The position numbers were made by a program, and so were the translations under genes. A stretch of 64,000 nucleotides of DNA from Sipunculus nudus (lineage: Eukaryota > Annelida > Sipuncula > Golfingiida > Sipunculidae): assembly GCA_026874595.1 (NCBI GenBank), contig CM049307.1, positions 23,413,079-23,477,078 of the forward strand, in the 5' to 3' direction. Within the stretch, counting starts at the first letter, position 1. Each line of letters starts with the position of its first letter. Positions 1 to 64,000 of this stretch are shown one piece after another. The notes below the pieces were generated by a model. That model saw nothing but the letters and a program-made list of their open reading frames with translations. It did not search any database and was not told where the DNA came from.

Positions 1-2313
1 GACTTGTATTAGAATTTCGTATTCTCCTATCACAGATTAATCGTACGTCCATTAGTGATAGTTTTTAAATACTTTTATTATACTTTTGTTCAAAATTAAA
101 ATTATACGTACCCCGTAAAATCGGCTGTTGACTGTTTAGCTACCCACCAATCATATCAATGGTTGTATATGCATTAACAGTTTAAAGGATCCACTACACG
201 TTGCGTTATGTCATAAATCTAGTTTTTATGGTATGTCGTACGTACGAAATAGTATGTCGTACGTACGAGATACTATGTCGTACGTACGAGATAATATGTC
301 GTACGTTCGAGATAAATAATTTTTTATTTTTTTTTGGCCAGGTGGCAGCAATACGCTTCCGTAGTTGGCCAGTTGTGTAGTCTGTGAATCAGATCTGCAA
401 GATTTATTATGTCGTACGTACGAGATAATATGTCGTACATACGACATACTATCTCGTACGTACAAGATACTATTTCGTACGTACGAGATAAATGATTTAT
501 ATTTCTTTTACCAGGTGGCAGCAATACGCTTCCGTAGATAATGCCAAGGCTCATGCCAAATATTCTAACATTCATTTTCAAATAAACTCCTTATCAATTT
601 GATCCTGGCCATTATAGAAGTACTTTAGGGTACAACCATTGAAACCGGTTATCGTTTCAAATTTTATCCAATCTGTCGCAATTTAATAAGGTAAATAGTT
701 GTCTTTTAGTGTCGCACATATTTTCGAAATTCGATGCAAATTTTATTTACAGACATGGAGTAATATATTCTTTTTCTGTCTCACATACAAACACACATAC
801 CGGTACATACAGAGCACATGCACAAGGATTAGTAATATATAATACGTTTCATAAGGAATTCTAGCTGTTGTGAACAGCAAACAATGGCGGTCTACAAACA
901 ACTTTACATGGTCGTGGCGGAAGCTTCAAACGCTCTGGTAGTCACACATTTCGCAACACATACGATACTGAACACAGAACCACAAGATAGTGCCATAATT
1001 AAGCTTTACTTGCGACAAAAAGGAACTGCACATCAGCATAGTATGCTCTAAAATATAAAGTATTAGTAATATAGGTCTTTCTTTGAATATTATATCCATT
1101 TATCAAATTCACAAAGAACATACCATTGACTGAATTCTGTACCGGTGATCCAATATTATCAAATACATTAATGGTTGAACACTATACGTACACCCTAAAG
1201 TTTGCGCTGCACGATGCCACGGAGACGGGACACTTGTACACAAGCTAGCTACAATATAAATGTAGTATTATCAATGTATATAATGTATTGGGCACTGCTA
1301 CAGTATTAATCGAAGATGAAAACATTGTAAGCCCCACTCTGTAGTGTATCAATAACGTGTACATAAACCCCATTCAAGCACACCAATGTGCGAAATGGTA
1401 AGAAACCGCTATGACCAATCATAGCGACGGTCCTCGGGGCGGCTGCTTGAAGGGGTTGGTGGGAAGCGTGGTTATCTCACAAGATGGCACTGGAGTTTTT
1501 AATCACCGATAATCTTCTCGCGATGTTCTTACTGATCTGATAAGCTTAGCCTAGCCTACTACTTAACCTCTTAGCGTTAACCAAGCTAGCAAAATTCTTC
1601 AATTAAATCATTTAAACAATGAATCTATGATTCACTTATAATTATTAATGTAATTTGCAAGAGTTGAGATACAATATAATTGGGATATACTGCAGTTTTA
1701 ATATCAGAAACAGGAAAAAGGCTGTCTCTAATAGGAATCATCAGTTATCCCTAAAATCTAAGTTAGGAATGAAAGAATACGTACTGCCACAATGTGTAAC
1801 AGCCATAACTACTTATATAGATACAAGCATAACTCTCGCTTCATTGCAATAAGGTACAAAAAGCCCCACTCTTATATAATCTGCACACCTGCCACCCATC
1901 GCCTCAGTTAAAGAATATTGATCGTATACACAGATAAAAAGACTACGCTCAAAAATTGATGTAATCAAATACTTGAAGATAATCCATGGACCCTCCACAA
2001 AATGGCTGTAGCCGTCCTCTTTCCTGCATGATACATTAAAAGATTAAAGTACAGCCAAGCCGAGCTGGTGACACCGACCATGGAACTTATAGACGTGTCT
2101 AACTGACGTGTGTCAACGTAATCTGCTAACATCTATGTACACCAATTGCAGCTTTGCCAGTTAGATATGTCACTGAAGATATAACAAGCTTTGAGTGTGA
2201 GGAAAAAAGTACATTCAGTTCAAAGCTTTACAATCAGATATCTGTTGAAGTCCCAAGCATAGTCCAAGCACGTGCAAACCACACAGGTTCCATATTTGGT
2301 AATGATACAAGGT
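1..2313 (-). other. 3' UTR and downstream flank
   Basis: The 3' UTR begins at 2313 and runs left. Several possible poly(A) hexamers exist on the minus strand (ATTAAA near 1696 and 1498, AATAAA at 742-747), and none can be chosen without transcripts. A slightly GC-richer patch at 1390-1510 has a CCAAT-containing inverted repeat. A palindrome-rich repeat lies at 231-540. No second gene was recognised. Confidence 0.6.
231..540. repeat. Arrays of palindromic TCGTACGTACGA units
   Basis: Two arrays (about 235-315 and 408-495) of a roughly 20-bp unit, tatgtcgtacgtacgagata. The core TCGTACGTACGA is a perfect palindrome. Each array is followed by an AT stretch and then the same non-palindromic block caggtggcagcaatacgctt (near 339 and 511), so the whole is two copies of a composite unit of about 175 bp. 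CpG sites are unusually dense for this window. Confidence 0.9.
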
Positions 2314-2464
2314 TTAGAATTCATCAATAATTTTCTGCAGACTCTCTCTGAGCTCTGGTGGACCCTCGTTGTCCTGTTCTACGTGGGTGTCCTCCGTTAC
2401 GATGGTCTCCTCCTGTCCGTCCCTCATAATGGTCTTCTTATGAACTTGCTTTTTCATGACCACC
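2314..2464 (-). CDS. ANK: Ankyrin last coding exon with stop
   Basis: Acceptor gaatctttcag. It encodes (R)VVMKKQVHKKTIMRDGQEE then TIVTEDTHVEQDNEGPPE and LRESLQKIIDEF, stop TAA. The exon has a normal base composition for coding DNA, in contrast with both flanks. The first half resembles the basic repeats of giant exon 1 (RIIKRRV---TKKI----DGQVTEEVVTEE). The last part (ELRESLQKIIDEF) is a probable short amphipathic helix at the very C terminus. Confidence 0.93.
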
Positions 2465-3960
2465 CTGAAAGATTCGACAAATGAGCAATCAGATATCCTG
2501 ATGTTGCGTCAGAGCTAACCTACAGTTAACCATGTCTCTTGGAAATAACTGTAAGATGGCAGGAGCTGTGTAATTCAGGATTTTTGCCCAATTTAGCTAT
2601 GAGGGTTTTTGTTATTTATGCCCAGGAATAGTAATGTTCCAAAATGTTACCAGTCTCTCAGTGAAACCCTGAGATCAGTTGAAAATTTTAATTTTCTGCT
2701 GTGGGATGCTCCATTAGGTTTTTTCAATTAGGTAAAGGTTGTGCCGACGTCCCGCGCTGGCTACTTTGCGACATCCCACAACTTTTTATTTTTTTCTGAG
2801 GTTTTTCTATGGGAAAGGAAGGTCCATCATGCAGAAATGAGTGTATGCTGGTTTCTTTCAACAAGCAGCCATCAACAGGTAACACAAAATTACAATTAAA
2901 CATTACTACCATATATAAAAGAACCACCTAAACTGATGCATAGAAAACAGCAAGTCTCCAATATATGTTACATCATGGAGTTACAATCAGACAGGAGAGA
3001 GCACTCGGACTGTGGGGCCCACCTGATGTTGCTTGCAAGCTTATTGTAACTCCATGGTTAAATATATTATTTCACAAGAACTCTTTACAAACATGCATGA
3101 TACAAGTTACTGAGCACCTTTGGAACAAGAACATTAAACATGATGTTACTAAAGTTTTTTATAACATGCATTTAAGATAAATGAATACCAAGACTTTAAT
3201 TAAAGTATGTATTACCATGGAAGTATTACATCCATCACATAATACAGACATGCATTTTGTCTCAAATTTTTTGACCATTTTTTGCTACATCAAAAACCTT
3301 ATTCACAAGAACACCATGCAGTGCAAATGAAATTTAAGCCTTATAAACAAAATAAATTCTACAGCCTGTTGTAAAAAAATGAGGGCATGCAAATCATCTG
3401 GACAGGGGTTAAGCATAAACAATGGGATAAGAATGAAAAATAAGAAACAAAAACATATTGATGCTGAACATTCAAAAGAAGTTCATTTTCAAGGGAACAG
3501 CTGATCTAATTCTAACATAAATCTGCATTTTTACTAGGACTCTTTTAAGAATACTGTTATTCATGCATTATGGAGCTGACTATAATGTCTACAGCTAATA
3601 AATCACCCATTTAACAATATATTTGTTAATTGTGTTAGTTTTGTGCAGTATAATTGACTACTCTGGTTGATTGCACATTCTAAACAATTAGTCATTATAT
3701 TTCAACAAATTCATCATATACAGGTTGCGTTATAAATCAAGTATGATAGCTCTCAGTCTCACTAAAAGATTATATGTAAAGACTAAGCATCTGGGAGTTT
3801 GTTTTTTTCTTTTAACATACAATGCACATACAATTCTGTTTGCAAAGTGTCAAAAAGGCAGCTGTGTATGACTTTGGGAATGCTGTATGAGCGTGTTGAT
3901 TGTGAACAGGTTAGCAGGGTTAGTGGGGAAACAAACCAAAGCACATCTACCTTGCCATAC
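2465..3960 (-). other. Last intron
   Basis: About 1.5 kb of AT-rich intron. Nothing recognised. Confidence 0.8.
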
Positions 3961-4006
3961 CTGGTCTCCTGCATATCACCCTGGTCTCCGCCCTCTGCCA
4001 TCTCTC
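3961..4006 (-). CDS. ANK: Ankyrin penultimate exon (46 nt)
   Basis: Phase 1 to phase 2, acceptor ttgtttacag, donor CCAG|GTATGG. It encodes GEMAEGGDQGDMQET and the first two bases of an arginine codon that the last exon completes. Its exit phase (2) fits only the last exon, which supports both. Confidence 0.88.
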
Positions 4007-5175
4007 CTGTAAACAACAATAACGCTCTTTGTTCATACAGTGTTTTACCCAAGTATTACCAAGTCTTTGTCTAGGTACTTAATATATAATAATTAAATCA
4101 CATCAAGTTGATGATACATGGAAAATCAAATTAATGTGTTTTCCTTTAGTGTCATTTAACATAATGAAGATAACTACAGACAATTCCCAGTACTTTCTTA
4201 ATATCAATATTTCACTAAATCTGCAAAAACTTTGCCACTGAGTATTTCAGGTCTTAGTTTATGCCTTTTTCTCCATCATTATTTCAAACCATTTTTTTAA
4301 GATACTGATTTGTGGCGTCTTAGTGCATGAATTGTTTTCTGTTACTGAAGTGCATTCACTTATCAACTCATGGTTTGTTACAAATCTGTCAGGAATACCC
4401 TTCACCAATCATGGTCTGATTGATGGTAAATAATCAATAAGGTTTCTTTACGTCATAATGAAAGCAAGGTTGAGGGAAGCTTCATGGGCAGGTAATAAAG
4501 CTCATGTGACTATAAATAATTAACTGTCCCTAAAATATTTTAAACATATATTTGAACATACATCTGTAACTATGATTCAGGAATAATAACAAAGTGAATC
4601 TATTGTGAAATATAAAGAAAAACATGTACTCACCCAGATCATCATTAACTAAATGTTGAGCATGCCACCATGACCAACTCATACTGATAAAGTACATCAA
4701 CACAACATGTACAACATACCAACAGTAAGGCTAACTGAAGCACATCAAAATACTGTCTCCTGACCAATCAATTTGTGTGAATCAACTTTTACCCCCCAGA
4801 TGGGTCCCTATCACGTTCATGCCCACTGAGAATTTTTTACAATGTAACGAATAAAAGCAGAGGACCCTTGCTGAGCAGGAACAGCCAAACAGTAGCTGTG
4901 GAATAAAAGACAGACGAGCATTGAAACACAGACATAGTAGCAGACAGGATTCTCTGTAGCATCAAAACAAGCACAGGCTCAACTTGCATAATTTACACAT
5001 CAGCATCAAAAGAACGAGCAAATCGGCCTGACCAGCAGCTGGGCAGCACATCATCCATATATCAAATGTTCACTGTTGTTCTCTTTTCACAAGCACCTTG
5101 GTGTCATCACAGGATATTTATAGCAAGGCATATGCGCAGAACAACACTTTTTAGCAGCACAACACCAAGTTCCAC
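4007..5175 (-). other. Tail intron
   Basis: About 1.2 kb of AT-rich intron with one possible 15-nt microexon (4634-4648). Nothing else recognised. Confidence 0.75.
4634..4648 (-). CDS. Possible 15-nt microexon (doubtful)
   Basis: A very strong donor (TGG|GTGAGT) is preceded by acatttag. The 15 nt between would encode (V)NDDL plus a split glycine in phase 1-1. The acceptor lacks a pyrimidine tract, and a longer reading from an upstream cag has the wrong phase. It may be a chance donor. Confidence 0.25.
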
Positions 5176-5283
5176 CTGCAGCGAAGTCTCCATGGACAAT
5201 AATTTCATCCTCAGAGGAATCTTCAAAGTCTGGGTCCATGTAATCTGGGCCCAGGTCCATGTAATCAGGGCCTGACCTCTGAG
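5176..5283 (-). CDS. ANK: Ankyrin C-terminal exon with PDYMD repeat
   Basis: A 108-nt phase 1-1 exon, acceptor cacaacag, donor GCAG|GTGGAA. It encodes AQRSGPDYMDLGPDYMDPDF then EDSSEDEIIVHGDFAA. The peptide GPDYMD is duplicated (GPDYMDL, GPDYMDP). YMD in an acidic context could be a tyrosine phosphorylation or SH2-type site (inference). Confidence 0.9.
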
Positions 5284-6789
5284 CTGTTGTGAGACCCAAC
5301 ATGTGAACAACAACAGTTAGTGCATGACTGTAGACACTATACCCTGCCATTCAAATACAATGTGAATGAGTGAATGACAGGAAAGCTGTTGAAGTTACTT
5401 AAAAGGTTATGACAATAGGGAAACACTTGCATGTTTTAAGTGTGAAATAAGGAGAAAACAAAATGAACAAGGATTTCATGAAAGTAAAGGCAACTTTACA
5501 GTTTACAGGTTATCTAACAGGTTTAGAAATGCAGCCCTACAGTGTTCCATAAGACAATGCGAAGATGAACCTATTTGCTGTTCTGTTTAAATCCCCTGGT
5601 ACCTTATCATGTAACTGTTTACTGAGAAATATATTGTTTACTGAGAAATATAAGCTTAAATTTACAACTCTTCTATAATCATGAAAGACTTTCATTGGCA
5701 CAATATCACTATGATAAAACACTGTGGTAAAAGAAACTTAATTTTTGAATGGCTTAGGACTAAAAATTAAAACAATGTAATTTCAAAACAAATGAAAGAT
5801 GATGACAATTACCAGTCAAAGATGCTTTTAAGTGAATGAAAATTTATATGATGCAAGAAAAAGGTACTGCACTATTGCACATAAGTACTTTAAAAAATAT
5901 TCTGAACTGCTAAGTCCTCTTAAGAAATATGCTTGAATAAAGACTCTAAGATCATCTACAAGCAGTTGCTTTAAGTACTGACTGATATTATGCTAGGAAC
6001 AATCTGACAGCGATTACAATTGGGTTACGTAATATGTAAAATAAGATATGGCGCATAGGGAAAGAGGCATGCTGATACAAGAACTTATAGTTCACATGCT
6101 GTTGATAAAGAGTAAACTAACCACCAATGGTAACAAGTCTGAAAGGACATGCACAACTTATAGATGATGTGTTGCTTACTGGATGAAAGTCTACCACATG
6201 TCACATATCACTCCAATATCACAGAACACTCGCACCAGATAAGAAGCAGAGGAAGATGGAGAGTGATATATAACATCAACGATAGCTGTGACAGGTGTTT
6301 GTGCAGACAGTGCACATCTGGTTTAACACTGAGACACAATAGGGAACCATTTATGGACCAAGTGAAAGACGTACATCACTAAGAGAAAAACTGACCAATG
6401 TTGAAAAATCATGTCAGATGGGTGAACTTCACTTCAGTCAACATCTAAATTATCAAATACAAAATTCAGGCCCCAGGCAACAATCAATGTTTAACCTTGC
6501 AAGTGATGGAAAAGTCATCCTGATAATGAATCGGATGCAGCACTTTTAAACTGTTACCAACCATGTACTTTCCGTATACAAGAAAAAGGGACGTACAGAA
6601 TGTTTTTTTTCCCAGCAGATCATGAATATCCTCAGATTGGTAACAAAATATGGACTGGTCTAATCATAACAGATCTGCCATTTTCACCTTGCTCCAGTCC
6701 TGGAGAGCTGGAACTTACAACAAGCATCAGTTCAAGGGTAACAGAGACGTTGCCTAGGATGCTAGAGACTCATTGACAAAGAATGGTAC
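5284..6789 (-). other. Tail intron
   Basis: About 1.5 kb of AT-rich intron. Nothing recognised with a compatible phase. Confidence 0.75.
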
Positions 6790-6903
6790 CCAGGTGCTCT
6801 GGAATGCCACCAGACAGGAACTCGTGATGTTCATAAATATCCACTTCACGCATTTCATCATCCTCAATTGATTCAAGCCGAGGATACATGGCCTGACAGT
6901 GGG
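6790..6903 (-). CDS. ANK: Ankyrin tail exon (114 nt)
   Basis: Phase 1-1, acceptor tttgggttccag, donor TGG|GTACCA. It encodes (A)HCQAMYPRLESIEDDEMREV then DIYEHHEFLSGGIPEHL. The content is clearly coding-like (acidic, aromatic YPRLES and DIYEHHEFL) against AT-rich flanks. A stronger-looking cag four codons further in (gtcag|GCC) would need phase 0 and does not fit the neighbours. Confidence 0.75.
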
Positions 6904-7834
6904 CTGGAACCCAAATATTTCATACATCATCTGCTAGATTAGCACTGATAAAAAACATGCACCCAACATCTAATTTCCTAGATTTAAAATCTTTTTCCAA
7001 CCCAAAGACTAAATGGATTAAGTTGGTGCATATTTAAACTCAAAGTAAGAATGATTTAAAGCCTATTTTCTGAACTCTGAACAGCATGTGAAAATATGTC
7101 TGAACTAAACTCAACTGTGACCGAAAGTATAAATGACTAAGTACTGCAAAATTAATACCAATACAATTAAAAGTACAACAAGGAATATCACCCATGGGGT
7201 ATCATTCTGCATAAAATTTCATCTCGGAAGCAGATGCCTGATTCTTCAAATAGGTAATTAATTTCAAAAGGTATATTTTGCCAGTTTGTTTAACAGACAA
7301 TTGTGTGTATTAAAGTTGAAATTGTTCTTGGTTCTTAAATGAGGAAATCATTAACATACGGACATATTTTGTGTTGGAAATGATTTCACTCTTATTTCAA
7401 GTCCCACTGAACATAACTGAATTTGTTTTCACTGAGAATGATATCCCATGGGAAACAAAAGCTTTTCATGTAGTTTATGTGTATGACAATATCACTATGG
7501 GGAAACGAGGAATTTAATACAATAAAAAGCAACATATTCACAATAAAGCCTGGACATTTGTCCCGCTTTGCTAGCCCATGTACAAGCTGTGATGTGTGGT
7601 CTAACAGACAGCAAAGACTGAAATAAATGTATAGAGTCATGTAATGAGAATTAAAACTATAAAAATAACTTTTATTTACAGCATCATAAATTCCTAAAAC
7701 CAAAGAACATGCAACAGTGAACATGAAAACTGAAAAAACATTTAGGTACAAATGGACAGCAAATAATATAACAAAGTGGTCACATATAAGATCAGATATA
7801 ACATGACTCATGGGATTACAACACAAAACAACAC
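6904..7834 (-). other. Tail intron
   Basis: About 0.93 kb of AT-rich intron. Nothing recognised. Confidence 0.8.
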
Positions 7835-7870
7835 CTGTGAATGGATCATCTTGTTGCTCCAATCCTTGTT
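7835..7870 (-). CDS. ANK: Ankyrin tail microexon (36 nt)
   Basis: Phase 1-1, acceptor gtctattacag, donor ACAG|GTGTTG. It encodes (E)QGLEQQDDPFT. Composition and phase fit the tail, and it links the giant exon and the following cassette in frame. Short symmetric exons of this kind are often neuron-specific, but that is general knowledge and not shown here. Confidence 0.75.
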
Positions 7871-9060
7871 CTGTAATAGACACAGTAAATAAGAACCATC
7901 AGTACAATAACATACAAGTAATGAAGTTTGCCATGACCAACACTTCCACATTCAATATGGTGGTTTGGTCATTTACTGTGGACAAAGACTTCAGGAGAAA
8001 ATAAGCAAAGCTTTGAAGAAATATATTTCAGGATATACAAGTTTTCTCATTAAATCTTGAACAGCAAGTCTTAACAGTATCAATGATATATATGGTATAT
8101 CAATGATCTATGAACAAAACAATCCCTATTATTTAACAGAAAGCAAATGATTTAATACTGAAATACAATCCATCGTGTTTTTAAATGCCATAATTAATGT
8201 AGCTTGAACAACAATTACTACCATTATAAATGATAAAATAATTTAATACTGAATTATCATCCAGTCAATTATAAATTGCAAAATCATTTAATATCAGTAC
8301 TGAATAATTATTCCTTTGTATCTGGTAACTCCTTTGACATTAATTCAAATAACAGATATGCAGTTCAGTAAGAATAACTGCAAAAAATATCTAGAGTAAA
8401 TGAGTATTATTCCTATGAATGAAGGATGCAAGGTTTCTCATCGTAAGATCAAACTGAAGCCAGATCTACTTGTCACTTAAGCAGCAGCTACATATACATA
8501 AACAAAAACAGGCCACCACATCAACACGTACAACAAGAAAGAAACTGAATACCTAACCAATACAAAATGGGAAACTGCTGGTGCTGTGTTCACAGTGACT
8601 GCAAAGCAAACCAAACTGTAATCATCAGCACATAAGAAGGTATCAGTGGACAGGGCCATGATCTGCCAATGATAAAACAGTCAGGCCAAACACAAGTAAC
8701 AGGTAAAATCTGGAAGAGACAGAGACGGCACAACATTAGTGTGATGGGGAGAGATGTCAAGTGCAGTAATAAACCTGGCTGGGCACAAAGTAAGTGGCAG
8801 TCACATTGAGGAAGACAAACTAGCTGGCACACAGACAAGTAATGGCCACATAGATCTGGCCACACAGACCTGAAAAACAAACAAAATGATTCAACAAAAC
8901 ATGAATTACAGAGTACCAGCAGAGGTTGAAAAGAGAAGAAGAAGAGATAGAGACGATGAGAGCCTTGGAAAAAGAGGAGAGAGCATGCAGGTCGGGGAGT
9001 TGAAATAAAAGACATGAAGAAGCAGGCATGCAGAATGGCGAGTCGAACACAGACTAGTAC
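7871..9060 (-). other. Tail intron
   Basis: About 1.2 kb. The open frame of the giant exon continues past the donor for some 50 codons, but with intron-like composition. Nothing else recognised. Confidence 0.8.
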
Positions 9061-12000
9061 CTCTGGTGGTGGTTGCAGTAGTTGTGGCAGCTGGTCTCTG
9101 CACGGCAAGAGTGGTGGAAGCGTACTCTGGGCCACAGTAGCACGTGTCAGAGTGAGAAGTGTCAGATGAAGGGCTGGACTGGGTGGAGGAGGAGTGGATG
9201 GTCTGCTCGGACTGGCTTACAGGGCTGATTGGACTTTGTGTTTTGGACTGAACAAGAGACACCTGACTAACAAGATCTCGTGGCCCACTTGTTGTAGTAG
9301 AGTGGTAGGTGAATGTCATTTTCCCAACACCAGGTTCAACAGCTGAGATTTGTTTCTCTGTGTAGTGAGTAGTCTCTTCTTTTTCCCATACATTTCCCTC
9401 ATTATCAAAGAAGGCACTATCCTTGAAAGCTGGTGGGATGTTACCCTCCACATCTATGACTGTCTGAGACACTATAACTTGGTGCACATGCTGGCTTTCA
9501 TGCTTAGTAATATGAACAGTTTTTTCAGCAGTAATCTGTTTCTGTGGTGAGCTTTCTCCGCTACTTGGACCAGGTCTTTCACTGTCACCAGAGTCCATGG
9601 ATATTGTCATAACTTCCCGAGTGAGATGATCACTATCTGTTGATTTGGTTATCTCATGGCTACTTTGACTCCATGCACCTGACTCTGTGGACATTTCTAA
9701 TACTGTTGTCTGCTTGAGCCTTGGCTCATCTGTGATAATCATCATTGCTGTTTGCTGTTGTGGGTCCTCATGTAATGAATCTTGATCAAAACTGTGTGAA
9801 GACTGAGACTGTGGAACTTTTTGATCCAGCTCAAGTGAATCTGTAGAACGAACCATGAAATCCTCTCCAAGCTCTGGAATTAGCTGTTCTGGTTCTAGAG
9901 AATCTGTTGAACGTTCCATCTGATCTGCCATTACAATGCTAGCCAATGTTACAGGTTCATGAGTACTGACTGGTAATGGATCAAACTCAAATGATTCAGC
10001 AGACATTTGCATGACAGAGTCTTGATCATGGAGCGAGTCTGTGTCCATTGCCCCAGATTTTGAATGTGACTCGCTGTCCTGCAGAGAGTCAACATCAATA
10101 TCCCTGGTGACATGTTCTGCTGGTACACAATCTAAAGCAGACGTTGCAGCAATTTTAGTCAGAGCCAGATTTTGTGTTTCAGACTTTTCATCCAGTGAAT
10201 CACTATCTGAACGATCCTCCTGTTTCATTTGTTCAAAAGCCTCTACATTCTTTGATGCCTGTAATATAACATTTTCAATCTCTGCATGGTCCTCATCTGG
10301 ATCCGATAAAGAGTCTCTGTCAATCTCATCACATTTCTTAAATTCCTCTCCTGTCTCATATTTTTCAGCTTTGATTAGTTCTGGAAAAGTCATTGATGAA
10401 ATAGGTGGGCTTGTGATTGGACTTTCCTCTGGTTTGTCTGACATAAGAGCACCAGCTTCCAACATTGAAACTACTTTTTGTGCTTCAGCTTCAAGTTCCT
10501 GATCAATCTGAACCTGCTCTTCAAGTCTTTCAAATTCATTCAGAGAGGACAGGGAGGATTTTTGACTACTCTTATCAAGCTGGTTGCTACTTCCACTTCC
10601 CGATGAACTTCTGCGGTCTTTTTCTATTTCACCATCATTTTGTAAATCTTTCTCCAGTTTTTCAAATTCAGTAAGAGAGGAATGTGAACTTGTATCTAAA
10701 CTACTTTTACTATCCCGTACTTTGTCTTTATCTTGCAATTCACCCTCAATTCTTTCAAACTCTGCCAGGGAAGATGATATCGATATATCATCCCTCTCAC
10801 CACTTTTGCTTTGTCCTTTTGTGTAATCCTGAAATGGTATTGACTCAATACTTGTGCGATCCTGAACTTCACCTTCAAGTCTTTCAAACTCAAGCAGAGA
10901 GGATGATATTGAAATGTCATCTTTTTCACCGCTTTTGCTGTAGAAAAACTGTCCTATGGTTGAAATATTACCCGGTGACATGGGGCCAGTTTCCGACATG
11001 GCCAGTAAATGTTCAGTGCTATCAGTTTTTGGTGATTCAGTCACTTTGTGCAATATGTCAAATTTCTCCTCATCTGGAGTTTCCTGTTTAATGGTCACTT
11101 TTTCTAGCACCTCAAATTGTTCACAACTGCTTGATGAAGAACTTCCTTTCTCAAGTTCAACAACATTTGTCAGTTCATGATCCCTAACATCAATACTAAT
11201 CATTGGTTCTGGCTGTTCTTCGTGATATGATGTCTGCATGTCTGAATGGAATGATGAAGTCATGGAGGCCACTTCAGCTAGGCGATCTTCCTCTTCATCT
11301 TGTTGCAGTGCTACCACTGTGGCAAAACTGTCAACACTTGAAGAATCGCCCATGTCTTCAGGGCTCATGAGGTCGGTGGCCATCTGGCTGACCAAGATGG
11401 GTGTCACATTCTCTATTTTGTCACCACCATCTATGGGCGGTTTCGTTCCAACCCTGGCCAGTTTGGCCTCACTTGAATCTTCCACAGGGGAATCCTCCTC
11501 AGACACCTCAACTATGGTCTCCATCTCTGATCTGACCTCAGGCCCTTCGACTAAAAAATGATCCTGTGTATAATACCGAGCCCATTCATCATCACTGTCA
11601 GTTTCATGCCCTGGGCTCTCAGAAGCACTGCTGCTAGACTGTTGTTCCTTGTCTGACACTTCACCATCACCTGGAACTGGTAAGTCTGGACCCGATTCCT
11701 TAGTGTGGCCTTTGTCTAAAAAAGGATCCCGCTCTTGGATTGGATCATCAGCAACTGGTTCTGGTGATGGAGTGGCTGCAGTATGTTCCTGCTTGTCCCC
11801 ATCTTCCTCAACAGGGTCATCTTGGACCTCATCCAGCATATCAAGACTACCTGCTCGGTGGTAAGTTGTAGGATAGTCTTCTTGTTTGGTTTCAGCATGC
11901 AAATGTTGTGTAACACAAATGGATGGAATTTCTTCTGATGCTTGTGACAATAATTTTGGTTTGGCCTTATTAGTTGGTTCACTTTCTTTTAGCCCATTTT

Positions 12001-15000
12001 GAAAGTCATTAGACCCAGTGTCATCATCTGATGTATGTTCTGGTGATTCATTGCCTGATTCATGTTCACTACATTGTTCCCTAAGTAGAGAGGCTTGTGC
12101 CTCTTCAAGAACATCTCTAACAAAGCAAGCTGCTTTTATTTCTAAAGCAGCACTGCTGTCATCAGTTTGTTCCTCTTCAACATCACTCTCCACATCTCTA
12201 TCTGCATCAGGATGATCAAACGTTACATGTTGTGCTTCCAGTTCTTCCTCTGCCTCATCTTCTGCAGCCATCTGTTGAAGCCTTTCAGTTATTTCTGGAT
12301 CATCCCATAGTACTTTTGATGGGTCAGGTATAGGAGACATTGGGCGGTCAATATCCATAGCCTCTGGCCTTAGTGAATCAGAATCATCAGGTTCCAATGA
12401 TAAACCCATTGGTCGATCTCTTTCTGGTATTGGCGCAAATTCTGTGCCAGTCTGAATCTTGTCATCATCGTCATCATCCTCTGCTAAAGCCACTAATTCA
12501 GAATCAGGCTGCTCAACCTCAGCTGCTAAGGATGATTCCTCAATGTCTGACTGTGGACCAGGCACCTCTTCCAGTACCTGGATCAACTCTTCTTCCAATG
12601 TAAACCCGGCAATTGCTCCTGATGCCTCCATGTCCTCATACTCTTCATGTTCCTCCCTTGTTATATCTTGTGATGAAGCCTGTTCCATTCCAGTTTCATG
12701 ACAGAAAGCCTCATGCATATAACTTGGTGGCACATCAGACACAATGGCTGAATCAGGTGTTCCTTCATGCTCAGGTACACCCAACATTGCATCTTCTGAC
12801 ATTGATTCAGTTGGGCTTTGGGCATAGTCTTTTTCATCAACTACTATGTCTAATTCAACAGCCTGAGCAGCATATTCAGATGGAACTTCAGTTAATGTTT
12901 CTGTGTAAAGTTTTGGCTTTGAAACATCATCCTGTTTCACATCTCCGATATCAGGAGACTGAGCTTTTGCCTCTGAACCATGACTTTGTTCTACTTCCTC
13001 TGAAACTTCTGAAACAGTTGCTGTTGATTTCAGTGAAACTTCTTCTGTTGGCATTTCTAAATCATAAAGTGTGTGGTCTGAGGCAAGCATTCTCTCTGTA
13101 CCTGGGACTGGAAGATCTTCCATTAAGCTCTCTGTTTGACCTGTTTGTTCTCCTGTATGTTCCTCTGGTATACTGCCAGTCATGGAAGCCACAGGAGGCT
13201 CTGGGGCTCCTTCTCTGTCTAATGATGGATCACTTACATCAGCTACAGTGTCGTCAGTTTGAGGTGTGGCATGAACCATATCATCCTGGGCAGGACTATA
13301 ATCTACTTCTGTTGGCCCATTTAGATGAATATAAGTTTCCTCCTGCCTAACTGGTTCTGCTTCAGTGGCAACTGGAGCACTTGGAAGAACCGGAACCTCT
13401 GGCTCTGAATTTGCAAGCAACTCCGATTCCAGATCTACTTGTTGCTCATCTGGTGAAGGCATTATTATTATTTCCGATTGTTCACTGCTACTCACAGGTG
13501 AGGAGTGTTCTAAAGATGGTGATTCATTTACAGGTATTTCTTCTGTCATTGCAGCTGATGTAATTTCGATAGGCACCACAAGTGGAATTATTGCTGCTGC
13601 CCCCGCTGTATCAGAATCATCTTCTTTCTTAACAGCATCCATTTTACTGGCTTCATATTCATCATACCCAGCAAGGTCAGAGTCAGATATTAGTTCAAAT
13701 GGGCTGCTTGTTCTATCTGTTTCTTCATCATCGTTTGTTTTCACGGCTGCCTTTTGGGTTCCAAATTCAGTTTCGAAAACTTCATCTTCAGGACTTGAGA
13801 GGATAGCTTTAGGTTTGGTTTCAACAGGTAATGTCTTTTCGACACTATCTGGAGAGATGTCGTATGATGCTACCACATGGCTAACTGAGCCCAGTTCTAA
13901 GTCATATGTAGCTGCTAATAGGGTAGGTTCTGCTGAGGCATCAGAAGAAGTTGAAGTTTTAACTAAACTTTCACTGGAAAGTGAAGCTATTTGTTTGCTC
14001 TGGTTTGTGTCAGATTCTCTACGATCAGAGTGCAATGGCATATCTCCTTTAAACTCATCTGTAGCCTCCTGCAGCTCAATCAAATATTCCTCATCTGTCA
14101 TCATTTGTGCTCCTGCCTCCCTGACTTCCAGTGGCGGAAGAGGAGATGGAGCTATGTGCCTTTGCATTTCTTCTTCCATCTCCTCCCGTTGATATTCATA
14201 TGTCTCTTCCATATCGTCACTATCGATTGATCCAGAACTTTTTAGGTCTCTAGGACTCTCAGGTTCCTGTATGGTAGGTACCCCACCTGGTTCCCAGCTT
14301 GCCTCTGGGGACTGGAATATGGTACCAGAACTTTCAAGTGAGGACTGAGCAGTCATGTATGATGCAGTCATGGTAGATGTCATTAAGGTTTCTGAAACTG
14401 TTTCATATACTGGCACGTTCTGCTCTTTAACCTCTGTAGCAGTGGGACTGTCAGATTTCTCTTTACTGCTGTCAGTGTCTCTTGCAACATATTCAATCTG
14501 TCCCATTCTGAACACACCTGGGGTCATCATATATTCCTCTGGTATGTGTAAATCATGAGTGTGTCTTTCAGTAATAGTGTCAATCACGGTGGCAGCATGA
14601 GTTTCATTAATGCTTTCATGGGGTTCAGTGACTGATGTATCCTCCTTCTCTGCTATAAGTGTATCAACAGAGTCATCAGTATCAAGTTCAGATAGTATGG
14701 CTGTACCCAACTTTGTACCAGTGAATGTGGAGTCTGTGTCAAATGATTCACTCTCTTGTAATTTATCATGGTGTGACTCTGTTGGGAAAAGAGGAAATTC
14801 AATAGATACAGCAGAGGCCTTTCTCTCTGCTTCTTCTTGGACTGCTATCTCTGCATGTTGTTTCATTTCTTCAATTTGGTCCTCCTTATATCTATCAGAA
14901 TCCTCCTCTGAGGATATTGTATCCCTTGAATCACTATGTGGAACAGATTTTGATTGTTCACTCTCAACATGTAACACAAATTTATCTATTTCAGGTTCTA

Positions 15001-15486
15001 CAGTGTCTTCCACTAAAATCACAGCATTTCCTCCCTCCTCTGGTTTATCATGCGCTTCAGATAGTTCTTGCTTAGCATCATCTGCATCATCACTAGTTTC
15101 TTTACTGTCAATGTGGTCCTTGCCGGCAAATGCAATATTATCAAATGACATATACTCGGCAAACTGAGGGGGAGGAGGCACTGGCTGTTCTTCTCCTTCA
15201 GATTCAGCATGCTCTGGTTCCTCTTGAATGAAGTCACTTGGTGAAACCCCAACTACCACCTTCATTTTGCCAAGCCCTGCTGCATGATCATACACAGGAG
15301 AGATGTCTTCCTTGAGTTGGGCCTCTTTAGAAGGGGACAAGGGTTCAGGGGGAGACTGGGAGAACTGCAGGGAATGAGTAGAGAGGGTTAGGTCAAGAGC
15401 CTCCTCTTTAGCCTGGGGAGAGAAAGAGTCCTCGATGTCCGTCCCCTCTGATCTGGTGTCCTCCTCTCTCACACCCGCTTGCAGCT
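9061..15486 (-). CDS. ANK: Ankyrin giant tail exon 4 (2,141 codons)
   Basis: A 6426-nt phase 1-1 exon, acceptor cctctcggtag, donor AGAG|GTACTA. Acidic (D/E), serine- and threonine-rich, almost free of hydrophobic core, hence disordered. Features in protein order: an acidic N-terminal half with many EP/SP motifs; RPMSPIPDPSK (12326-12337), an SxIP-type sequence; four repeats of an S-rich SSL-EFERLEGE-Q motif (10510-10935); a serial DSL motif region (TDSLEPEQ, TDSLELDQ, TDSLHDQD, SDSLDEK; about 9835-10330); and a less acidic end (HVHQVIVSQTVIDVEGNIPP, DNEGNVWEKEETTHYTEKQ). It corresponds in position and character to the giant exon of 440/480-kDa vertebrate ankyrins. Neuron-specific use is inferred, not seen. 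Confidence 0.95.
10510..10935 (-). repeat. Four coding repeats, SSL-EFERLE type
   Basis: In protein order: GEKDDISISSSLLEFERLEG, GERDDISISSSLAEFERIEG, SSHSSLTEFEKLEKDLQ and SQKSSLSSLNEFERLEEQVQ, spaced about 35-45 residues apart. The first two are nearly identical. A serine block followed by a short amphipathic helix is the common unit. Confidence 0.93.
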
Positions 15487-15904
15487 CTACCGAGAGGAAA
15501 GGAGGAACAGAGTTAGTGCTTACTGCTGAACAGCAGACTTTATCCAAAGTGTTAAGTATTCTAGGAAGCAAAGTTAGCTACGTCAAGTAGACATTAGCAA
15601 GCCATGCCATTGCTTAACATTTCAGAAGTATTACTGCCTCAAGATTTGGAAGACGTGTGTAAATTAAACTGCATTTCAATAAAGAGCAAACTTAGTAGCA
15701 TGCAAACCATGCTAGTTACTGTTGGGATTAATTGAAAAGTTTCTGCAACCAAAGTATAAAACATTAAATGAAACATAGTTAAACCAGGAACAACCATGTG
15801 ACTGCCACTTGCTGGCTTTTACAAACAATATAACCAATTGGACAAGAAGACCAAATAGCATGTATCATATAAAAGAAATGGAAATCTGTATCCTGCCAGG
15901 ATAC
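15487..15904 (-). other. Tail intron before the largest exon
   Basis: About 0.42 kb of intron with the acceptor tract cctcctttcctctcggtag at its end. Nothing else recognised. Confidence 0.85.
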
Positions 15905-15994
15905 CTTGGGTAGGCATATCTTCCACCTGTGCCAGTTCTGAGCTAGATGTACTGAGTCGATCTTCCTCATCCTGGAGTGATTTCCATGCTGCTG
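15905..15994 (-). CDS. ANK: Ankyrin tail exon (90 nt)
   Basis: Phase 1-1, donor CAAG|GTATCC. It encodes AAAWKSLQDEEDRLSTSSSE then LAQVEDMPTQ. The acceptor is ambiguous among three in-phase CAG repeats (ttcaacag|cagcag|ca), so one or two alanines may be spliced in or out (NAGNAG-type acceptor). The first is used here. Confidence 0.87.
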
Positions 15995-16441
15995 CTGTTG
16001 AACCAAGCAAGACAAGCAGAAGATTTTATGATTGGTAGAAAGGAAACCTGAAATTAAGCTTTTTGAGAATAACAATTTTTAATAATCATAATCCAAAAAT
16101 GACATTAAGCTGGAGAACAATATAAATCAACATCAGTGAAATAGTCTTTGCAGCAGCCACTAAATTAATTATTTAAAAACACTGTATGCACATGACTAGC
16201 AAATAGCGTCTTTAACTCTGCTCTATAAAGGAGTGTATAAAACATTGCAAAGCTTCTAAAAACCTAAAAAATTGCAGGAAAAGGAAAGTGAGGACAGGAC
16301 AAGATTAGATGTGAGCAGGAGTTGAAATCAATAGCAAACAGGTGGTAATCAAAGAACTTAGGAATTGATTGACAGTTGTAACTGCAGTGGTTGGGTGATA
16401 CTTAAAATATATTTCAATCATACACATATTTATATATATAC
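15995..16441 (-). other. Tail intron
   Basis: About 0.45 kb of AT-rich intron. Nothing recognised. Confidence 0.85.
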
Positions 16442-17212
16442 CTTGTGGCTCAAAGGTATCAGGTGCAGAATGGTGACGCTCACGATCCATCCCACTGATC
16501 ACCTCTTCTTCATAGGATCTGGATCTGAGGAATGTGTCCTTATCCTCCAGTGAACTGGACAACCTCTCATCTCTTCCTACAGCATCCAGCCCTTCATCAT
16601 AAGTCATGTCAATAGGTGAGCTTTGGTGTGGAATACTGCTAACATCCACACCTGATGACTCGCGAGTTTCAGTTTCTTTGGAGAACCTAACTGTGTGAAG
16701 GACTTGCACATCAGGAGATCTGGATGTGAATCCAACTGGTTCTTCCTCAAACTTATCATATTCTTCGTCCTCCATTGTGTATTCTTTCTCATTTTCCTCA
16801 GCACCTTTCTCTGGCCTTAGAGATTCTTCCTCTACCTCTTTGGCTAATTTTTCTTTTTCATCAACATCTTTCTCATCCAGATCCTCTGCCTCTTTGGGAT
16901 TGTCAAGATACAGGTTTTCAAAACTTGATGACTTTCCTGCTTGCACTTCATGGTGTTTCTCATAGTGTTTAGTATCAAAGCGATCACCAACAACCTCTAC
17001 AGTGTCTTGCTCTTGTTCCAAAGACAGGTCAGCAGTTGTGTACAAGTGTTCATAGCTTGACCGTAATCTCTTTTCCATCATGAGAGTTGCTTCATCTGCT
17101 GCATAAGATCCATCATCTTTGGATCTTTCACTTGCAGGTTCCATTGATTGAAAGTATTCCTCTGGTGCTTGAGTGACACTGAACACTTTTTCATCTCGTC
17201 CTGGTGTTGCAT
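16442..17212 (-). CDS. ANK: Ankyrin tail exon 3 (771 nt)
   Basis: Phase 1-1, acceptor taccaacag, donor CAAG|GTATAT. Starts DATPGRDEKVFSVTQAPEEY, ends SAPDTFEPQ. Middle section is a highly charged K/E-rich segment (EAEDLDEKDVDEKEKLAKEV and on to about EEDEEYDKFEEEPV) that should form a long single alpha-helix or coiled coil. VDVSSIPHQSSP at 16629-16640 fits the SxIP pattern of EB-protein ligands. Confidence 0.94.
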
Positions 17213-17537
17213 CTGTTGGTATAACCAGAGGCAAGAAAACCAAATAGACATGCCAAACAGTAAGAAATAATATTTCGTATGTGCATGCAGATATTCAAGC
17301 AAACAAATAATATAATGCAGAAAAGTGTCAGATTAAATTTTTTGAAGTATATATGTTTTCAAAAGAAAGTAAACAAATTTAAAGAAACAATTTGCACACA
17401 TGCCAATACTTGAATTACAACAAAACCAAAATGAGATTAAAAAGCAATCTGTTTAGTGTTGTTACATTTACTTCCTAAAATTACAAGTTTTCAAAAATAC
17501 ACTTAAAATAAATATGTAATATTTATTGATATCATAC
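17213..17537 (-). other. Tail intron
   Basis: About 0.33 kb of AT-rich intron. Nothing recognised. Confidence 0.85.
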
Positions 17538-19436
17538 CTTCACCAAAAGTCAGAGGAACATCTTCTGCTAGGGATCCATCCAGCACCAGTGTGTAGTCTG
17601 TAGGAGATGGAGGTCTGTCATCAAAGTCGATGGAATCTCTTTTCTCTCTCTCAGCTTCAATGGCCTGCTCAATAAATATCTGTTGTGATGTATCTGAATC
17701 CAGGCGTCCATCTGGTGTTCCATCGAGTTCCATTTCAGGCTCCAGTACATAATCAGTAGGTGAAAGTGGTCTGCTCTCACTCAAGTCTTCATCTGGAATT
17801 TCTTCCTCCTTTTGTTGGGATGAACCTGAATCTTCTACATCACTCTGGACTTCAGAACCAGGTTGAGCTTCCAGTGAGATTGTTAATCCAAGTTTAGTGT
17901 GTCCAACAGCACCTTCTGGTTCGGTATCTGGTGCTAACATGGATGCAACTTCTTGTTCCTCTAAATCAGTGGTTGGTTCAACGTGGTCCAATTCAATATG
18001 GTCATCTTTTACATTTATTGGTTTAAAGCTACTCTGTAAATAGGTTTCCTCTTGATCTTCTGGACTCCGATGAATTGGGGTGGCAGCTTGAAAAATTATC
18101 TGTGGAGCCATCAGGCCATCCTCTTCAGTTTCCTCTCTCAGAGCTCTAGCAATCTCCTCATTATCATCATCTGAATAGCTGGTTCTTGGTACATCACTAA
18201 TACCAATTGTTACAGTGGGTTGTTGCACTGGTTCTGAAATAACATACTGTGGAGTTTCATATTCCTTTTTTGTCACTTTAGTCTTAACCTCTGAACTGTG
18301 CATCTGCTGTAGAATAGGTTGTAATATTGGAAGTTCAGCCCCATAAGTTGTCACCTTTTTTTCTACCACTGTTTTACTAACCTCTACGGGCTGGCTTTCT
18401 TGTTTTCTAAATATCTCTTCAGTTCCAAAAGAGTCACTGTACTGATACTTGATCTCAGTCTTTGACTCCGCGTATGTTGTCATAGGAGCTGTTGGAGGTT
18501 CCTGTACAGGTGATGGAAAATCCTTTCCTGCCACTATTGTTTCCCTTTCTGGGGATTTCATTTGAGTTTCTACATGCTCAGTTATAGGCTCTGAATCGAA
18601 ATGTAATTCCATTTCTCGACTGATCATCTGCTGTGACTGACTGAATGACTCTGCATCCTCATCATCTGATTCCTCGTCAAGCACCTTCAGGGCATCATCC
18701 TCATCTGAGGGTATCATGTCATGAATGTCTGCCAAATCCTTCACCTCATCCTGCTTTTCCAGAAGAGTTTCAACTCTAGTCTGTGGCTCAACATCTACCT
18801 CAACTGCAGTTTCAGTTGCAACAACTGCACTTTCTAATATGTCTGTCTCAATTGACTGTTTTGCCTCTAACCTCACCTCAAGGGCATCTTTCTCTTCAGA
18901 GGGTACCATGTCATGAATGTCAGTCAATTCCTTTACCACATCCCGCTGTGCCGGAACAGACTTTGCTCTAGTCTGTGGCTCAACTTCGACCTCAACTGCA
19001 GTTTCAGTTGCAATCACTGCACTTTCTAATATCTCTGTCTCACTTGACTGTTTTGCCTCTAACTCATACTCTTTAAAGGTGGAAAGATCATCATAAGAAG
19101 GCTGATCAAAGTGTTCTTGTTCAATGGCTTGAATAACCTCTGGCTGATCAGCAGGTAAATCAGGTAAATCCTTGGAATCCTCCTCGGTCACTGTGTTTAC
19201 AACATAGTCAGCACTATCCTCTGAATCCTGAAAGCTCTCAAAATATGCAATTTTCTCAGCCACTGAACGAGTTTCTTTTGTTGGACTCTCAACCTCTGAG
19301 GGTTTGGAATCTGAATCTTTCGTGTCAAATGCCATTTCAAGTTCTGTTGGAGTCTCATGATACTTTTCTTCTGCAGCCTGCTCAGCAGTACAGGTTTGCT
19401 CTTCCAGTACCTCTGCAGCTACAGGAGCAAAACTAA
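17538..19436 (-). CDS. ANK: Ankyrin large tail exon 2 (632 codons)
   Basis: An 1899-nt phase 1-1 exon, acceptor catctgtgtag, donor GAAG|GTATGA. Starts VSFAPVAAEVLEEQTCTAEQ, ends VPLTFGE. Acidic and serine/threonine-rich, likely disordered. It contains a 64-residue tandem duplication (18682-19065) with EAKQS-ET-ILESAV-ATETAVEV and DIHDM-PS-E in both halves. Near the end SRPLSPTDYVLEPEMELDG and DRPPSPTDYTLVLDGSLA form a second internal repeat with core RP-SPTDY-L, which looks like a proline-directed phosphorylation or docking motif. Confidence 0.95.
18682..19065 (-). repeat. 192-bp coding tandem duplication
   Basis: Two adjacent 192-bp units (64 codons) in frame. Marker strings ttgcctctaa (18861 and 19053) and ctgtggctcaac (18781 and 18973) are 192 bp apart. 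High nucleotide identity points to a fairly recent duplication. Confidence 0.93.
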
Positions 19437-20058
19437 CTACACAGATGTCTTCAAAAAGAATGTATTATATTATCAGTTGCAAATAAGAAAATAAGGAAGA
19501 AAAAGATTGTTCAAAACAACAAGTCCACTTTTAAATAGGCATGCACATATCTCATTCATATATGTATTAGAATATAAATATAGCAATGTAAGCAATGTTA
19601 TCATTACTAGAATAATATCTTGCTTGCATTACACAGCATAGTTGTGATAAAATACTCCATGCTCCAACCCTGAAAAGATTACCTCATGGTCAGTTTAATA
19701 TAAACACAACATATATATCTGCTGATCAGTTCTCCTACTGAACTTGTAACAATGAAAGACCTAAAAATACAGAGATCACATGCAGTATTAATGTCTAAAC
19801 ATATAATTACCAGTGAATGGTGAAATATAAAGTGAAATAAACATAAAAGCATGGAAAACCAAATCATGGTACAACATGTCTACCTATTCACACCAATTTG
19901 ATGAAAATCACACAAAACCCAAAAGCTTACAGAAAGTGATGCTTCATGTTACAGACTATAAGGAACCATGTGGACAAAGACACTAGACTGGAAGGCTTCT
20001 TGTATTACAACAATCAACAATGGACCATCAACTGGGACTTGGATACAGCTGTATATAC
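19437..20058 (-). other. Tail intron
   Basis: About 0.6 kb of AT-rich intron. Nothing recognised. Confidence 0.8.
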
Positions 20059-20175
20059 CTTGCTCAGCATGGGACTCTAGCCCAAAATATTTGACAAAAT
20101 CATCCTCCACTGGCGTGCTATGATCCTCAGTGATTGTAATAACAGGAGTGTCAGGGGGTTCCTCCTCATAATCAG
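20059..20175 (-). CDS. ANK: Ankyrin tail exon (117 nt)
   Basis: Phase 1-1, acceptor ttctttccag, donor CAAG|GTATAT. It encodes ADYEEEPPDTPVITITEDHS then TPVEDDFVKYFGLESHAEQ. The FVKYFGLE stretch is a possible short linear or helical motif in an otherwise acidic sequence. The intron before it (20176-20614) shows nothing recognised. Confidence 0.88.
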
Positions 20176-20614
20176 CTGGAAAGAAGCACCAACAGCAAAT
20201 GCATGCAATCCAGATAACAGTCCAATGATCAGCAGAGTTTGATTAAACAGCTTGCTTTGTAAAAAGAAAATGGCAAAACTTGACATAGCCAAAGCACACA
20301 GAACTCAATTCCTTATGCAAACCAAATTAAAGCATCTTAAGACAATTAACAGAACCCATATGCAATGCTAATTTAAACCAATACATACTCGCATAAATTT
20401 CAGCTTTAAAACATATGAACACATAATATAACACAGAATGACAGAGAAATCTATCAAACGAGCTGGTCATGGCTCATGCTCAACAGTCTTTCATGGGTCA
20501 CTTTATTTGAGCGCATTTTGTGAAGTGAAACCCATACGCACATATACCAAATGGCACATATTACCAATATTTACAGCAACAATTTGCCTTCACTTGATAT
20601 GTGACAATACGTAC

Positions 20615-20674
20615 CTGCTGCAACTGCGGACTGGTCAATCTGGGCTGTGGCTGGTCGTATCGCTTGTTCTTCTT
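20615..20674 (-). CDS. ANK: Ankyrin tail mini-exon (60 nt)
   Basis: A 60-nt phase 1-1 exon, acceptor cctatttgcag, donor GCAG|GTACGT. It encodes EEEQAIRPATAQIDQSAVAA. Splice sites are good and the phase is compatible with both neighbours. Confidence 0.82.
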
Positions 20675-20759
20675 CTGCAAATAGGTCAGCTCAAATGATA
20701 CATTACTGTATTAATATCAGATGAAACATACAAGAAACAAAACCCTACGAGCACAATAC

Positions 20760-20804
20760 CTTCTTGATTGGCTGTGTCTGGTTCAGGCATCCTGCAATGT
20801 ACCT
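20760..20804 (-). CDS. ANK: Ankyrin tail mini-exon (45 nt)
   Basis: A 45-nt phase 1-1 exon between tgaatataacag and GAAG|GTATTG. It encodes (E)VHCRMPEPDTANQE plus a split glycine. Phase and composition fit the tail, but the acceptor has a weak pyrimidine tract. An internal AG (tgcag, 20794) would break the frame. Confidence 0.65.
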
Positions 20805-23544
20805 CTGTTATATTCAAATCTGGATGAATGGCTTTTTACTTATCAAGTTTGTGTTTATCTTAATAACAATATTATATTAATTAGAAATAATAACAAAATC
20901 ATATATATGTATTTATGTTTACACCTTATTCTTGATAATTTGCTTCCAAAGCAAAAAAAGCCAATAGCAAAAAATGAAGTAGGAACTATGTCTTCTTGTA
21001 TGGATGCATTTTTTTTATAGCACAGACTGCAGATGCAGCAAACATTTGTCTAAACTGAACATTTATATGGTAATGTAGGTTAAATGAGAAGAGTATGAAG
21101 CAAATAAAATGTTACGATATGCAGATCAGCATAACTAATGGGCATGGTGAGACTAGTTTAAAGGAAAACCTGGGTCCTCCAGATATAACAAAGAAAAATT
21201 GAAAGCTTCTTATTTAACAAGCACATTTTCAAAAACTGTGAGACAATTTTAGTTCCTATGATAAATTACCCTGGTTACTGGAATACATTTTTTCCCTATT
21301 TGTCCCAAGGTCTGATGAAACAACTAATAACAAGGTACAAACAAAAAGACTGAAAGCTAGTCCCTGAACAGATTACGAAAAATAATGGCTTTACCTGACA
21401 CAACAAAGCATTCTGATCTTTACCAGTGAAATTTGTTATATTAAACCAAGCTGTAACAGTTTTGCGAATGGAATGGGTATACACTGCTCTTACAAAGAGC
21501 TATTCAGCAGCTGTAATAGAAAAAAATCTTGTGCTGAGACAATCATCCTTTTCTTCCAAATATTTAGCCAACAAGAAAAACAAGCTTCACTGGTGATTCG
21601 ATTTTGAATTGAGAAATTAAATGGAGTAGAATTTTTTTGAAAGAATTTCCTGACATGGTTTTGGGCACGATACACCTTAAGCTGAGTTTCGTTGAGAATT
21701 TCATCAATTTAATTTTTTTCTAATATTATGCAATTCTATGACTCTCTAAATTAACTTTACGTATCAGAATATTTCAGCACTGCAAGAAAACTCAAAATAA
21801 ACTTGTATCACAAAAATAGGAAAATAAAATTATTAGGTTTTGCTCTCTTGTTGAAATATCTAACATAAAACTTTTACCATATAATAGTTTGCACTGGTCT
21901 TGCACTAATCAATTTCTATTTTTTTGTTTTTGCTGCTGAGATACAAGATTCCTCACCTGATTTTCTGACAAAATAAAGCAAAATGAAGGGTTAAAATCTA
22001 AAATATTCAAAATTTGATTACGTTTAAATTTAATTTGTTAGTGCAAACTTGGTTGCATTACTAATACATGCTGACAAAGTCTCATATTCCGGAAATACAA
22101 GTTATCTCTGGTTATGTAAGGATTAATTCAGTGAAGTTTGCATAGACTGTAGTATCGTAACAGTTATTTCATATTTTAGTTTATTAAAACCTAGTTTTAT
22201 TAGTATAATCATAAAAATTCATGGATTTGAGCTTTTAAAGGGAGGGAGTGTTAAAGATTTAATATAATAAATGTAATATTAGATTGGAACCAGAATATAT
22301 TTAAATATCTGACACAGAGCAAGTTTGGAAGCAGGTTTTTCAGCTCTTGCACACCAGAAGCTCAGACACAGCCTTCATATTTAGTGCACAATTTGGAGCA
22401 TTCATGATATGGAAAGCTCTAATTGCACCAGAAGCAACTAAATGCACCATGAAAGCTATGCTTGCGAGGTGGAAAAACTACAGAATACCTAATATGAGGT
22501 GCACAAACAAAAAAATACAACATTTGCACGTGTATAAATCTTAATTACTGAAAGCATACTCAAGGAGTACTATTACATTTCACATGAATGCACACATAGA
22601 TCTATTCTGGTTAGGTGAAGTTGCACAGGACATGGGTAGAAATTATCACAAGAGGAAATTTAACACTGACAGATAACTAATGCTCCAAATCCATAATAAA
22701 ACTACAAGATTTTTCCAAACAGAATACATTTTAAATGAGAATTCCTTCATTATGAAGTCTTACAAATATACAATACAGAGCCCATGCAGGTTCCCAGGCT
22801 TTGTATACGACACAGGTAATCAGAAATCATATACACTGAAAATACATATATTTATTCTGACCAATTTGAACACAGTCAAACTGGGACATACAAATGACAT
22901 ATAATACCTCACTGCTGGATTAACAGACGCTTTGTCATTTATTTATAATTGCTTAAAATTACATTTCATGATTCCCCCACAATCCTTCTGTGCCCTGCTG
23001 CCAAATATGTGTAGCTGGTATTCATAAGTAAAAATAATGATTCACAACACAATAAGGTGACCAGAACTCCAGCAGTGGGTAGAGATGGGTTATGCATGGG
23101 ATCTGTGCAGGAACCAGGACCCTCAGACCAAGGAGCTTACCAAGTCTCCTTCTACCCCCATATGGCGAGGTTCTGCAGGTACACTGGGATATTAGTCGAG
23201 AGACTGGGTACAAAAAACAAACAATTAAAGCACTATGAAGCAACATGAAGCATGACTGCCTAAAAGCAATAATAAAGTGAATAATAAAGTGTTAACTTAA
23301 TACAAGTGGCCAGTACACCTGGATATAGGTTAGATATACAGTTCAAAATAAATTCAGAAATGCAGAGGAATCAGCAGTTCTAAATAAATGGACAGCCGTT
23401 TCCACCAAAACTAGATTAGTCAGTGAAGAAGGACACTGTTTGTGGAAGTGGAGAAATGATTAGGTGGGGAATAAGTCCTTTATTTAGGTGGGATTAGCGT
23501 TGAGCTAAAAGCCATGCAGGTGAAGCGTCCAAGCCAACCAGTAC
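20805..23544 (-). other. Tail intron
   Basis: About 2.7 kb of AT-rich intron. No repeat family recognised. A possible but phase-incompatible mini-exon at 23141-23172 is discussed under rejected items. Confidence 0.75.
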
Positions 23545-26500
23545 CTGAAGGGTGTGGAGGAATCATGTCAGTGAAGCCAGGAATCTCATCAGCCCCCTCT
23601 AACAACTTGTGTTCAGTGATCAACTGCTGTTGCTTGGTGGTGATGACCCTACGCTTGACCACTGTCCCGTCAGGTAGGGTCTCCTCAAATTCTTGGACAT
23701 CACTGGTTTCCTGAGGTTCTCCCTCAATGCGGTCAACATATAATTTCATCTCAGGCTCTAGCTCACCGGGTGCCTGCTCAGAGAGGAGTCGGTGAGCCTC
23801 TTCATCAGTTGTAGGTAAGGCCCCCTCTGGACCCTCCATTATAAAACGTTTGACAACAGTCTGTTTTTGCTTGGTTTTTACAACTCTTCTTTTGACAACA
23901 GTGCCGTCCGGGAGGGTCTCCTCAAACTCCTGTACATCTGTTTCAGTTTGTGGATCACCTCTTATGGTATCCGCATACACTCGCACACCTGCTTCATCTT
24001 GGTCATCCTCTGTCTGATCTTCCATGGTGACAGCAGCTGAAGACAGTTCATTGCCATCTGCATCTACAGGTACTTCTTCTGTCACCACTTCTTCGGTAAC
24101 CTGTCCGTCAGGACCAATTTTCCTGATCTTTTTGGTGATAACTTTGACTCTCCTTTTGATTATGCGGCGTTTTATCACAGTTCCATCAGGTAAGGTCTCT
24201 TCCACTTCATCAACATCTTCTCCTGCTGGGATAACATCAGCTGGGGCCTCCTCTGGGGATGACTTGTCATCACTTGGTTCATAAGCAGCTTCTGCTAGGG
24301 CAGCAGCCACTGCAATTTCCTCAGCTGTTGGTTCGTCAGCTTTTGGTCCTGCCAGGTGCTCTGTTACAGTGTCTGTTCTCGTAGAACCATCTGGCATTGT
24401 TGTGATTGTTGTTCTAATAATGATGTTATCCTGGCGGTAAGTAATGATCTTCTTGTGCACAACTGTTCCATCAGGCAATGTTTCATCAAATTCATCTACA
24501 TTTTCAGGTTCATAGTCCTTCTCTGTTGTTGGGACTTTTTCTACAACCTCAGCTGGAATGTCATCAATTGGTTCCTGGATCTTTTCTGCTGGTGCCTCAG
24601 TATCATAGAACATGTCCTCATCTGATGGCTTCTCTGCAGATACCACATCTATATCCGTCTCCTCAATGACCTGTTGGACTGGTTTTTCAGTTTCAACCAC
24701 CTGCTGTTCTACAACTGGTTCTGAAATATGGGAAGTTTTGGGAATATTATCAATAGGTTCTGTTATTGTTTCCTTACTGATTTTACCATCATGTGTACAT
24801 GTTATAACATTTTTAATAATGTATGCATCTGTGTATTGTGTAATAACTCTCCGAATGAATCTAGTTCCGTCAGGTGCTGTTTCAATATGATCCTCCACTT
24901 TTGCATTATCTGGAATTTCTATGCTTTCAAGCAATTCAATATTAGGTTCTGTGGCTGTTGCAACTAAATCATCTGTGGTCTTTATCACAGTTTCATCTTC
25001 CTGTGTTTGTGCTTTGTCATCACTTTCTGTTACAACTTCATCCTGTGGAATGGTTGTCTGCTCTGTCTCAGCTTCTGGCACTAGGGCATCAGTGCCTTGG
25101 TCTGACATTTGTTCTTCTAATGATGATGCTTGAAAATGAACATCATCTGGTACAGATTTGACTAAAACTGCTCCAGTATCATCAGATTTCTCTGAAATAT
25201 TTGCATCAGTTCCTAGATCTAATGGTTTTTCCTCTCCCGACCATACATGATCATCCTGTGGTTCAGTTTTGTCTAACACAACTCCAGTATCATCTGGTTT
25301 TTCTGAAATACTTGCATCAGTTACTTGACCTGACGGTTTTTCCTCTTCTTCTTCTGATTTTACATGATCATCCTCTGGTTCATTTTTGTCTGAAACAACT
25401 TCCGTATCATCAGGTTTCTCTTGAATGCTTGTGGATTCCTCTGTTAATGCGTCTGCCAAGACAGTCTCAACATGCTCAATGGCTAAACTATCTCTGTCTG
25501 GGGTCGGTGGTTGGTTAAATGTTGGTGATGTGGTTTCCTGAACACGGTCTATGGCAACCTGGTCTACATCTGGTTCAGTCTTAACAAATCCTACAGGTGC
25601 AACCATTTCTTCTTTTGGTGAGGTAGGACTGCCAACATCAGAGTCCCTGAACTCCTCAAGTGGTCCTTCATCAACAGTGGCTTCCTGGTCCCTTGGGGGT
25701 GCTTCTGCAGAAATATATAAATCTCTCTGTTCTTCAGGTGGTGTAGAGATCACCTCCTGGAATTCTTCTGTGGTTTCAACAGCGATCTCCTCACTTGCGC
25801 TGATACGTTCATCCTCCAGTGGTGGTTCAGTTTCTTTAAATTCATCTACGACAGCTTTAGCTTCAATGGGAGACTTGTCATCTTGGTCTAATTGTGCAAT
25901 CTCTTCATCCTGACTAGCTTTAAGCAGCTCTGTTGAGTATGTTTCCACCTCTGTAACTTCTGTGGTGCTCAACTGTTGTGTGTCTGATTCAGGTACTTCC
26001 TTATCAGAGACGACAACTTGATCCTTGTCTACAACCAATAATGCACGAGGGCTGCTTGGTTCTTCTTCATCTTTTGGTGGTCCTGTCTCTTTCAGTTCCT
26101 CCTCTCTTAATTCAGTAATTTCATACGACTTTCCTCTTTCAAGGGTGGATATTTTTCTCTCCTCAGTAACCTCCTCTGTTACTGGTTCTTCAGAGGGTGT
26201 TTCTTGGTCTACTGGTGGTATGGACACTTTAGCAAGGTCTTCTGGTTCAGCTTTATCCTCATCTTTGATAGGTTTCTCTGTAGCCACTACATCAACTTCA
26301 ACCCTGCTGATATCAGTTTCAGTTACCTGGTCCAAGTCATCTAATGTTGTTCTGGTCTCTTCCACAGACATCTCTGTCCTGTCAACAGCTACATCTTCTT
26401 TCTCTTGTACTGCAACGTGAGGGGTCAACTGGTCTCCAGCTTCATAATCAGCTGTAGCAAAGCACTCCTCTAAAGTTTCTTCTGGGGCTGCTTTTGAATC

Positions 26501-27582
26501 AACTCCAGGGGACTGCTCAGGACTGCCTTGAATTGGTGATTTTTCGACAAAGTGTTCCTTGTCTGCTTCCAGAACTACTTCATCAGCAACAATATCAGCC
26601 ATCAGCTCTTGTGGTATTTCAGGTGATGGGACTGCCATCACTTCTGGGGTGGTACCAGATGTCTTTTGCTCTTCTTCATCCATATCTAATTCATCTGGAG
26701 GCTGGGCTCTTGGTGGTAATGTTTGTGTTTCCACAACTACAACTTCTTGCTGGTGGTCAACTGCAATGCCACTCTTATCAGGGGGTTCTTGTACACCTTC
26801 TGGTGGTTCAATTTCTACTCTGTCTAGTTCTGGCCCAGTTATGGGCACTTCTTGGTATTCCTCAGTAACAGTATCTTTTGACACCTGTGTAACCTCCTCT
26901 GGGGGCTCAGATGGCCTTCTTATTATTCCCACATCCACCTCGCTAGGTTCCTGCACAGGCTCATGGATTAGTTCAGTAGCATCATACTCACCTGTAGGAG
27001 GCTCACTGGCCAATGCTTCCACCAAACCTGCTTCCACAGCCTTACCTTCATCAGGACTCAGGTCAGCACTACGTGGGGGCGGTGGTTCAATGCGAGTTTT
27101 GACAATGCGCTTTTTCTGCCAAGTTCCATCAGGCATTGATTCTTCATACTCTTCCACAGAAGTTTCAGCATTGGTCATATCATCAGGGTCAGCTCCTGGT
27201 AGTAGCTCAGTAACTTCTTCCACAACTTCACTCCCCATTGATACATAGGTGACATTTTCTGTTACTTTATCACCTTCAGTGATCCTTTCAGTGACAGGTT
27301 TGACATGATCTGTAACCTCTACTCTACGTTTCACGATGGTACCATCTTCAAGGGTTTCTTCAGACTCATCAACTGTGGATTTAGGTTCAATATCACCTTC
27401 AAATATATCTCTAACTATTTCAGGAACAACCTCTGTACCTGGAGCAATTTCATGAAGCTCAGCACTGTCATCAAGACGTTTCTTTTCTACCCAGTCTTCA
27501 AAAGTATCATGATCTGGCTGGGCTGCCTCTCTGACCACTTCTTCAGCTGGGGTTTGTTGTGCCCAGTCTTCAAATGTTTGCC
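23545..27582 (-). CDS. ANK: Ankyrin giant tail exon 1 (1,345 codons)
   Basis: A single 4038-nt phase 1-1 exon, acceptor ttgttttcag, donor TCAG|GTACTG. The translation is open throughout, rich in E, D, P, V and T, and largely disordered. It begins QTFEDWAQQTPAEEVV. Repeats of the form ETLPDGTVVKRRV followed by a K/R-rich beta-prone stretch occur seven times: two near the start (about 27330 and 27120) and five near the end (about 24865, 24470, 24185, 23905, 23665). Between them is a long acidic spacer with shorter repeats (EKPDDTGVVLDKTEPQDDH type, near 25150-25420). In known giant ankyrins such exons are neuron-specific and extend along axons. Their role here is inferred by homology of position. 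Confidence 0.95.
23650..24900 (-). repeat. Five coding repeats, ETLPDGTVVKRR type
   Basis: Successive cores in protein order: ETAPDGTRFIRRV, ETLPDGTVVHKKI, ETLPDGTVIKRRI, ETLPDGTVVKRRV, ETLPDGTVVKRRV. Each is followed by basic and hydrophobic alternation, and several then have a second half ending in DG (CTHDGK, MPDGST, GPDGQV). The last two units are nearly identical, so they duplicated recently. Two further units lie at the exon's beginning. Confidence 0.9.
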
Positions 27583-28629
27583 CTGAAAACAAGATTGAAC
27601 ATTGAATAATTTCAGTTCAAATGATTATTTCTGTGATACTGGCTATATTACAACTTTTTTATAATTAGTAAGCCAAACACAATACATTAAGCCACATTAT
27701 TACATCTACTTAAGCACCAACATGCTTAAATTTGTAGAAACCATACAATGCTCAAGATATGGCAAGATATGCCATGAAAGCAAGGCTTGGCAAACCTTTG
27801 TAAACCACAAAATTCTATGTCATATAGAAACCCCAGTTTTTCTTGTTTACCAGTTATTTATTTAGCAGAGGAAATTTTGTTTTTATAAAAGCTTAAGCAA
27901 ACAGACATTAAAGGATCATGCAGAACACATGCATGTATCAAATAATTAGTAAAATATTGAAACATTATTTGAAGCAAAGGATATATGTAACTGGTTAAGC
28001 TTGGAATAATTTAAATATGTCAATATAACTAACCCAGGAAACCCCTATTATATGGTATTATCTACGAATTGTGGCTGCACATTTGATCCATTTATAAAAA
28101 CCATTCACCAGTTATCTGAACACCACTTTGCCACAGCAAAACCTGTCAAATGCATTTTCCAATATCCCAGGAATATTTGCCTTAAAAATGATGAAAATTT
28201 GCTTAATAAAAACATAATTCATATAAAAAAAGTTTCACATGATGACAGAAAACTGAGTAATTAAAAAAAATAATGTTCAAATATTCAAAGAAAACTATTA
28301 GGCTTTTTCCAAGTGGTTACAGAAACTGCATTCTGCTTCAAAAGACAGGATTTGCTGTAGATTAAGAAGTCAGCAACCATGTCATAATGACGTATTCTGT
28401 TAAATTGTTTTCCTGAATATCAGGACACCAGTTCCCCCTCGCCATCACTGTCAGACAATTATGGTTATCCAAGCTGTTACCTGGGAAAACATATAAACAC
28501 AAAACACAAAGAGCGAACAGGACATGCAAAATAATTAACCATTTCATACATAAAACATATAAATTCATTTGAACAGTTGAACTGGGATCCTACATTCCCT
28601 AAATCATTCAACAGGTAACTAATGAGGAA

Positions 28630-31235
28630 ACAAGGGACCCATGGGTCACGGCACTCAGCTGTTATATATGATAAAAAATATGATCTGGAAATGAGGCACA
28701 TGCTGGTTTTGTGTGGTAATAAATAATAGCTGTATTATGAGTTGTTGGTGTTTAGCTTATGTATGATTTTGATAGTATCTTTGGAGACAGGGAAGAGGAT
28801 TGATTTCACTTATTTTATTGACAAATGTAGTGCTATTGTCACAAAGATTTTGACTTGGCCATATAACTTATAAGCAGCACATATGATATAAGAGTTTAAC
28901 TATTTATTAAAATTTAATAACAAATATTGTGCCAAATATAATTTTTATTAAAAATAATAAGAGAATCATATGATTTTTTAAAATAAAATATAACTGAAAT
29001 GATTATTAAAATATTATAGAATATATTCATGAATGCATTCATGAATACATTTTGAAAGTATTTGCACTGGTATTCAAATACTTTCATTTTTACCTGAATT
29101 CCTAATCTTATGCAAGAAATGTTATAATGATTCATATTTGTATTCAAATACATTTGCAAAGTATTTGCACCATGTCTGGTATTTATTCAGTTTAAGCCAA
29201 ACCATGATGTTGAGAATCAATATATACAAAATTCACAAATTTAAATAATGATCATAAGTCCCTGGTTTTAGAGCTTTTATTTATATAAAAAAAATAAATG
29301 TAATATATTCACTTTGGACTACTTTCACATCAATCTACACACTAGACACAGTAGGAATCTAGATTAATATTATCAACTGCCTCTTTGTCTATCATTAATT
29401 TTCTTCATGTGATTCCTAATGATTAGTAATGAAAAATATGATTTATTTTTTTTATCATTAAATTGAACTGAAAAATACCACAGGTGACTGCATGGTGTTA
29501 TTTGGAATACTTGACATTCTATCCATCCATACAAGATTCTTACATCATCAGTAACTGCAAGTTAATTTCCTGTTACTCATCAACTAACAAATTCCTTTTC
29601 TATTAATTTTTAATTTGTTATTAAAAACCAATAAAATATTATTAATTTATAGTTTATTGTTATGTTGTTGGTAAAAACAACTACTAGATAAGTTGGGTTG
29701 GACACCTGGATCAACTGTGGCTGGCCATAAGCTGCCTGGCTGCCCCAGTGTATGCCTCGCCTCAAGCGTGCATAATTTGCTGAAAGGTCAACATACAGGT
29801 GACTGAAGAGGGGCTGGGGAGAGCCTGGGTCTGACATGGTCTCATAAAAACATTAATAAAAGTTACAATTTTTGGCCAATTTCTTTTAGCTTTCTAAACT
29901 AAAAAGCTGAAATCCTTATGTGTGCATGATATGAAAATTATATCAACAGTGCTCATAGGAAACAAATGTGCCATTTTCAAAGTTGGGCAAAATTTAAGGT
30001 ACTAAGTTTATATTTATACTAATAACTTATAAAATTTGAAAAATTCAGAACTAATTTTGGGTATTCCATTGAATCTTGATTAAATAATGTTACAATCCTG
30101 ACAAAAAAATCTCTAGCTTCAGCAATCCTCTTGTTAAGGGAGTAAATATATTTCTTGATTTTTTACAAAGTGCATTATGTTTGGGCCCATAACTTAAAAC
30201 AATTATACAATACTGACATCATTTCTGGCATGTGCATAGCGAATATATAGAAAATATGTATATTATATATGATCAAAGTCAGATCAGTGGTTTTGATATT
30301 AGGTAGTCTTGTGTAACAATGGGTTTTTAATGGAAAAATGAAGTTTTCATTAATATCTAAAAGGAATTAAGTCCTAGTGACCAAATTCTTGGCATGGTAG
30401 GGGATTTTGGAGACATCTAACTGTATGCCAAATTTTAGGAACTGAGAGCTGAAGCTGGGGAGCTGAGCTCTAGCAAACTGCACAACACTAGCTTGATGTA
30501 AACAATATGCGACATGGTGCTTGAAAACTTGAATAAAATCTACAGTTTTTGATCAACTGGTTTCAAATTTTTGGTGTTAACAGATGAAATGCTAACAAAA
30601 ACATGCTGGGAAAATTAAATCCACAGCAGTTACAGGAAAAAAATGTGCCATGGTCAAAGTTGGGCAAAATTTAAGGTACCAATTTTTTATTTTTGCTAAT
30701 ATTTAAAAAAATTAAAAGATTTTGATCTAATTTTGAGTATACAATTTGATTTTGATTAATTTAAGTTATATTTCTGGGAAAAAATTCCTTAGCTTAAACA
30801 TGTTTTGTTTTAAATGATCAAATATCTTTCCTGATTTTTTACAAAATGCATTATGTTTGGGCCCATAACTTTTTAAAATTATATAATACAGACCTAATTT
30901 CTGGCATGAACATAGGAACTATACTGAGGAATATTTATGGTAAATATGAGGAAAAACAGATGAGTGGTTTTGATATTTGGCAGTCCTGAAGTGTGAAAAT
31001 AGGTTTTTAATAAAAAATTGAGGTTTTTCCTTAATTTCTCAAATGATCGAACCCACAAAGACCCAGTTTTCAGCTCGGTAGGAGATCTTGGGGACATCAA
31101 ACATTATGCCAAATTTTGGATTCCTAGGTCTTACAGTTTCAAAACGTGCCAGAATAACGGATGGACAATCGGATAGCCGAAGGACAAAGGACCACGACTA
31201 TAGCTCAGATGACTTTTAGTCAGCTGAGCTAAAAA
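28630..31235 (+). mobile_element. Family-1 hairpin element, full copy A (2.6 kb)
   Basis: Starts CAAGGGACCCATGGGTCA and ends GAGCTAAAAA, with 5' arm CTCAGCTG (28653-28660) and 3' hairpin at 31201-31231. Matches copy B at 46311-48900 along its whole length with scattered substitutions and small indels. Internal direct repeat of about 675 bp, marked by tgtttgggcccataactt near 30178 and 30856. No coding capacity seen. Confidence 0.85.
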
Positions 31236-31554
31236 TAACTGAAAACACTAATGTACTACATACTGTTATTAACACATTAACTGATTCCTTTTTCTGGTGA
31301 TCTTTAAATTATCTTTTCATGCTGCACTGATAATTAAAATTGTGCTGTTTTAGAAAATGCTAACTAGAAACCCATCAATACATATACCTGATGGATACTT
31401 AAAATAACTAATCATAAGAATTGTGTAGAATCAAGGCTGCTTCCCACATGAATTGCTTCCAAGATAGAGACTAGATGTGTCGGAACAACACGAATGCCCC
31501 CGCCTTGGGCAAATTAGAAACATTTGTAAAATTTTGAAAATTTTTTTAAGTTCA

Positions 31555-33264
31555 GTGTCGTATGGTCAAAAGTAGGTCAACAAGGGCAAAATGCAAACTC
31601 GATCTGTAACGGGTCATTATCAAGCAACACACCAAAAATCATGCCAGTATATGCAGGCATTGTGAAAAAAAGTCCATACATGTGCATTTTCCATAAAAAT
31701 TTCTGTCTTTCATGAAATTTTCTATGTTTAGGAGCCGTAAAACAATCAAAAGTAGGTCAACCGGGATGAAACGCGAACTCGATCTGTAACTGTCATTATC
31801 TGCCCACACATAAAAAATCAGGGTGGTATCTGCAGGCATTGAGGAAAAAAAGTAAGTATATATGCATTTGTTTTGAAAATTTATATTTTTCATGAAACTT
31901 TCTATGTTCAGGAGCAGTCAAATGGTCAAAAGTAGGTCAACTGAGAGAAAACAAGAACTCGATCTGTAACTGGTCATTATCTGCCTACACACCAAAAATC
32001 AGGCCCGTATCTGCAGGCACTGCGAAAAAAAGTCCATACATATGCACCTTTTTATGAAATTTTCTTTGTTAGAGCACCGTCAAACGGTCAAAAATAGGTC
32101 AACTGGGACAAAACGTGAACTTGATCTGTAACTGGTCATTATCTGCCCACACACCAAAAATCAGGCCAATATCTGCAGGTATTGTGAAGAAAAGTCTGTA
32201 CAAGTGTATTTGTCATGAAAATTTATGTTTTACATGAAATTTTCTATGTTCAGGAGCCGTAAAACAGTCAAAAGTAGGTCAACCAGGACGAAATGCGAAC
32301 TCAATCTGTAACTGGTCAATATCTGGCCACACATCAAAAATCAGGCCAATATCTGCAGGCATTGCAAAAAAAAGTCCGTACATGTGTATTTGTCATGATA
32401 TTTCATATTTTTCATGAAATTTTCTATGTTCAGGAGCCGTAAAACGGTCAAAAGTAGGTCAACCAGGACGAAACCCGAACTCGATCTGTAACAGGTCTAT
32501 ATCTGCCCACACACCAAAAATTAGGCCAATATCTGCAGGCATTGCGAAAAAAAGTCTGTACATGTGTATCTTTCATGAATATTTCTATTTTTCATGAAAT
32601 TTTCTATGTTTGTACAACGGTCAAAAGTAGGTCAACCGGGACGAAACGCGAACTTGATCTGTAACTGGTCTATATTTGCCCACACACCAAAAATCAGGCC
32701 AATATCTGCAGGCATTGCGAAAAAAAGTCCGTACATGTGTATCTGTCATGAATATTTCTATTTTTCATTAAATTTTCTAAGTTTAGGAGCCGTAAAACAG
32801 TCAAAAGTAGGTCAACCAGGATGAAACGCGAACTCGATCTGTAACTGGTCTATATCTGTCCACACACCAAAAATCAGGCCAATATCTGCAGGCACTGCGA
32901 AAAAAAAAATCCATACATGTGTATTTGTCATGAAATTTCATATTTTTCATGAAATTTTCTATGTTCAGGAGCCGTAAAACGGTCAAAAGTAGGTCAACCA
33001 GGACGAAACGCAAACTCGATCTGTAACTGGTCAATATCTGCTCACACACCAAAAATCAGGCCAATATCTGCAGGCATTGCGAAAAAAAGTCCGTACATGT
33101 GTATCTGTCATGAATATTTCTATTTTTCATGAAATTTTCTAAGTTAAGGAGCCGTAAAACGGTCAAAAGTAGGTCAACCGGGACGAAACGCGAACTCGAT
33201 CTGTAACTGGTCTATATCTGCCCACACACCAAAAATTAGGCCAATATCTGCAGGCATTGCGAAA
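31555..33264 (+). repeat. 178-bp satellite, about 10 copies
   Basis: The string gtaggtcaac recurs about every 164-183 bp, from about 31572 to 33164. Units share ctcgatctgtaactggtc, atctgcaggcattgcg, gtccgtacatgtgtat and ttcatgaaattttctatg. Later copies are closer to one another than the first three are. It forms the core of the family-3 element. Confidence 0.92.
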
Positions 33265-33465
33265 CAAGTGACCCATGGGTCATGACGCTCAGCTGACTGG
33301 GAAGAGATTCGCAAAAGGAAATTTTATCATCAGAATGGTAGTATATACCCATTCAACTGAAGCATCAAACAGATTAACCAACAGGCCAAGATTTAGTCTG
33401 TATTTATATATCTCAAAAATAGAGAAAAATGTGTAAACTTTTAAAACTAGAATACGGGTAACCGA

Positions 33466-34622
33466 CAAGTGACTACATGTATCTGCCAAAATCGGATAGT
33501 GAGGCATGGATTGAGTGGCAAGGGGAAATAGAGTGAGGTATGTTGCATATTAGCATGGATGTCTGCAGCCTAAATGTGTATGTAGGTTGTGCCACCTACC
33601 ACAAATCCAGAAAGCTGTCCAAGCTGTATACACCTGCAAAATTTTAGGCAGAAAAGTCAAACCACTACATGTATATGAGCGATTTTTGCCCATGGCAGAC
33701 AAACAGACAAACACTGTGCAAAAATCTTTGCAGGTAACCCCTCCAGTTTTGTGTATGATAAAGACCTATGTGAGATCTAAACACATGCACAATTTTGGCC
33801 CAATCGGTCAAATGGTTCCTGAGATATGGGCTTGGATGTGTCCAGCGTTAACTAGAATGTAGGTGGCGCCACCTGTCATAAAATCAAGAAAGCTGTCCAC
33901 GATGTATAAACCTGCAAAATTTTAGGCAGTTATGTCGAACCACTACAGAGAAATGAGTAATTTTAGGCCACGGCAGACTAACAGACAGACGCTGTGCAAA
34001 CATTGTTACAGGTGGCGCCACCATTTTTTGTGTATGTTACAGAGCTATCAAAGGGCTACATTTGTATAAAGTTTATTTCCTGATCGGTCAAACGGTTCCC
34101 GAGATATAAGCTTGGATGTCATCAGCCTGAACGTGAACGTAGGTGGCGCCACCTGTCATAAAATCAAGAAAGCTATCCTGGATGTATACACATGACGAAT
34201 TTCAGGTAAATTAGTCAATTCACTGCAGAGATATGAGTGATTTTAACCCAAGGCAGATGAACAGATGGACACTGTGCAAACATGGTTACAGGTGGCGCCA
34301 CCATTTTTTGTGTATGTTATAAAGCAATTCAAGGGCTACATTTGTATCAATTTTATTTCCTGATCGGTCAAACGGTTCCCGAGATATGAGGGTTTATGAG
34401 TGGAAACAGACCCACAAATGGACACTGGATAGAGAGGAAAGGTCAGAGGTCAATGCAAATTGGTTAGGCACCAGTTCACATGTGACCCGATAATAGGTGT
34501 AAGTTTGGGAAAAATCGGTCCATTAGTCTCCGAAGAGTTCTCTGGAAACGAACGCCGCCGCGGCGGAGGAACTCGGTCAAAAACATAGTATCCGCAAAAC
34601 TTCGTTTTGGCGGATACAAAAA
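33466..34622 (+). mobile_element. Family-4 hairpin element, longer copy
   Basis: Starts CAAGTGACTACATGTATCTGCC. The arm GTATCTGCC (33479-33487) pairs with GGCGGATAC, the right arm of the hairpin at 34588-34617 (GTATCCGC-AAAAC, loop TTC, GTTTTGGCGGATAC), followed by AAAAA. The body has about three tandem units of 285 bp with four perfect GGTGGCGCCACC palindromes (33862, 34011, 34142, 34291). The true 5' end could be some 10-15 bp further left, since both family-4 copies also share a preceding gggta. Confidence 0.8.
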
Positions 34623-34937
34623 TACAGGTGGCTCCACCAGTCTGCAGAAACTAATAAAAACACTTAATGGTCAATATCCATGCAAAAAATCATGGTGATC
34701 TCTGCATTAGTTGTTCAGATACTTCAGTTTTTGTATCAAATTGTCCATTATTCTGAGGGATACTTCGGAGTCCTATAGCTTGAAGGATATGGGTAACAGA
34801 GACCTAATTTCAAGTTTCCACAGGCACCTTTCATGGGCCTCCTTGCATGACAAGAATGAAGATTCTAGGTCCAGTTGTTGCGATTTGTACCCTGTTGACA
34901 GATAACCACATCTTTAAAGGTCTCAAAAAAAAGAAAA

Positions 34938-36845
34938 CAAGGGACCTATGGGTCACTATGCTCAGCTGAAGTTGACCTTGAAGGTAAAAATCTAAAATAA
35001 TATCAAATGGAGATGCTGTGTAAGAGGAAGAGGTAATATAGGCCATGATTGGTTTATATGATCGGCTTGTACTGATGATGAGCAAGAAATTGTTGCAAAT
35101 AATATTTTGTGACCTAACCATGTGTTTCCTAATGTTGAAATTGAAGCATGTGAGCAGTTTGTGAACAAATGATCTGTAATATTACCATGATCATTAGTTG
35201 GCTTTTTAATTAACTATTGACATTTCAGTAGTTTACACATTTGTTCAATTGAATCTATTTTTTGTATAATATATATTATTAAATATAAATGTATTTTTTT
35301 AATGAAATTTATACAGTTGAAATATAACTAATTAACAACATAAAACAGGGCAAACAAAGCCTGATCTCAAATTCTGCTGAGGCAGGAAAATAATGAACAA
35401 ATGTTTGTATTAAATCCTAATTTTTTTATTACATCAATTTTTTTTATTATAAGTTTATATTTCTATACATTTCCAATATAACATATATATCCGAATATAA
35501 AAGTTGATTCATAATTCTTAATTGCATCATCATAAATCTCAATCTTGTCAGATAACACCACATCATGCATACAAATGTTTATTTATTTTTTACCACAAAA
35601 ATATATCTTTTAAATCTGCAAAACAATAAATATCTTAAAATAATACTTGATTTAGATTTCACAATTTTTAAATGTGTCTTTATTTATCCATAATGTGCTT
35701 CATATTTTATAAATTTAAGCATACTGATGGGTTCAATTATATTTGTTAAAATCATTTAAAAGAAAACTGATTTCTTTAAAAATGCCACATTACACAACAT
35801 TGCATCTTCTGGATTACACCTTGAATTACCTTTTCAAGGAAAGTTTTTGCATATTGGAGTGGAAACAGCATTACAATGAAGGAGATACAGTGAAAACAAT
35901 AACAATTACTGCATAACACTTGGTGGGTTGGGTTTGCCGGGGGGGGGGGGGGGGGGGGGTGATTGGGATGGTGATATGAGAATAACTGTACACCTGTCAC
36001 AGCAGGGGATCTCCCCCAGTGACTGTAACAAATCAGAAACCCTGGCATAGCTGACTTCCATTGACCTAGAGTGGGACCCTGCATCTGTAATCTGTAATCA
36101 AAGCAAATGACTACAACAGAGCCTCAAGAAAAAATCAATAACTAGCCTAATTTTCAAGCTTTTATTTTCAACTTTCAGATTTAAACAAATTAAATATTTA
36201 TGTTTACATGCTGTGAAAATTAAATCAATGGTACTAACAAAAAAAAAATGTGCCATGGTCAAAGTTGGGCAAAATTTAAGGTACTGATTTTATTTTTATG
36301 CGAATAACTTAAAAAATTTACAAAATTCAGATCTAATTTTGGGTAAACAATTGAATCTTAATTAAACATAGTAATATACTTGGGAAAATAGACTCTAGTT
36401 TCAAAATTTTTCATGTTAAGTGAGTAAATATTTTTCCTGATTTTTTACAAAGTCCATTATGTTTGGGCCCATAACTTAAAGAATTTATACTAAACAGACT
36501 TAATATCTGGCATGTACATAGAAACTATATAGAGGAATATTTATGGTAAATATGAGGAAAAACATATGAGTGGTTTTGATATTAGGCAGTCCTGAAGTGT
36601 GAAAATAGGTTTTTAATAAAAAGTTGAGGTTTTTCCTTAATTTCTCAAAGGAACTAAGTCGCAAAGTCCCAGTTTTCGGCTTGGTAGGAGATCTTGGGGA
36701 CATCTAACATTATGCTGAATTTTGGATTCCTAGGTCTTACGGTTTCAAAACGTGCCACATCTACGGACGGACGGACAGACGGACGGACGACGGACAATGG
36801 ACCACGACTATAGCTCAGATGACTTATAGTCAGCTGAGCTAAAAA
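34938..36845 (+). mobile_element. Family-1 hairpin element nested in the 335-bp repeat
   Basis: Starts CAAGGGACCTATGGGTCA and ends GAGCTAAAAA, hairpin at 36811-36841 with a (CGGA)n tract before it. The last 600 bp match the 3' ends of copies A and B. The first two thirds are different, AT-rich sequence that includes a G21 run at 35939-35959. The element therefore shares termini with the 2.6-kb copies but has a different core. Confidence 0.82.
35939..35959 (+). repeat. G21 homopolymer
   Basis: Twenty-one consecutive G on the plus strand inside a family-1 element. It could form a G-quadruplex. Because homopolymers this long are error-prone, the length is uncertain. A G13 run lies at 37001-37013. 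Confidence 0.9.
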
Positions 36846-39540
36846 TTCATAAAAATTTGAAAAAAAATTAGAGGTGGCACACCCAGTCTGCAGAAACTGA
36901 TGGAACAGCTCATGATCAATATGTATGCCGAAAATCATGACCATCAGTGTTGTAGTTATTGAAATACTGCAGTTTTTGTATCAAATTTTCCATTATTCTT
37001 GGGGGGGGGGGGGTATTTTGGACCCATACAGCTTAAAGAATATGGGTAACAGAGACCTAATTTCAAGTTTCCATGGAGACTTTTCATGGGTCTCCCTGTG
37101 TGTCAAGAATGAAGATTCTTGGTCCAGTTTTTATGATTTGTGCCCTGTTAACAGATGTTCATATCTTTAAATGTCTCAAAAATACAGAAAAATTTCGTAA
37201 AAAAAACCGAACAAATACAGGTGGTGCCACCAGTCAGCAGAAAATTATGAAACACTCCATGATCAATATCCATGCAAACAATTATGGTTATCTCTGCATT
37301 AGTTGTTCAGATACTTTAGCTTTTGTATCAAATTTTCCATTATTCTGAGCTGTACTTTGGAGTGCCATAGCTCAAAGGATATGGGTAACAGAGACCAAAT
37401 TTCAGGTTTCCATGGAGACTTATCATGGGTCTCCCTGTGTGTCAAGAACGAAGATTCTAGGTCCAGTCGTTACGATTTGTACCCTGTTGACAGATAACTA
37501 CATCCTTAAAGGTCTCAAAAATGGAGAAAACAATTCGTGAACATTGAAAAATACAGGTGGCGCCACCAGTCTGCACAAACTGATGAAACATCTCATGATC
37601 AATATGTATGTCGAAAATCATGACCATCAGTGATGTAGTTAATGAGATATTGAAGTTTTTGTATGAAATTTTTGACTATTCTGGGGGGTAATTTTGGGCC
37701 CCATAGCTCAAAGGATATGGGTAACAGAGACCTAATTTCTGGTTTCCATGGAGACTTTTCATAGGTCTCTCAGTGTGTCGAAAATGAAGATTCTGGGTCC
37801 AGTCGTTACGATTTGTGCCACGCTAACAGATGACAGCATCCTCAAAGGTCTCAAAAATAGAGGAAAAAATCGTAAAAAATCAAACAGTACAGGTGGCGCC
37901 ACCAGTCTGCAGGAACTGATCGAACATCTCATGATCAATATGTATGCCAAAAATGAAGACCATCAGTGATGTAGTTATTGAGATATTGAAGTTTTTGTAT
38001 GAAATTTTTTACTATTCTGGGGGGGTACTTTGGGGCCCCATAGCTCAAAGGATATGGGTAACAGAGACCTAATTTCTGGTTTCCAAGGAGATTTTTCATG
38101 GACCTCTCAGTGTGTCAAGAATTAAGATTCTAAGTCCAGTCTTTATGATTTGTGCCTTGTTAACAGATGTTCTCATTTTTAAAGGTCTCAAAAATAGAGA
38201 AAAAAATATGTAAAAAATCGAAAAATACAGGTGGCGCCACCAGTCTGCAGGAAGTGATGTAACATCTCATGATCAATATGTATGCCAAAAATCATGACCA
38301 TCAGTCAAGTAGTTAATGAGATATTGAAGTTTTTGTATGAAATTTTTGACTTTTCTGGGGGGTACTTTGGGGCCACATAGCTCGAAGGATATGGGTAACA
38401 GAGACCTAATTTCTGGTTTCCAAGGAGATTTTTTATGGACCTCTCAGAATCCCAAGTTACAAGGTTCTAAGTCAAGCGGTTACGATTTGTGCCTGGTTAA
38501 AGGACGGACAGACGGACAAAGAGTGATCGCTATAGCTCAGATGACTTTCAGTCAGCTGAGCTAAAAAAGTCCGTACAACTGTTTGATTTCGGAATGACGG
38601 AATGACAGAATGACGGAATGACGGACATGGGTAAAACTATATGCCCCGGCCACTTTGTGGCGGGGGCATAAAAACACAGAAAGCTGAAGGCAACATTTGG
38701 GTATTTCTTCTGTAACTTTGCCTGATAGGAGCATAAATAGATTTGGAAGCACTTCGCAGCAGAGTGGGGACATGTCAGCCATAGCAAAGTCTGCAGTGAA
38801 CAAGTGTCATCTAGAGAAGAGCTTACTGTCATAGGCCCTGGTGTGCAAAGACTCTGCTTTGTGACGGCTCATTCAAGTTTGGACTGCTGTGCAGCTTACT
38901 AAAACTGATCACCACCCTGTGTATACCTGATGTTTAGCAAAATTTATTCAGAGCTTATGTTCTTCTCACATTTAAAGCCAGCTGAGCACTGCCCTCACTA
39001 CCCTGATCTGACATGAAAGATTTTATAAAAATCTTAAATTCATATTTGATGACCTTTAGGTCTCTTTTCTACGGTCAAAAAACGATGAATGTTTTCATGT
39101 GCTTAAACCAAACATGCTAATTTTGTAAATACAAAATCATATCCAATACATATCAATGATTATGTTCTTTTCTCCTGTGATCATGGTTATCCACAACCAA
39201 TAATTGGTTAAACATGTATAAACACACTACTGTCTGAGAAATCACAGTCATGATATTATTCAAATATACTGGGAGGCATCTTTGTTTTCCAAGTATGATG
39301 ACAATAAGGTTACTGCCCTAGTTTGTCAATGCAACTTGCATTGTTATCATGAACAATGCCCCAGCAAAGGAAAATATTGCCAAAACACAGGTGAACACAG
39401 ATATGGTGGTATAGAGTATAGACACATTCTGATGCTTAAGATGTGTTTCTGCCTAGTTCAGGCCATTACTCTATGCCCTGTTCTGGCACATGCTGCCTTC
39501 ATTCACAACAATATCACTACAAGTCCATTTTAAGTCTCAC

Positions 39541-39609
39541 CGGCAGGTGCTGCATGGGCTTCCTTCACACTCTTGACAGTAACCTGTTCTTCTACCACAG
39601 TCTTTGGCT
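39541..39609 (-). CDS. ANK: Ankyrin tail exon, small
   Basis: A 69-nt phase 1-1 exon with acceptor atctttaacag and donor GCCG|GTGAGA. It encodes EPKTVVEEQVTVKSVKEAHA and APA. It precedes the first giant exon after an intron of about 12 kb. Confidence 0.85.
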
Positions 39610-40448
39610 CTGTTAAAGATAAAATTGAAACCCTTGTACTCCTAGCCACTGTCACAGACTAGTGTTTATAGAAAAACTTATATAGTTAATCCAAGGTATG
39701 AATAAAATAAGTATGAAAAGTGCAGTTTTCAAAGCATATTAAATCTTTGTTTCCTGTTTAACTCATCACCAAATAAAAATCCTGTAAGATACAAACAAAC
39801 TTAAATACACTAAAGATTCACTACATAAATGTCAGTAATTATTTAATCACTGGCTGCAGTTCAATAAAATATGTTATTGCACTGTTGTTTAACATGTTTA
39901 TTTTAGAAAACCATATTGTGCTAAAATTGTAAACAAACGACCCAATTAAACATTTATTAGGCAAGAAATATGAAGAAACAGACTGATACACAATACCATG
40001 CTAATAATAAATATCAGTTCATTCAGTCACGAAGCTAATTTTAATTTGTATCTGCATATAAACTGATATGTGACTAAATCTATTTCACACTGCCCTGTGA
40101 GAAGCATAGAGTTTTAAGCAACATTAGAACATCATCCATTTGGTGCAAGTATAAAACAACCCAATGGGATTGTGCTGAAAGTGGAAGAGTATGAACATCA
40201 TTATGATAAAGTTTCAGATAAAATGCACCAACATGCCAAGCCATGCTATGCCATACCATGCTAGAATAAACACTGGATCAGGGGTCGAGATTAGCCCTGT
40301 AGAGGGACCCACAGGCTTACTGCCATTTCAGATATCACCATACAGATAATCTGTACCACACAAATCTTTCAGTCATTATTGTATAATTGTTTTATAAAAC
40401 AGAAGTATATTGCATAAAAGCTGGATTAATTTAAACTTGTCAAACTGG

Positions 40449-40503
<55 letters not shown>

Positions 40504-41775
40504 AAGCCATTTTATAACCTATATGTCCAAACAATCTATTTATCTAAAATATGAGTTAACTGAACATCAATAGTTACAGAGAAACATTTTGTAAGGTGGA
40601 ATAAAAAGTTTTTTTTTTAATTTTATCTATTCTTTCATTTTAACATAGAGGAACAGATCCTTACTCAATTTGGTGGAAAATGAAGCAACTTTACATCCTA
40701 TGTAAAAAGGCATATGTTTGTCAAAGACCAAGTATATAAAAAAATATAAACAAAGAAAAGCATTTCATGTGATAGAAATGAAGACTTTACAAATCTACGT
40801 TCTTTGATTTATACCCAGAAGACCAGATTACATTGGCACTGACATAATATCGACCCCTGTACAACAAGATTTCTGAACATTATTTTTTTTTGGTTTGCTT
40901 GTGACATTTGCAAATAAGTACATAAATGGACAAAATTATCTGAGACTACTAGGATTGGGTGGAAATTTTAGGCTGGGCCAAGCTTTGTTAATCATACATT
41001 TATTGCACCAGTCATGAGTTACTGGATTCTTAAATGGTTCTCTACTATGATTTAAATACGTTGATGATCTTTCTATAATGGACCACTGTTTAACTTCACC
41101 ATTTCCAGATAGTCAGTTTTCATTATTCTGTAAAACTACTCTGTTTTAATATGTCACCTGAAAACTGCAATAAGTTCTACCCATCTTATTTTCAGTTTTA
41201 ATTCAATGTTGATTCTAGGGACTGGTAAATTATTTTTCTGGTGTTATTTTCATTTTCATTCTTAACTTTAATCTCTAGTGTTCAAGCCTATCCACTTTGA
41301 CAAAAAAAAAAGAAGAAATAAAATGGAATTCTCCAATACTTAAAAATCACTGTGCTACATAGCTTGAAGGAAATTTTATCAGTATTTACAGGTATTTTCA
41401 GGTTAAATACATCAGCAGTAAAAACTTGTGAAACCAAATACACTTATGCAAGTCCTAATAACCACAAGTTTGCAGAAATATCATAAGCCTGAGTAAACGG
41501 TTGAAGTCAAAACACATTGTTTTCATTATTTTTTTAAACGGTTTACTTATTTTATTTAAATATTGGTAAAATTTTAAATGATGCATCTTTGTTTTGACTG
41601 GTATGTAGTTTTCAAAACTGAAGCCTGACGGCAACAAAATTATTTTTTTAGGGTAAATTAACCAAAGTGACCCAGCCTGACTGAAAATCAAGCTTTTTAA
41701 TCAGAGGGCTAACAGAGGAGAAGTAATACACATGGTAACACCTAGTGTACGGAACAGAAAGATTCCCCGGTGTAC
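39610..41775 (-). other. Tail intron with (TA)n
   Basis: About 2.2 kb, AT-rich. Contains a 52-bp (TA)n microsatellite at 40450-40501. Nothing else recognised. Confidence 0.8.
40450..40501. repeat. (TA)n microsatellite
   Basis: About 26 uninterrupted TA dinucleotides in mid-intron. Confidence 0.97.
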
Positions 41776-41874
41776 CTGTGCTACCCCTGATGACAACCCA
41801 GTTTGTTCCATCCCAAACTTCTGTGACATCCCACTCCTCACTGAATTCATCAGTAGGGGACAGATCTTGATCAT
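41776..41874 (-). CDS. ANK: Ankyrin tail exon, tryptophan-rich
   Basis: A 99-nt phase 1-1 exon, donor ACAG|GTACAC. It encodes DDQDLSPTDEFSEEWDVTEV then WDGTNWVVIRGST. Three tryptophans within about 14 residues and alternating hydrophobics suggest a short beta-hairpin or ligand motif, unusual in this disordered tail. The chosen acceptor is gaaacag. An alternative in-phase acceptor (ttgacag) would start the exon at 41919 and add 15 codons. The added residues (HVLLNSLYAIM) look less like the tail. Confidence 0.75.
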
Positions 41875-42205
41875 CTGTTTCCATGATTGCATATAAAGAG
41901 TTCAAAAGGACATGAGCATCTGTCAAGATATGTGATATCTACTCTGGACAAGACATATTTTGTAATAAAAGTATAAACTAGTAAAAAGGGTAACTGATGG
42001 AGACACAGCAATTAATCCACGGACTAAGATGTCAGGCTGCACCAATGCTATATAATCAGGAATGAATGCAGAACAAGCAATGCTTATTAATATCCAGCCC
42101 TATCTTAACTTGTTTTATCATTGTGTATCTCCCTTATTCTCAATTTAATCTTATTGATTTTTTTGCCTTACCAACAGAATGAACTAGAATATCAGCAGAA
42201 GCTGA

Positions 42206-43219
42206 CAAAAGCCCTCAGCCAAAAGAACAGTGTTTAGAGGTGGTAACAGTAACAAGTACTAAATATCTGTTCTCACATGGATGTATATCTGTACATGTCT
42301 CAGTTATAAATTTAAAATGGAGAGGCATGTACCATGATTCATAAAAATTCACCAAATGCTTCCTGAAAAATAAGCTTCTAAGTTTTATTCTATTATCAGC
42401 TCTGTGACCTTGAAAAGTATGTCAAGGTCACCCATCTTTGAACTTGACCTAGATTTTGTCGATATACAGCTTCACCAAAGAAATAAAATTCCTATTGTGA
42501 ATCCTTTTAGAGATATCCCGCGCACAAGGCCAAAGTTGAAAAATCCAAGAAAAATTCATTAAAAATAAGATATTGCAGGTGGCGCCCCCAAACTTGTGCA
42601 GCAGTTACAGACCATCACTCCCTATGATCATAGTAAGTATTGTGAAAATCTAGCCAATGGTTCCTGAGAAATAAGTTTCTAAATGTTTTTTCTATAATCA
42701 GCTCTTAAACGTAGAAAAATAGGTCAAGGTCACCCATCTTCGAACTTGACCGAGATTTTGTCAATATACATCTTCACCGAAAAAATAAAATTCCTACGGT
42801 GAATCCTTTTAGAGATATCCCGCTCACAAGCCCAAAGTTGAAAAATCCGATAAACTTCATTAAAAATCAGATATTGTAGGTGGCGCCACCAAACTTGTGC
42901 AGCAGGTACAGATTATCAGTCCCAATAATCATAGTAAGTTTTGTGAAAATCCACCAAATGGTTCCTGAGTAATTAGCATCTAAGTGTTTTTCTATAATCA
43001 GCTCTAAAATGTAGAAAAATAGGTCAAGGTCACCCATCTTCGAACTTGACCGAGATTTTGTCGATATACATCTTTACCGAGGAAATAAAATTCTGACGGT
43101 GAATCCTTTTCAAGATGTCCCGCTCACAAGGTAAAAGTTAACGGACGCCGGACGGACGGACGGACGGACAGCTTGGGTGACGACAATAGCCCATCAGCCT
43201 AAGGGCTGAGGGCTAAAAA
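42206..43219 (+). mobile_element. Family-2 hairpin element (1.0 kb)
   Basis: Starts CAAAAGCCCTCAGCC. The arm GCCCTCAGCC (42211-42220) is the exact reverse complement of GGCTGAGGGC in the 3' hairpin (43187-43215: TAGCCC-A-TCAGCC, loop TAAG, GGCTGA-GGGCTA), which is followed by AAAA. The body is 2.7 tandem units of about 300 bp; ggtcaaggtcacccatctt recurs at 42421, 42721 and 43021. A (CGGA)n tract at 43140-43170 precedes the hairpin. One perfect GGTGGCGCCACC palindrome lies at 42879-42890. No coding capacity. Confidence 0.85.
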
Positions 43220-44369
43220 GTCAAAAGTTTGAATGGGATATATCTGTGGGAATTCTGAAGTTTTAGTAGCTAGTTTAAAAATCATGAGAGCTAAAGGGCC
43301 ACAAAGATAAGTGTAACAGCAGAAAAGAACATTTTTCAATTTTGTACCCACAGATGCTTCATATGACACATGCTACATTGGTACACAACTTCCAGTGCAA
43401 CTTTTCCTACTTTTAAAAAATTGAAATTTTCCACTGCACAAGTGAATTTTGATAAAAACAGAAAAAAACAATAACTGACATGCAGTCTCACATCATGCCA
43501 GAGGTTTACTATCAGAAAATTGAAAGGTGCAATGTGTTCACTCTTCAAAAACTGCACATCTTTCATAAAAGAAAGAATGTTTTGAAAATAAAAAAACAAA
43601 CCAGTTCCTTTAATCACATATAAATCAATCCAGTATCTCCTTTCCCTAAATGCTAATTCTTTTGTGTTACCTCCATTCCATGGGAGTATTAATAAGATAT
43701 TCTATGTGTTTTAAATCAACTCTCAAGAGCCACAAGCATCCCATACAGTTACATAATAAAGTCTTTGAACTTGAGACAATGTACTACCAAGTCTCTTTTC
43801 TAAAACTCTTTACTAAACTACTATCATAGCATAATGATGTGATGTCATTGGATTCTTTATTTACTTGGGAGCTGGGTAAAAATATCTTCTCTTCCTGAAG
43901 AGTACCCGAACTTCTTTAGTATAGATAAGATGCTAAGCTGGACAATAGAAATTCATCTGTTTTGCTGTAGAAGCCATGCTTTTTTTTCAGATGATGCTGG
44001 AGATATAGTCATGGAGATAACTTTGCAAGTATGAAAGCTTAAATAGATGCTGAAACAGATAAATCTTGACCATTTACGGCAAAACAACCTATCCAATGAC
44101 AAAGAATTATTATCACCCATTGACTATCTGCTGAGCTAACAAAGAATTTACAAGGACATATATACATTGTTCTTACCAGACATGACAAGGAAACTGTCAC
44201 AGACATGAAAAGCTTCAGCCTGAACAGCAAGTTCCAATACATCATTCATAAACATAATAAATATTGAAGGCTTTCGCAGTCAGATGTTTTTATTAACTAC
44301 AACACTGACCAGGCGTCAACCATTTCAAGAAAAGGTACTACAAATGTTAATTACAATAAGGGTAGTCAA

Positions 44370-45245
44370 CAAGCGACTACGTGTATCTGCCGAAATCAGA
44401 GTGGGACGGGTGAAGTGAGGCATGGAGTGGCAAGGGGAAATAGAGTGAGGTGTGTTGCATATTAGCATGGATGTCTGCAGCCGAAATATGTATGTAGGTG
44501 GCCCCACCTGCCGCAAAATCCAGAAAGCTATCCCAGTTGTATAAATATGCAACATTTTAGGCAGATACGTCACACCACTGCCGAGATTTGAGTGATTTTA
44601 TCCCACGGCACACAAACAGACGAACGCTGTGCAAAAAAGGTTGCAGGTGTGCCAACATTTTTGCGTATGATAAAGAGCTATGTATGATCAATACAAATGC
44701 AAAATTTCAGGAGGATACATCAAACCAGTCACGAGATATAAGCCTGGATGTCTTCAGCCTGAACGTGTATGCAAGTGGGGCCACCTGTCATAAAATCAAG
44801 AAAGCTATCCAGGATGTATACACATGTTAAATTTCAGGTGGATAAGTCCAACCACTGCAGAGATATGATCTGAGTGATTTTATTCCAAGGCAGATGAAAA
44901 AATGGACACTGTGCAAAAATGGTTGGTGGCACCACCATTTATAAAGCTATCCAAGGGCTACATTTGTGCAAAATTTTTAGCCTGATTGGTGAAACGAGTC
45001 CGAAGATATGTGGGTTAATGTGTCAAAACGGATGCACAGATGGATGCACTGGACAGAGGAAAGGTCAGAGGTCCATGCAAAATATTTTGGCATCAGTTCA
45101 CATGTGACCCAATAATGGTGTAAAGTTTTTAGAAAAATCTGTCCAGTGGTCTCAGAGTTCTATTCTTGAAACTAACGCTGCGGCGGTGGCAGAACCTGGT
45201 CAAAAACATAGTATCCGCAAAACTTTATTTTGGAAGATACAAAAA
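44370..45245 (+). mobile_element. Family-4 hairpin element, shorter copy
   Basis: Starts CAAGCGACTACGTGTATCTGCC and ends GATACAAAAA. The 5' arm GTATCTGCC (44383-44391) corresponds to the 3' hairpin at 45211-45240, whose right arm has decayed (ggaagatac in place of ggcggatac). Internal sequence matches the other family-4 copy at 33466-34622 but with fewer tandem units. No coding capacity seen. Confidence 0.8.
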
Positions 45246-45579
45246 TAATTAGAAAGGATACTAAATTATCAAAGCACAATAATCTCCATAAAAAAAAAAC
45301 AAATTTCCATCAAAAATGTCTTATATTGGACTTACTATAGTAAAGAAACAGAAACACTCCAGAGAAAGTGAAGAAAATGTTAAAGATCTAACATAAGACC
45401 TGCTTTTGAAGTAACAAAGCCAAACACAAGTCTTTTTTGTGTGAGAAATTATATTAAATATGAAACTGGATACTTTGAGACTTAAACATATAGAAGCACA
45501 CTGATATCATGTCAGGACAACAAGTAATGCTACACTGCCACACAACAGATGACAGCACAACACAACATCCATCAGATAC

Positions 45580-45657
45580 CTGGGGTCACACTCTGTGTTA
45601 CAGGAGTTGGCGGGGGAGTTTTGGTTTTCTTGGGTTTTTGTTTGTCTTTGGTTCCAC
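45580..45657 (-). CDS. ANK: Ankyrin tail exon, basic and proline-rich
   Basis: A 78-nt phase 1-1 exon, acceptor atcctttgtag, donor CCAG|GTATCT. It encodes GTKDKQKPKKTKTPPPTPVT and QSVTP. Lysine- and proline-rich, in contrast to the acidic tail around it. PKKTKTPPPTPV resembles tau/MAP-type proline-rich microtubule-binding or SH3-ligand sequence, but that is inference from composition. Confidence 0.88.
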
Positions 45658-48600
45658 CTACAAAGGATGCCACATTGCTAACTACTCAAGTCACACAAAT
45701 AAACACAGAAAATGACACATCTGTATGAACTGATAGTCATTTTGCTTTCACAAGTAGGAGACAACCGTGTGAATACATTTGTCTTATTTTACAAAAAAAG
45801 ACATGAAAATTCCATTTGAGTCCAATTGGCTGCATGCTCAACACAAAACGTGCATTCCATCATGATGGTAATTATATGCTATTATTTATTTATTTTTCAG
45901 TACAACACTCCTCACTGGTAAAAGTTTTAAACCTACAGTAAATATCTGGTGTTATACTGAAGCAAACAGGTTTACATTTGGCTCACAGGGAATTTAACAC
46001 TGTAAAGGAAACAGCTCCCTTATCTGAGAATTATACCACTACAGCAAGGCCAAAAAAGCTCATGCAGCACAATGTCCCACTGAAATGGTATACAGATTAG
46101 CTGAAGTACAATGTTACTGTAACAAACTTTTTTTATGGATGGATAGGAGTAGGAATAAGAGAAATATGTATCAAAGATTAAAGGGAAATGGTCAAGAGCA
46201 AGATGTAAAATATAACTTGTATGAAAATTCAAGGTACACCATCTGAAGACAGGCGAATCTTCAACAGAAGAGGAAAAGGAAGAAACTGAAGTATCATCAT
46301 AAAAGGCAAACAAGGGACCTATGGGTCACGACGCTCAGCTGTTATATATGATAAAAAAATATTATTTAGAAATGAGGCAAATGCTGGTTTTGTGTGGTAA
46401 TAAATATAAGCTGTATTATGAGTTGTTGTTGTTTAGCTAAAGTATGATTTTGATAGTACCTTTGGAGACGGGGAAGAGGATTGATTTCATTTATTTTATT
46501 AACAAATGGAGTACTATTGTCACACAGATTTTGACTTGGCCATATAACTTATAAGCAGAACATATAAATAAGAGTTTAACTATTTATTAAAAAAAATTAC
46601 AAATATTGTCCCAAATATAATTTTTATTAAAAATAATAAGAGAATCATATGATTTTTTAAAATGAAATCTAACTGAAATGATTATTAAAATAATATTAAA
46701 GAATATATTTATGAATGCATTCATGAATACATTTTGAAAGTATTTGCACGAGTATTCATATACTTTCATTTTTACCTGAATTCCCATTCTTTATGCAAGA
46801 AATTTTATAATGGAGTACATAATCATATTCGTATTTAAATACAATTACAAAGTATTCGCACCATGTCTGGTATTTATTCAGTTTTCACCAAACAATGATG
46901 TTGAGAATCCAGAATATACAAAATTCACACATTTAAATAACGATCATAAGTACCTGGTTGTATGGCTTTTATTTATATTTAAAAAATAACTGTAAAAAAT
47001 TCATTTTGGACTAATTTCACATCAATGTACACACTAGACACAGTAGGAATCTAGATTAATATTATCAACTGCATCTTTGTCTATCATTAATTTCCTTCAT
47101 ATGATCCCTAATGATTTGAAATGAATAATATGATTTACTTCTTTATCATTAAAATTTGAACTGAATAATGCCATAGGTGACTGCATGGTGTTATTTGGAA
47201 TACGTGACATTCTACCCATCGATACAAGATTCTTATATCATCAGTAACTGCAAGTTAATTTCCTGTTATTATAAACTCCTTTTCTATTTTTCTTTAATTT
47301 TTTATTAAAAACCAATAAAAATTTATTAATTTATTGTTTATTGTTAAGTTGTTGGTTAAAACTACAAGATGAGTTGGGTTGGACACCTGGATCAACTGTG
47401 GCTGGCCATAAGCTGCCTGGATTCCGTGTATGCCTCGCCTCAAGCATGCATTATACAGGTGACTCAAGAGGGGCACGAGAGAGCCAAAGTCTGACAGGGT
47501 CTCATAAAAAACATTAATAAAAGCTACAATTTTTGGCCAATTTCTTTCAGCTTTCTAAACTAAAAAGCTGAAATCCTTATGTGTGCATGATATGAAAATT
47601 ATATCAACAGTGGTCATGGGAAACAAACGTGCCATGGTCACAGTTGGGCAAAATTTAAGGTACTAATTTTATATTTATATTAATAACTTATAAAATTTGA
47701 AAAATTCAGAACTAATTTTGGGTATTCAATTCAATCTTGAATAAATAATGTTACATGCCTGACAAAAAAATCTCTAGCTTCAGCAATGCCCTTGTTAAGG
47801 GAGTAAATATATTTCTTGATTTTTCACAAAGTGCATTATGTTTGGGCCCATAACTTAAAACAATTACGAAATACTGACATCATTCTGGCATGTGCATAGA
47901 GATTGAAAAATATGTATATTATTTATGATTAAAGTCAGATCAGTGGTTTTGATATTTGGCAGTCTTGAAGTGTAACAATGGGTTTTTAATGGAAAAATGA
48001 AGTTTTTCATTAATATCTCGAAGGTATTAAGTCCTAGTGACCAAATTCTTGGCATGGTAGGGGATTTTGGAGACATCTAACTGTATGCCGAATTTAAGGA
48101 ACTTAGAGCTGAAGCTGGGAAGCTTGGCTCTTGCAAACTGCATAACACTAGCTTGATGTAAACAATATGTTACATGGTGCTTGAAAACTTGAATAAAATC
48201 TACAGTTTTTGATCAACTGGTTTCAAATTTTTGGTGTTAACAGTTGAAATGCTAACAAAAACATGCTGTGAAAATTAAATCCACAGTACTTACAGGAAAA
48301 AAATGTGCCATGGTCAAATTTGGGCAAAATTTAAGGTACCAATTTTTTATTTTTATTAATATTTTAAAAAATTTAAAAGATTTTGTTCTAATTTTGGGTA
48401 TACAATTTGATTTTAATTATTTAAAGTTATATTACTGGAAAAAAGGTCCATAGCTTTAACATTTTTTGTGTTAAGTGATCAAATATCTTTCCTGATTTTT
48501 TACAAAATGCATTATGTTTGGGCCCATAACTTTTTTAAATTAAATAATACAGACATAATTTCTGGCATGTACATAGGAACTATATAGAGGAATATTTATG

Positions 48601-49859
48601 GTAAATATGAGGAAAAACAGATGAGTGGCTTTGATATTAGGCAGTCCTGAAGTGTGAAAATAGGTTTTTTATAAAAAATTGAGGTTTTTCCTTAATTTCT
48701 CAAAGGAATGAAGTTGCAAAGACCCAGTTTTCGGCTTGGTAGGAGATCTTGGGGACATCAAACATTATGCCGAATTTTGGATTCCTAGGTCTTACGGTTT
48801 CAAAACGTGCCACATCTACGGACGGACGGACAGACGGACGGACGACGGACAATGGACCACGACTATAGCTCAGATGACTTATAGTCAGCTGAGCTAAAAA
48901 GCTACTTCTATGTAACCAAAATAATCAAAGATCAAGCATGTATCAAACATACAACAAGGATCAAACATTAGGATGGTAAAAACATCATCTGTGTCGAAGA
49001 ATAAAAAGACTGAACATAGATAATTATTAAACCCGAAATCTTGCTTGGTGATTTCATGCATCTAAGGCTTACTGACCCTCTAACTTTGAACATTTACACC
49101 CTGGTAAATGAGAAACCTCCTTCATGAAAGACAGACAGCTGGCACCAATCCACTGGTTCTCTTATTTAACTGCTGATATAATCATTCATCAATGACGCAC
49201 ACTATATTTTACAAAGACTGTACCCAAAGCTTTCTAACTTCAACAGAGAGGTCAGTGGCAGGTTGTTGAATGACCTGTCTGTCTGTTATCAGTATAAGCA
49301 CAGTGCAAACAGTGGACATGTTTCCAAGATGCCCTTACTGCACAGCATATAGTTGCAATATCAAAGCAATTCCTCCACCCAGAAAGTGATGATCCCATGG
49401 GCCAGAGTTATTTTTATGTTACTGACAAGTGTGGGAAAGATTCCAGGATTTGCACCAGTAAATTCCTCATTGTTAGTAGGATAGCAATGCTATTATGTCA
49501 TACATTTTCATCAATTATCACCATATGAAGCAGAGTTTGTTGGATGTTAGTCAGATCTGCTAGTCCATGCAGCAATGCTAATGCATCATGTACCACTTGA
49601 GGTAATCAAGGATGATATAATCAGAAGATTATACCATGTCAGAGATTAGCACAAACTAGTAGAAGATTTTTAGACTAGTTTAATCATGCAGCATGAAAAT
49701 GAAGATGAAAAGCAAACTATATGACTAATAAAGGAAACAGAAGAAGTGATGTCAGAAAAGGAAATGTAAAATCTCATTTACATCCAAAGTAAGAAAAGAA
49801 CCAACACCACCAAATGAAGAGAGGACCAAAGGAATCAGAAATAGTTCCAGGTCTGATAC
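45658..49859 (-). other. Tail intron carrying a 2.6-kb mobile element
   Basis: About 4.2 kb. Most of it is the family-1 element at 46311-48900. The flanks 45658-46310 and 48901-49859 are AT-rich with nothing recognised. Confidence 0.8.
46311..48900 (+). mobile_element. Family-1 hairpin element, full copy B (2.6 kb)
   Basis: Starts CAAGGGACCTATGGGTCA and ends GAGCTAAAAA. The subterminal arm GCTCAGCT at 46333-46340 is complementary to the outer arm of the 3' hairpin (48866-48896: TAGCTCAG-A-TGACT, loop TAT, AGTCA-G-CTGAGCTA). A (CGGA)n tract precedes the hairpin near 48823-48850. Close to copy A (28630-31235) along its length, judged by eye. Inside is a roughly 675-bp direct repeat, marked by tgtttgggcccataactt near 47838 and 48516. 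No open frame for a transposase was seen, so the copy is non-autonomous. It has no obvious target-site duplication. Confidence 0.85.
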
Positions 49860-50000
49860 CTCTTGTTTCTTCCTCACTGGACACCGAAACCCGATCATCC
49901 ATTCCTTCCTCCTTGAGAGCCTCCATTTTCTCAATAAAGTCCTCTATCTGAGTGGGATCACGCTTGTTTTCAGTGATTTCTTCCTCAATAGCTGGCTCAG
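49860..50000 (-). CDS. ANK: Ankyrin tail exon
   Basis: A 141-nt phase 1-1 exon with acceptor tatctaacag and donor AGAG|GTATCA. It encodes AEPAIEEEITENKRDPTQIE, DFIEKMEALKEEGMDDRVSV and SSEEETR. It is strongly charged, with likely helix around IEDFIEKMEALKEE. No named domain was recognised. Confidence 0.9.
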
Positions 50001-50732
50001 CTGTTAGATAAATGTGCAGGCACCTTTGTTATTCATCTTATACATGCCTGAGGGAGATAACTGAATCAACAGTGTTTTGGGCTGTACCATGCAGTAGACT
50101 GTTTCTCTGATCCTGCATTAGACAATTTACTTAACACTAATCTCCAGAATGATTAAGGACTGTTATTTACTCACTGTATCCATGGCAGTAACCACTTGTC
50201 CTTGGCCTTAACTTACACATGCCTTTCATGGGTTTTATGATGTTAGTCAATAACTATGATTCTATGCAGTTATTTATAACAAGCAAAAACATTATGGTAC
50301 TCAAGATTTAAGTTATCATGGGTTGAAAGTTGATGTAGAACTATGATTGACAGCTGTATTTTATGCTGAACGATGCATCGGTCTAACACTTCTCAGATGT
50401 TTGGGTTATGATGAAGACAACATTAATTCATCATCACAATAGCTGAAAATGAAAGGAAACTGCACAAACCACATCACACTTGACAGAACTTGGATAACTC
50501 AGATGTGCTTTATAATTGCTTCAGCAAAACACATTTTTGTTATAACTTTACTGGTTGTGACATGCCAAAATCTGTAGTGACAGTACGGTGGGACAACATC
50601 TCATTTTTGTTACCAGAGGTGTGACATCACAAGCAATTTGTTACTTAAGTTCCAATTGTGCAATACTCAAATTGGTTTTTGTTACTATGGTTATACATAA
50701 AATATCAGTTTTGTTACTCTTGTAACAATTGT

Positions 50733-50850
50733 GACATCATCAAAAACAGTGTTTGCAACTATATCAACATTTGTAATATAATTTGAAAGGTGACATCATC
50801 AAAAACAGTGTTTGCAACTATATCAACATTTGTAATATAATTTGAAAGGT
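50733..50850. repeat. 59-bp tandem duplication
   Basis: The segment beginning gacatcatcaaaaacagtg and ending aatataatttgaaaggt occurs twice back to back with essentially no differences, so the duplication looks recent. Confidence 0.9.
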
Positions 50851-51222
50851 TTTTTTACTACAGTAACAATGGTAAAATCATCTAACACTTGTTTTTTGTT
50901 ACTAAAGTAACAACTGAATCATCAAACACTTGTATTATAATTGTGGAAAGAGCTTCGATGCCATTTACAATTTATCGCCTTAGTCTTATAAAAAATTGCA
51001 TCTTAATAATTCCCAAATGCAATTTAAAAAAATACCAAGATTTTGTGAATTCAGTTAATTATTGCCATCACATGGTTCCATTTAGCAAAGGCAGAATGCG
51101 CATGTAATTGGTCATAGCATGACCCGGACAATATCACTCATTTTCTGTAAATGTTAATCTTTGAATGATTCAATTGCACCATGAAGCAAAATCCTTGCAA
51201 TGATGCAATTTTTATGCTGTTT

Positions 51223-51340
51223 ACATGCACACATGTAGACATTATATAGATAAACTTATGAACATGCACACATGTAGACATTATATCGATAAAATTATGA
51301 ACATGCACACATGTAGACATTATATGGATAAAATTAGATT
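51223..51340. repeat. 39-bp tandem repeat, three copies
   Basis: The string acatgcacacatgtagac starts at 51223, 51262 and 51301, each followed by attatat-gataaa. The core gcacacatgt is partly palindromic. Confidence 0.9.
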
Positions 51341-52179
51341 TCAGCATACATAATAGGATATGTAACTGGTTATATTCAAGAAGTGCAATGGGTAAGTGCA
51401 GAACCCTCATTGGACCTGTGCAGTACAACAATCAGTCATAATACAAACTGTTTAGCTTTTATCACAAAATCAACATGAACATGCACAAAAATTACACAAA
51501 TCTCCATGCAAAAATGAGCAAGCTAAACTCGGTGATAAACACATTCCAAGTCGTGAGATCCCATCATAATCTGCACAATTCCATTACTGGAGATATTTGT
51601 TTCGTTTTTTTTTCAAAGATTTTCTTCTTCTAATGGATCAAATAATTTATTAATGACAGGGAAACCAAAACTACACACAGTTGTTCACTGATGTAAACAC
51701 ATTTTAGTCACCCACTGATGTTAATGTGTTTTTACATATACAGGTAATCCTTTGTTTAGACACCTGAAGCTGTCATGTGAATATAGTAAACATAGGTTCA
51801 TTACTTCTGTGTACAAGCACCCCTCTATTACAGGAAAACTCAAGTGTCTGTATTTCAGGATATTTCCCTGAACAACTATTCTATTATAGTTGCATGAAGT
51901 TGATTCAGTGGCATTTTTGATTTTATGTAACAGTATGGGATCTCTGTTTCACACCATGGTTAGCATATATGAGCAAGCAAGCAATAACAGATGATGGTCT
52001 TTACACATTCACATAAAGCAGCGTGTAACAGAAAGTATAGCAAACAGAACCACAGAGGTAAATTATACATTCATATACACTGTAAGCCTGTAATAAACAT
52101 TGGGTGATCAACCAGTGCAAGAGTGCATATGACATGCAGACGTGACTGCAGCAACGCATGCACAGGCCATGCAGTGTAC

Positions 52180-52356
52180 CTTCAGGGGATTCTACAGCGT
52201 AATCAATTTCAACTTCGCCATCCATCTGTCGTGCTAAGGCTACGAATGCCTCGGCACGACGCCTAGCCTCAGCATCCTCCTCCTCTATCGTGGGAGACTT
52301 TATCACTCCTCTCCTGTCATCAACGGAGGCTACCAATAATTCCTCCTCCTGGGTGT
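52180..52356 (-). CDS. ANK: Ankyrin tail exon, charged helical segment
   Basis: A 177-nt phase 1-1 exon, acceptor tttgctcccag, donor GAAG|GTACAC. It encodes DTQEEELLVASVDDRRGVIK, SPTIEEEDAEARRRAEAFVA and LARQMDGEVEIDYAVESPE. The middle part (EDAEARRRAEAFVALARQM) is a likely amphipathic helix. No named domain was recognised. The symmetric phase makes it a possible cassette. Confidence 0.9.
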
Positions 52357-52720
52357 CTGGGAGCAAAACGCAAGCCATAAATTATGATAATTTTTACTAC
52401 CGCCCCTCTGATTGAATATTCATATATCCCTGTTTAAATGACTAGAAGCTCCTCTTCCTAGGTTTCTGGAGGTGTTTCAAAACACAAAGGCCATAAATTA
52501 TGATAACTTATACTTCTGCCCCTCTGCATGAATATTCATATATTTCTGTTGAAATAACTAGAAGCTCCTCCTCCTGGGCATCTCGGAGCAAAATGCAAGC
52601 TATCAATCATGATAATTTATAATTCTTGCCTTTGCATGAATTTTCATATACTGATATAAGGCCAGAGCCTCCTCCTCCTCTTTGGTATCTAGGATAAATG
52701 TACTGCGCATAAATTATATT
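52335..52720 (-). repeat. Tandem copies of an exon's 5' boundary (about 110 bp)
   Basis: The acceptor and first codons of exon 52180-52356 (cag|AC ACC CAG GAG GAG GAA) recur upstream near 52564, 52672 and 52452. Read in the same phase, the copies give D-A-Q-E-E-E-L, D-T-K-E-E-E-E and E-T-stop-E-E-E-L-L. Each is followed by related AT-rich sequence (cataaattatgataa, tgaatattcatatat). The spacing is about 110 bp, so intron-exon junction DNA was duplicated in tandem and has since decayed. Confidence 0.75.
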
Positions 52721-53681
52721 AATTTACACTTCTCAATGAAAATTCACATGGCCATCTAAATAGGCATCTTCTATTAATTCTGAAATCCTTGTGTATCTGA
52801 TCTGTTCATTGCCTTCATTGTATTTCAGTAGTTAAGGCTCATGACGGGTCTGATGTCATCACAGACATCATGTTGTACAGTAAATGACATAATTCTAGAT
52901 GACAGGGAATGATTACCAGGTATGATAATATTGTTTAGGCCAATAAATAAATCTATCAAAGTATCTCCCAGACAGTGTTAGGCAATTATCAGCATGTTGG
53001 AATAGAAGATTAGGTTAATCTAAAAGTGAATGCGACCAGTGCGAGTTTGACAGAGTGAGCAAAGAACCAGGGACAGCTGAAATATTAACCAGAAGCAGAA
53101 CATATATTAGGTCCCTTTGTAAAAATGTTACTGTAGCATTAAAGAGTACTTGTTGTCGTATGGTTTATGCTGTTTTCTGTGCAAAGCCCCTACACTTATT
53201 CAAAAGACAACATAATTCAGCCATGCAAATATCCTTCCTCCATATATGGACATCTAATGAGAATGGAATATTTTTAAGACAAGCATAAAACCAAGAGATA
53301 CAGTTATGACTTACTGGGCCTAACTTTATGTCCAAAGTGCCAAAACATTTAAACTTAAAATGCCCGTTTAAAAGAAATGCTCATTGTGGTTGGTCCATGA
53401 AGTCATTAGAAAGACATTTACTACTTTTTTGTTGTTGTTAATTTCATGGATCACAAAGCCTTACAATTTCCAAATGCAGGTGTCCTATGGAATAACTCTT
53501 GCATAGTAAAGTTGATTCATACTTCAGATTAAGTGAGGTAGAAGTCCACATATGAAGAAGAGTATTTCAGCATGGGGACAGACATTGCTGATTATGAACA
53601 GACAATACACAGCCCCACCAGCCAACTGTAATGTACCAGAGACAATAAGACATCCCTACAACACAGCAGCACAAAACTCAC
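52357..53681 (-). other. Tail intron with decayed exon copies
   Basis: About 1.3 kb. Its left end (52440-52700) holds three decayed tandem copies of the intron-exon boundary of the next exon, listed separately. The rest shows nothing recognised. Confidence 0.8.
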
Positions 53682-53739
53682 CTGGCTTCTTCTTCTGTGA
53701 ATCTTTCCTTTCAATGCTTGGCTCAGAGATTTCTGAATC
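53682..53739 (-). CDS. ANK: Ankyrin tail exon, small
   Basis: A 58-nt exon, phase 0 to phase 1, between tacattgcag and CCAG|GTGAGT. It encodes DSEISEPSIERKDSQKKKP. Its phase-0 start pairs only with the phase-0 end of exon 54495-54595, which supports both calls. Confidence 0.88.
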
Positions 53740-54494
53740 CTGCAATGTAATCAGACACATATTCATGCTTCACACATGCACATCTTAACAGTGACAACAC
53801 TTGGTATATTATTTTATATAGGAGCTCAGGATAATGTGTATAACACTGGTTGTTTATAATTTCATGATTCTATTATATACTATATATTGAATTATCAATA
53901 TATTGAACAACTGCACATCTTTCCTAATCACAATGCTTTATTATATTTAAAATAAAAAACAAACATATTATAATAAAGTATAATAAAGAAGATAATATGA
54001 TAATGATATAATAACACATATTAAAGGATGCTAAAAACAGTGTAGTACTAATTTTTTATTTCAGGAAAAATCTTTTACATATATCCACAACAAATACACT
54101 ACAAATGTCACACTCAGCCATTTCATTACTGTTACTATTTATTTACCACAACTACTGTGTAGGTGCATTTTGGTGCATCTTTGTAAAATTCTATAGGAAA
54201 AAAAAAAATTTAGTATGATCATCTTATTGGGAATTACAGATGACCAAACTGAGAACTAATTATCCTCATCTTGCCTGCTTTAGGAATGTATTTTCTTTGC
54301 CGTAACTTCAGTTTCAACACAAAGAAGCCACAAGACCTTATCACATGCAAGCTGCATGGAGTTTAATCAAATGGCTGAAAATTCCCTCAGCTGCCCAAAA
54401 CCTTAGTGATGACCAATGTCTCACCAAAATGCACCCCATGTTCAGGTTACTAGAGTAGGTTATTGTCAGGCTGTAACCATACCATATCAGTTAC
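53740..54494 (-). other. Tail intron
   Basis: About 0.75 kb, very AT-rich. Nothing recognised. Confidence 0.8.
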
Positions 54495-54595
54495 CTTGGC
54501 AAGATCTTGTTCATCATATGACACATCCAGGGATACCCCTCTAGGGATGGAAGAGCCTCGAGATGGACCAAGTTCTTCTTTGAAAGCATCAAAGC
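54495..54595 (-). CDS. ANK: Ankyrin tail exon after death domain
   Basis: A 101-nt exon, phase 1 to phase 0, donor AAG|GTAACT. It encodes GFDAFKEELGPSRGSSIPRG and then VSLDVSYDEQDLAK. It includes SSIP, which fits the SxIP pattern used by some microtubule-tip proteins to bind EB proteins, though the motif alone is weak evidence. The start uses gtgtgtgcag, directly after the long AT microsatellite. Confidence 0.88.
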
Positions 54596-54609
54596 CTGCA
54601 CACAAACAC

Positions 54610-54612
<3 letters not shown>

Positions 54613-54681
<69 letters not shown>
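54613..54681. repeat. (AT)n microsatellite next to a splice acceptor
   Basis: About 69 bp of pure AT dinucleotides. On the minus strand the tract ends only about 17 nt before the acceptor of exon 54495-54595, so it takes up the expected branch-point region. The rest of this 460-bp intron (54596-55055) holds nothing else recognised. Confidence 0.95.
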
Positions 54682-54683
<2 letters not shown>

Positions 54684-55014
54684 TTCAAGTTATGACCACC
54701 AACAGGACCTCCATAAAGCGGTCGCATTATCAATGAGGTTTTTTCAGCAGGGTCTTATATAATGAGCAAAACAGAATTGGGAATGTGAAAATGTGGTGGT
54801 TATTTTTAGGTGGCTGCTAAACAGAGGTATTCGTTAGGTGAGGTTTTACTGTATATATGCACACACACATTTCTCTCTTCTTATAAAATTTATATTATTT
54901 TTTGCTTAAATGTTCACATAAAACAGAAATGACCATTACAGTATTTAATAATTAAGCTTTTGATTGATAAGTAAGCAAACCAAAGCAATCAATATAATAA
55001 ATGGTACATATAAC

Positions 55015-55032
55015 ATATATATATATATATAA
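55015..55032. repeat. Short (AT)n tract
   Basis: About 18 bp of AT dinucleotides starting some 24 nt inside the intron after the death-domain exon, on the donor side. The opposite end of the same intron carries a much longer (AT)n tract. Confidence 0.9.
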
Positions 55033-55055
55033 TTATTTACAGCTGGCATCCCTAC

Positions 55056-55184
55056 CTGCTTGGTCTATATGGACTTTGGCTACAGCTCGCTCTACGGCAT
55101 CTGACACTTCTTCTTGGTCTTTTTTACATTTGTCTATCACATCTTCGCGGCCTATGTTTCGTAGAGCAACCTCTAGCTCATTGC
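55056..55184 (-). CDS. ANK: Ankyrin exon: death domain, C-terminal helix
   Basis: A 129-nt phase 1-1 exon. It encodes NELEVALRNIGREDVIDKC, the last death-domain helices (family pattern: AL--I-R-DI), then an acidic and basic helical stretch ending AVAKVHIDQA. Acceptor ctgtttccag and donor GCAG|GTAGGG are clear. The folded core of the protein ends here. Confidence 0.96.
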
Positions 55185-55607
55185 CTGGAAACAGAAAGAT
55201 TTCACTGTGGTAGCACGTGAAATTATTCCACTGCATGGGTGCAAAATGAACAGACTGATTTGATATTTCTTTTGAGCAATATATGAAACATGTACAAACC
55301 TTATAAACCATAGCTCTCACCTCTCATGTTATTTATAGCAAAACAATGTAGTAGTAACAGTTTTATCTTGTATCTTTTTTGCACTGACAAATCAGAGATT
55401 AGTCTTATTTATGTTTTTAGTAGATATTTCAATTTTTTCATCAGCAAAGAAAAGACAACGAATGTGAAAATATTTAATCAAAACAAAACTTGAAACCTCT
55501 ATCAAATGACAACAAAATTTTCAATATTAATTAGCATAATCTAGGCTCAGTGGTACCCTTGGATAAAGAAGTAAATAGACATATCTTTTCTGGGCATTAT
55601 GTTTTAC
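55185..55607 (-). other. Intron inside death domain
   Basis: About 0.42 kb of AT-rich intron. Nothing recognised. Confidence 0.8.
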
Positions 55608-55808
55608 CTGTAGCTTTGCTGCCATTTTTATCAACCCATTGCTGTAGCATGGCTTGCGCCTGCTCACTGGGATAGGTATATTCAGTTTGTATAGTGGTAA
55701 TCTCTTCCTCAGTAAATTGCAGTTCCCGGGCTAAAATAACCCAGTCTCCCTGCAGTTGGTCACCTATATCTGCCAATCGCAGCTCAGCCCGGCTGATCTT
55801 TTCTTCGC
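55608..55808 (-). CDS. ANK: Ankyrin exon: death domain, main part
   Basis: A 201-nt phase 1-1 exon. It encodes GEEKISRAELRLADIGDQL, GDWVILARELQFTEEEITTI, YPSEQAQAMLQQWVDKNG and SKAT. This is the six-helix death domain of ankyrins: the pattern W-LA-EL-F--EI--I, then a hydrophobic-rich ML--WV---G helix. In ankyrins this domain lies between UPA and the variable tail. Acceptor ctctttacag, donor ACAG|GTAAAA. Confidence 0.97.
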
Positions 55809-56080
55809 CTGTAAAGAGCACAACCTCTCATTGAAACTTTTACCTTTTCTTTTCAATTGCACCATTAGAAAACAAATCAAAGTTTCTCAATGACATAAGT
55901 AAAATTTATTATGACATTAATCAAATATTGAATCAAATTTGTTTATCTAACAAACTTTAAACATTTTTTTTGGTTATTCAATGGGCTCTGTATCCTTTTG
56001 ATAACATGAGTAGTTGGTTAATTCCTGTATATGAATACTTTGTGTACCAAAATAAACCGACACATTAAGTAAAAAGAAAG

Positions 56081-56085
<5 letters not shown>

Positions 56086-56131
<46 letters not shown>
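56086..56131. repeat. (TA)n microsatellite
   Basis: About 46 bp of uninterrupted TA dinucleotides in the 415-bp intron (55809-56224) between the linker exon and the death-domain exon. Nothing else was recognised in that intron. Confidence 0.95.
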
Positions 56132-56135
<4 letters not shown>

Positions 56136-56224
56136 AGCCAATGAAATTAGCACTATCTTATTAAATACAAGGACCATTTTACAACAATATATATGGTCTG
56201 TGAAATCGGAGGATATGTCTGTAC

Positions 56225-56303
56225 CTGGGGCTCCCCTGAGGATGTCGTACTGCTGCCGTAGTTGCATGGCTGCATCTGAATCGAGGTCAATGGTGCTGTC
56301 ACC
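56225..56303 (-). CDS. ANK: Ankyrin exon: UPA to death-domain linker
   Basis: A 79-nt exon, phase 0 to phase 1, with acceptor ctgtgttgcag and donor CCAG|GTACAG. It encodes GDSTIDLDSDAAMQLRQQYD and then ILRGAP plus a split glycine. The segment is acidic and probably flexible, and sits just before the death domain as in other ankyrins. From here on nearly every junction is phase 1. Confidence 0.92.
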
Positions 56304-56720
56304 CTGCAACACAGAACCAACAGATCAAATCTAACATTCACACAAAAAAATCCAACAGATTGAATCTAACATTTATGGTTTTTATTTCAGAGTCATTTAC
56401 AACAGGACTCAAAGATGCATTGATTCCTTTTACAATTGCTGAAGCTGTGGAATAAAATGGTTTACCTTTTAAATCTGAGATATATATATGATTATGAAAT
56501 GAAATGTTTTTATTAATATTTTTATTGCAATAATAAATTGAGATGACAACAGGAATTATATTTGTAGAATTTGTAACCTAACTTCAAAACAAAATAATAA
56601 CTAAACCTTGGAAATGCACTAACTTATTTCACATGTGCATATTTCAATGTGTTTGAACTATTTATGAAAACTCTGGAAGTATTTGTGTGCATTACAAGTT
56701 GTACCATCTTATCCACTTAC
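56304..56720 (-). other. Intron between UPA and linker exons
   Basis: About 0.42 kb of AT-rich intron. Nothing recognised. Confidence 0.8.
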
Positions 56721-56972
56721 CTTGGCCACATCTGGAAGTTTAATATTGAGGTTACAGATAGGTGTTTGTGGTGCTTCGCCCCGGGCCACCTTCGGCTCCT
56801 TCATGAAGGCGATGCGACCAACAGGCTCTTGGTTCAGGTCACGTGTGCGCACGTTGAAGGGCAGCCGGTTTTCACGGAACGCATGGAAGTTTACATTCAG
56901 CTGTTCACCGGACTTGGTCACAGGTACCAAGTTGCCTGCCATCTCCACGTACTGAGGTTTGCCGTCGAGCAC
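56721..56972 (-). CDS. ANK: Ankyrin exon: UPA domain, second part
   Basis: A 252-nt phase 0-0 exon. It encodes [20 protein letters not shown], then [17 protein letters not shown], then [18 protein letters not shown], then [13 protein letters not shown]. The family reads [42 protein letters not shown] and ICNLNITLP at the same places. It completes the UPA domain and leads into the linker before the death domain. Acceptor gtctttcag and donor AAG|GTAAGT are both near consensus. The GC content is clearly higher than in the flanking introns. Confidence 0.98.
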
Positions 56973-58286
56973 CTGAAAGACAAAAGAAATATCATGTTTA
57001 GCATCATACCTGAAAAAGATACAAGGAGAGAAATATACTGAAATATACAGATTCTCACATATTTACATATTATGAAAATGTACTCACATATTTTCAGTCA
57101 ATGAATTATTAAAAATAGGTTACACTGAAATTAAAAGTAACAGTAGTATTACCTCATATGCTTGCCCCTTCTGATGTTAATGGTCTTGATAATAATGTCT
57201 TGTTAACTTTAAACAAAAGCTTGAATTGTACAGCTGTACACATCCAAATCAACTTACCCTCTACTTAAGCCATGTATGTAGCCTTACCCAGATTATTAAC
57301 TTCAGCAAGCAATTGTTAGTATCTTGATTTAAAGTACCAATTTGTTGGTCATTCTAAGTTGAGTAACATTTCCATATATTGAGCTATATCAGCTTGTTAC
57401 AGACCATCAATAAACTAAGTTTCTGCTATTAGATATGCCTTAAAATTCCACAGACATTGAGCATACCCAATATAAAACAGACCCCCTTCTTTTTGAAGCA
57501 TTGACATCTTCCAGATCTGACCATGGAGGTCAAGGTAAAAAATTTGATAGAAATCTGTCAATTAGTGTTTTAATTATATTGTTCATACTTTATACTAAGG
57601 GGCAGTGAAAAGAATCTTAAACTGGCAAAACTGGCAAAAAGTCCAAAGGTGACACCACCAGTCTTCTGAACAAGACAAAGCTATTCAAGATCTTCTAGCA
57701 AAATCTACAGTTTTGTGTGATTTCTATCCCCCCAAAAAAGACCTATTCATAGTCAAGGCTCTCGCATAATAGAGGTAATGACCTTATTTCAAATAGACTT
57801 CATCCTCTCAACCATATCTATCAATTTGCAAAGTTTAATTAGGTTTCCAAGATTTTTCATGGATCTCCTTAGATATGAAGGTAGAAGATTCCAGAACCAG
57901 CGGTTACAATTTGTGCCTGGTTAACTAACCGACAGACGGACGGACAGACGCTAGATAATGAGTGATTGCTATAGGTCAGATGACTTTCAGTCAGCTGAGC
58001 TCAAAATGATAGTGAAAAAGATCATAAAAATATTTTTCGAGTTATGGTGTGTACAATGTTGTTTTACGGCAGTGACGCAAACCTGTTTTAATAGAATCTC
58101 TGACTTCTCAGTCTAGGGATACAATGATTCTCTAATATTTTGGTTATTTTGAAGATCAAAGGTCTTGATATCTAGCAAAATTGTTCACCCACTACATCTC
58201 TTCTAAAACTGTCGATTTTTATGCTGCTCTACAAGCTCTTTTACGTTAACCTTCAACATGAAACTACTGTTAATAATTATACCCAC
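56973..58286 (-). other. Intron within UPA domain
   Basis: About 1.3 kb. Its right half holds the decayed family-1 element. The left part (56973-57640) is AT-rich with nothing recognised. Confidence 0.8.
57640..58006 (+). mobile_element. Decayed family-1 hairpin element, 3' end
   Basis: A degenerate copy lying in an ankyrin intron. It keeps the GGTGaCaCCACCAGTC core of the 335-bp repeat near 57647, the strings agcggttacaatttgtgcct and gacagacggacggacagacg, and the terminal hairpin at 57972-58002. The hairpin's left arm is mutated (taggtcag), and the tail reads ctcaaaa instead of ctaaaaa. No 5' terminus was found. Confidence 0.7.
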
Positions 58287-58515
58287 CTCAACATCACGAC
58301 TCCTGGCTACCTCAGCAAAATGTTCTTGTCCTTCTAATGTTTTGTCCATCTTGTCATCAGTCATACAGAACACTCGTAAGCGAGATTCCTGGTGATCATG
58401 CCGTTTGGCAAAGACAACAAATTTCGCCATGAACGGCACGGCCATTGCTTCTCTGTACAACTCGGTTGCCATTTTGGCTGCTTCGTTGATGTTCTGACAA
58501 TCCATCAGCCAAAAT
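58287..58515 (-). CDS. ANK: Ankyrin exon: UPA domain, first part
   Basis: A 229-nt exon, phase 2 to phase 0. It starts by completing the arginine of [10 protein letters not shown]. It continues through [31 protein letters not shown] and [12 protein letters not shown]. These are the hallmark strings of the ankyrin UPA domain, which packs against the tandem ZU5 domains next to the spectrin-binding surface. The donor GAG|GTGGGT falls exactly after RDVE, and the next exon begins VLDGKPQYV, as expected for the family (RDVEVLEGKP). Confidence 0.98.
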
Positions 58516-59191
58516 CTGTGGCAAAAAAAATCATGTAGATTTAACATGTCTAGTCTGACTCCCATGAAATACACTGATAGACAATAATCAGAATATCAAT
58601 GAATCAGTTTAGGCTGAATCATCCTGAGTAAAATTCATGAAAATATGCAACAAAACTTGAAGTAAGTCAATGTTATAATTACATAGTTAAGGGTAAATTT
58701 CACTTTACAGGGATAATATGGTCAGTTGTTCAAATATACAGTGAAATCTTGCCTGCCGACCAACCCCCTATCATGACCACCCCACTAAGGAGACCACATT
58801 TTTTGGTCCCGGTCTAATGTAAATCACCATAAACACCTCCTACTAACAAAACCACCCTGCTTACACTACCACTTAAGCTGGTCTCATGGTGGTCATGTTA
58901 GTGAGATTTTACTGTACTTAATAAGACTGGTATGTCATATTAAGCTAATTTGTATGCAGTTTAAACTCTGTAAACACTGTCTATGGTGGGTGGAAGAAGT
59001 TCGCAAAAAAGGAGATACAGTAATCTTTATATTATACACTATAAAATTTTGTTCCAAACAAAAGTAAAGAGTTATTAAACATGAGAAAAATTTGCACTCT
59101 TTAGCAAGAATCTGAACACACATTTGCAAAAAATGTCTGCCTATATAAATTCATATAAAGATTTAAAGTTATATGTAATAAGGGTCCTTAC
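58516..59191 (-). other. Intron within ZU5-UPA region
   Basis: About 0.68 kb of AT-rich intron. Nothing recognised except a good acceptor tract (eight T then gccacag) at its end. Confidence 0.8.
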
Positions 59192-59288
59192 CTGGCAGAA
59201 ACCGTAGTGGTGAAGGAGACACAGTCATTGATAAACTTGAGTGGAGTGGATCCTGTGATGTCTTCCCACTGAGCGGGGCTGACACCAC
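59192..59288 (-). CDS. ANK: Ankyrin exon: end of second ZU5 domain
   Basis: A 97-nt exon entering in phase 1 and leaving in phase 2. It encodes [31 protein letters not shown] and the first two bases of the arginine codon. This matches the very conserved [28 protein letters not shown] segment of ankyrins, which joins the second ZU5 domain to the UPA domain. Acceptor tactttacag and donor AG|GTAAGG are both strong. Confidence 0.97.
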
Positions 59289-61083
59289 CTGTAAAGTACG
59301 CAACCATCATACACTCGTACACAGCACATACACCAAACCTTCATCAGGTACAAGACATAACACCTGAACATAAAGCTTATTTCTTCACAAAGGCAATACT
59401 CATATTACTTGCCAGAAACGAGCAATTTTGACTTGAATTATAGATCTCACTTATGATAGAATACTTCAAACGAAAACAACACTTACAGATATACACATAC
59501 TTTTACAGATAATACAGATATATATAACAAAATCACAAATTATGAATGGATAATGGAATTAAATTTAGAATTACTCTTACATTATGTATCAATTTTATCT
59601 AAATTATCAATATTATATGACTGTTCTTTATTACTATTTCTTTCAGATCAGATTTCAATTTAACATCCATATATTTAAAAACAATTTATCTTTTACTCAA
59701 GAAACTTTAAAGACCTTCATTACCAAATAAGCATGCAGACTGTAGACATTCCACACAACAGAAAAGAGCTTCCCACTGAACCATGTTAATGTAACCAACA
59801 AGTCTTCATTATGTTAATTTACAAAAACTTATAACATTTCAACCTTCACCAAGTTAATTTATTATGATGTTCTAAATCTGGAACTGGAGTTTCAAATATG
59901 AATGTCAACTTCACTTTTCTTATTCAGAAGTAAACATATTGAGTCATACATTTTGTTTTTGAGGTGGTTATTGATAAAGTTAATGGCTCCTACAAGGTGA
60001 GAGATTTTAATCAAATATCTGCATGAAGTAAAAATGATAAAAGTAATTTTTAATAAAACTATGTATACCAATACCGAACAGATTTCAAACAATATTATAA
60101 AGAAACCCTCGATTCAGAATGTAAGCATCGAGTCAGAAACAAATATACACATGCACGCACAGTGATCAGTGTGTTATCCCTTCCAGACAAAACCCTATCA
60201 GGAAGAATTAGCAATGTATGCAAAGGGATTCAGTACTGTTTCTTATGTAACAGATTTACTGGATAAGTACCTGAAAGCATTAGTTAGTTAAGTAAGCATA
60301 TTTAAACCACTGATATTGTGGTCTTCCCTGACTTCAAAACAAGTCAAAATGATTAATATCTAATCACCACACATTCTGTCAGTCAGCACCACTATTATAC
60401 AAACCTATGACCTGTCTTCTAAGAAGATTACTTTAATAATGCCATTGTGTTTAACACAGCCATCTGCAAACTTTATCATGTTGCCACCTACTGCAAGTCA
60501 AGATTGAAATCAAGCTAAAAACTGTATATGCTGGTCACAGGTGAAATGAAGCAACAGCAAATTCATTAAGGGAAGATTAAAAACAAGGCAAGAGATGGTT
60601 CCTAATGCAGAGATTGAGAAGAAGGTATAGACAGCTTCTATCAGTGTAGACACTTATATGAGTCTTATTCAGCGGTTAACATGAAAGAATAGACTGTTTT
60701 TACAATACAAGGCTGAAACCAAGCAAGATTACTTCTAGGGGGAAAATAGGAGACAGAAAACTGCAGAACTCTTTTTAAAGTGATAGGGAAATGGCATTTT
60801 TGTAAGAGTTTTCCTTGTTTTCATCAGAAAACAAATGCGGTGTGAAAACTTTTTAAACAAATATCAGTTCTATGTAATATTCTGACAGCAGTTTGCAACA
60901 CTTTGTTAGATATCAATATGTACCAAAGCTTGACTGTTTATTCCTATAATCTACACCTAGCCCTGACTTGTTAAAAGCTCTGTTAGTAGGCATAGCAAAC
61001 ATCACTCCCACAAATGCGAGTGGGTATGAGTGATAGTTTTAGTACTCGGCATTCTATGTAAGCTGGGTAAGCTCAGCCATTAC
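59289..61083 (-). other. Intron between cassette and ZU5 exon
   Basis: About 1.8 kb of AT-rich intron. No repeat, RNA gene or further exon was recognised. Confidence 0.7.
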
Positions 61084-61146
61084 CATACAACATGTTGTTT
61101 TGCCACTGGTCGGTGGGTTCATCATCTATATATGCTTGTGGGGTTT
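61084..61146 (-). CDS. ANK: Ankyrin cassette exon between ZU5 parts (21 codons)
   Basis: A 63-nt exon with acceptor tgtgtttcag and donor G|GTAATG, starting and ending in phase 1. It encodes (E)TPQAYIDDEPTDQWQNNMLY followed by the split glycine that begins [10 protein letters not shown] in the next exon. Its symmetric phase means it can be included or skipped without changing frame. As far as I recall, most ankyrins run directly into the PAQWEDITG segment, so this acidic stretch would be an optional insert within the ZU5-UPA module. The sequence and phase support the exon. Its use is inferred. Confidence 0.72.
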
Positions 61147-64000
61147 CTGAAACACATGCATGTTACAACATAGCTGGGACTGCTCTGCAAAAAAGCAAGA
61201 CATGCATTTGGGATGCCATATCAAGTTTCCAGTCTCTTCATCAGCTGATATAATGAAGCTGTACCTGAATTTGTGTACAGATTCAGCCTAATATACTCTT
61301 AAGTACTCTAAGGCCCCATAACCAGTTTAGGAGCAATATGCTCCTCTCAAGATGTAGACAAAAAATATCAATATTGTAGGGGAGGCATACCAACAAACCT
61401 CAAGATTAAAATTATGTCAATTTCAAAAATTTATTTCATATATATTTCTCATTTTCTGTCTGATGTATATTTTACTGAACTTTTTGCAATTTATAAAGCT
61501 GTTGTTTATATAAACTTATCATTTATGAAAATTGGTACACAGAACAAACACTAGTGTTTGGGCAGGATATTTTATAGTCAAACCACAGGCTTAAAGCCTC
61601 ACAAATAATTTGTTCTGGTGAGGTAAAGCAGCTGGAATTTATTAATGCTAACTTAACAAATTGGGCCAGTAAATTTGAAACTCTTTTCTGGCATATGTTA
61701 GGGAACACAACACTACTGCATGCAATACTGCTTAGTGAGTATTCACTTGTACTCGTAAGGTCATTCATTGCTCTCAAGCTACCGTTTATGTTTCAAGAAG
61801 CTTAATGCAAAAGTATACTTCTTCTACTGGGCCATGCTAGCTTGTACTCATTTGGCCATTCATTGCTCTCAATGAGGAGAAAAAAATGCTCTAAGTTTAT
61901 TAATGATACATTAATGAAAAGTAATAAACTTCTTCTACTGGGCCATGCTAGCTTGTCCCAACAGGGTTTAATGCAATGGGTACTGATCTAATTATACAAT
62001 TAATAATACATTGTGGTGTAAGCTCTCATCTGTACATGCAGTAACAAGACTAACCCACAACTCTGAACACTATACAATTCTACAGCCCAAACAAGTTGCT
62101 CATGGACCACAACACATACACACACAATCACATTACTACAACAATATCAAAGCATGACAAAATGTAATCAACCTCAAGGTCACTTTTATAGTGCAAAATA
62201 TTGACACAAGTTGCTATAAAGAATAATGTATACACCCATGCCCTAGGTGGCATCACTTTGTATCACCCAGGAGACCCAGAACAACATAGAGAAAGGACGA
62301 GATAGAAACTATAGTTATACCTAAATTAACAGGGTTACTGTTACCTACAAAAATCACAGGGTTCAGGACGTTACATTCAACAAAACGATTAAGACAGTAG
62401 CAGTGCTCCCATTTACGTTACTGTGACAAGTTGAGAACAGCAACCAATAGGTTAACTGAAATACAAAAAAAAAATCAAAGGTGGCCGTATACAGTTTGGT
62501 GTTGACATACGCTAAAACAAAGCCGATTGCCTTCATCATCTGCAGTTCAAAATTAAAACTAGCCACACTACGTTGAAAAGTTAAAAAAGTGGCTCGCCTG
62601 GACTGAGAAGGCAGCAAAATTGAACAATTTTAATCATGCAAACTGTCTACAGTTACTATCGCTACCGTCAAAAAGAGAGCTGATTGGCTAATACTGCCCA
62701 TGCCACTAGGTTGAAAATGTTGACCATCACAAACACTCAGACATCCACGTGGGTCAGGTAAAAATTTTCCATGAAAGGGGTGCATGTGTAACTCAAGAAC
62801 TTGTCACAAGGGGTCACTACTGTACAGCATAAGCCACTATTAGTTCAGAATAAGCTTACGTCTGGAATGCTGTCTGCCTTTTTCTGCACGTACCCATTTT
62901 TGAGGCAAAAAGGGATCAAGAATAGTGACAGTGGAAATATTCTCATGGTGAAATACTGAAATAAACTGAAATCTAAAGATTTGATGGGTCTGCTGTTCTC
63001 AACTGTCATCTGAAATAGATACTGTATACCCCAAGGAATTTGTGGCATTACTTCTCACTGCCACAAACACAGACACATCAAAGACAGTTGGCAAACTGAA
63101 ACACTGTAAGTGACTGTAAGGACATGTGACAAGCGGCTACGGTCGTATGGTCCATAGTCCAGCGCACGAAGCATATAAGAGGTTTCTAGCACATACAGCC
63201 CGCGGGGGCCTAGGATACACCTATTTGATATGCAAAATCCCTACCTTCCCAGCCGTCTAGAATAAAACATTGGTAGACCAGGAATTAAATAAGATGTTCT
63301 CTAAAGCTATAACAGCGGTCACACGGTGCAACTGCCCATGTCTTTCTGAGACAATCTCAGCCAGCGAACTGCAGCTCAAATAACACATATACTGTGATTA
63401 TGTTAAATAAATCATAGCAAATCAGAGAAAATTGTATCATATGATGTACTGCATCAGGGGTTGCAAAAATACAGGGAATCATTAACTATTGTTAATAACT
63501 GTCATGTTCATACACAATGTACGCTGGCTGCAGACAATCGCAGAAAATAAAGAGCCACCTTAAGATCATCCTTCAATGTGAAATGCTACAATCCCCTGCA
63601 AATATTTACGGTTGTAATAGCAAACTACAAGGTTCTGTTGCATAACACAATGTAGAATATTGTACTTGTAGGTAAAAGTTGCACCATGTGAGACCTGCTT
63701 CATACTGATTGGTTGGGGACTGATAGTCAACACACATTCATCCAAATACTGCACCTTTTGGTTACATTCACACTGATTGTCATGCTAATTATTACATCAT
63801 TTATCTGGGCCCACAAATAGGTCAGGGTATACAGTATTGTAAACACAGGATAAATCAACTGTACTTCATTATCTTGTTACTGTCGAAATATACGAGGTCA
63901 TCATTCCAAGATCACAAATCAAAATTATTAAAGCAAAGGCACACAGTTAATTAAAGGATCATTCAAGGTTTGCTAACGAGCCCTTGTAACAAGTCCATTC
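61147..64000 (-). other. Upstream ankyrin intron (partial), no exon seen
   Basis: About 2.85 kb of AT-rich sequence. I saw no further ZU5-coding exon here, so this is taken as the intron to the next upstream exon. It holds a local duplication at about 61745-61955. Near 63130-63220 is a slightly CG-richer patch of unknown meaning. Confidence 0.6.
61745..61955. repeat. Local tandem duplication, about 107 bp
   Basis: The string cttctactgggccatgctag occurs near 61823 and again near 61930. The string cattcattgctctcaa occurs near 61763 and 61857. Together they mark an imperfect tandem copy of roughly 107 bp in intron sequence. Confidence 0.7.

Follow-up and report, generated by a model that had tools for sequence, protein, structure and literature searches.

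Helentron-type elements without coding capacity (HINEs) have been described with a 5' subterminal inverted repeat (subTIR) and its complementary repeat, a microsatellite, tandem repeats, a 3' subTIR, a palindrome and T-rich insertion sites (PMC4067079; PMC7492417; here and below, comparisons refer to the consulted passages of the cited papers). The Cg_HINE of the Pacific oyster combines a 5' subTIR with a complementary inverted repeat, a GTCC/GTCY microsatellite, tandem repeats, and a 3' subTIR with palindrome, and inserts into TT-rich targets without target duplication (PMC7492417), all of which resembles what we describe here. The DINE-1/HINEs and Helentrons of flies, mosquito and mite are likewise similar, since subTIRs and a 3' stem-loop are common to these and to elements coding for Rep, helicase and endonuclease, and insertion occurs at TT with Ts at the boundaries (PMC4067079). 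Helitron2 elements share with our copies a 5' arm within a 5' hairpin and a 3' arm just upstream of the 3' hairpin, and pairing of these arms has been proposed to set the endpoint of replication (PMC3627910). Oyster Helitron-like sequences end in CTAG with a hairpin, as do several insertions analysed here, and subTIRs were reported for 257 of 751 of them (PMC7992393). An added endonuclease is a mark of Helentrons (PMC5148889). HINEs spread satellite-like repeats through bivalve genomes, and the consulted passages leave the enzyme source unnamed (PMC7492417; PMC7992393): autonomous Helentrons were not relatable to the Cg_HINEs (PMC7492417), and autonomous elements were undetected for the oyster Helitron-like sequences (PMC7992393). 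Within the open-licence literature, the consulted parts of PMC10294476 and PMC11136912 make no mention of autonomous partners for such elements. We show here that insertions in an ankyrin gene of Sipunculus nudus are, with a probability of about 95%, non-autonomous Helentrons of the Helitron2 group, whose A/D-type ends are shared with the Rep-helicase groups alpha to delta and whose B-type ends are shared with group zeta. The kind of element is already known; what is new are autonomous relatives of repeat-carrying HINEs in the same genome. In contrast to both oyster cases, coding elements carry the HINE ends here, and the repeats are also shared between D and alpha and between B and zeta.

The window, the whole stretch of 64,000 nt that was analysed, belongs to an assembly of 1.43 Gb. 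The host gene lies on the minus strand, and a UPA_2 domain (81.5 bits, window positions 58203-58592) is consistent with its assignment to ankyrin. Comparison of the window with itself and reading of the sequence gave nine copies from five sequence families between 28.6 and 58.0 kb (Table 1): A1-A3, B, C1-C2, D, E and a D-type relic. TRF finds tandem-repeat periods of 180, 280, 336 and 301 bp in the bodies; the A bodies consist of direct repeats of about 600 bp in the self-comparison. None of the nine insertions contains an open frame of at least 120 aa. Several copies are nested, B containing D, and D containing both C1 and A2. The B repeat array breaks off at 33264 and the remaining B end picks up past 38562; D was placed in the A-run of B because an uninterrupted B copy elsewhere (d_L034) shows the joined form.

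Table 1. Insertions in the ankyrin gene, in window coordinates.
Element	Position	Strand	Remarks
A1, HINE with A/D-type ends	28631..31230	-	true 5' hairpin end 31230 (A-run to 31235); 3' end CTTG at 28631
B, HINE with ~180-bp repeats, split by D	31471..38669	-	5' hairpin 38641-38669; 3' end CTAG at 31471; relative of group zeta
D, HINE with ~336-bp repeats	33265..38562	-	inside the A-run of B; itself split by C1 and A2; 3' end CTTG at 33265; resembles autonomous group alpha in its 5' end and repeats
C1, HINE with ~280-bp repeats, nested in D	33447..34617	-	3' end CTAG at 33447; 5' hairpin 34588-34617
A2, HINE with A/D-type ends, nested in D	34938..36840	-	
E, HINE with ~301-bp repeats	42184..43215	-	3' end CTAG at 42184; 5' hairpin 43187-43215
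C2, older copy of C	44351..45240	-	3' CTAG decayed; start approximate
A3, HINE ~90% identical to A1	46311..48895	-	
Relic of D-type HINE, 5' hairpin end kept	57640..58002	-	left limit approximate

The true 5' to 3' orientation of the insertions is that of the window's minus strand, because coding elements with the same ends read that way. On this strand a T-run is followed by an arm and its complementary repeat, which form a 5' hairpin, by a microsatellite in most copies, by the repeats, by an inverted copy of the arm, and finally by a short palindrome or hairpin and the terminal CTTG (A and D) or CTAG (B, C and E) adjoining a T. The microsatellite is a GTCC-like run in A, D and E and a GTCATTCC-like run in B, and none was seen in C. 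There are at least four terminus types among these HINEs, namely A/D, B, C and E. A first-pass annotation had already recognised nine insertions with tandem or long direct repeats as bodies, with arms and hairpins and devoid of coding capacity, and all of this stands. It had, however, read the elements in reverse, missed their nesting and overlooked the short palindrome or hairpin at the end it took for 5'. Its rule that they start with CAAG or CAAA holds for A and D, which start with CAAG in window orientation, whereas filled/empty pairs and genome counts place a CTAG at the start of B, C1 and E; the start of C2 is decayed, and the start proposed for C falls inside the terminal hairpin of that family.

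The subterminal inverted repeats (subTIR/ATIR), the 5' arm within a 5' hairpin and the 3' palindrome expected of Helentrons and HINEs are all present. The arms of an element's own two ends match with a score of 8-13 in 8/8 elements, compared to 3-8 between unrelated types; the left arm proposed by the first-pass annotation matches the right arm of the hairpin in the same element. For old copies the arm match by itself is weak, being equalled by 51 (A1) and 82 (C2) of 3000 random 50-mers from the window, and the assignment of these ends is settled by genome-wide copies. The 5' hairpins fold better than shuffled sequences in all five cases tested (z -3.6 to -5.5), whereas the 3' palindromes do not in any of five (z -1.2 to 0.5); as sequence, the latter are present in A, B, D, E and intact C ends, immediately beyond the 3' arm. 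In the predicted folds the hairpins of A/D, B and C, unrelated in sequence, are nearly alike in geometry: a stem of 8 pairs, a single C left unpaired on the 5' side, a further 5 pairs and a loop of 3, with family C having a bulge where A, D and B have a mismatch. E differs, its hairpin having 6 pairs on each side of a bulge that lies on the other strand, and a loop of 4. The exact A/D hairpin pattern occurs 19,841 times genome-wide and 0 times in the reversed control. Among the 100 matches listed of these 19,841, the position opposite the unpaired C holds T 98 times, C once and A once; G, the base that could form a pair there, is not among them. The copies share ancestry and are hence not independent. 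The ends recur in a comparable manner: the 34-nt A/D end is found 17,636 times when one mismatch is allowed, against none in the reversed control, and E ends 2,392 times with at most three mismatches. Exact ends are found in their thousands across the genome, in keeping with the assignment to HINEs and Helentrons.

Autonomous relatives were sought among elements coding for Rep and helicase. Pfam-type profiles match the assembly at least 143 times for Helitron_like_N and at least 150 times for PIF1, and the DNA downstream of 34 PIF1 loci, hand-chosen for long frames and diversity and not at random, was examined. A full A/D-type 3' end lies downstream of Rep-helicase in 21/34 loci in forward and 1/34 in reverse orientation, the 21 including L025, whose ends lie 2.5-2.8 kb into the stretch and probably belong to neighbouring HINEs. 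A B-type 3' end follows in two of the 34 (L022 and L029; none in reverse), and in 11/34 there is no A/D, B or E end. The full end serves as an orientation control; the 16-nt palindrome alone, which is its own reverse complement and is found in 20/34 loci both ways, does not. Within each autonomous group the 3' end sits at one place and the sequence beyond it differs. A/D ends are common to groups alpha, beta, gamma and delta, and B ends to group zeta. Where alpha carries GACCCATGGGTC, beta carries GGCCCATGGGCC, so that the two halves of the palindrome have changed in concert (GACC/GGTC to GGCC/GGCC). An automatic hairpin search had missed the ends in the first four autonomous loci because the A/D palindrome is almost loopless; targeted motifs found one end among these four, in L006, and a generic scan, which asked for CTWGT next to a hairpin and for a 5' arm to match, recovered the same end, its other matches being chance-like. 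For C, a loose end pattern gave no signal of a partner (5/34 loci forward, two of them B ends, and 5/34 reversed), and the E pattern was absent from the 34 loci in either direction. The copies of C within alpha are insertions, as the filled/empty comparison shows. In the extended class-a loci L049 and L050 no A/D, B or E end was found, and the single loose C-pattern match is in reverse.

The 5' ends extend the correspondence. In two of four alpha copies with upstream DNA, L038 and L040, the mutual match sets in exactly at TTTT+AGCTCAGCTGACT, the A/D 5' end, and the flanking sequences are unrelated (the L010 stretch starts inside the 5' end and L039 stops short of it); this 5' end is followed by units about 80% like those of D. 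The match between the two zeta copies starts exactly at TTTTTATGCCCCCGCC, the B 5' end, and B-type units follow. Over the first 80 bases B agrees with the two zeta copies at 78 and 72 positions, and over the last 60 at 45 and 46; for D and alpha the corresponding figures are 67/80 and 37/60, the difference lying beyond the last ~35 bases, and the last 35 bases of D equal those of gamma. D is therefore alpha-like in 5' end and core, yet does not derive by mere deletion from the alpha elements seen. For delta no 5' end was found within 12 kb upstream of Rep (two copies), and for beta none within 6-9 kb upstream (three copies). As a separate observation, alpha elements contain a second, internal 5'-type hairpin end inside the D-type repeats (a_L038:1619; a_L040:1801; L010 709 reverse), giving the impression of a tandem pair of 5' ends. 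The alpha frame in L006 (2342 aa) contains DUF6570, Helitron_like_N, PIF1 and an OTU-like N-terminal match (Herpes_teg_N model), with Exo_endo_phos at 20.5 bits, below the Pfam cut-off of 24.5. Exo_endo_phos reaches 42.6 in the class-a frame of L005 (2230 aa), and the zeta pieces hold PIF1 (93.7) and Exo_endo_phos (37.8), both above cut-off. Thus, elements with Rep, helicase, endonuclease and the same termini exist for the A/D and B types, the alpha endonuclease being sub-threshold, and the assignment to HINEs and Helentrons that the first-pass annotation had proposed is borne out by these coding elements (A/D 21/34, B 2/34).

Might a cut-and-paste transposase instead have mobilised the insertions, which would then be repeat-containing MITEs or DNA transposons with terminal inverted repeats? 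The short inverted repeats near both ends would fit. The arms, however, lie subterminally and are asymmetric, and the coding elements that share these ends code for Rep and helicase. Moreover, four filled/empty pairs cover both junctions (B in beta, B in delta, C in alpha and D in B) and a fifth, another C in alpha, covers one, and the only letters common to the junctions are Ts (or As) of the run. No other duplication is seen, so that the target duplications looked for as a sign of such transposons are missing from these pairs, and this alternative is extremely improbable. In window orientation the base adjoining the 3' end is A in 2020/2036 exact B ends, 3866/3897 D ends and 5174/5216 C ends, 99.2% when pooled. 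Insertion is hence T-rich (TT) and without target duplication, as in Helentrons and HINEs. Canonical Helitrons (Helitron1), with a 5' TC and no hairpin at that end, one 3' hairpin, a CTRR end and insertion between A and T, are suggested by the CTAG before T in B, C and E with a short hairpin just inside it. The 5' ends, in contrast, are a T-run and a hairpin arm rather than TC, inverted subterminal arms are present, A/D copies end in CTTG and zeta contains an endonuclease domain, which makes membership of Helitron1 very unlikely.

Accepting Helentrons, one may ask whether the cores are inherited together with the 5' end or exchanged freely between ends, as the first-pass annotation had suggested. 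Exchange is in line with A and D, which have the same 5' ends and different bodies, and with D, which is alpha-like at the 5' end and in the core and gamma-like over its last 35 bases. D and alpha, as well as B and zeta, nevertheless keep the same core beside the same 5' end in non-coding and coding elements alike, so for D and B free exchange finds no support. Units of the families (33824-34103, 37882-38220, 42645-42945, 30524-31116 and 32800-32979) were also compared, and 3/10 pairs are weakly similar when oriented alike with respect to the ends (A-D, z 6.5; D-E, z 5.7; B-D, z 4.6; 60 shuffles), compared to 0/10 in the opposite orientation (highest z 2.8). This one-orientation similarity perhaps reflects a remote common ancestor of the unit sequences and speaks against free exchange, which we consider rather unlikely. 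Inheritance of the core with the 5' end is the more probable reading, with some exchange still possible in view of the gamma-like end of D.

How such HINEs move can be outlined as a putative mechanism. The Rep of a partner element would nick at the T-run, the helicase would peel off one strand, rolling-circle copying would follow, and the copy would be joined between Ts without target duplication. Each terminus type has its own arm. This arm could either fold as the local 5' hairpin with one mismatch or bulge, or pair uninterrupted with the inverted copy just inside the 3' palindrome, and its switching between partners could signal that replication is complete, an idea taken from the endpoint proposed for Helitron2 (PMC3627910). 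Where the ends are better preserved (D, alpha, B, zeta and E), the arm pairs uninterrupted with its 3' copy, and this pairing is predicted to be stronger than that with its own hairpin partner in these five of seven cases (in zeta by 0.2 kcal/mol); it is predicted to be weaker in A1, where 9 pairs are left, and in C1, where decay has broken it. We thus formulate a testable candidate rule, that a mismatch or bulge is retained in the 5' hairpin whereas the arm matches its 3' copy uninterrupted. A retained 5' mismatch set against an uninterrupted match of the arms is not described in the consulted parts of the Helitron2 paper, and the words mismatch and bulge are absent from its main text (PMC3627910). 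Tentatively, and as a possibility short of even odds, the 5' hairpin might act as a metastable, family-specific switch, its local pairing kept weaker so that the two ends meet once copying is complete. If so, the arm code would separate families, because the arms of one type match each other better than they match those of other types, and the body would be free to hold any tandem repeat. The two coding groups with the same ends and repeats make it testable whether the repeats originate in the 5' non-coding part of an autonomous element, and whether the code of the paired arms decides which protein moves which family.

Some further repeats were noted in the window. The palindrome GGTGGCGCCACC, common to D, C and E units, has 16 near-matches in the window against 0.3 expected, all of them in D, C or E copies or the D-type relic and none in A or B sequence; exact 12-mers lie at 33862, 34011, 34142, 34291, 37556, 37892, 38230 and 42879. 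Its 15-nt form AGGTGGCGCCACCNG gives 82,819 strand-matches genome-wide against 2 for the reversed pattern, a count that is inflated since sites with CAGGTGGCGCCACCTG are counted twice. The palindrome of the D, C and E units may resemble the CTCF core; a search of open-licence texts for the 12-mer listed a single paper, which concerns a bacterial enzyme. Inside long minus-strand frames of the host gene there are tandem repeats of 192 bp and 111 bp (18682-19063 and 25136-25421). Outside the elements lie a perfect two-copy tandem duplication of 59 bp (50731-50850) and a 2.9-copy repeat of 39 bp (51223-51336). Two four-copy arrays of the 21-bp unit TATGTCGTACGTACGAGATAA (232-315 and 408-491) also match each other in inverted orientation.
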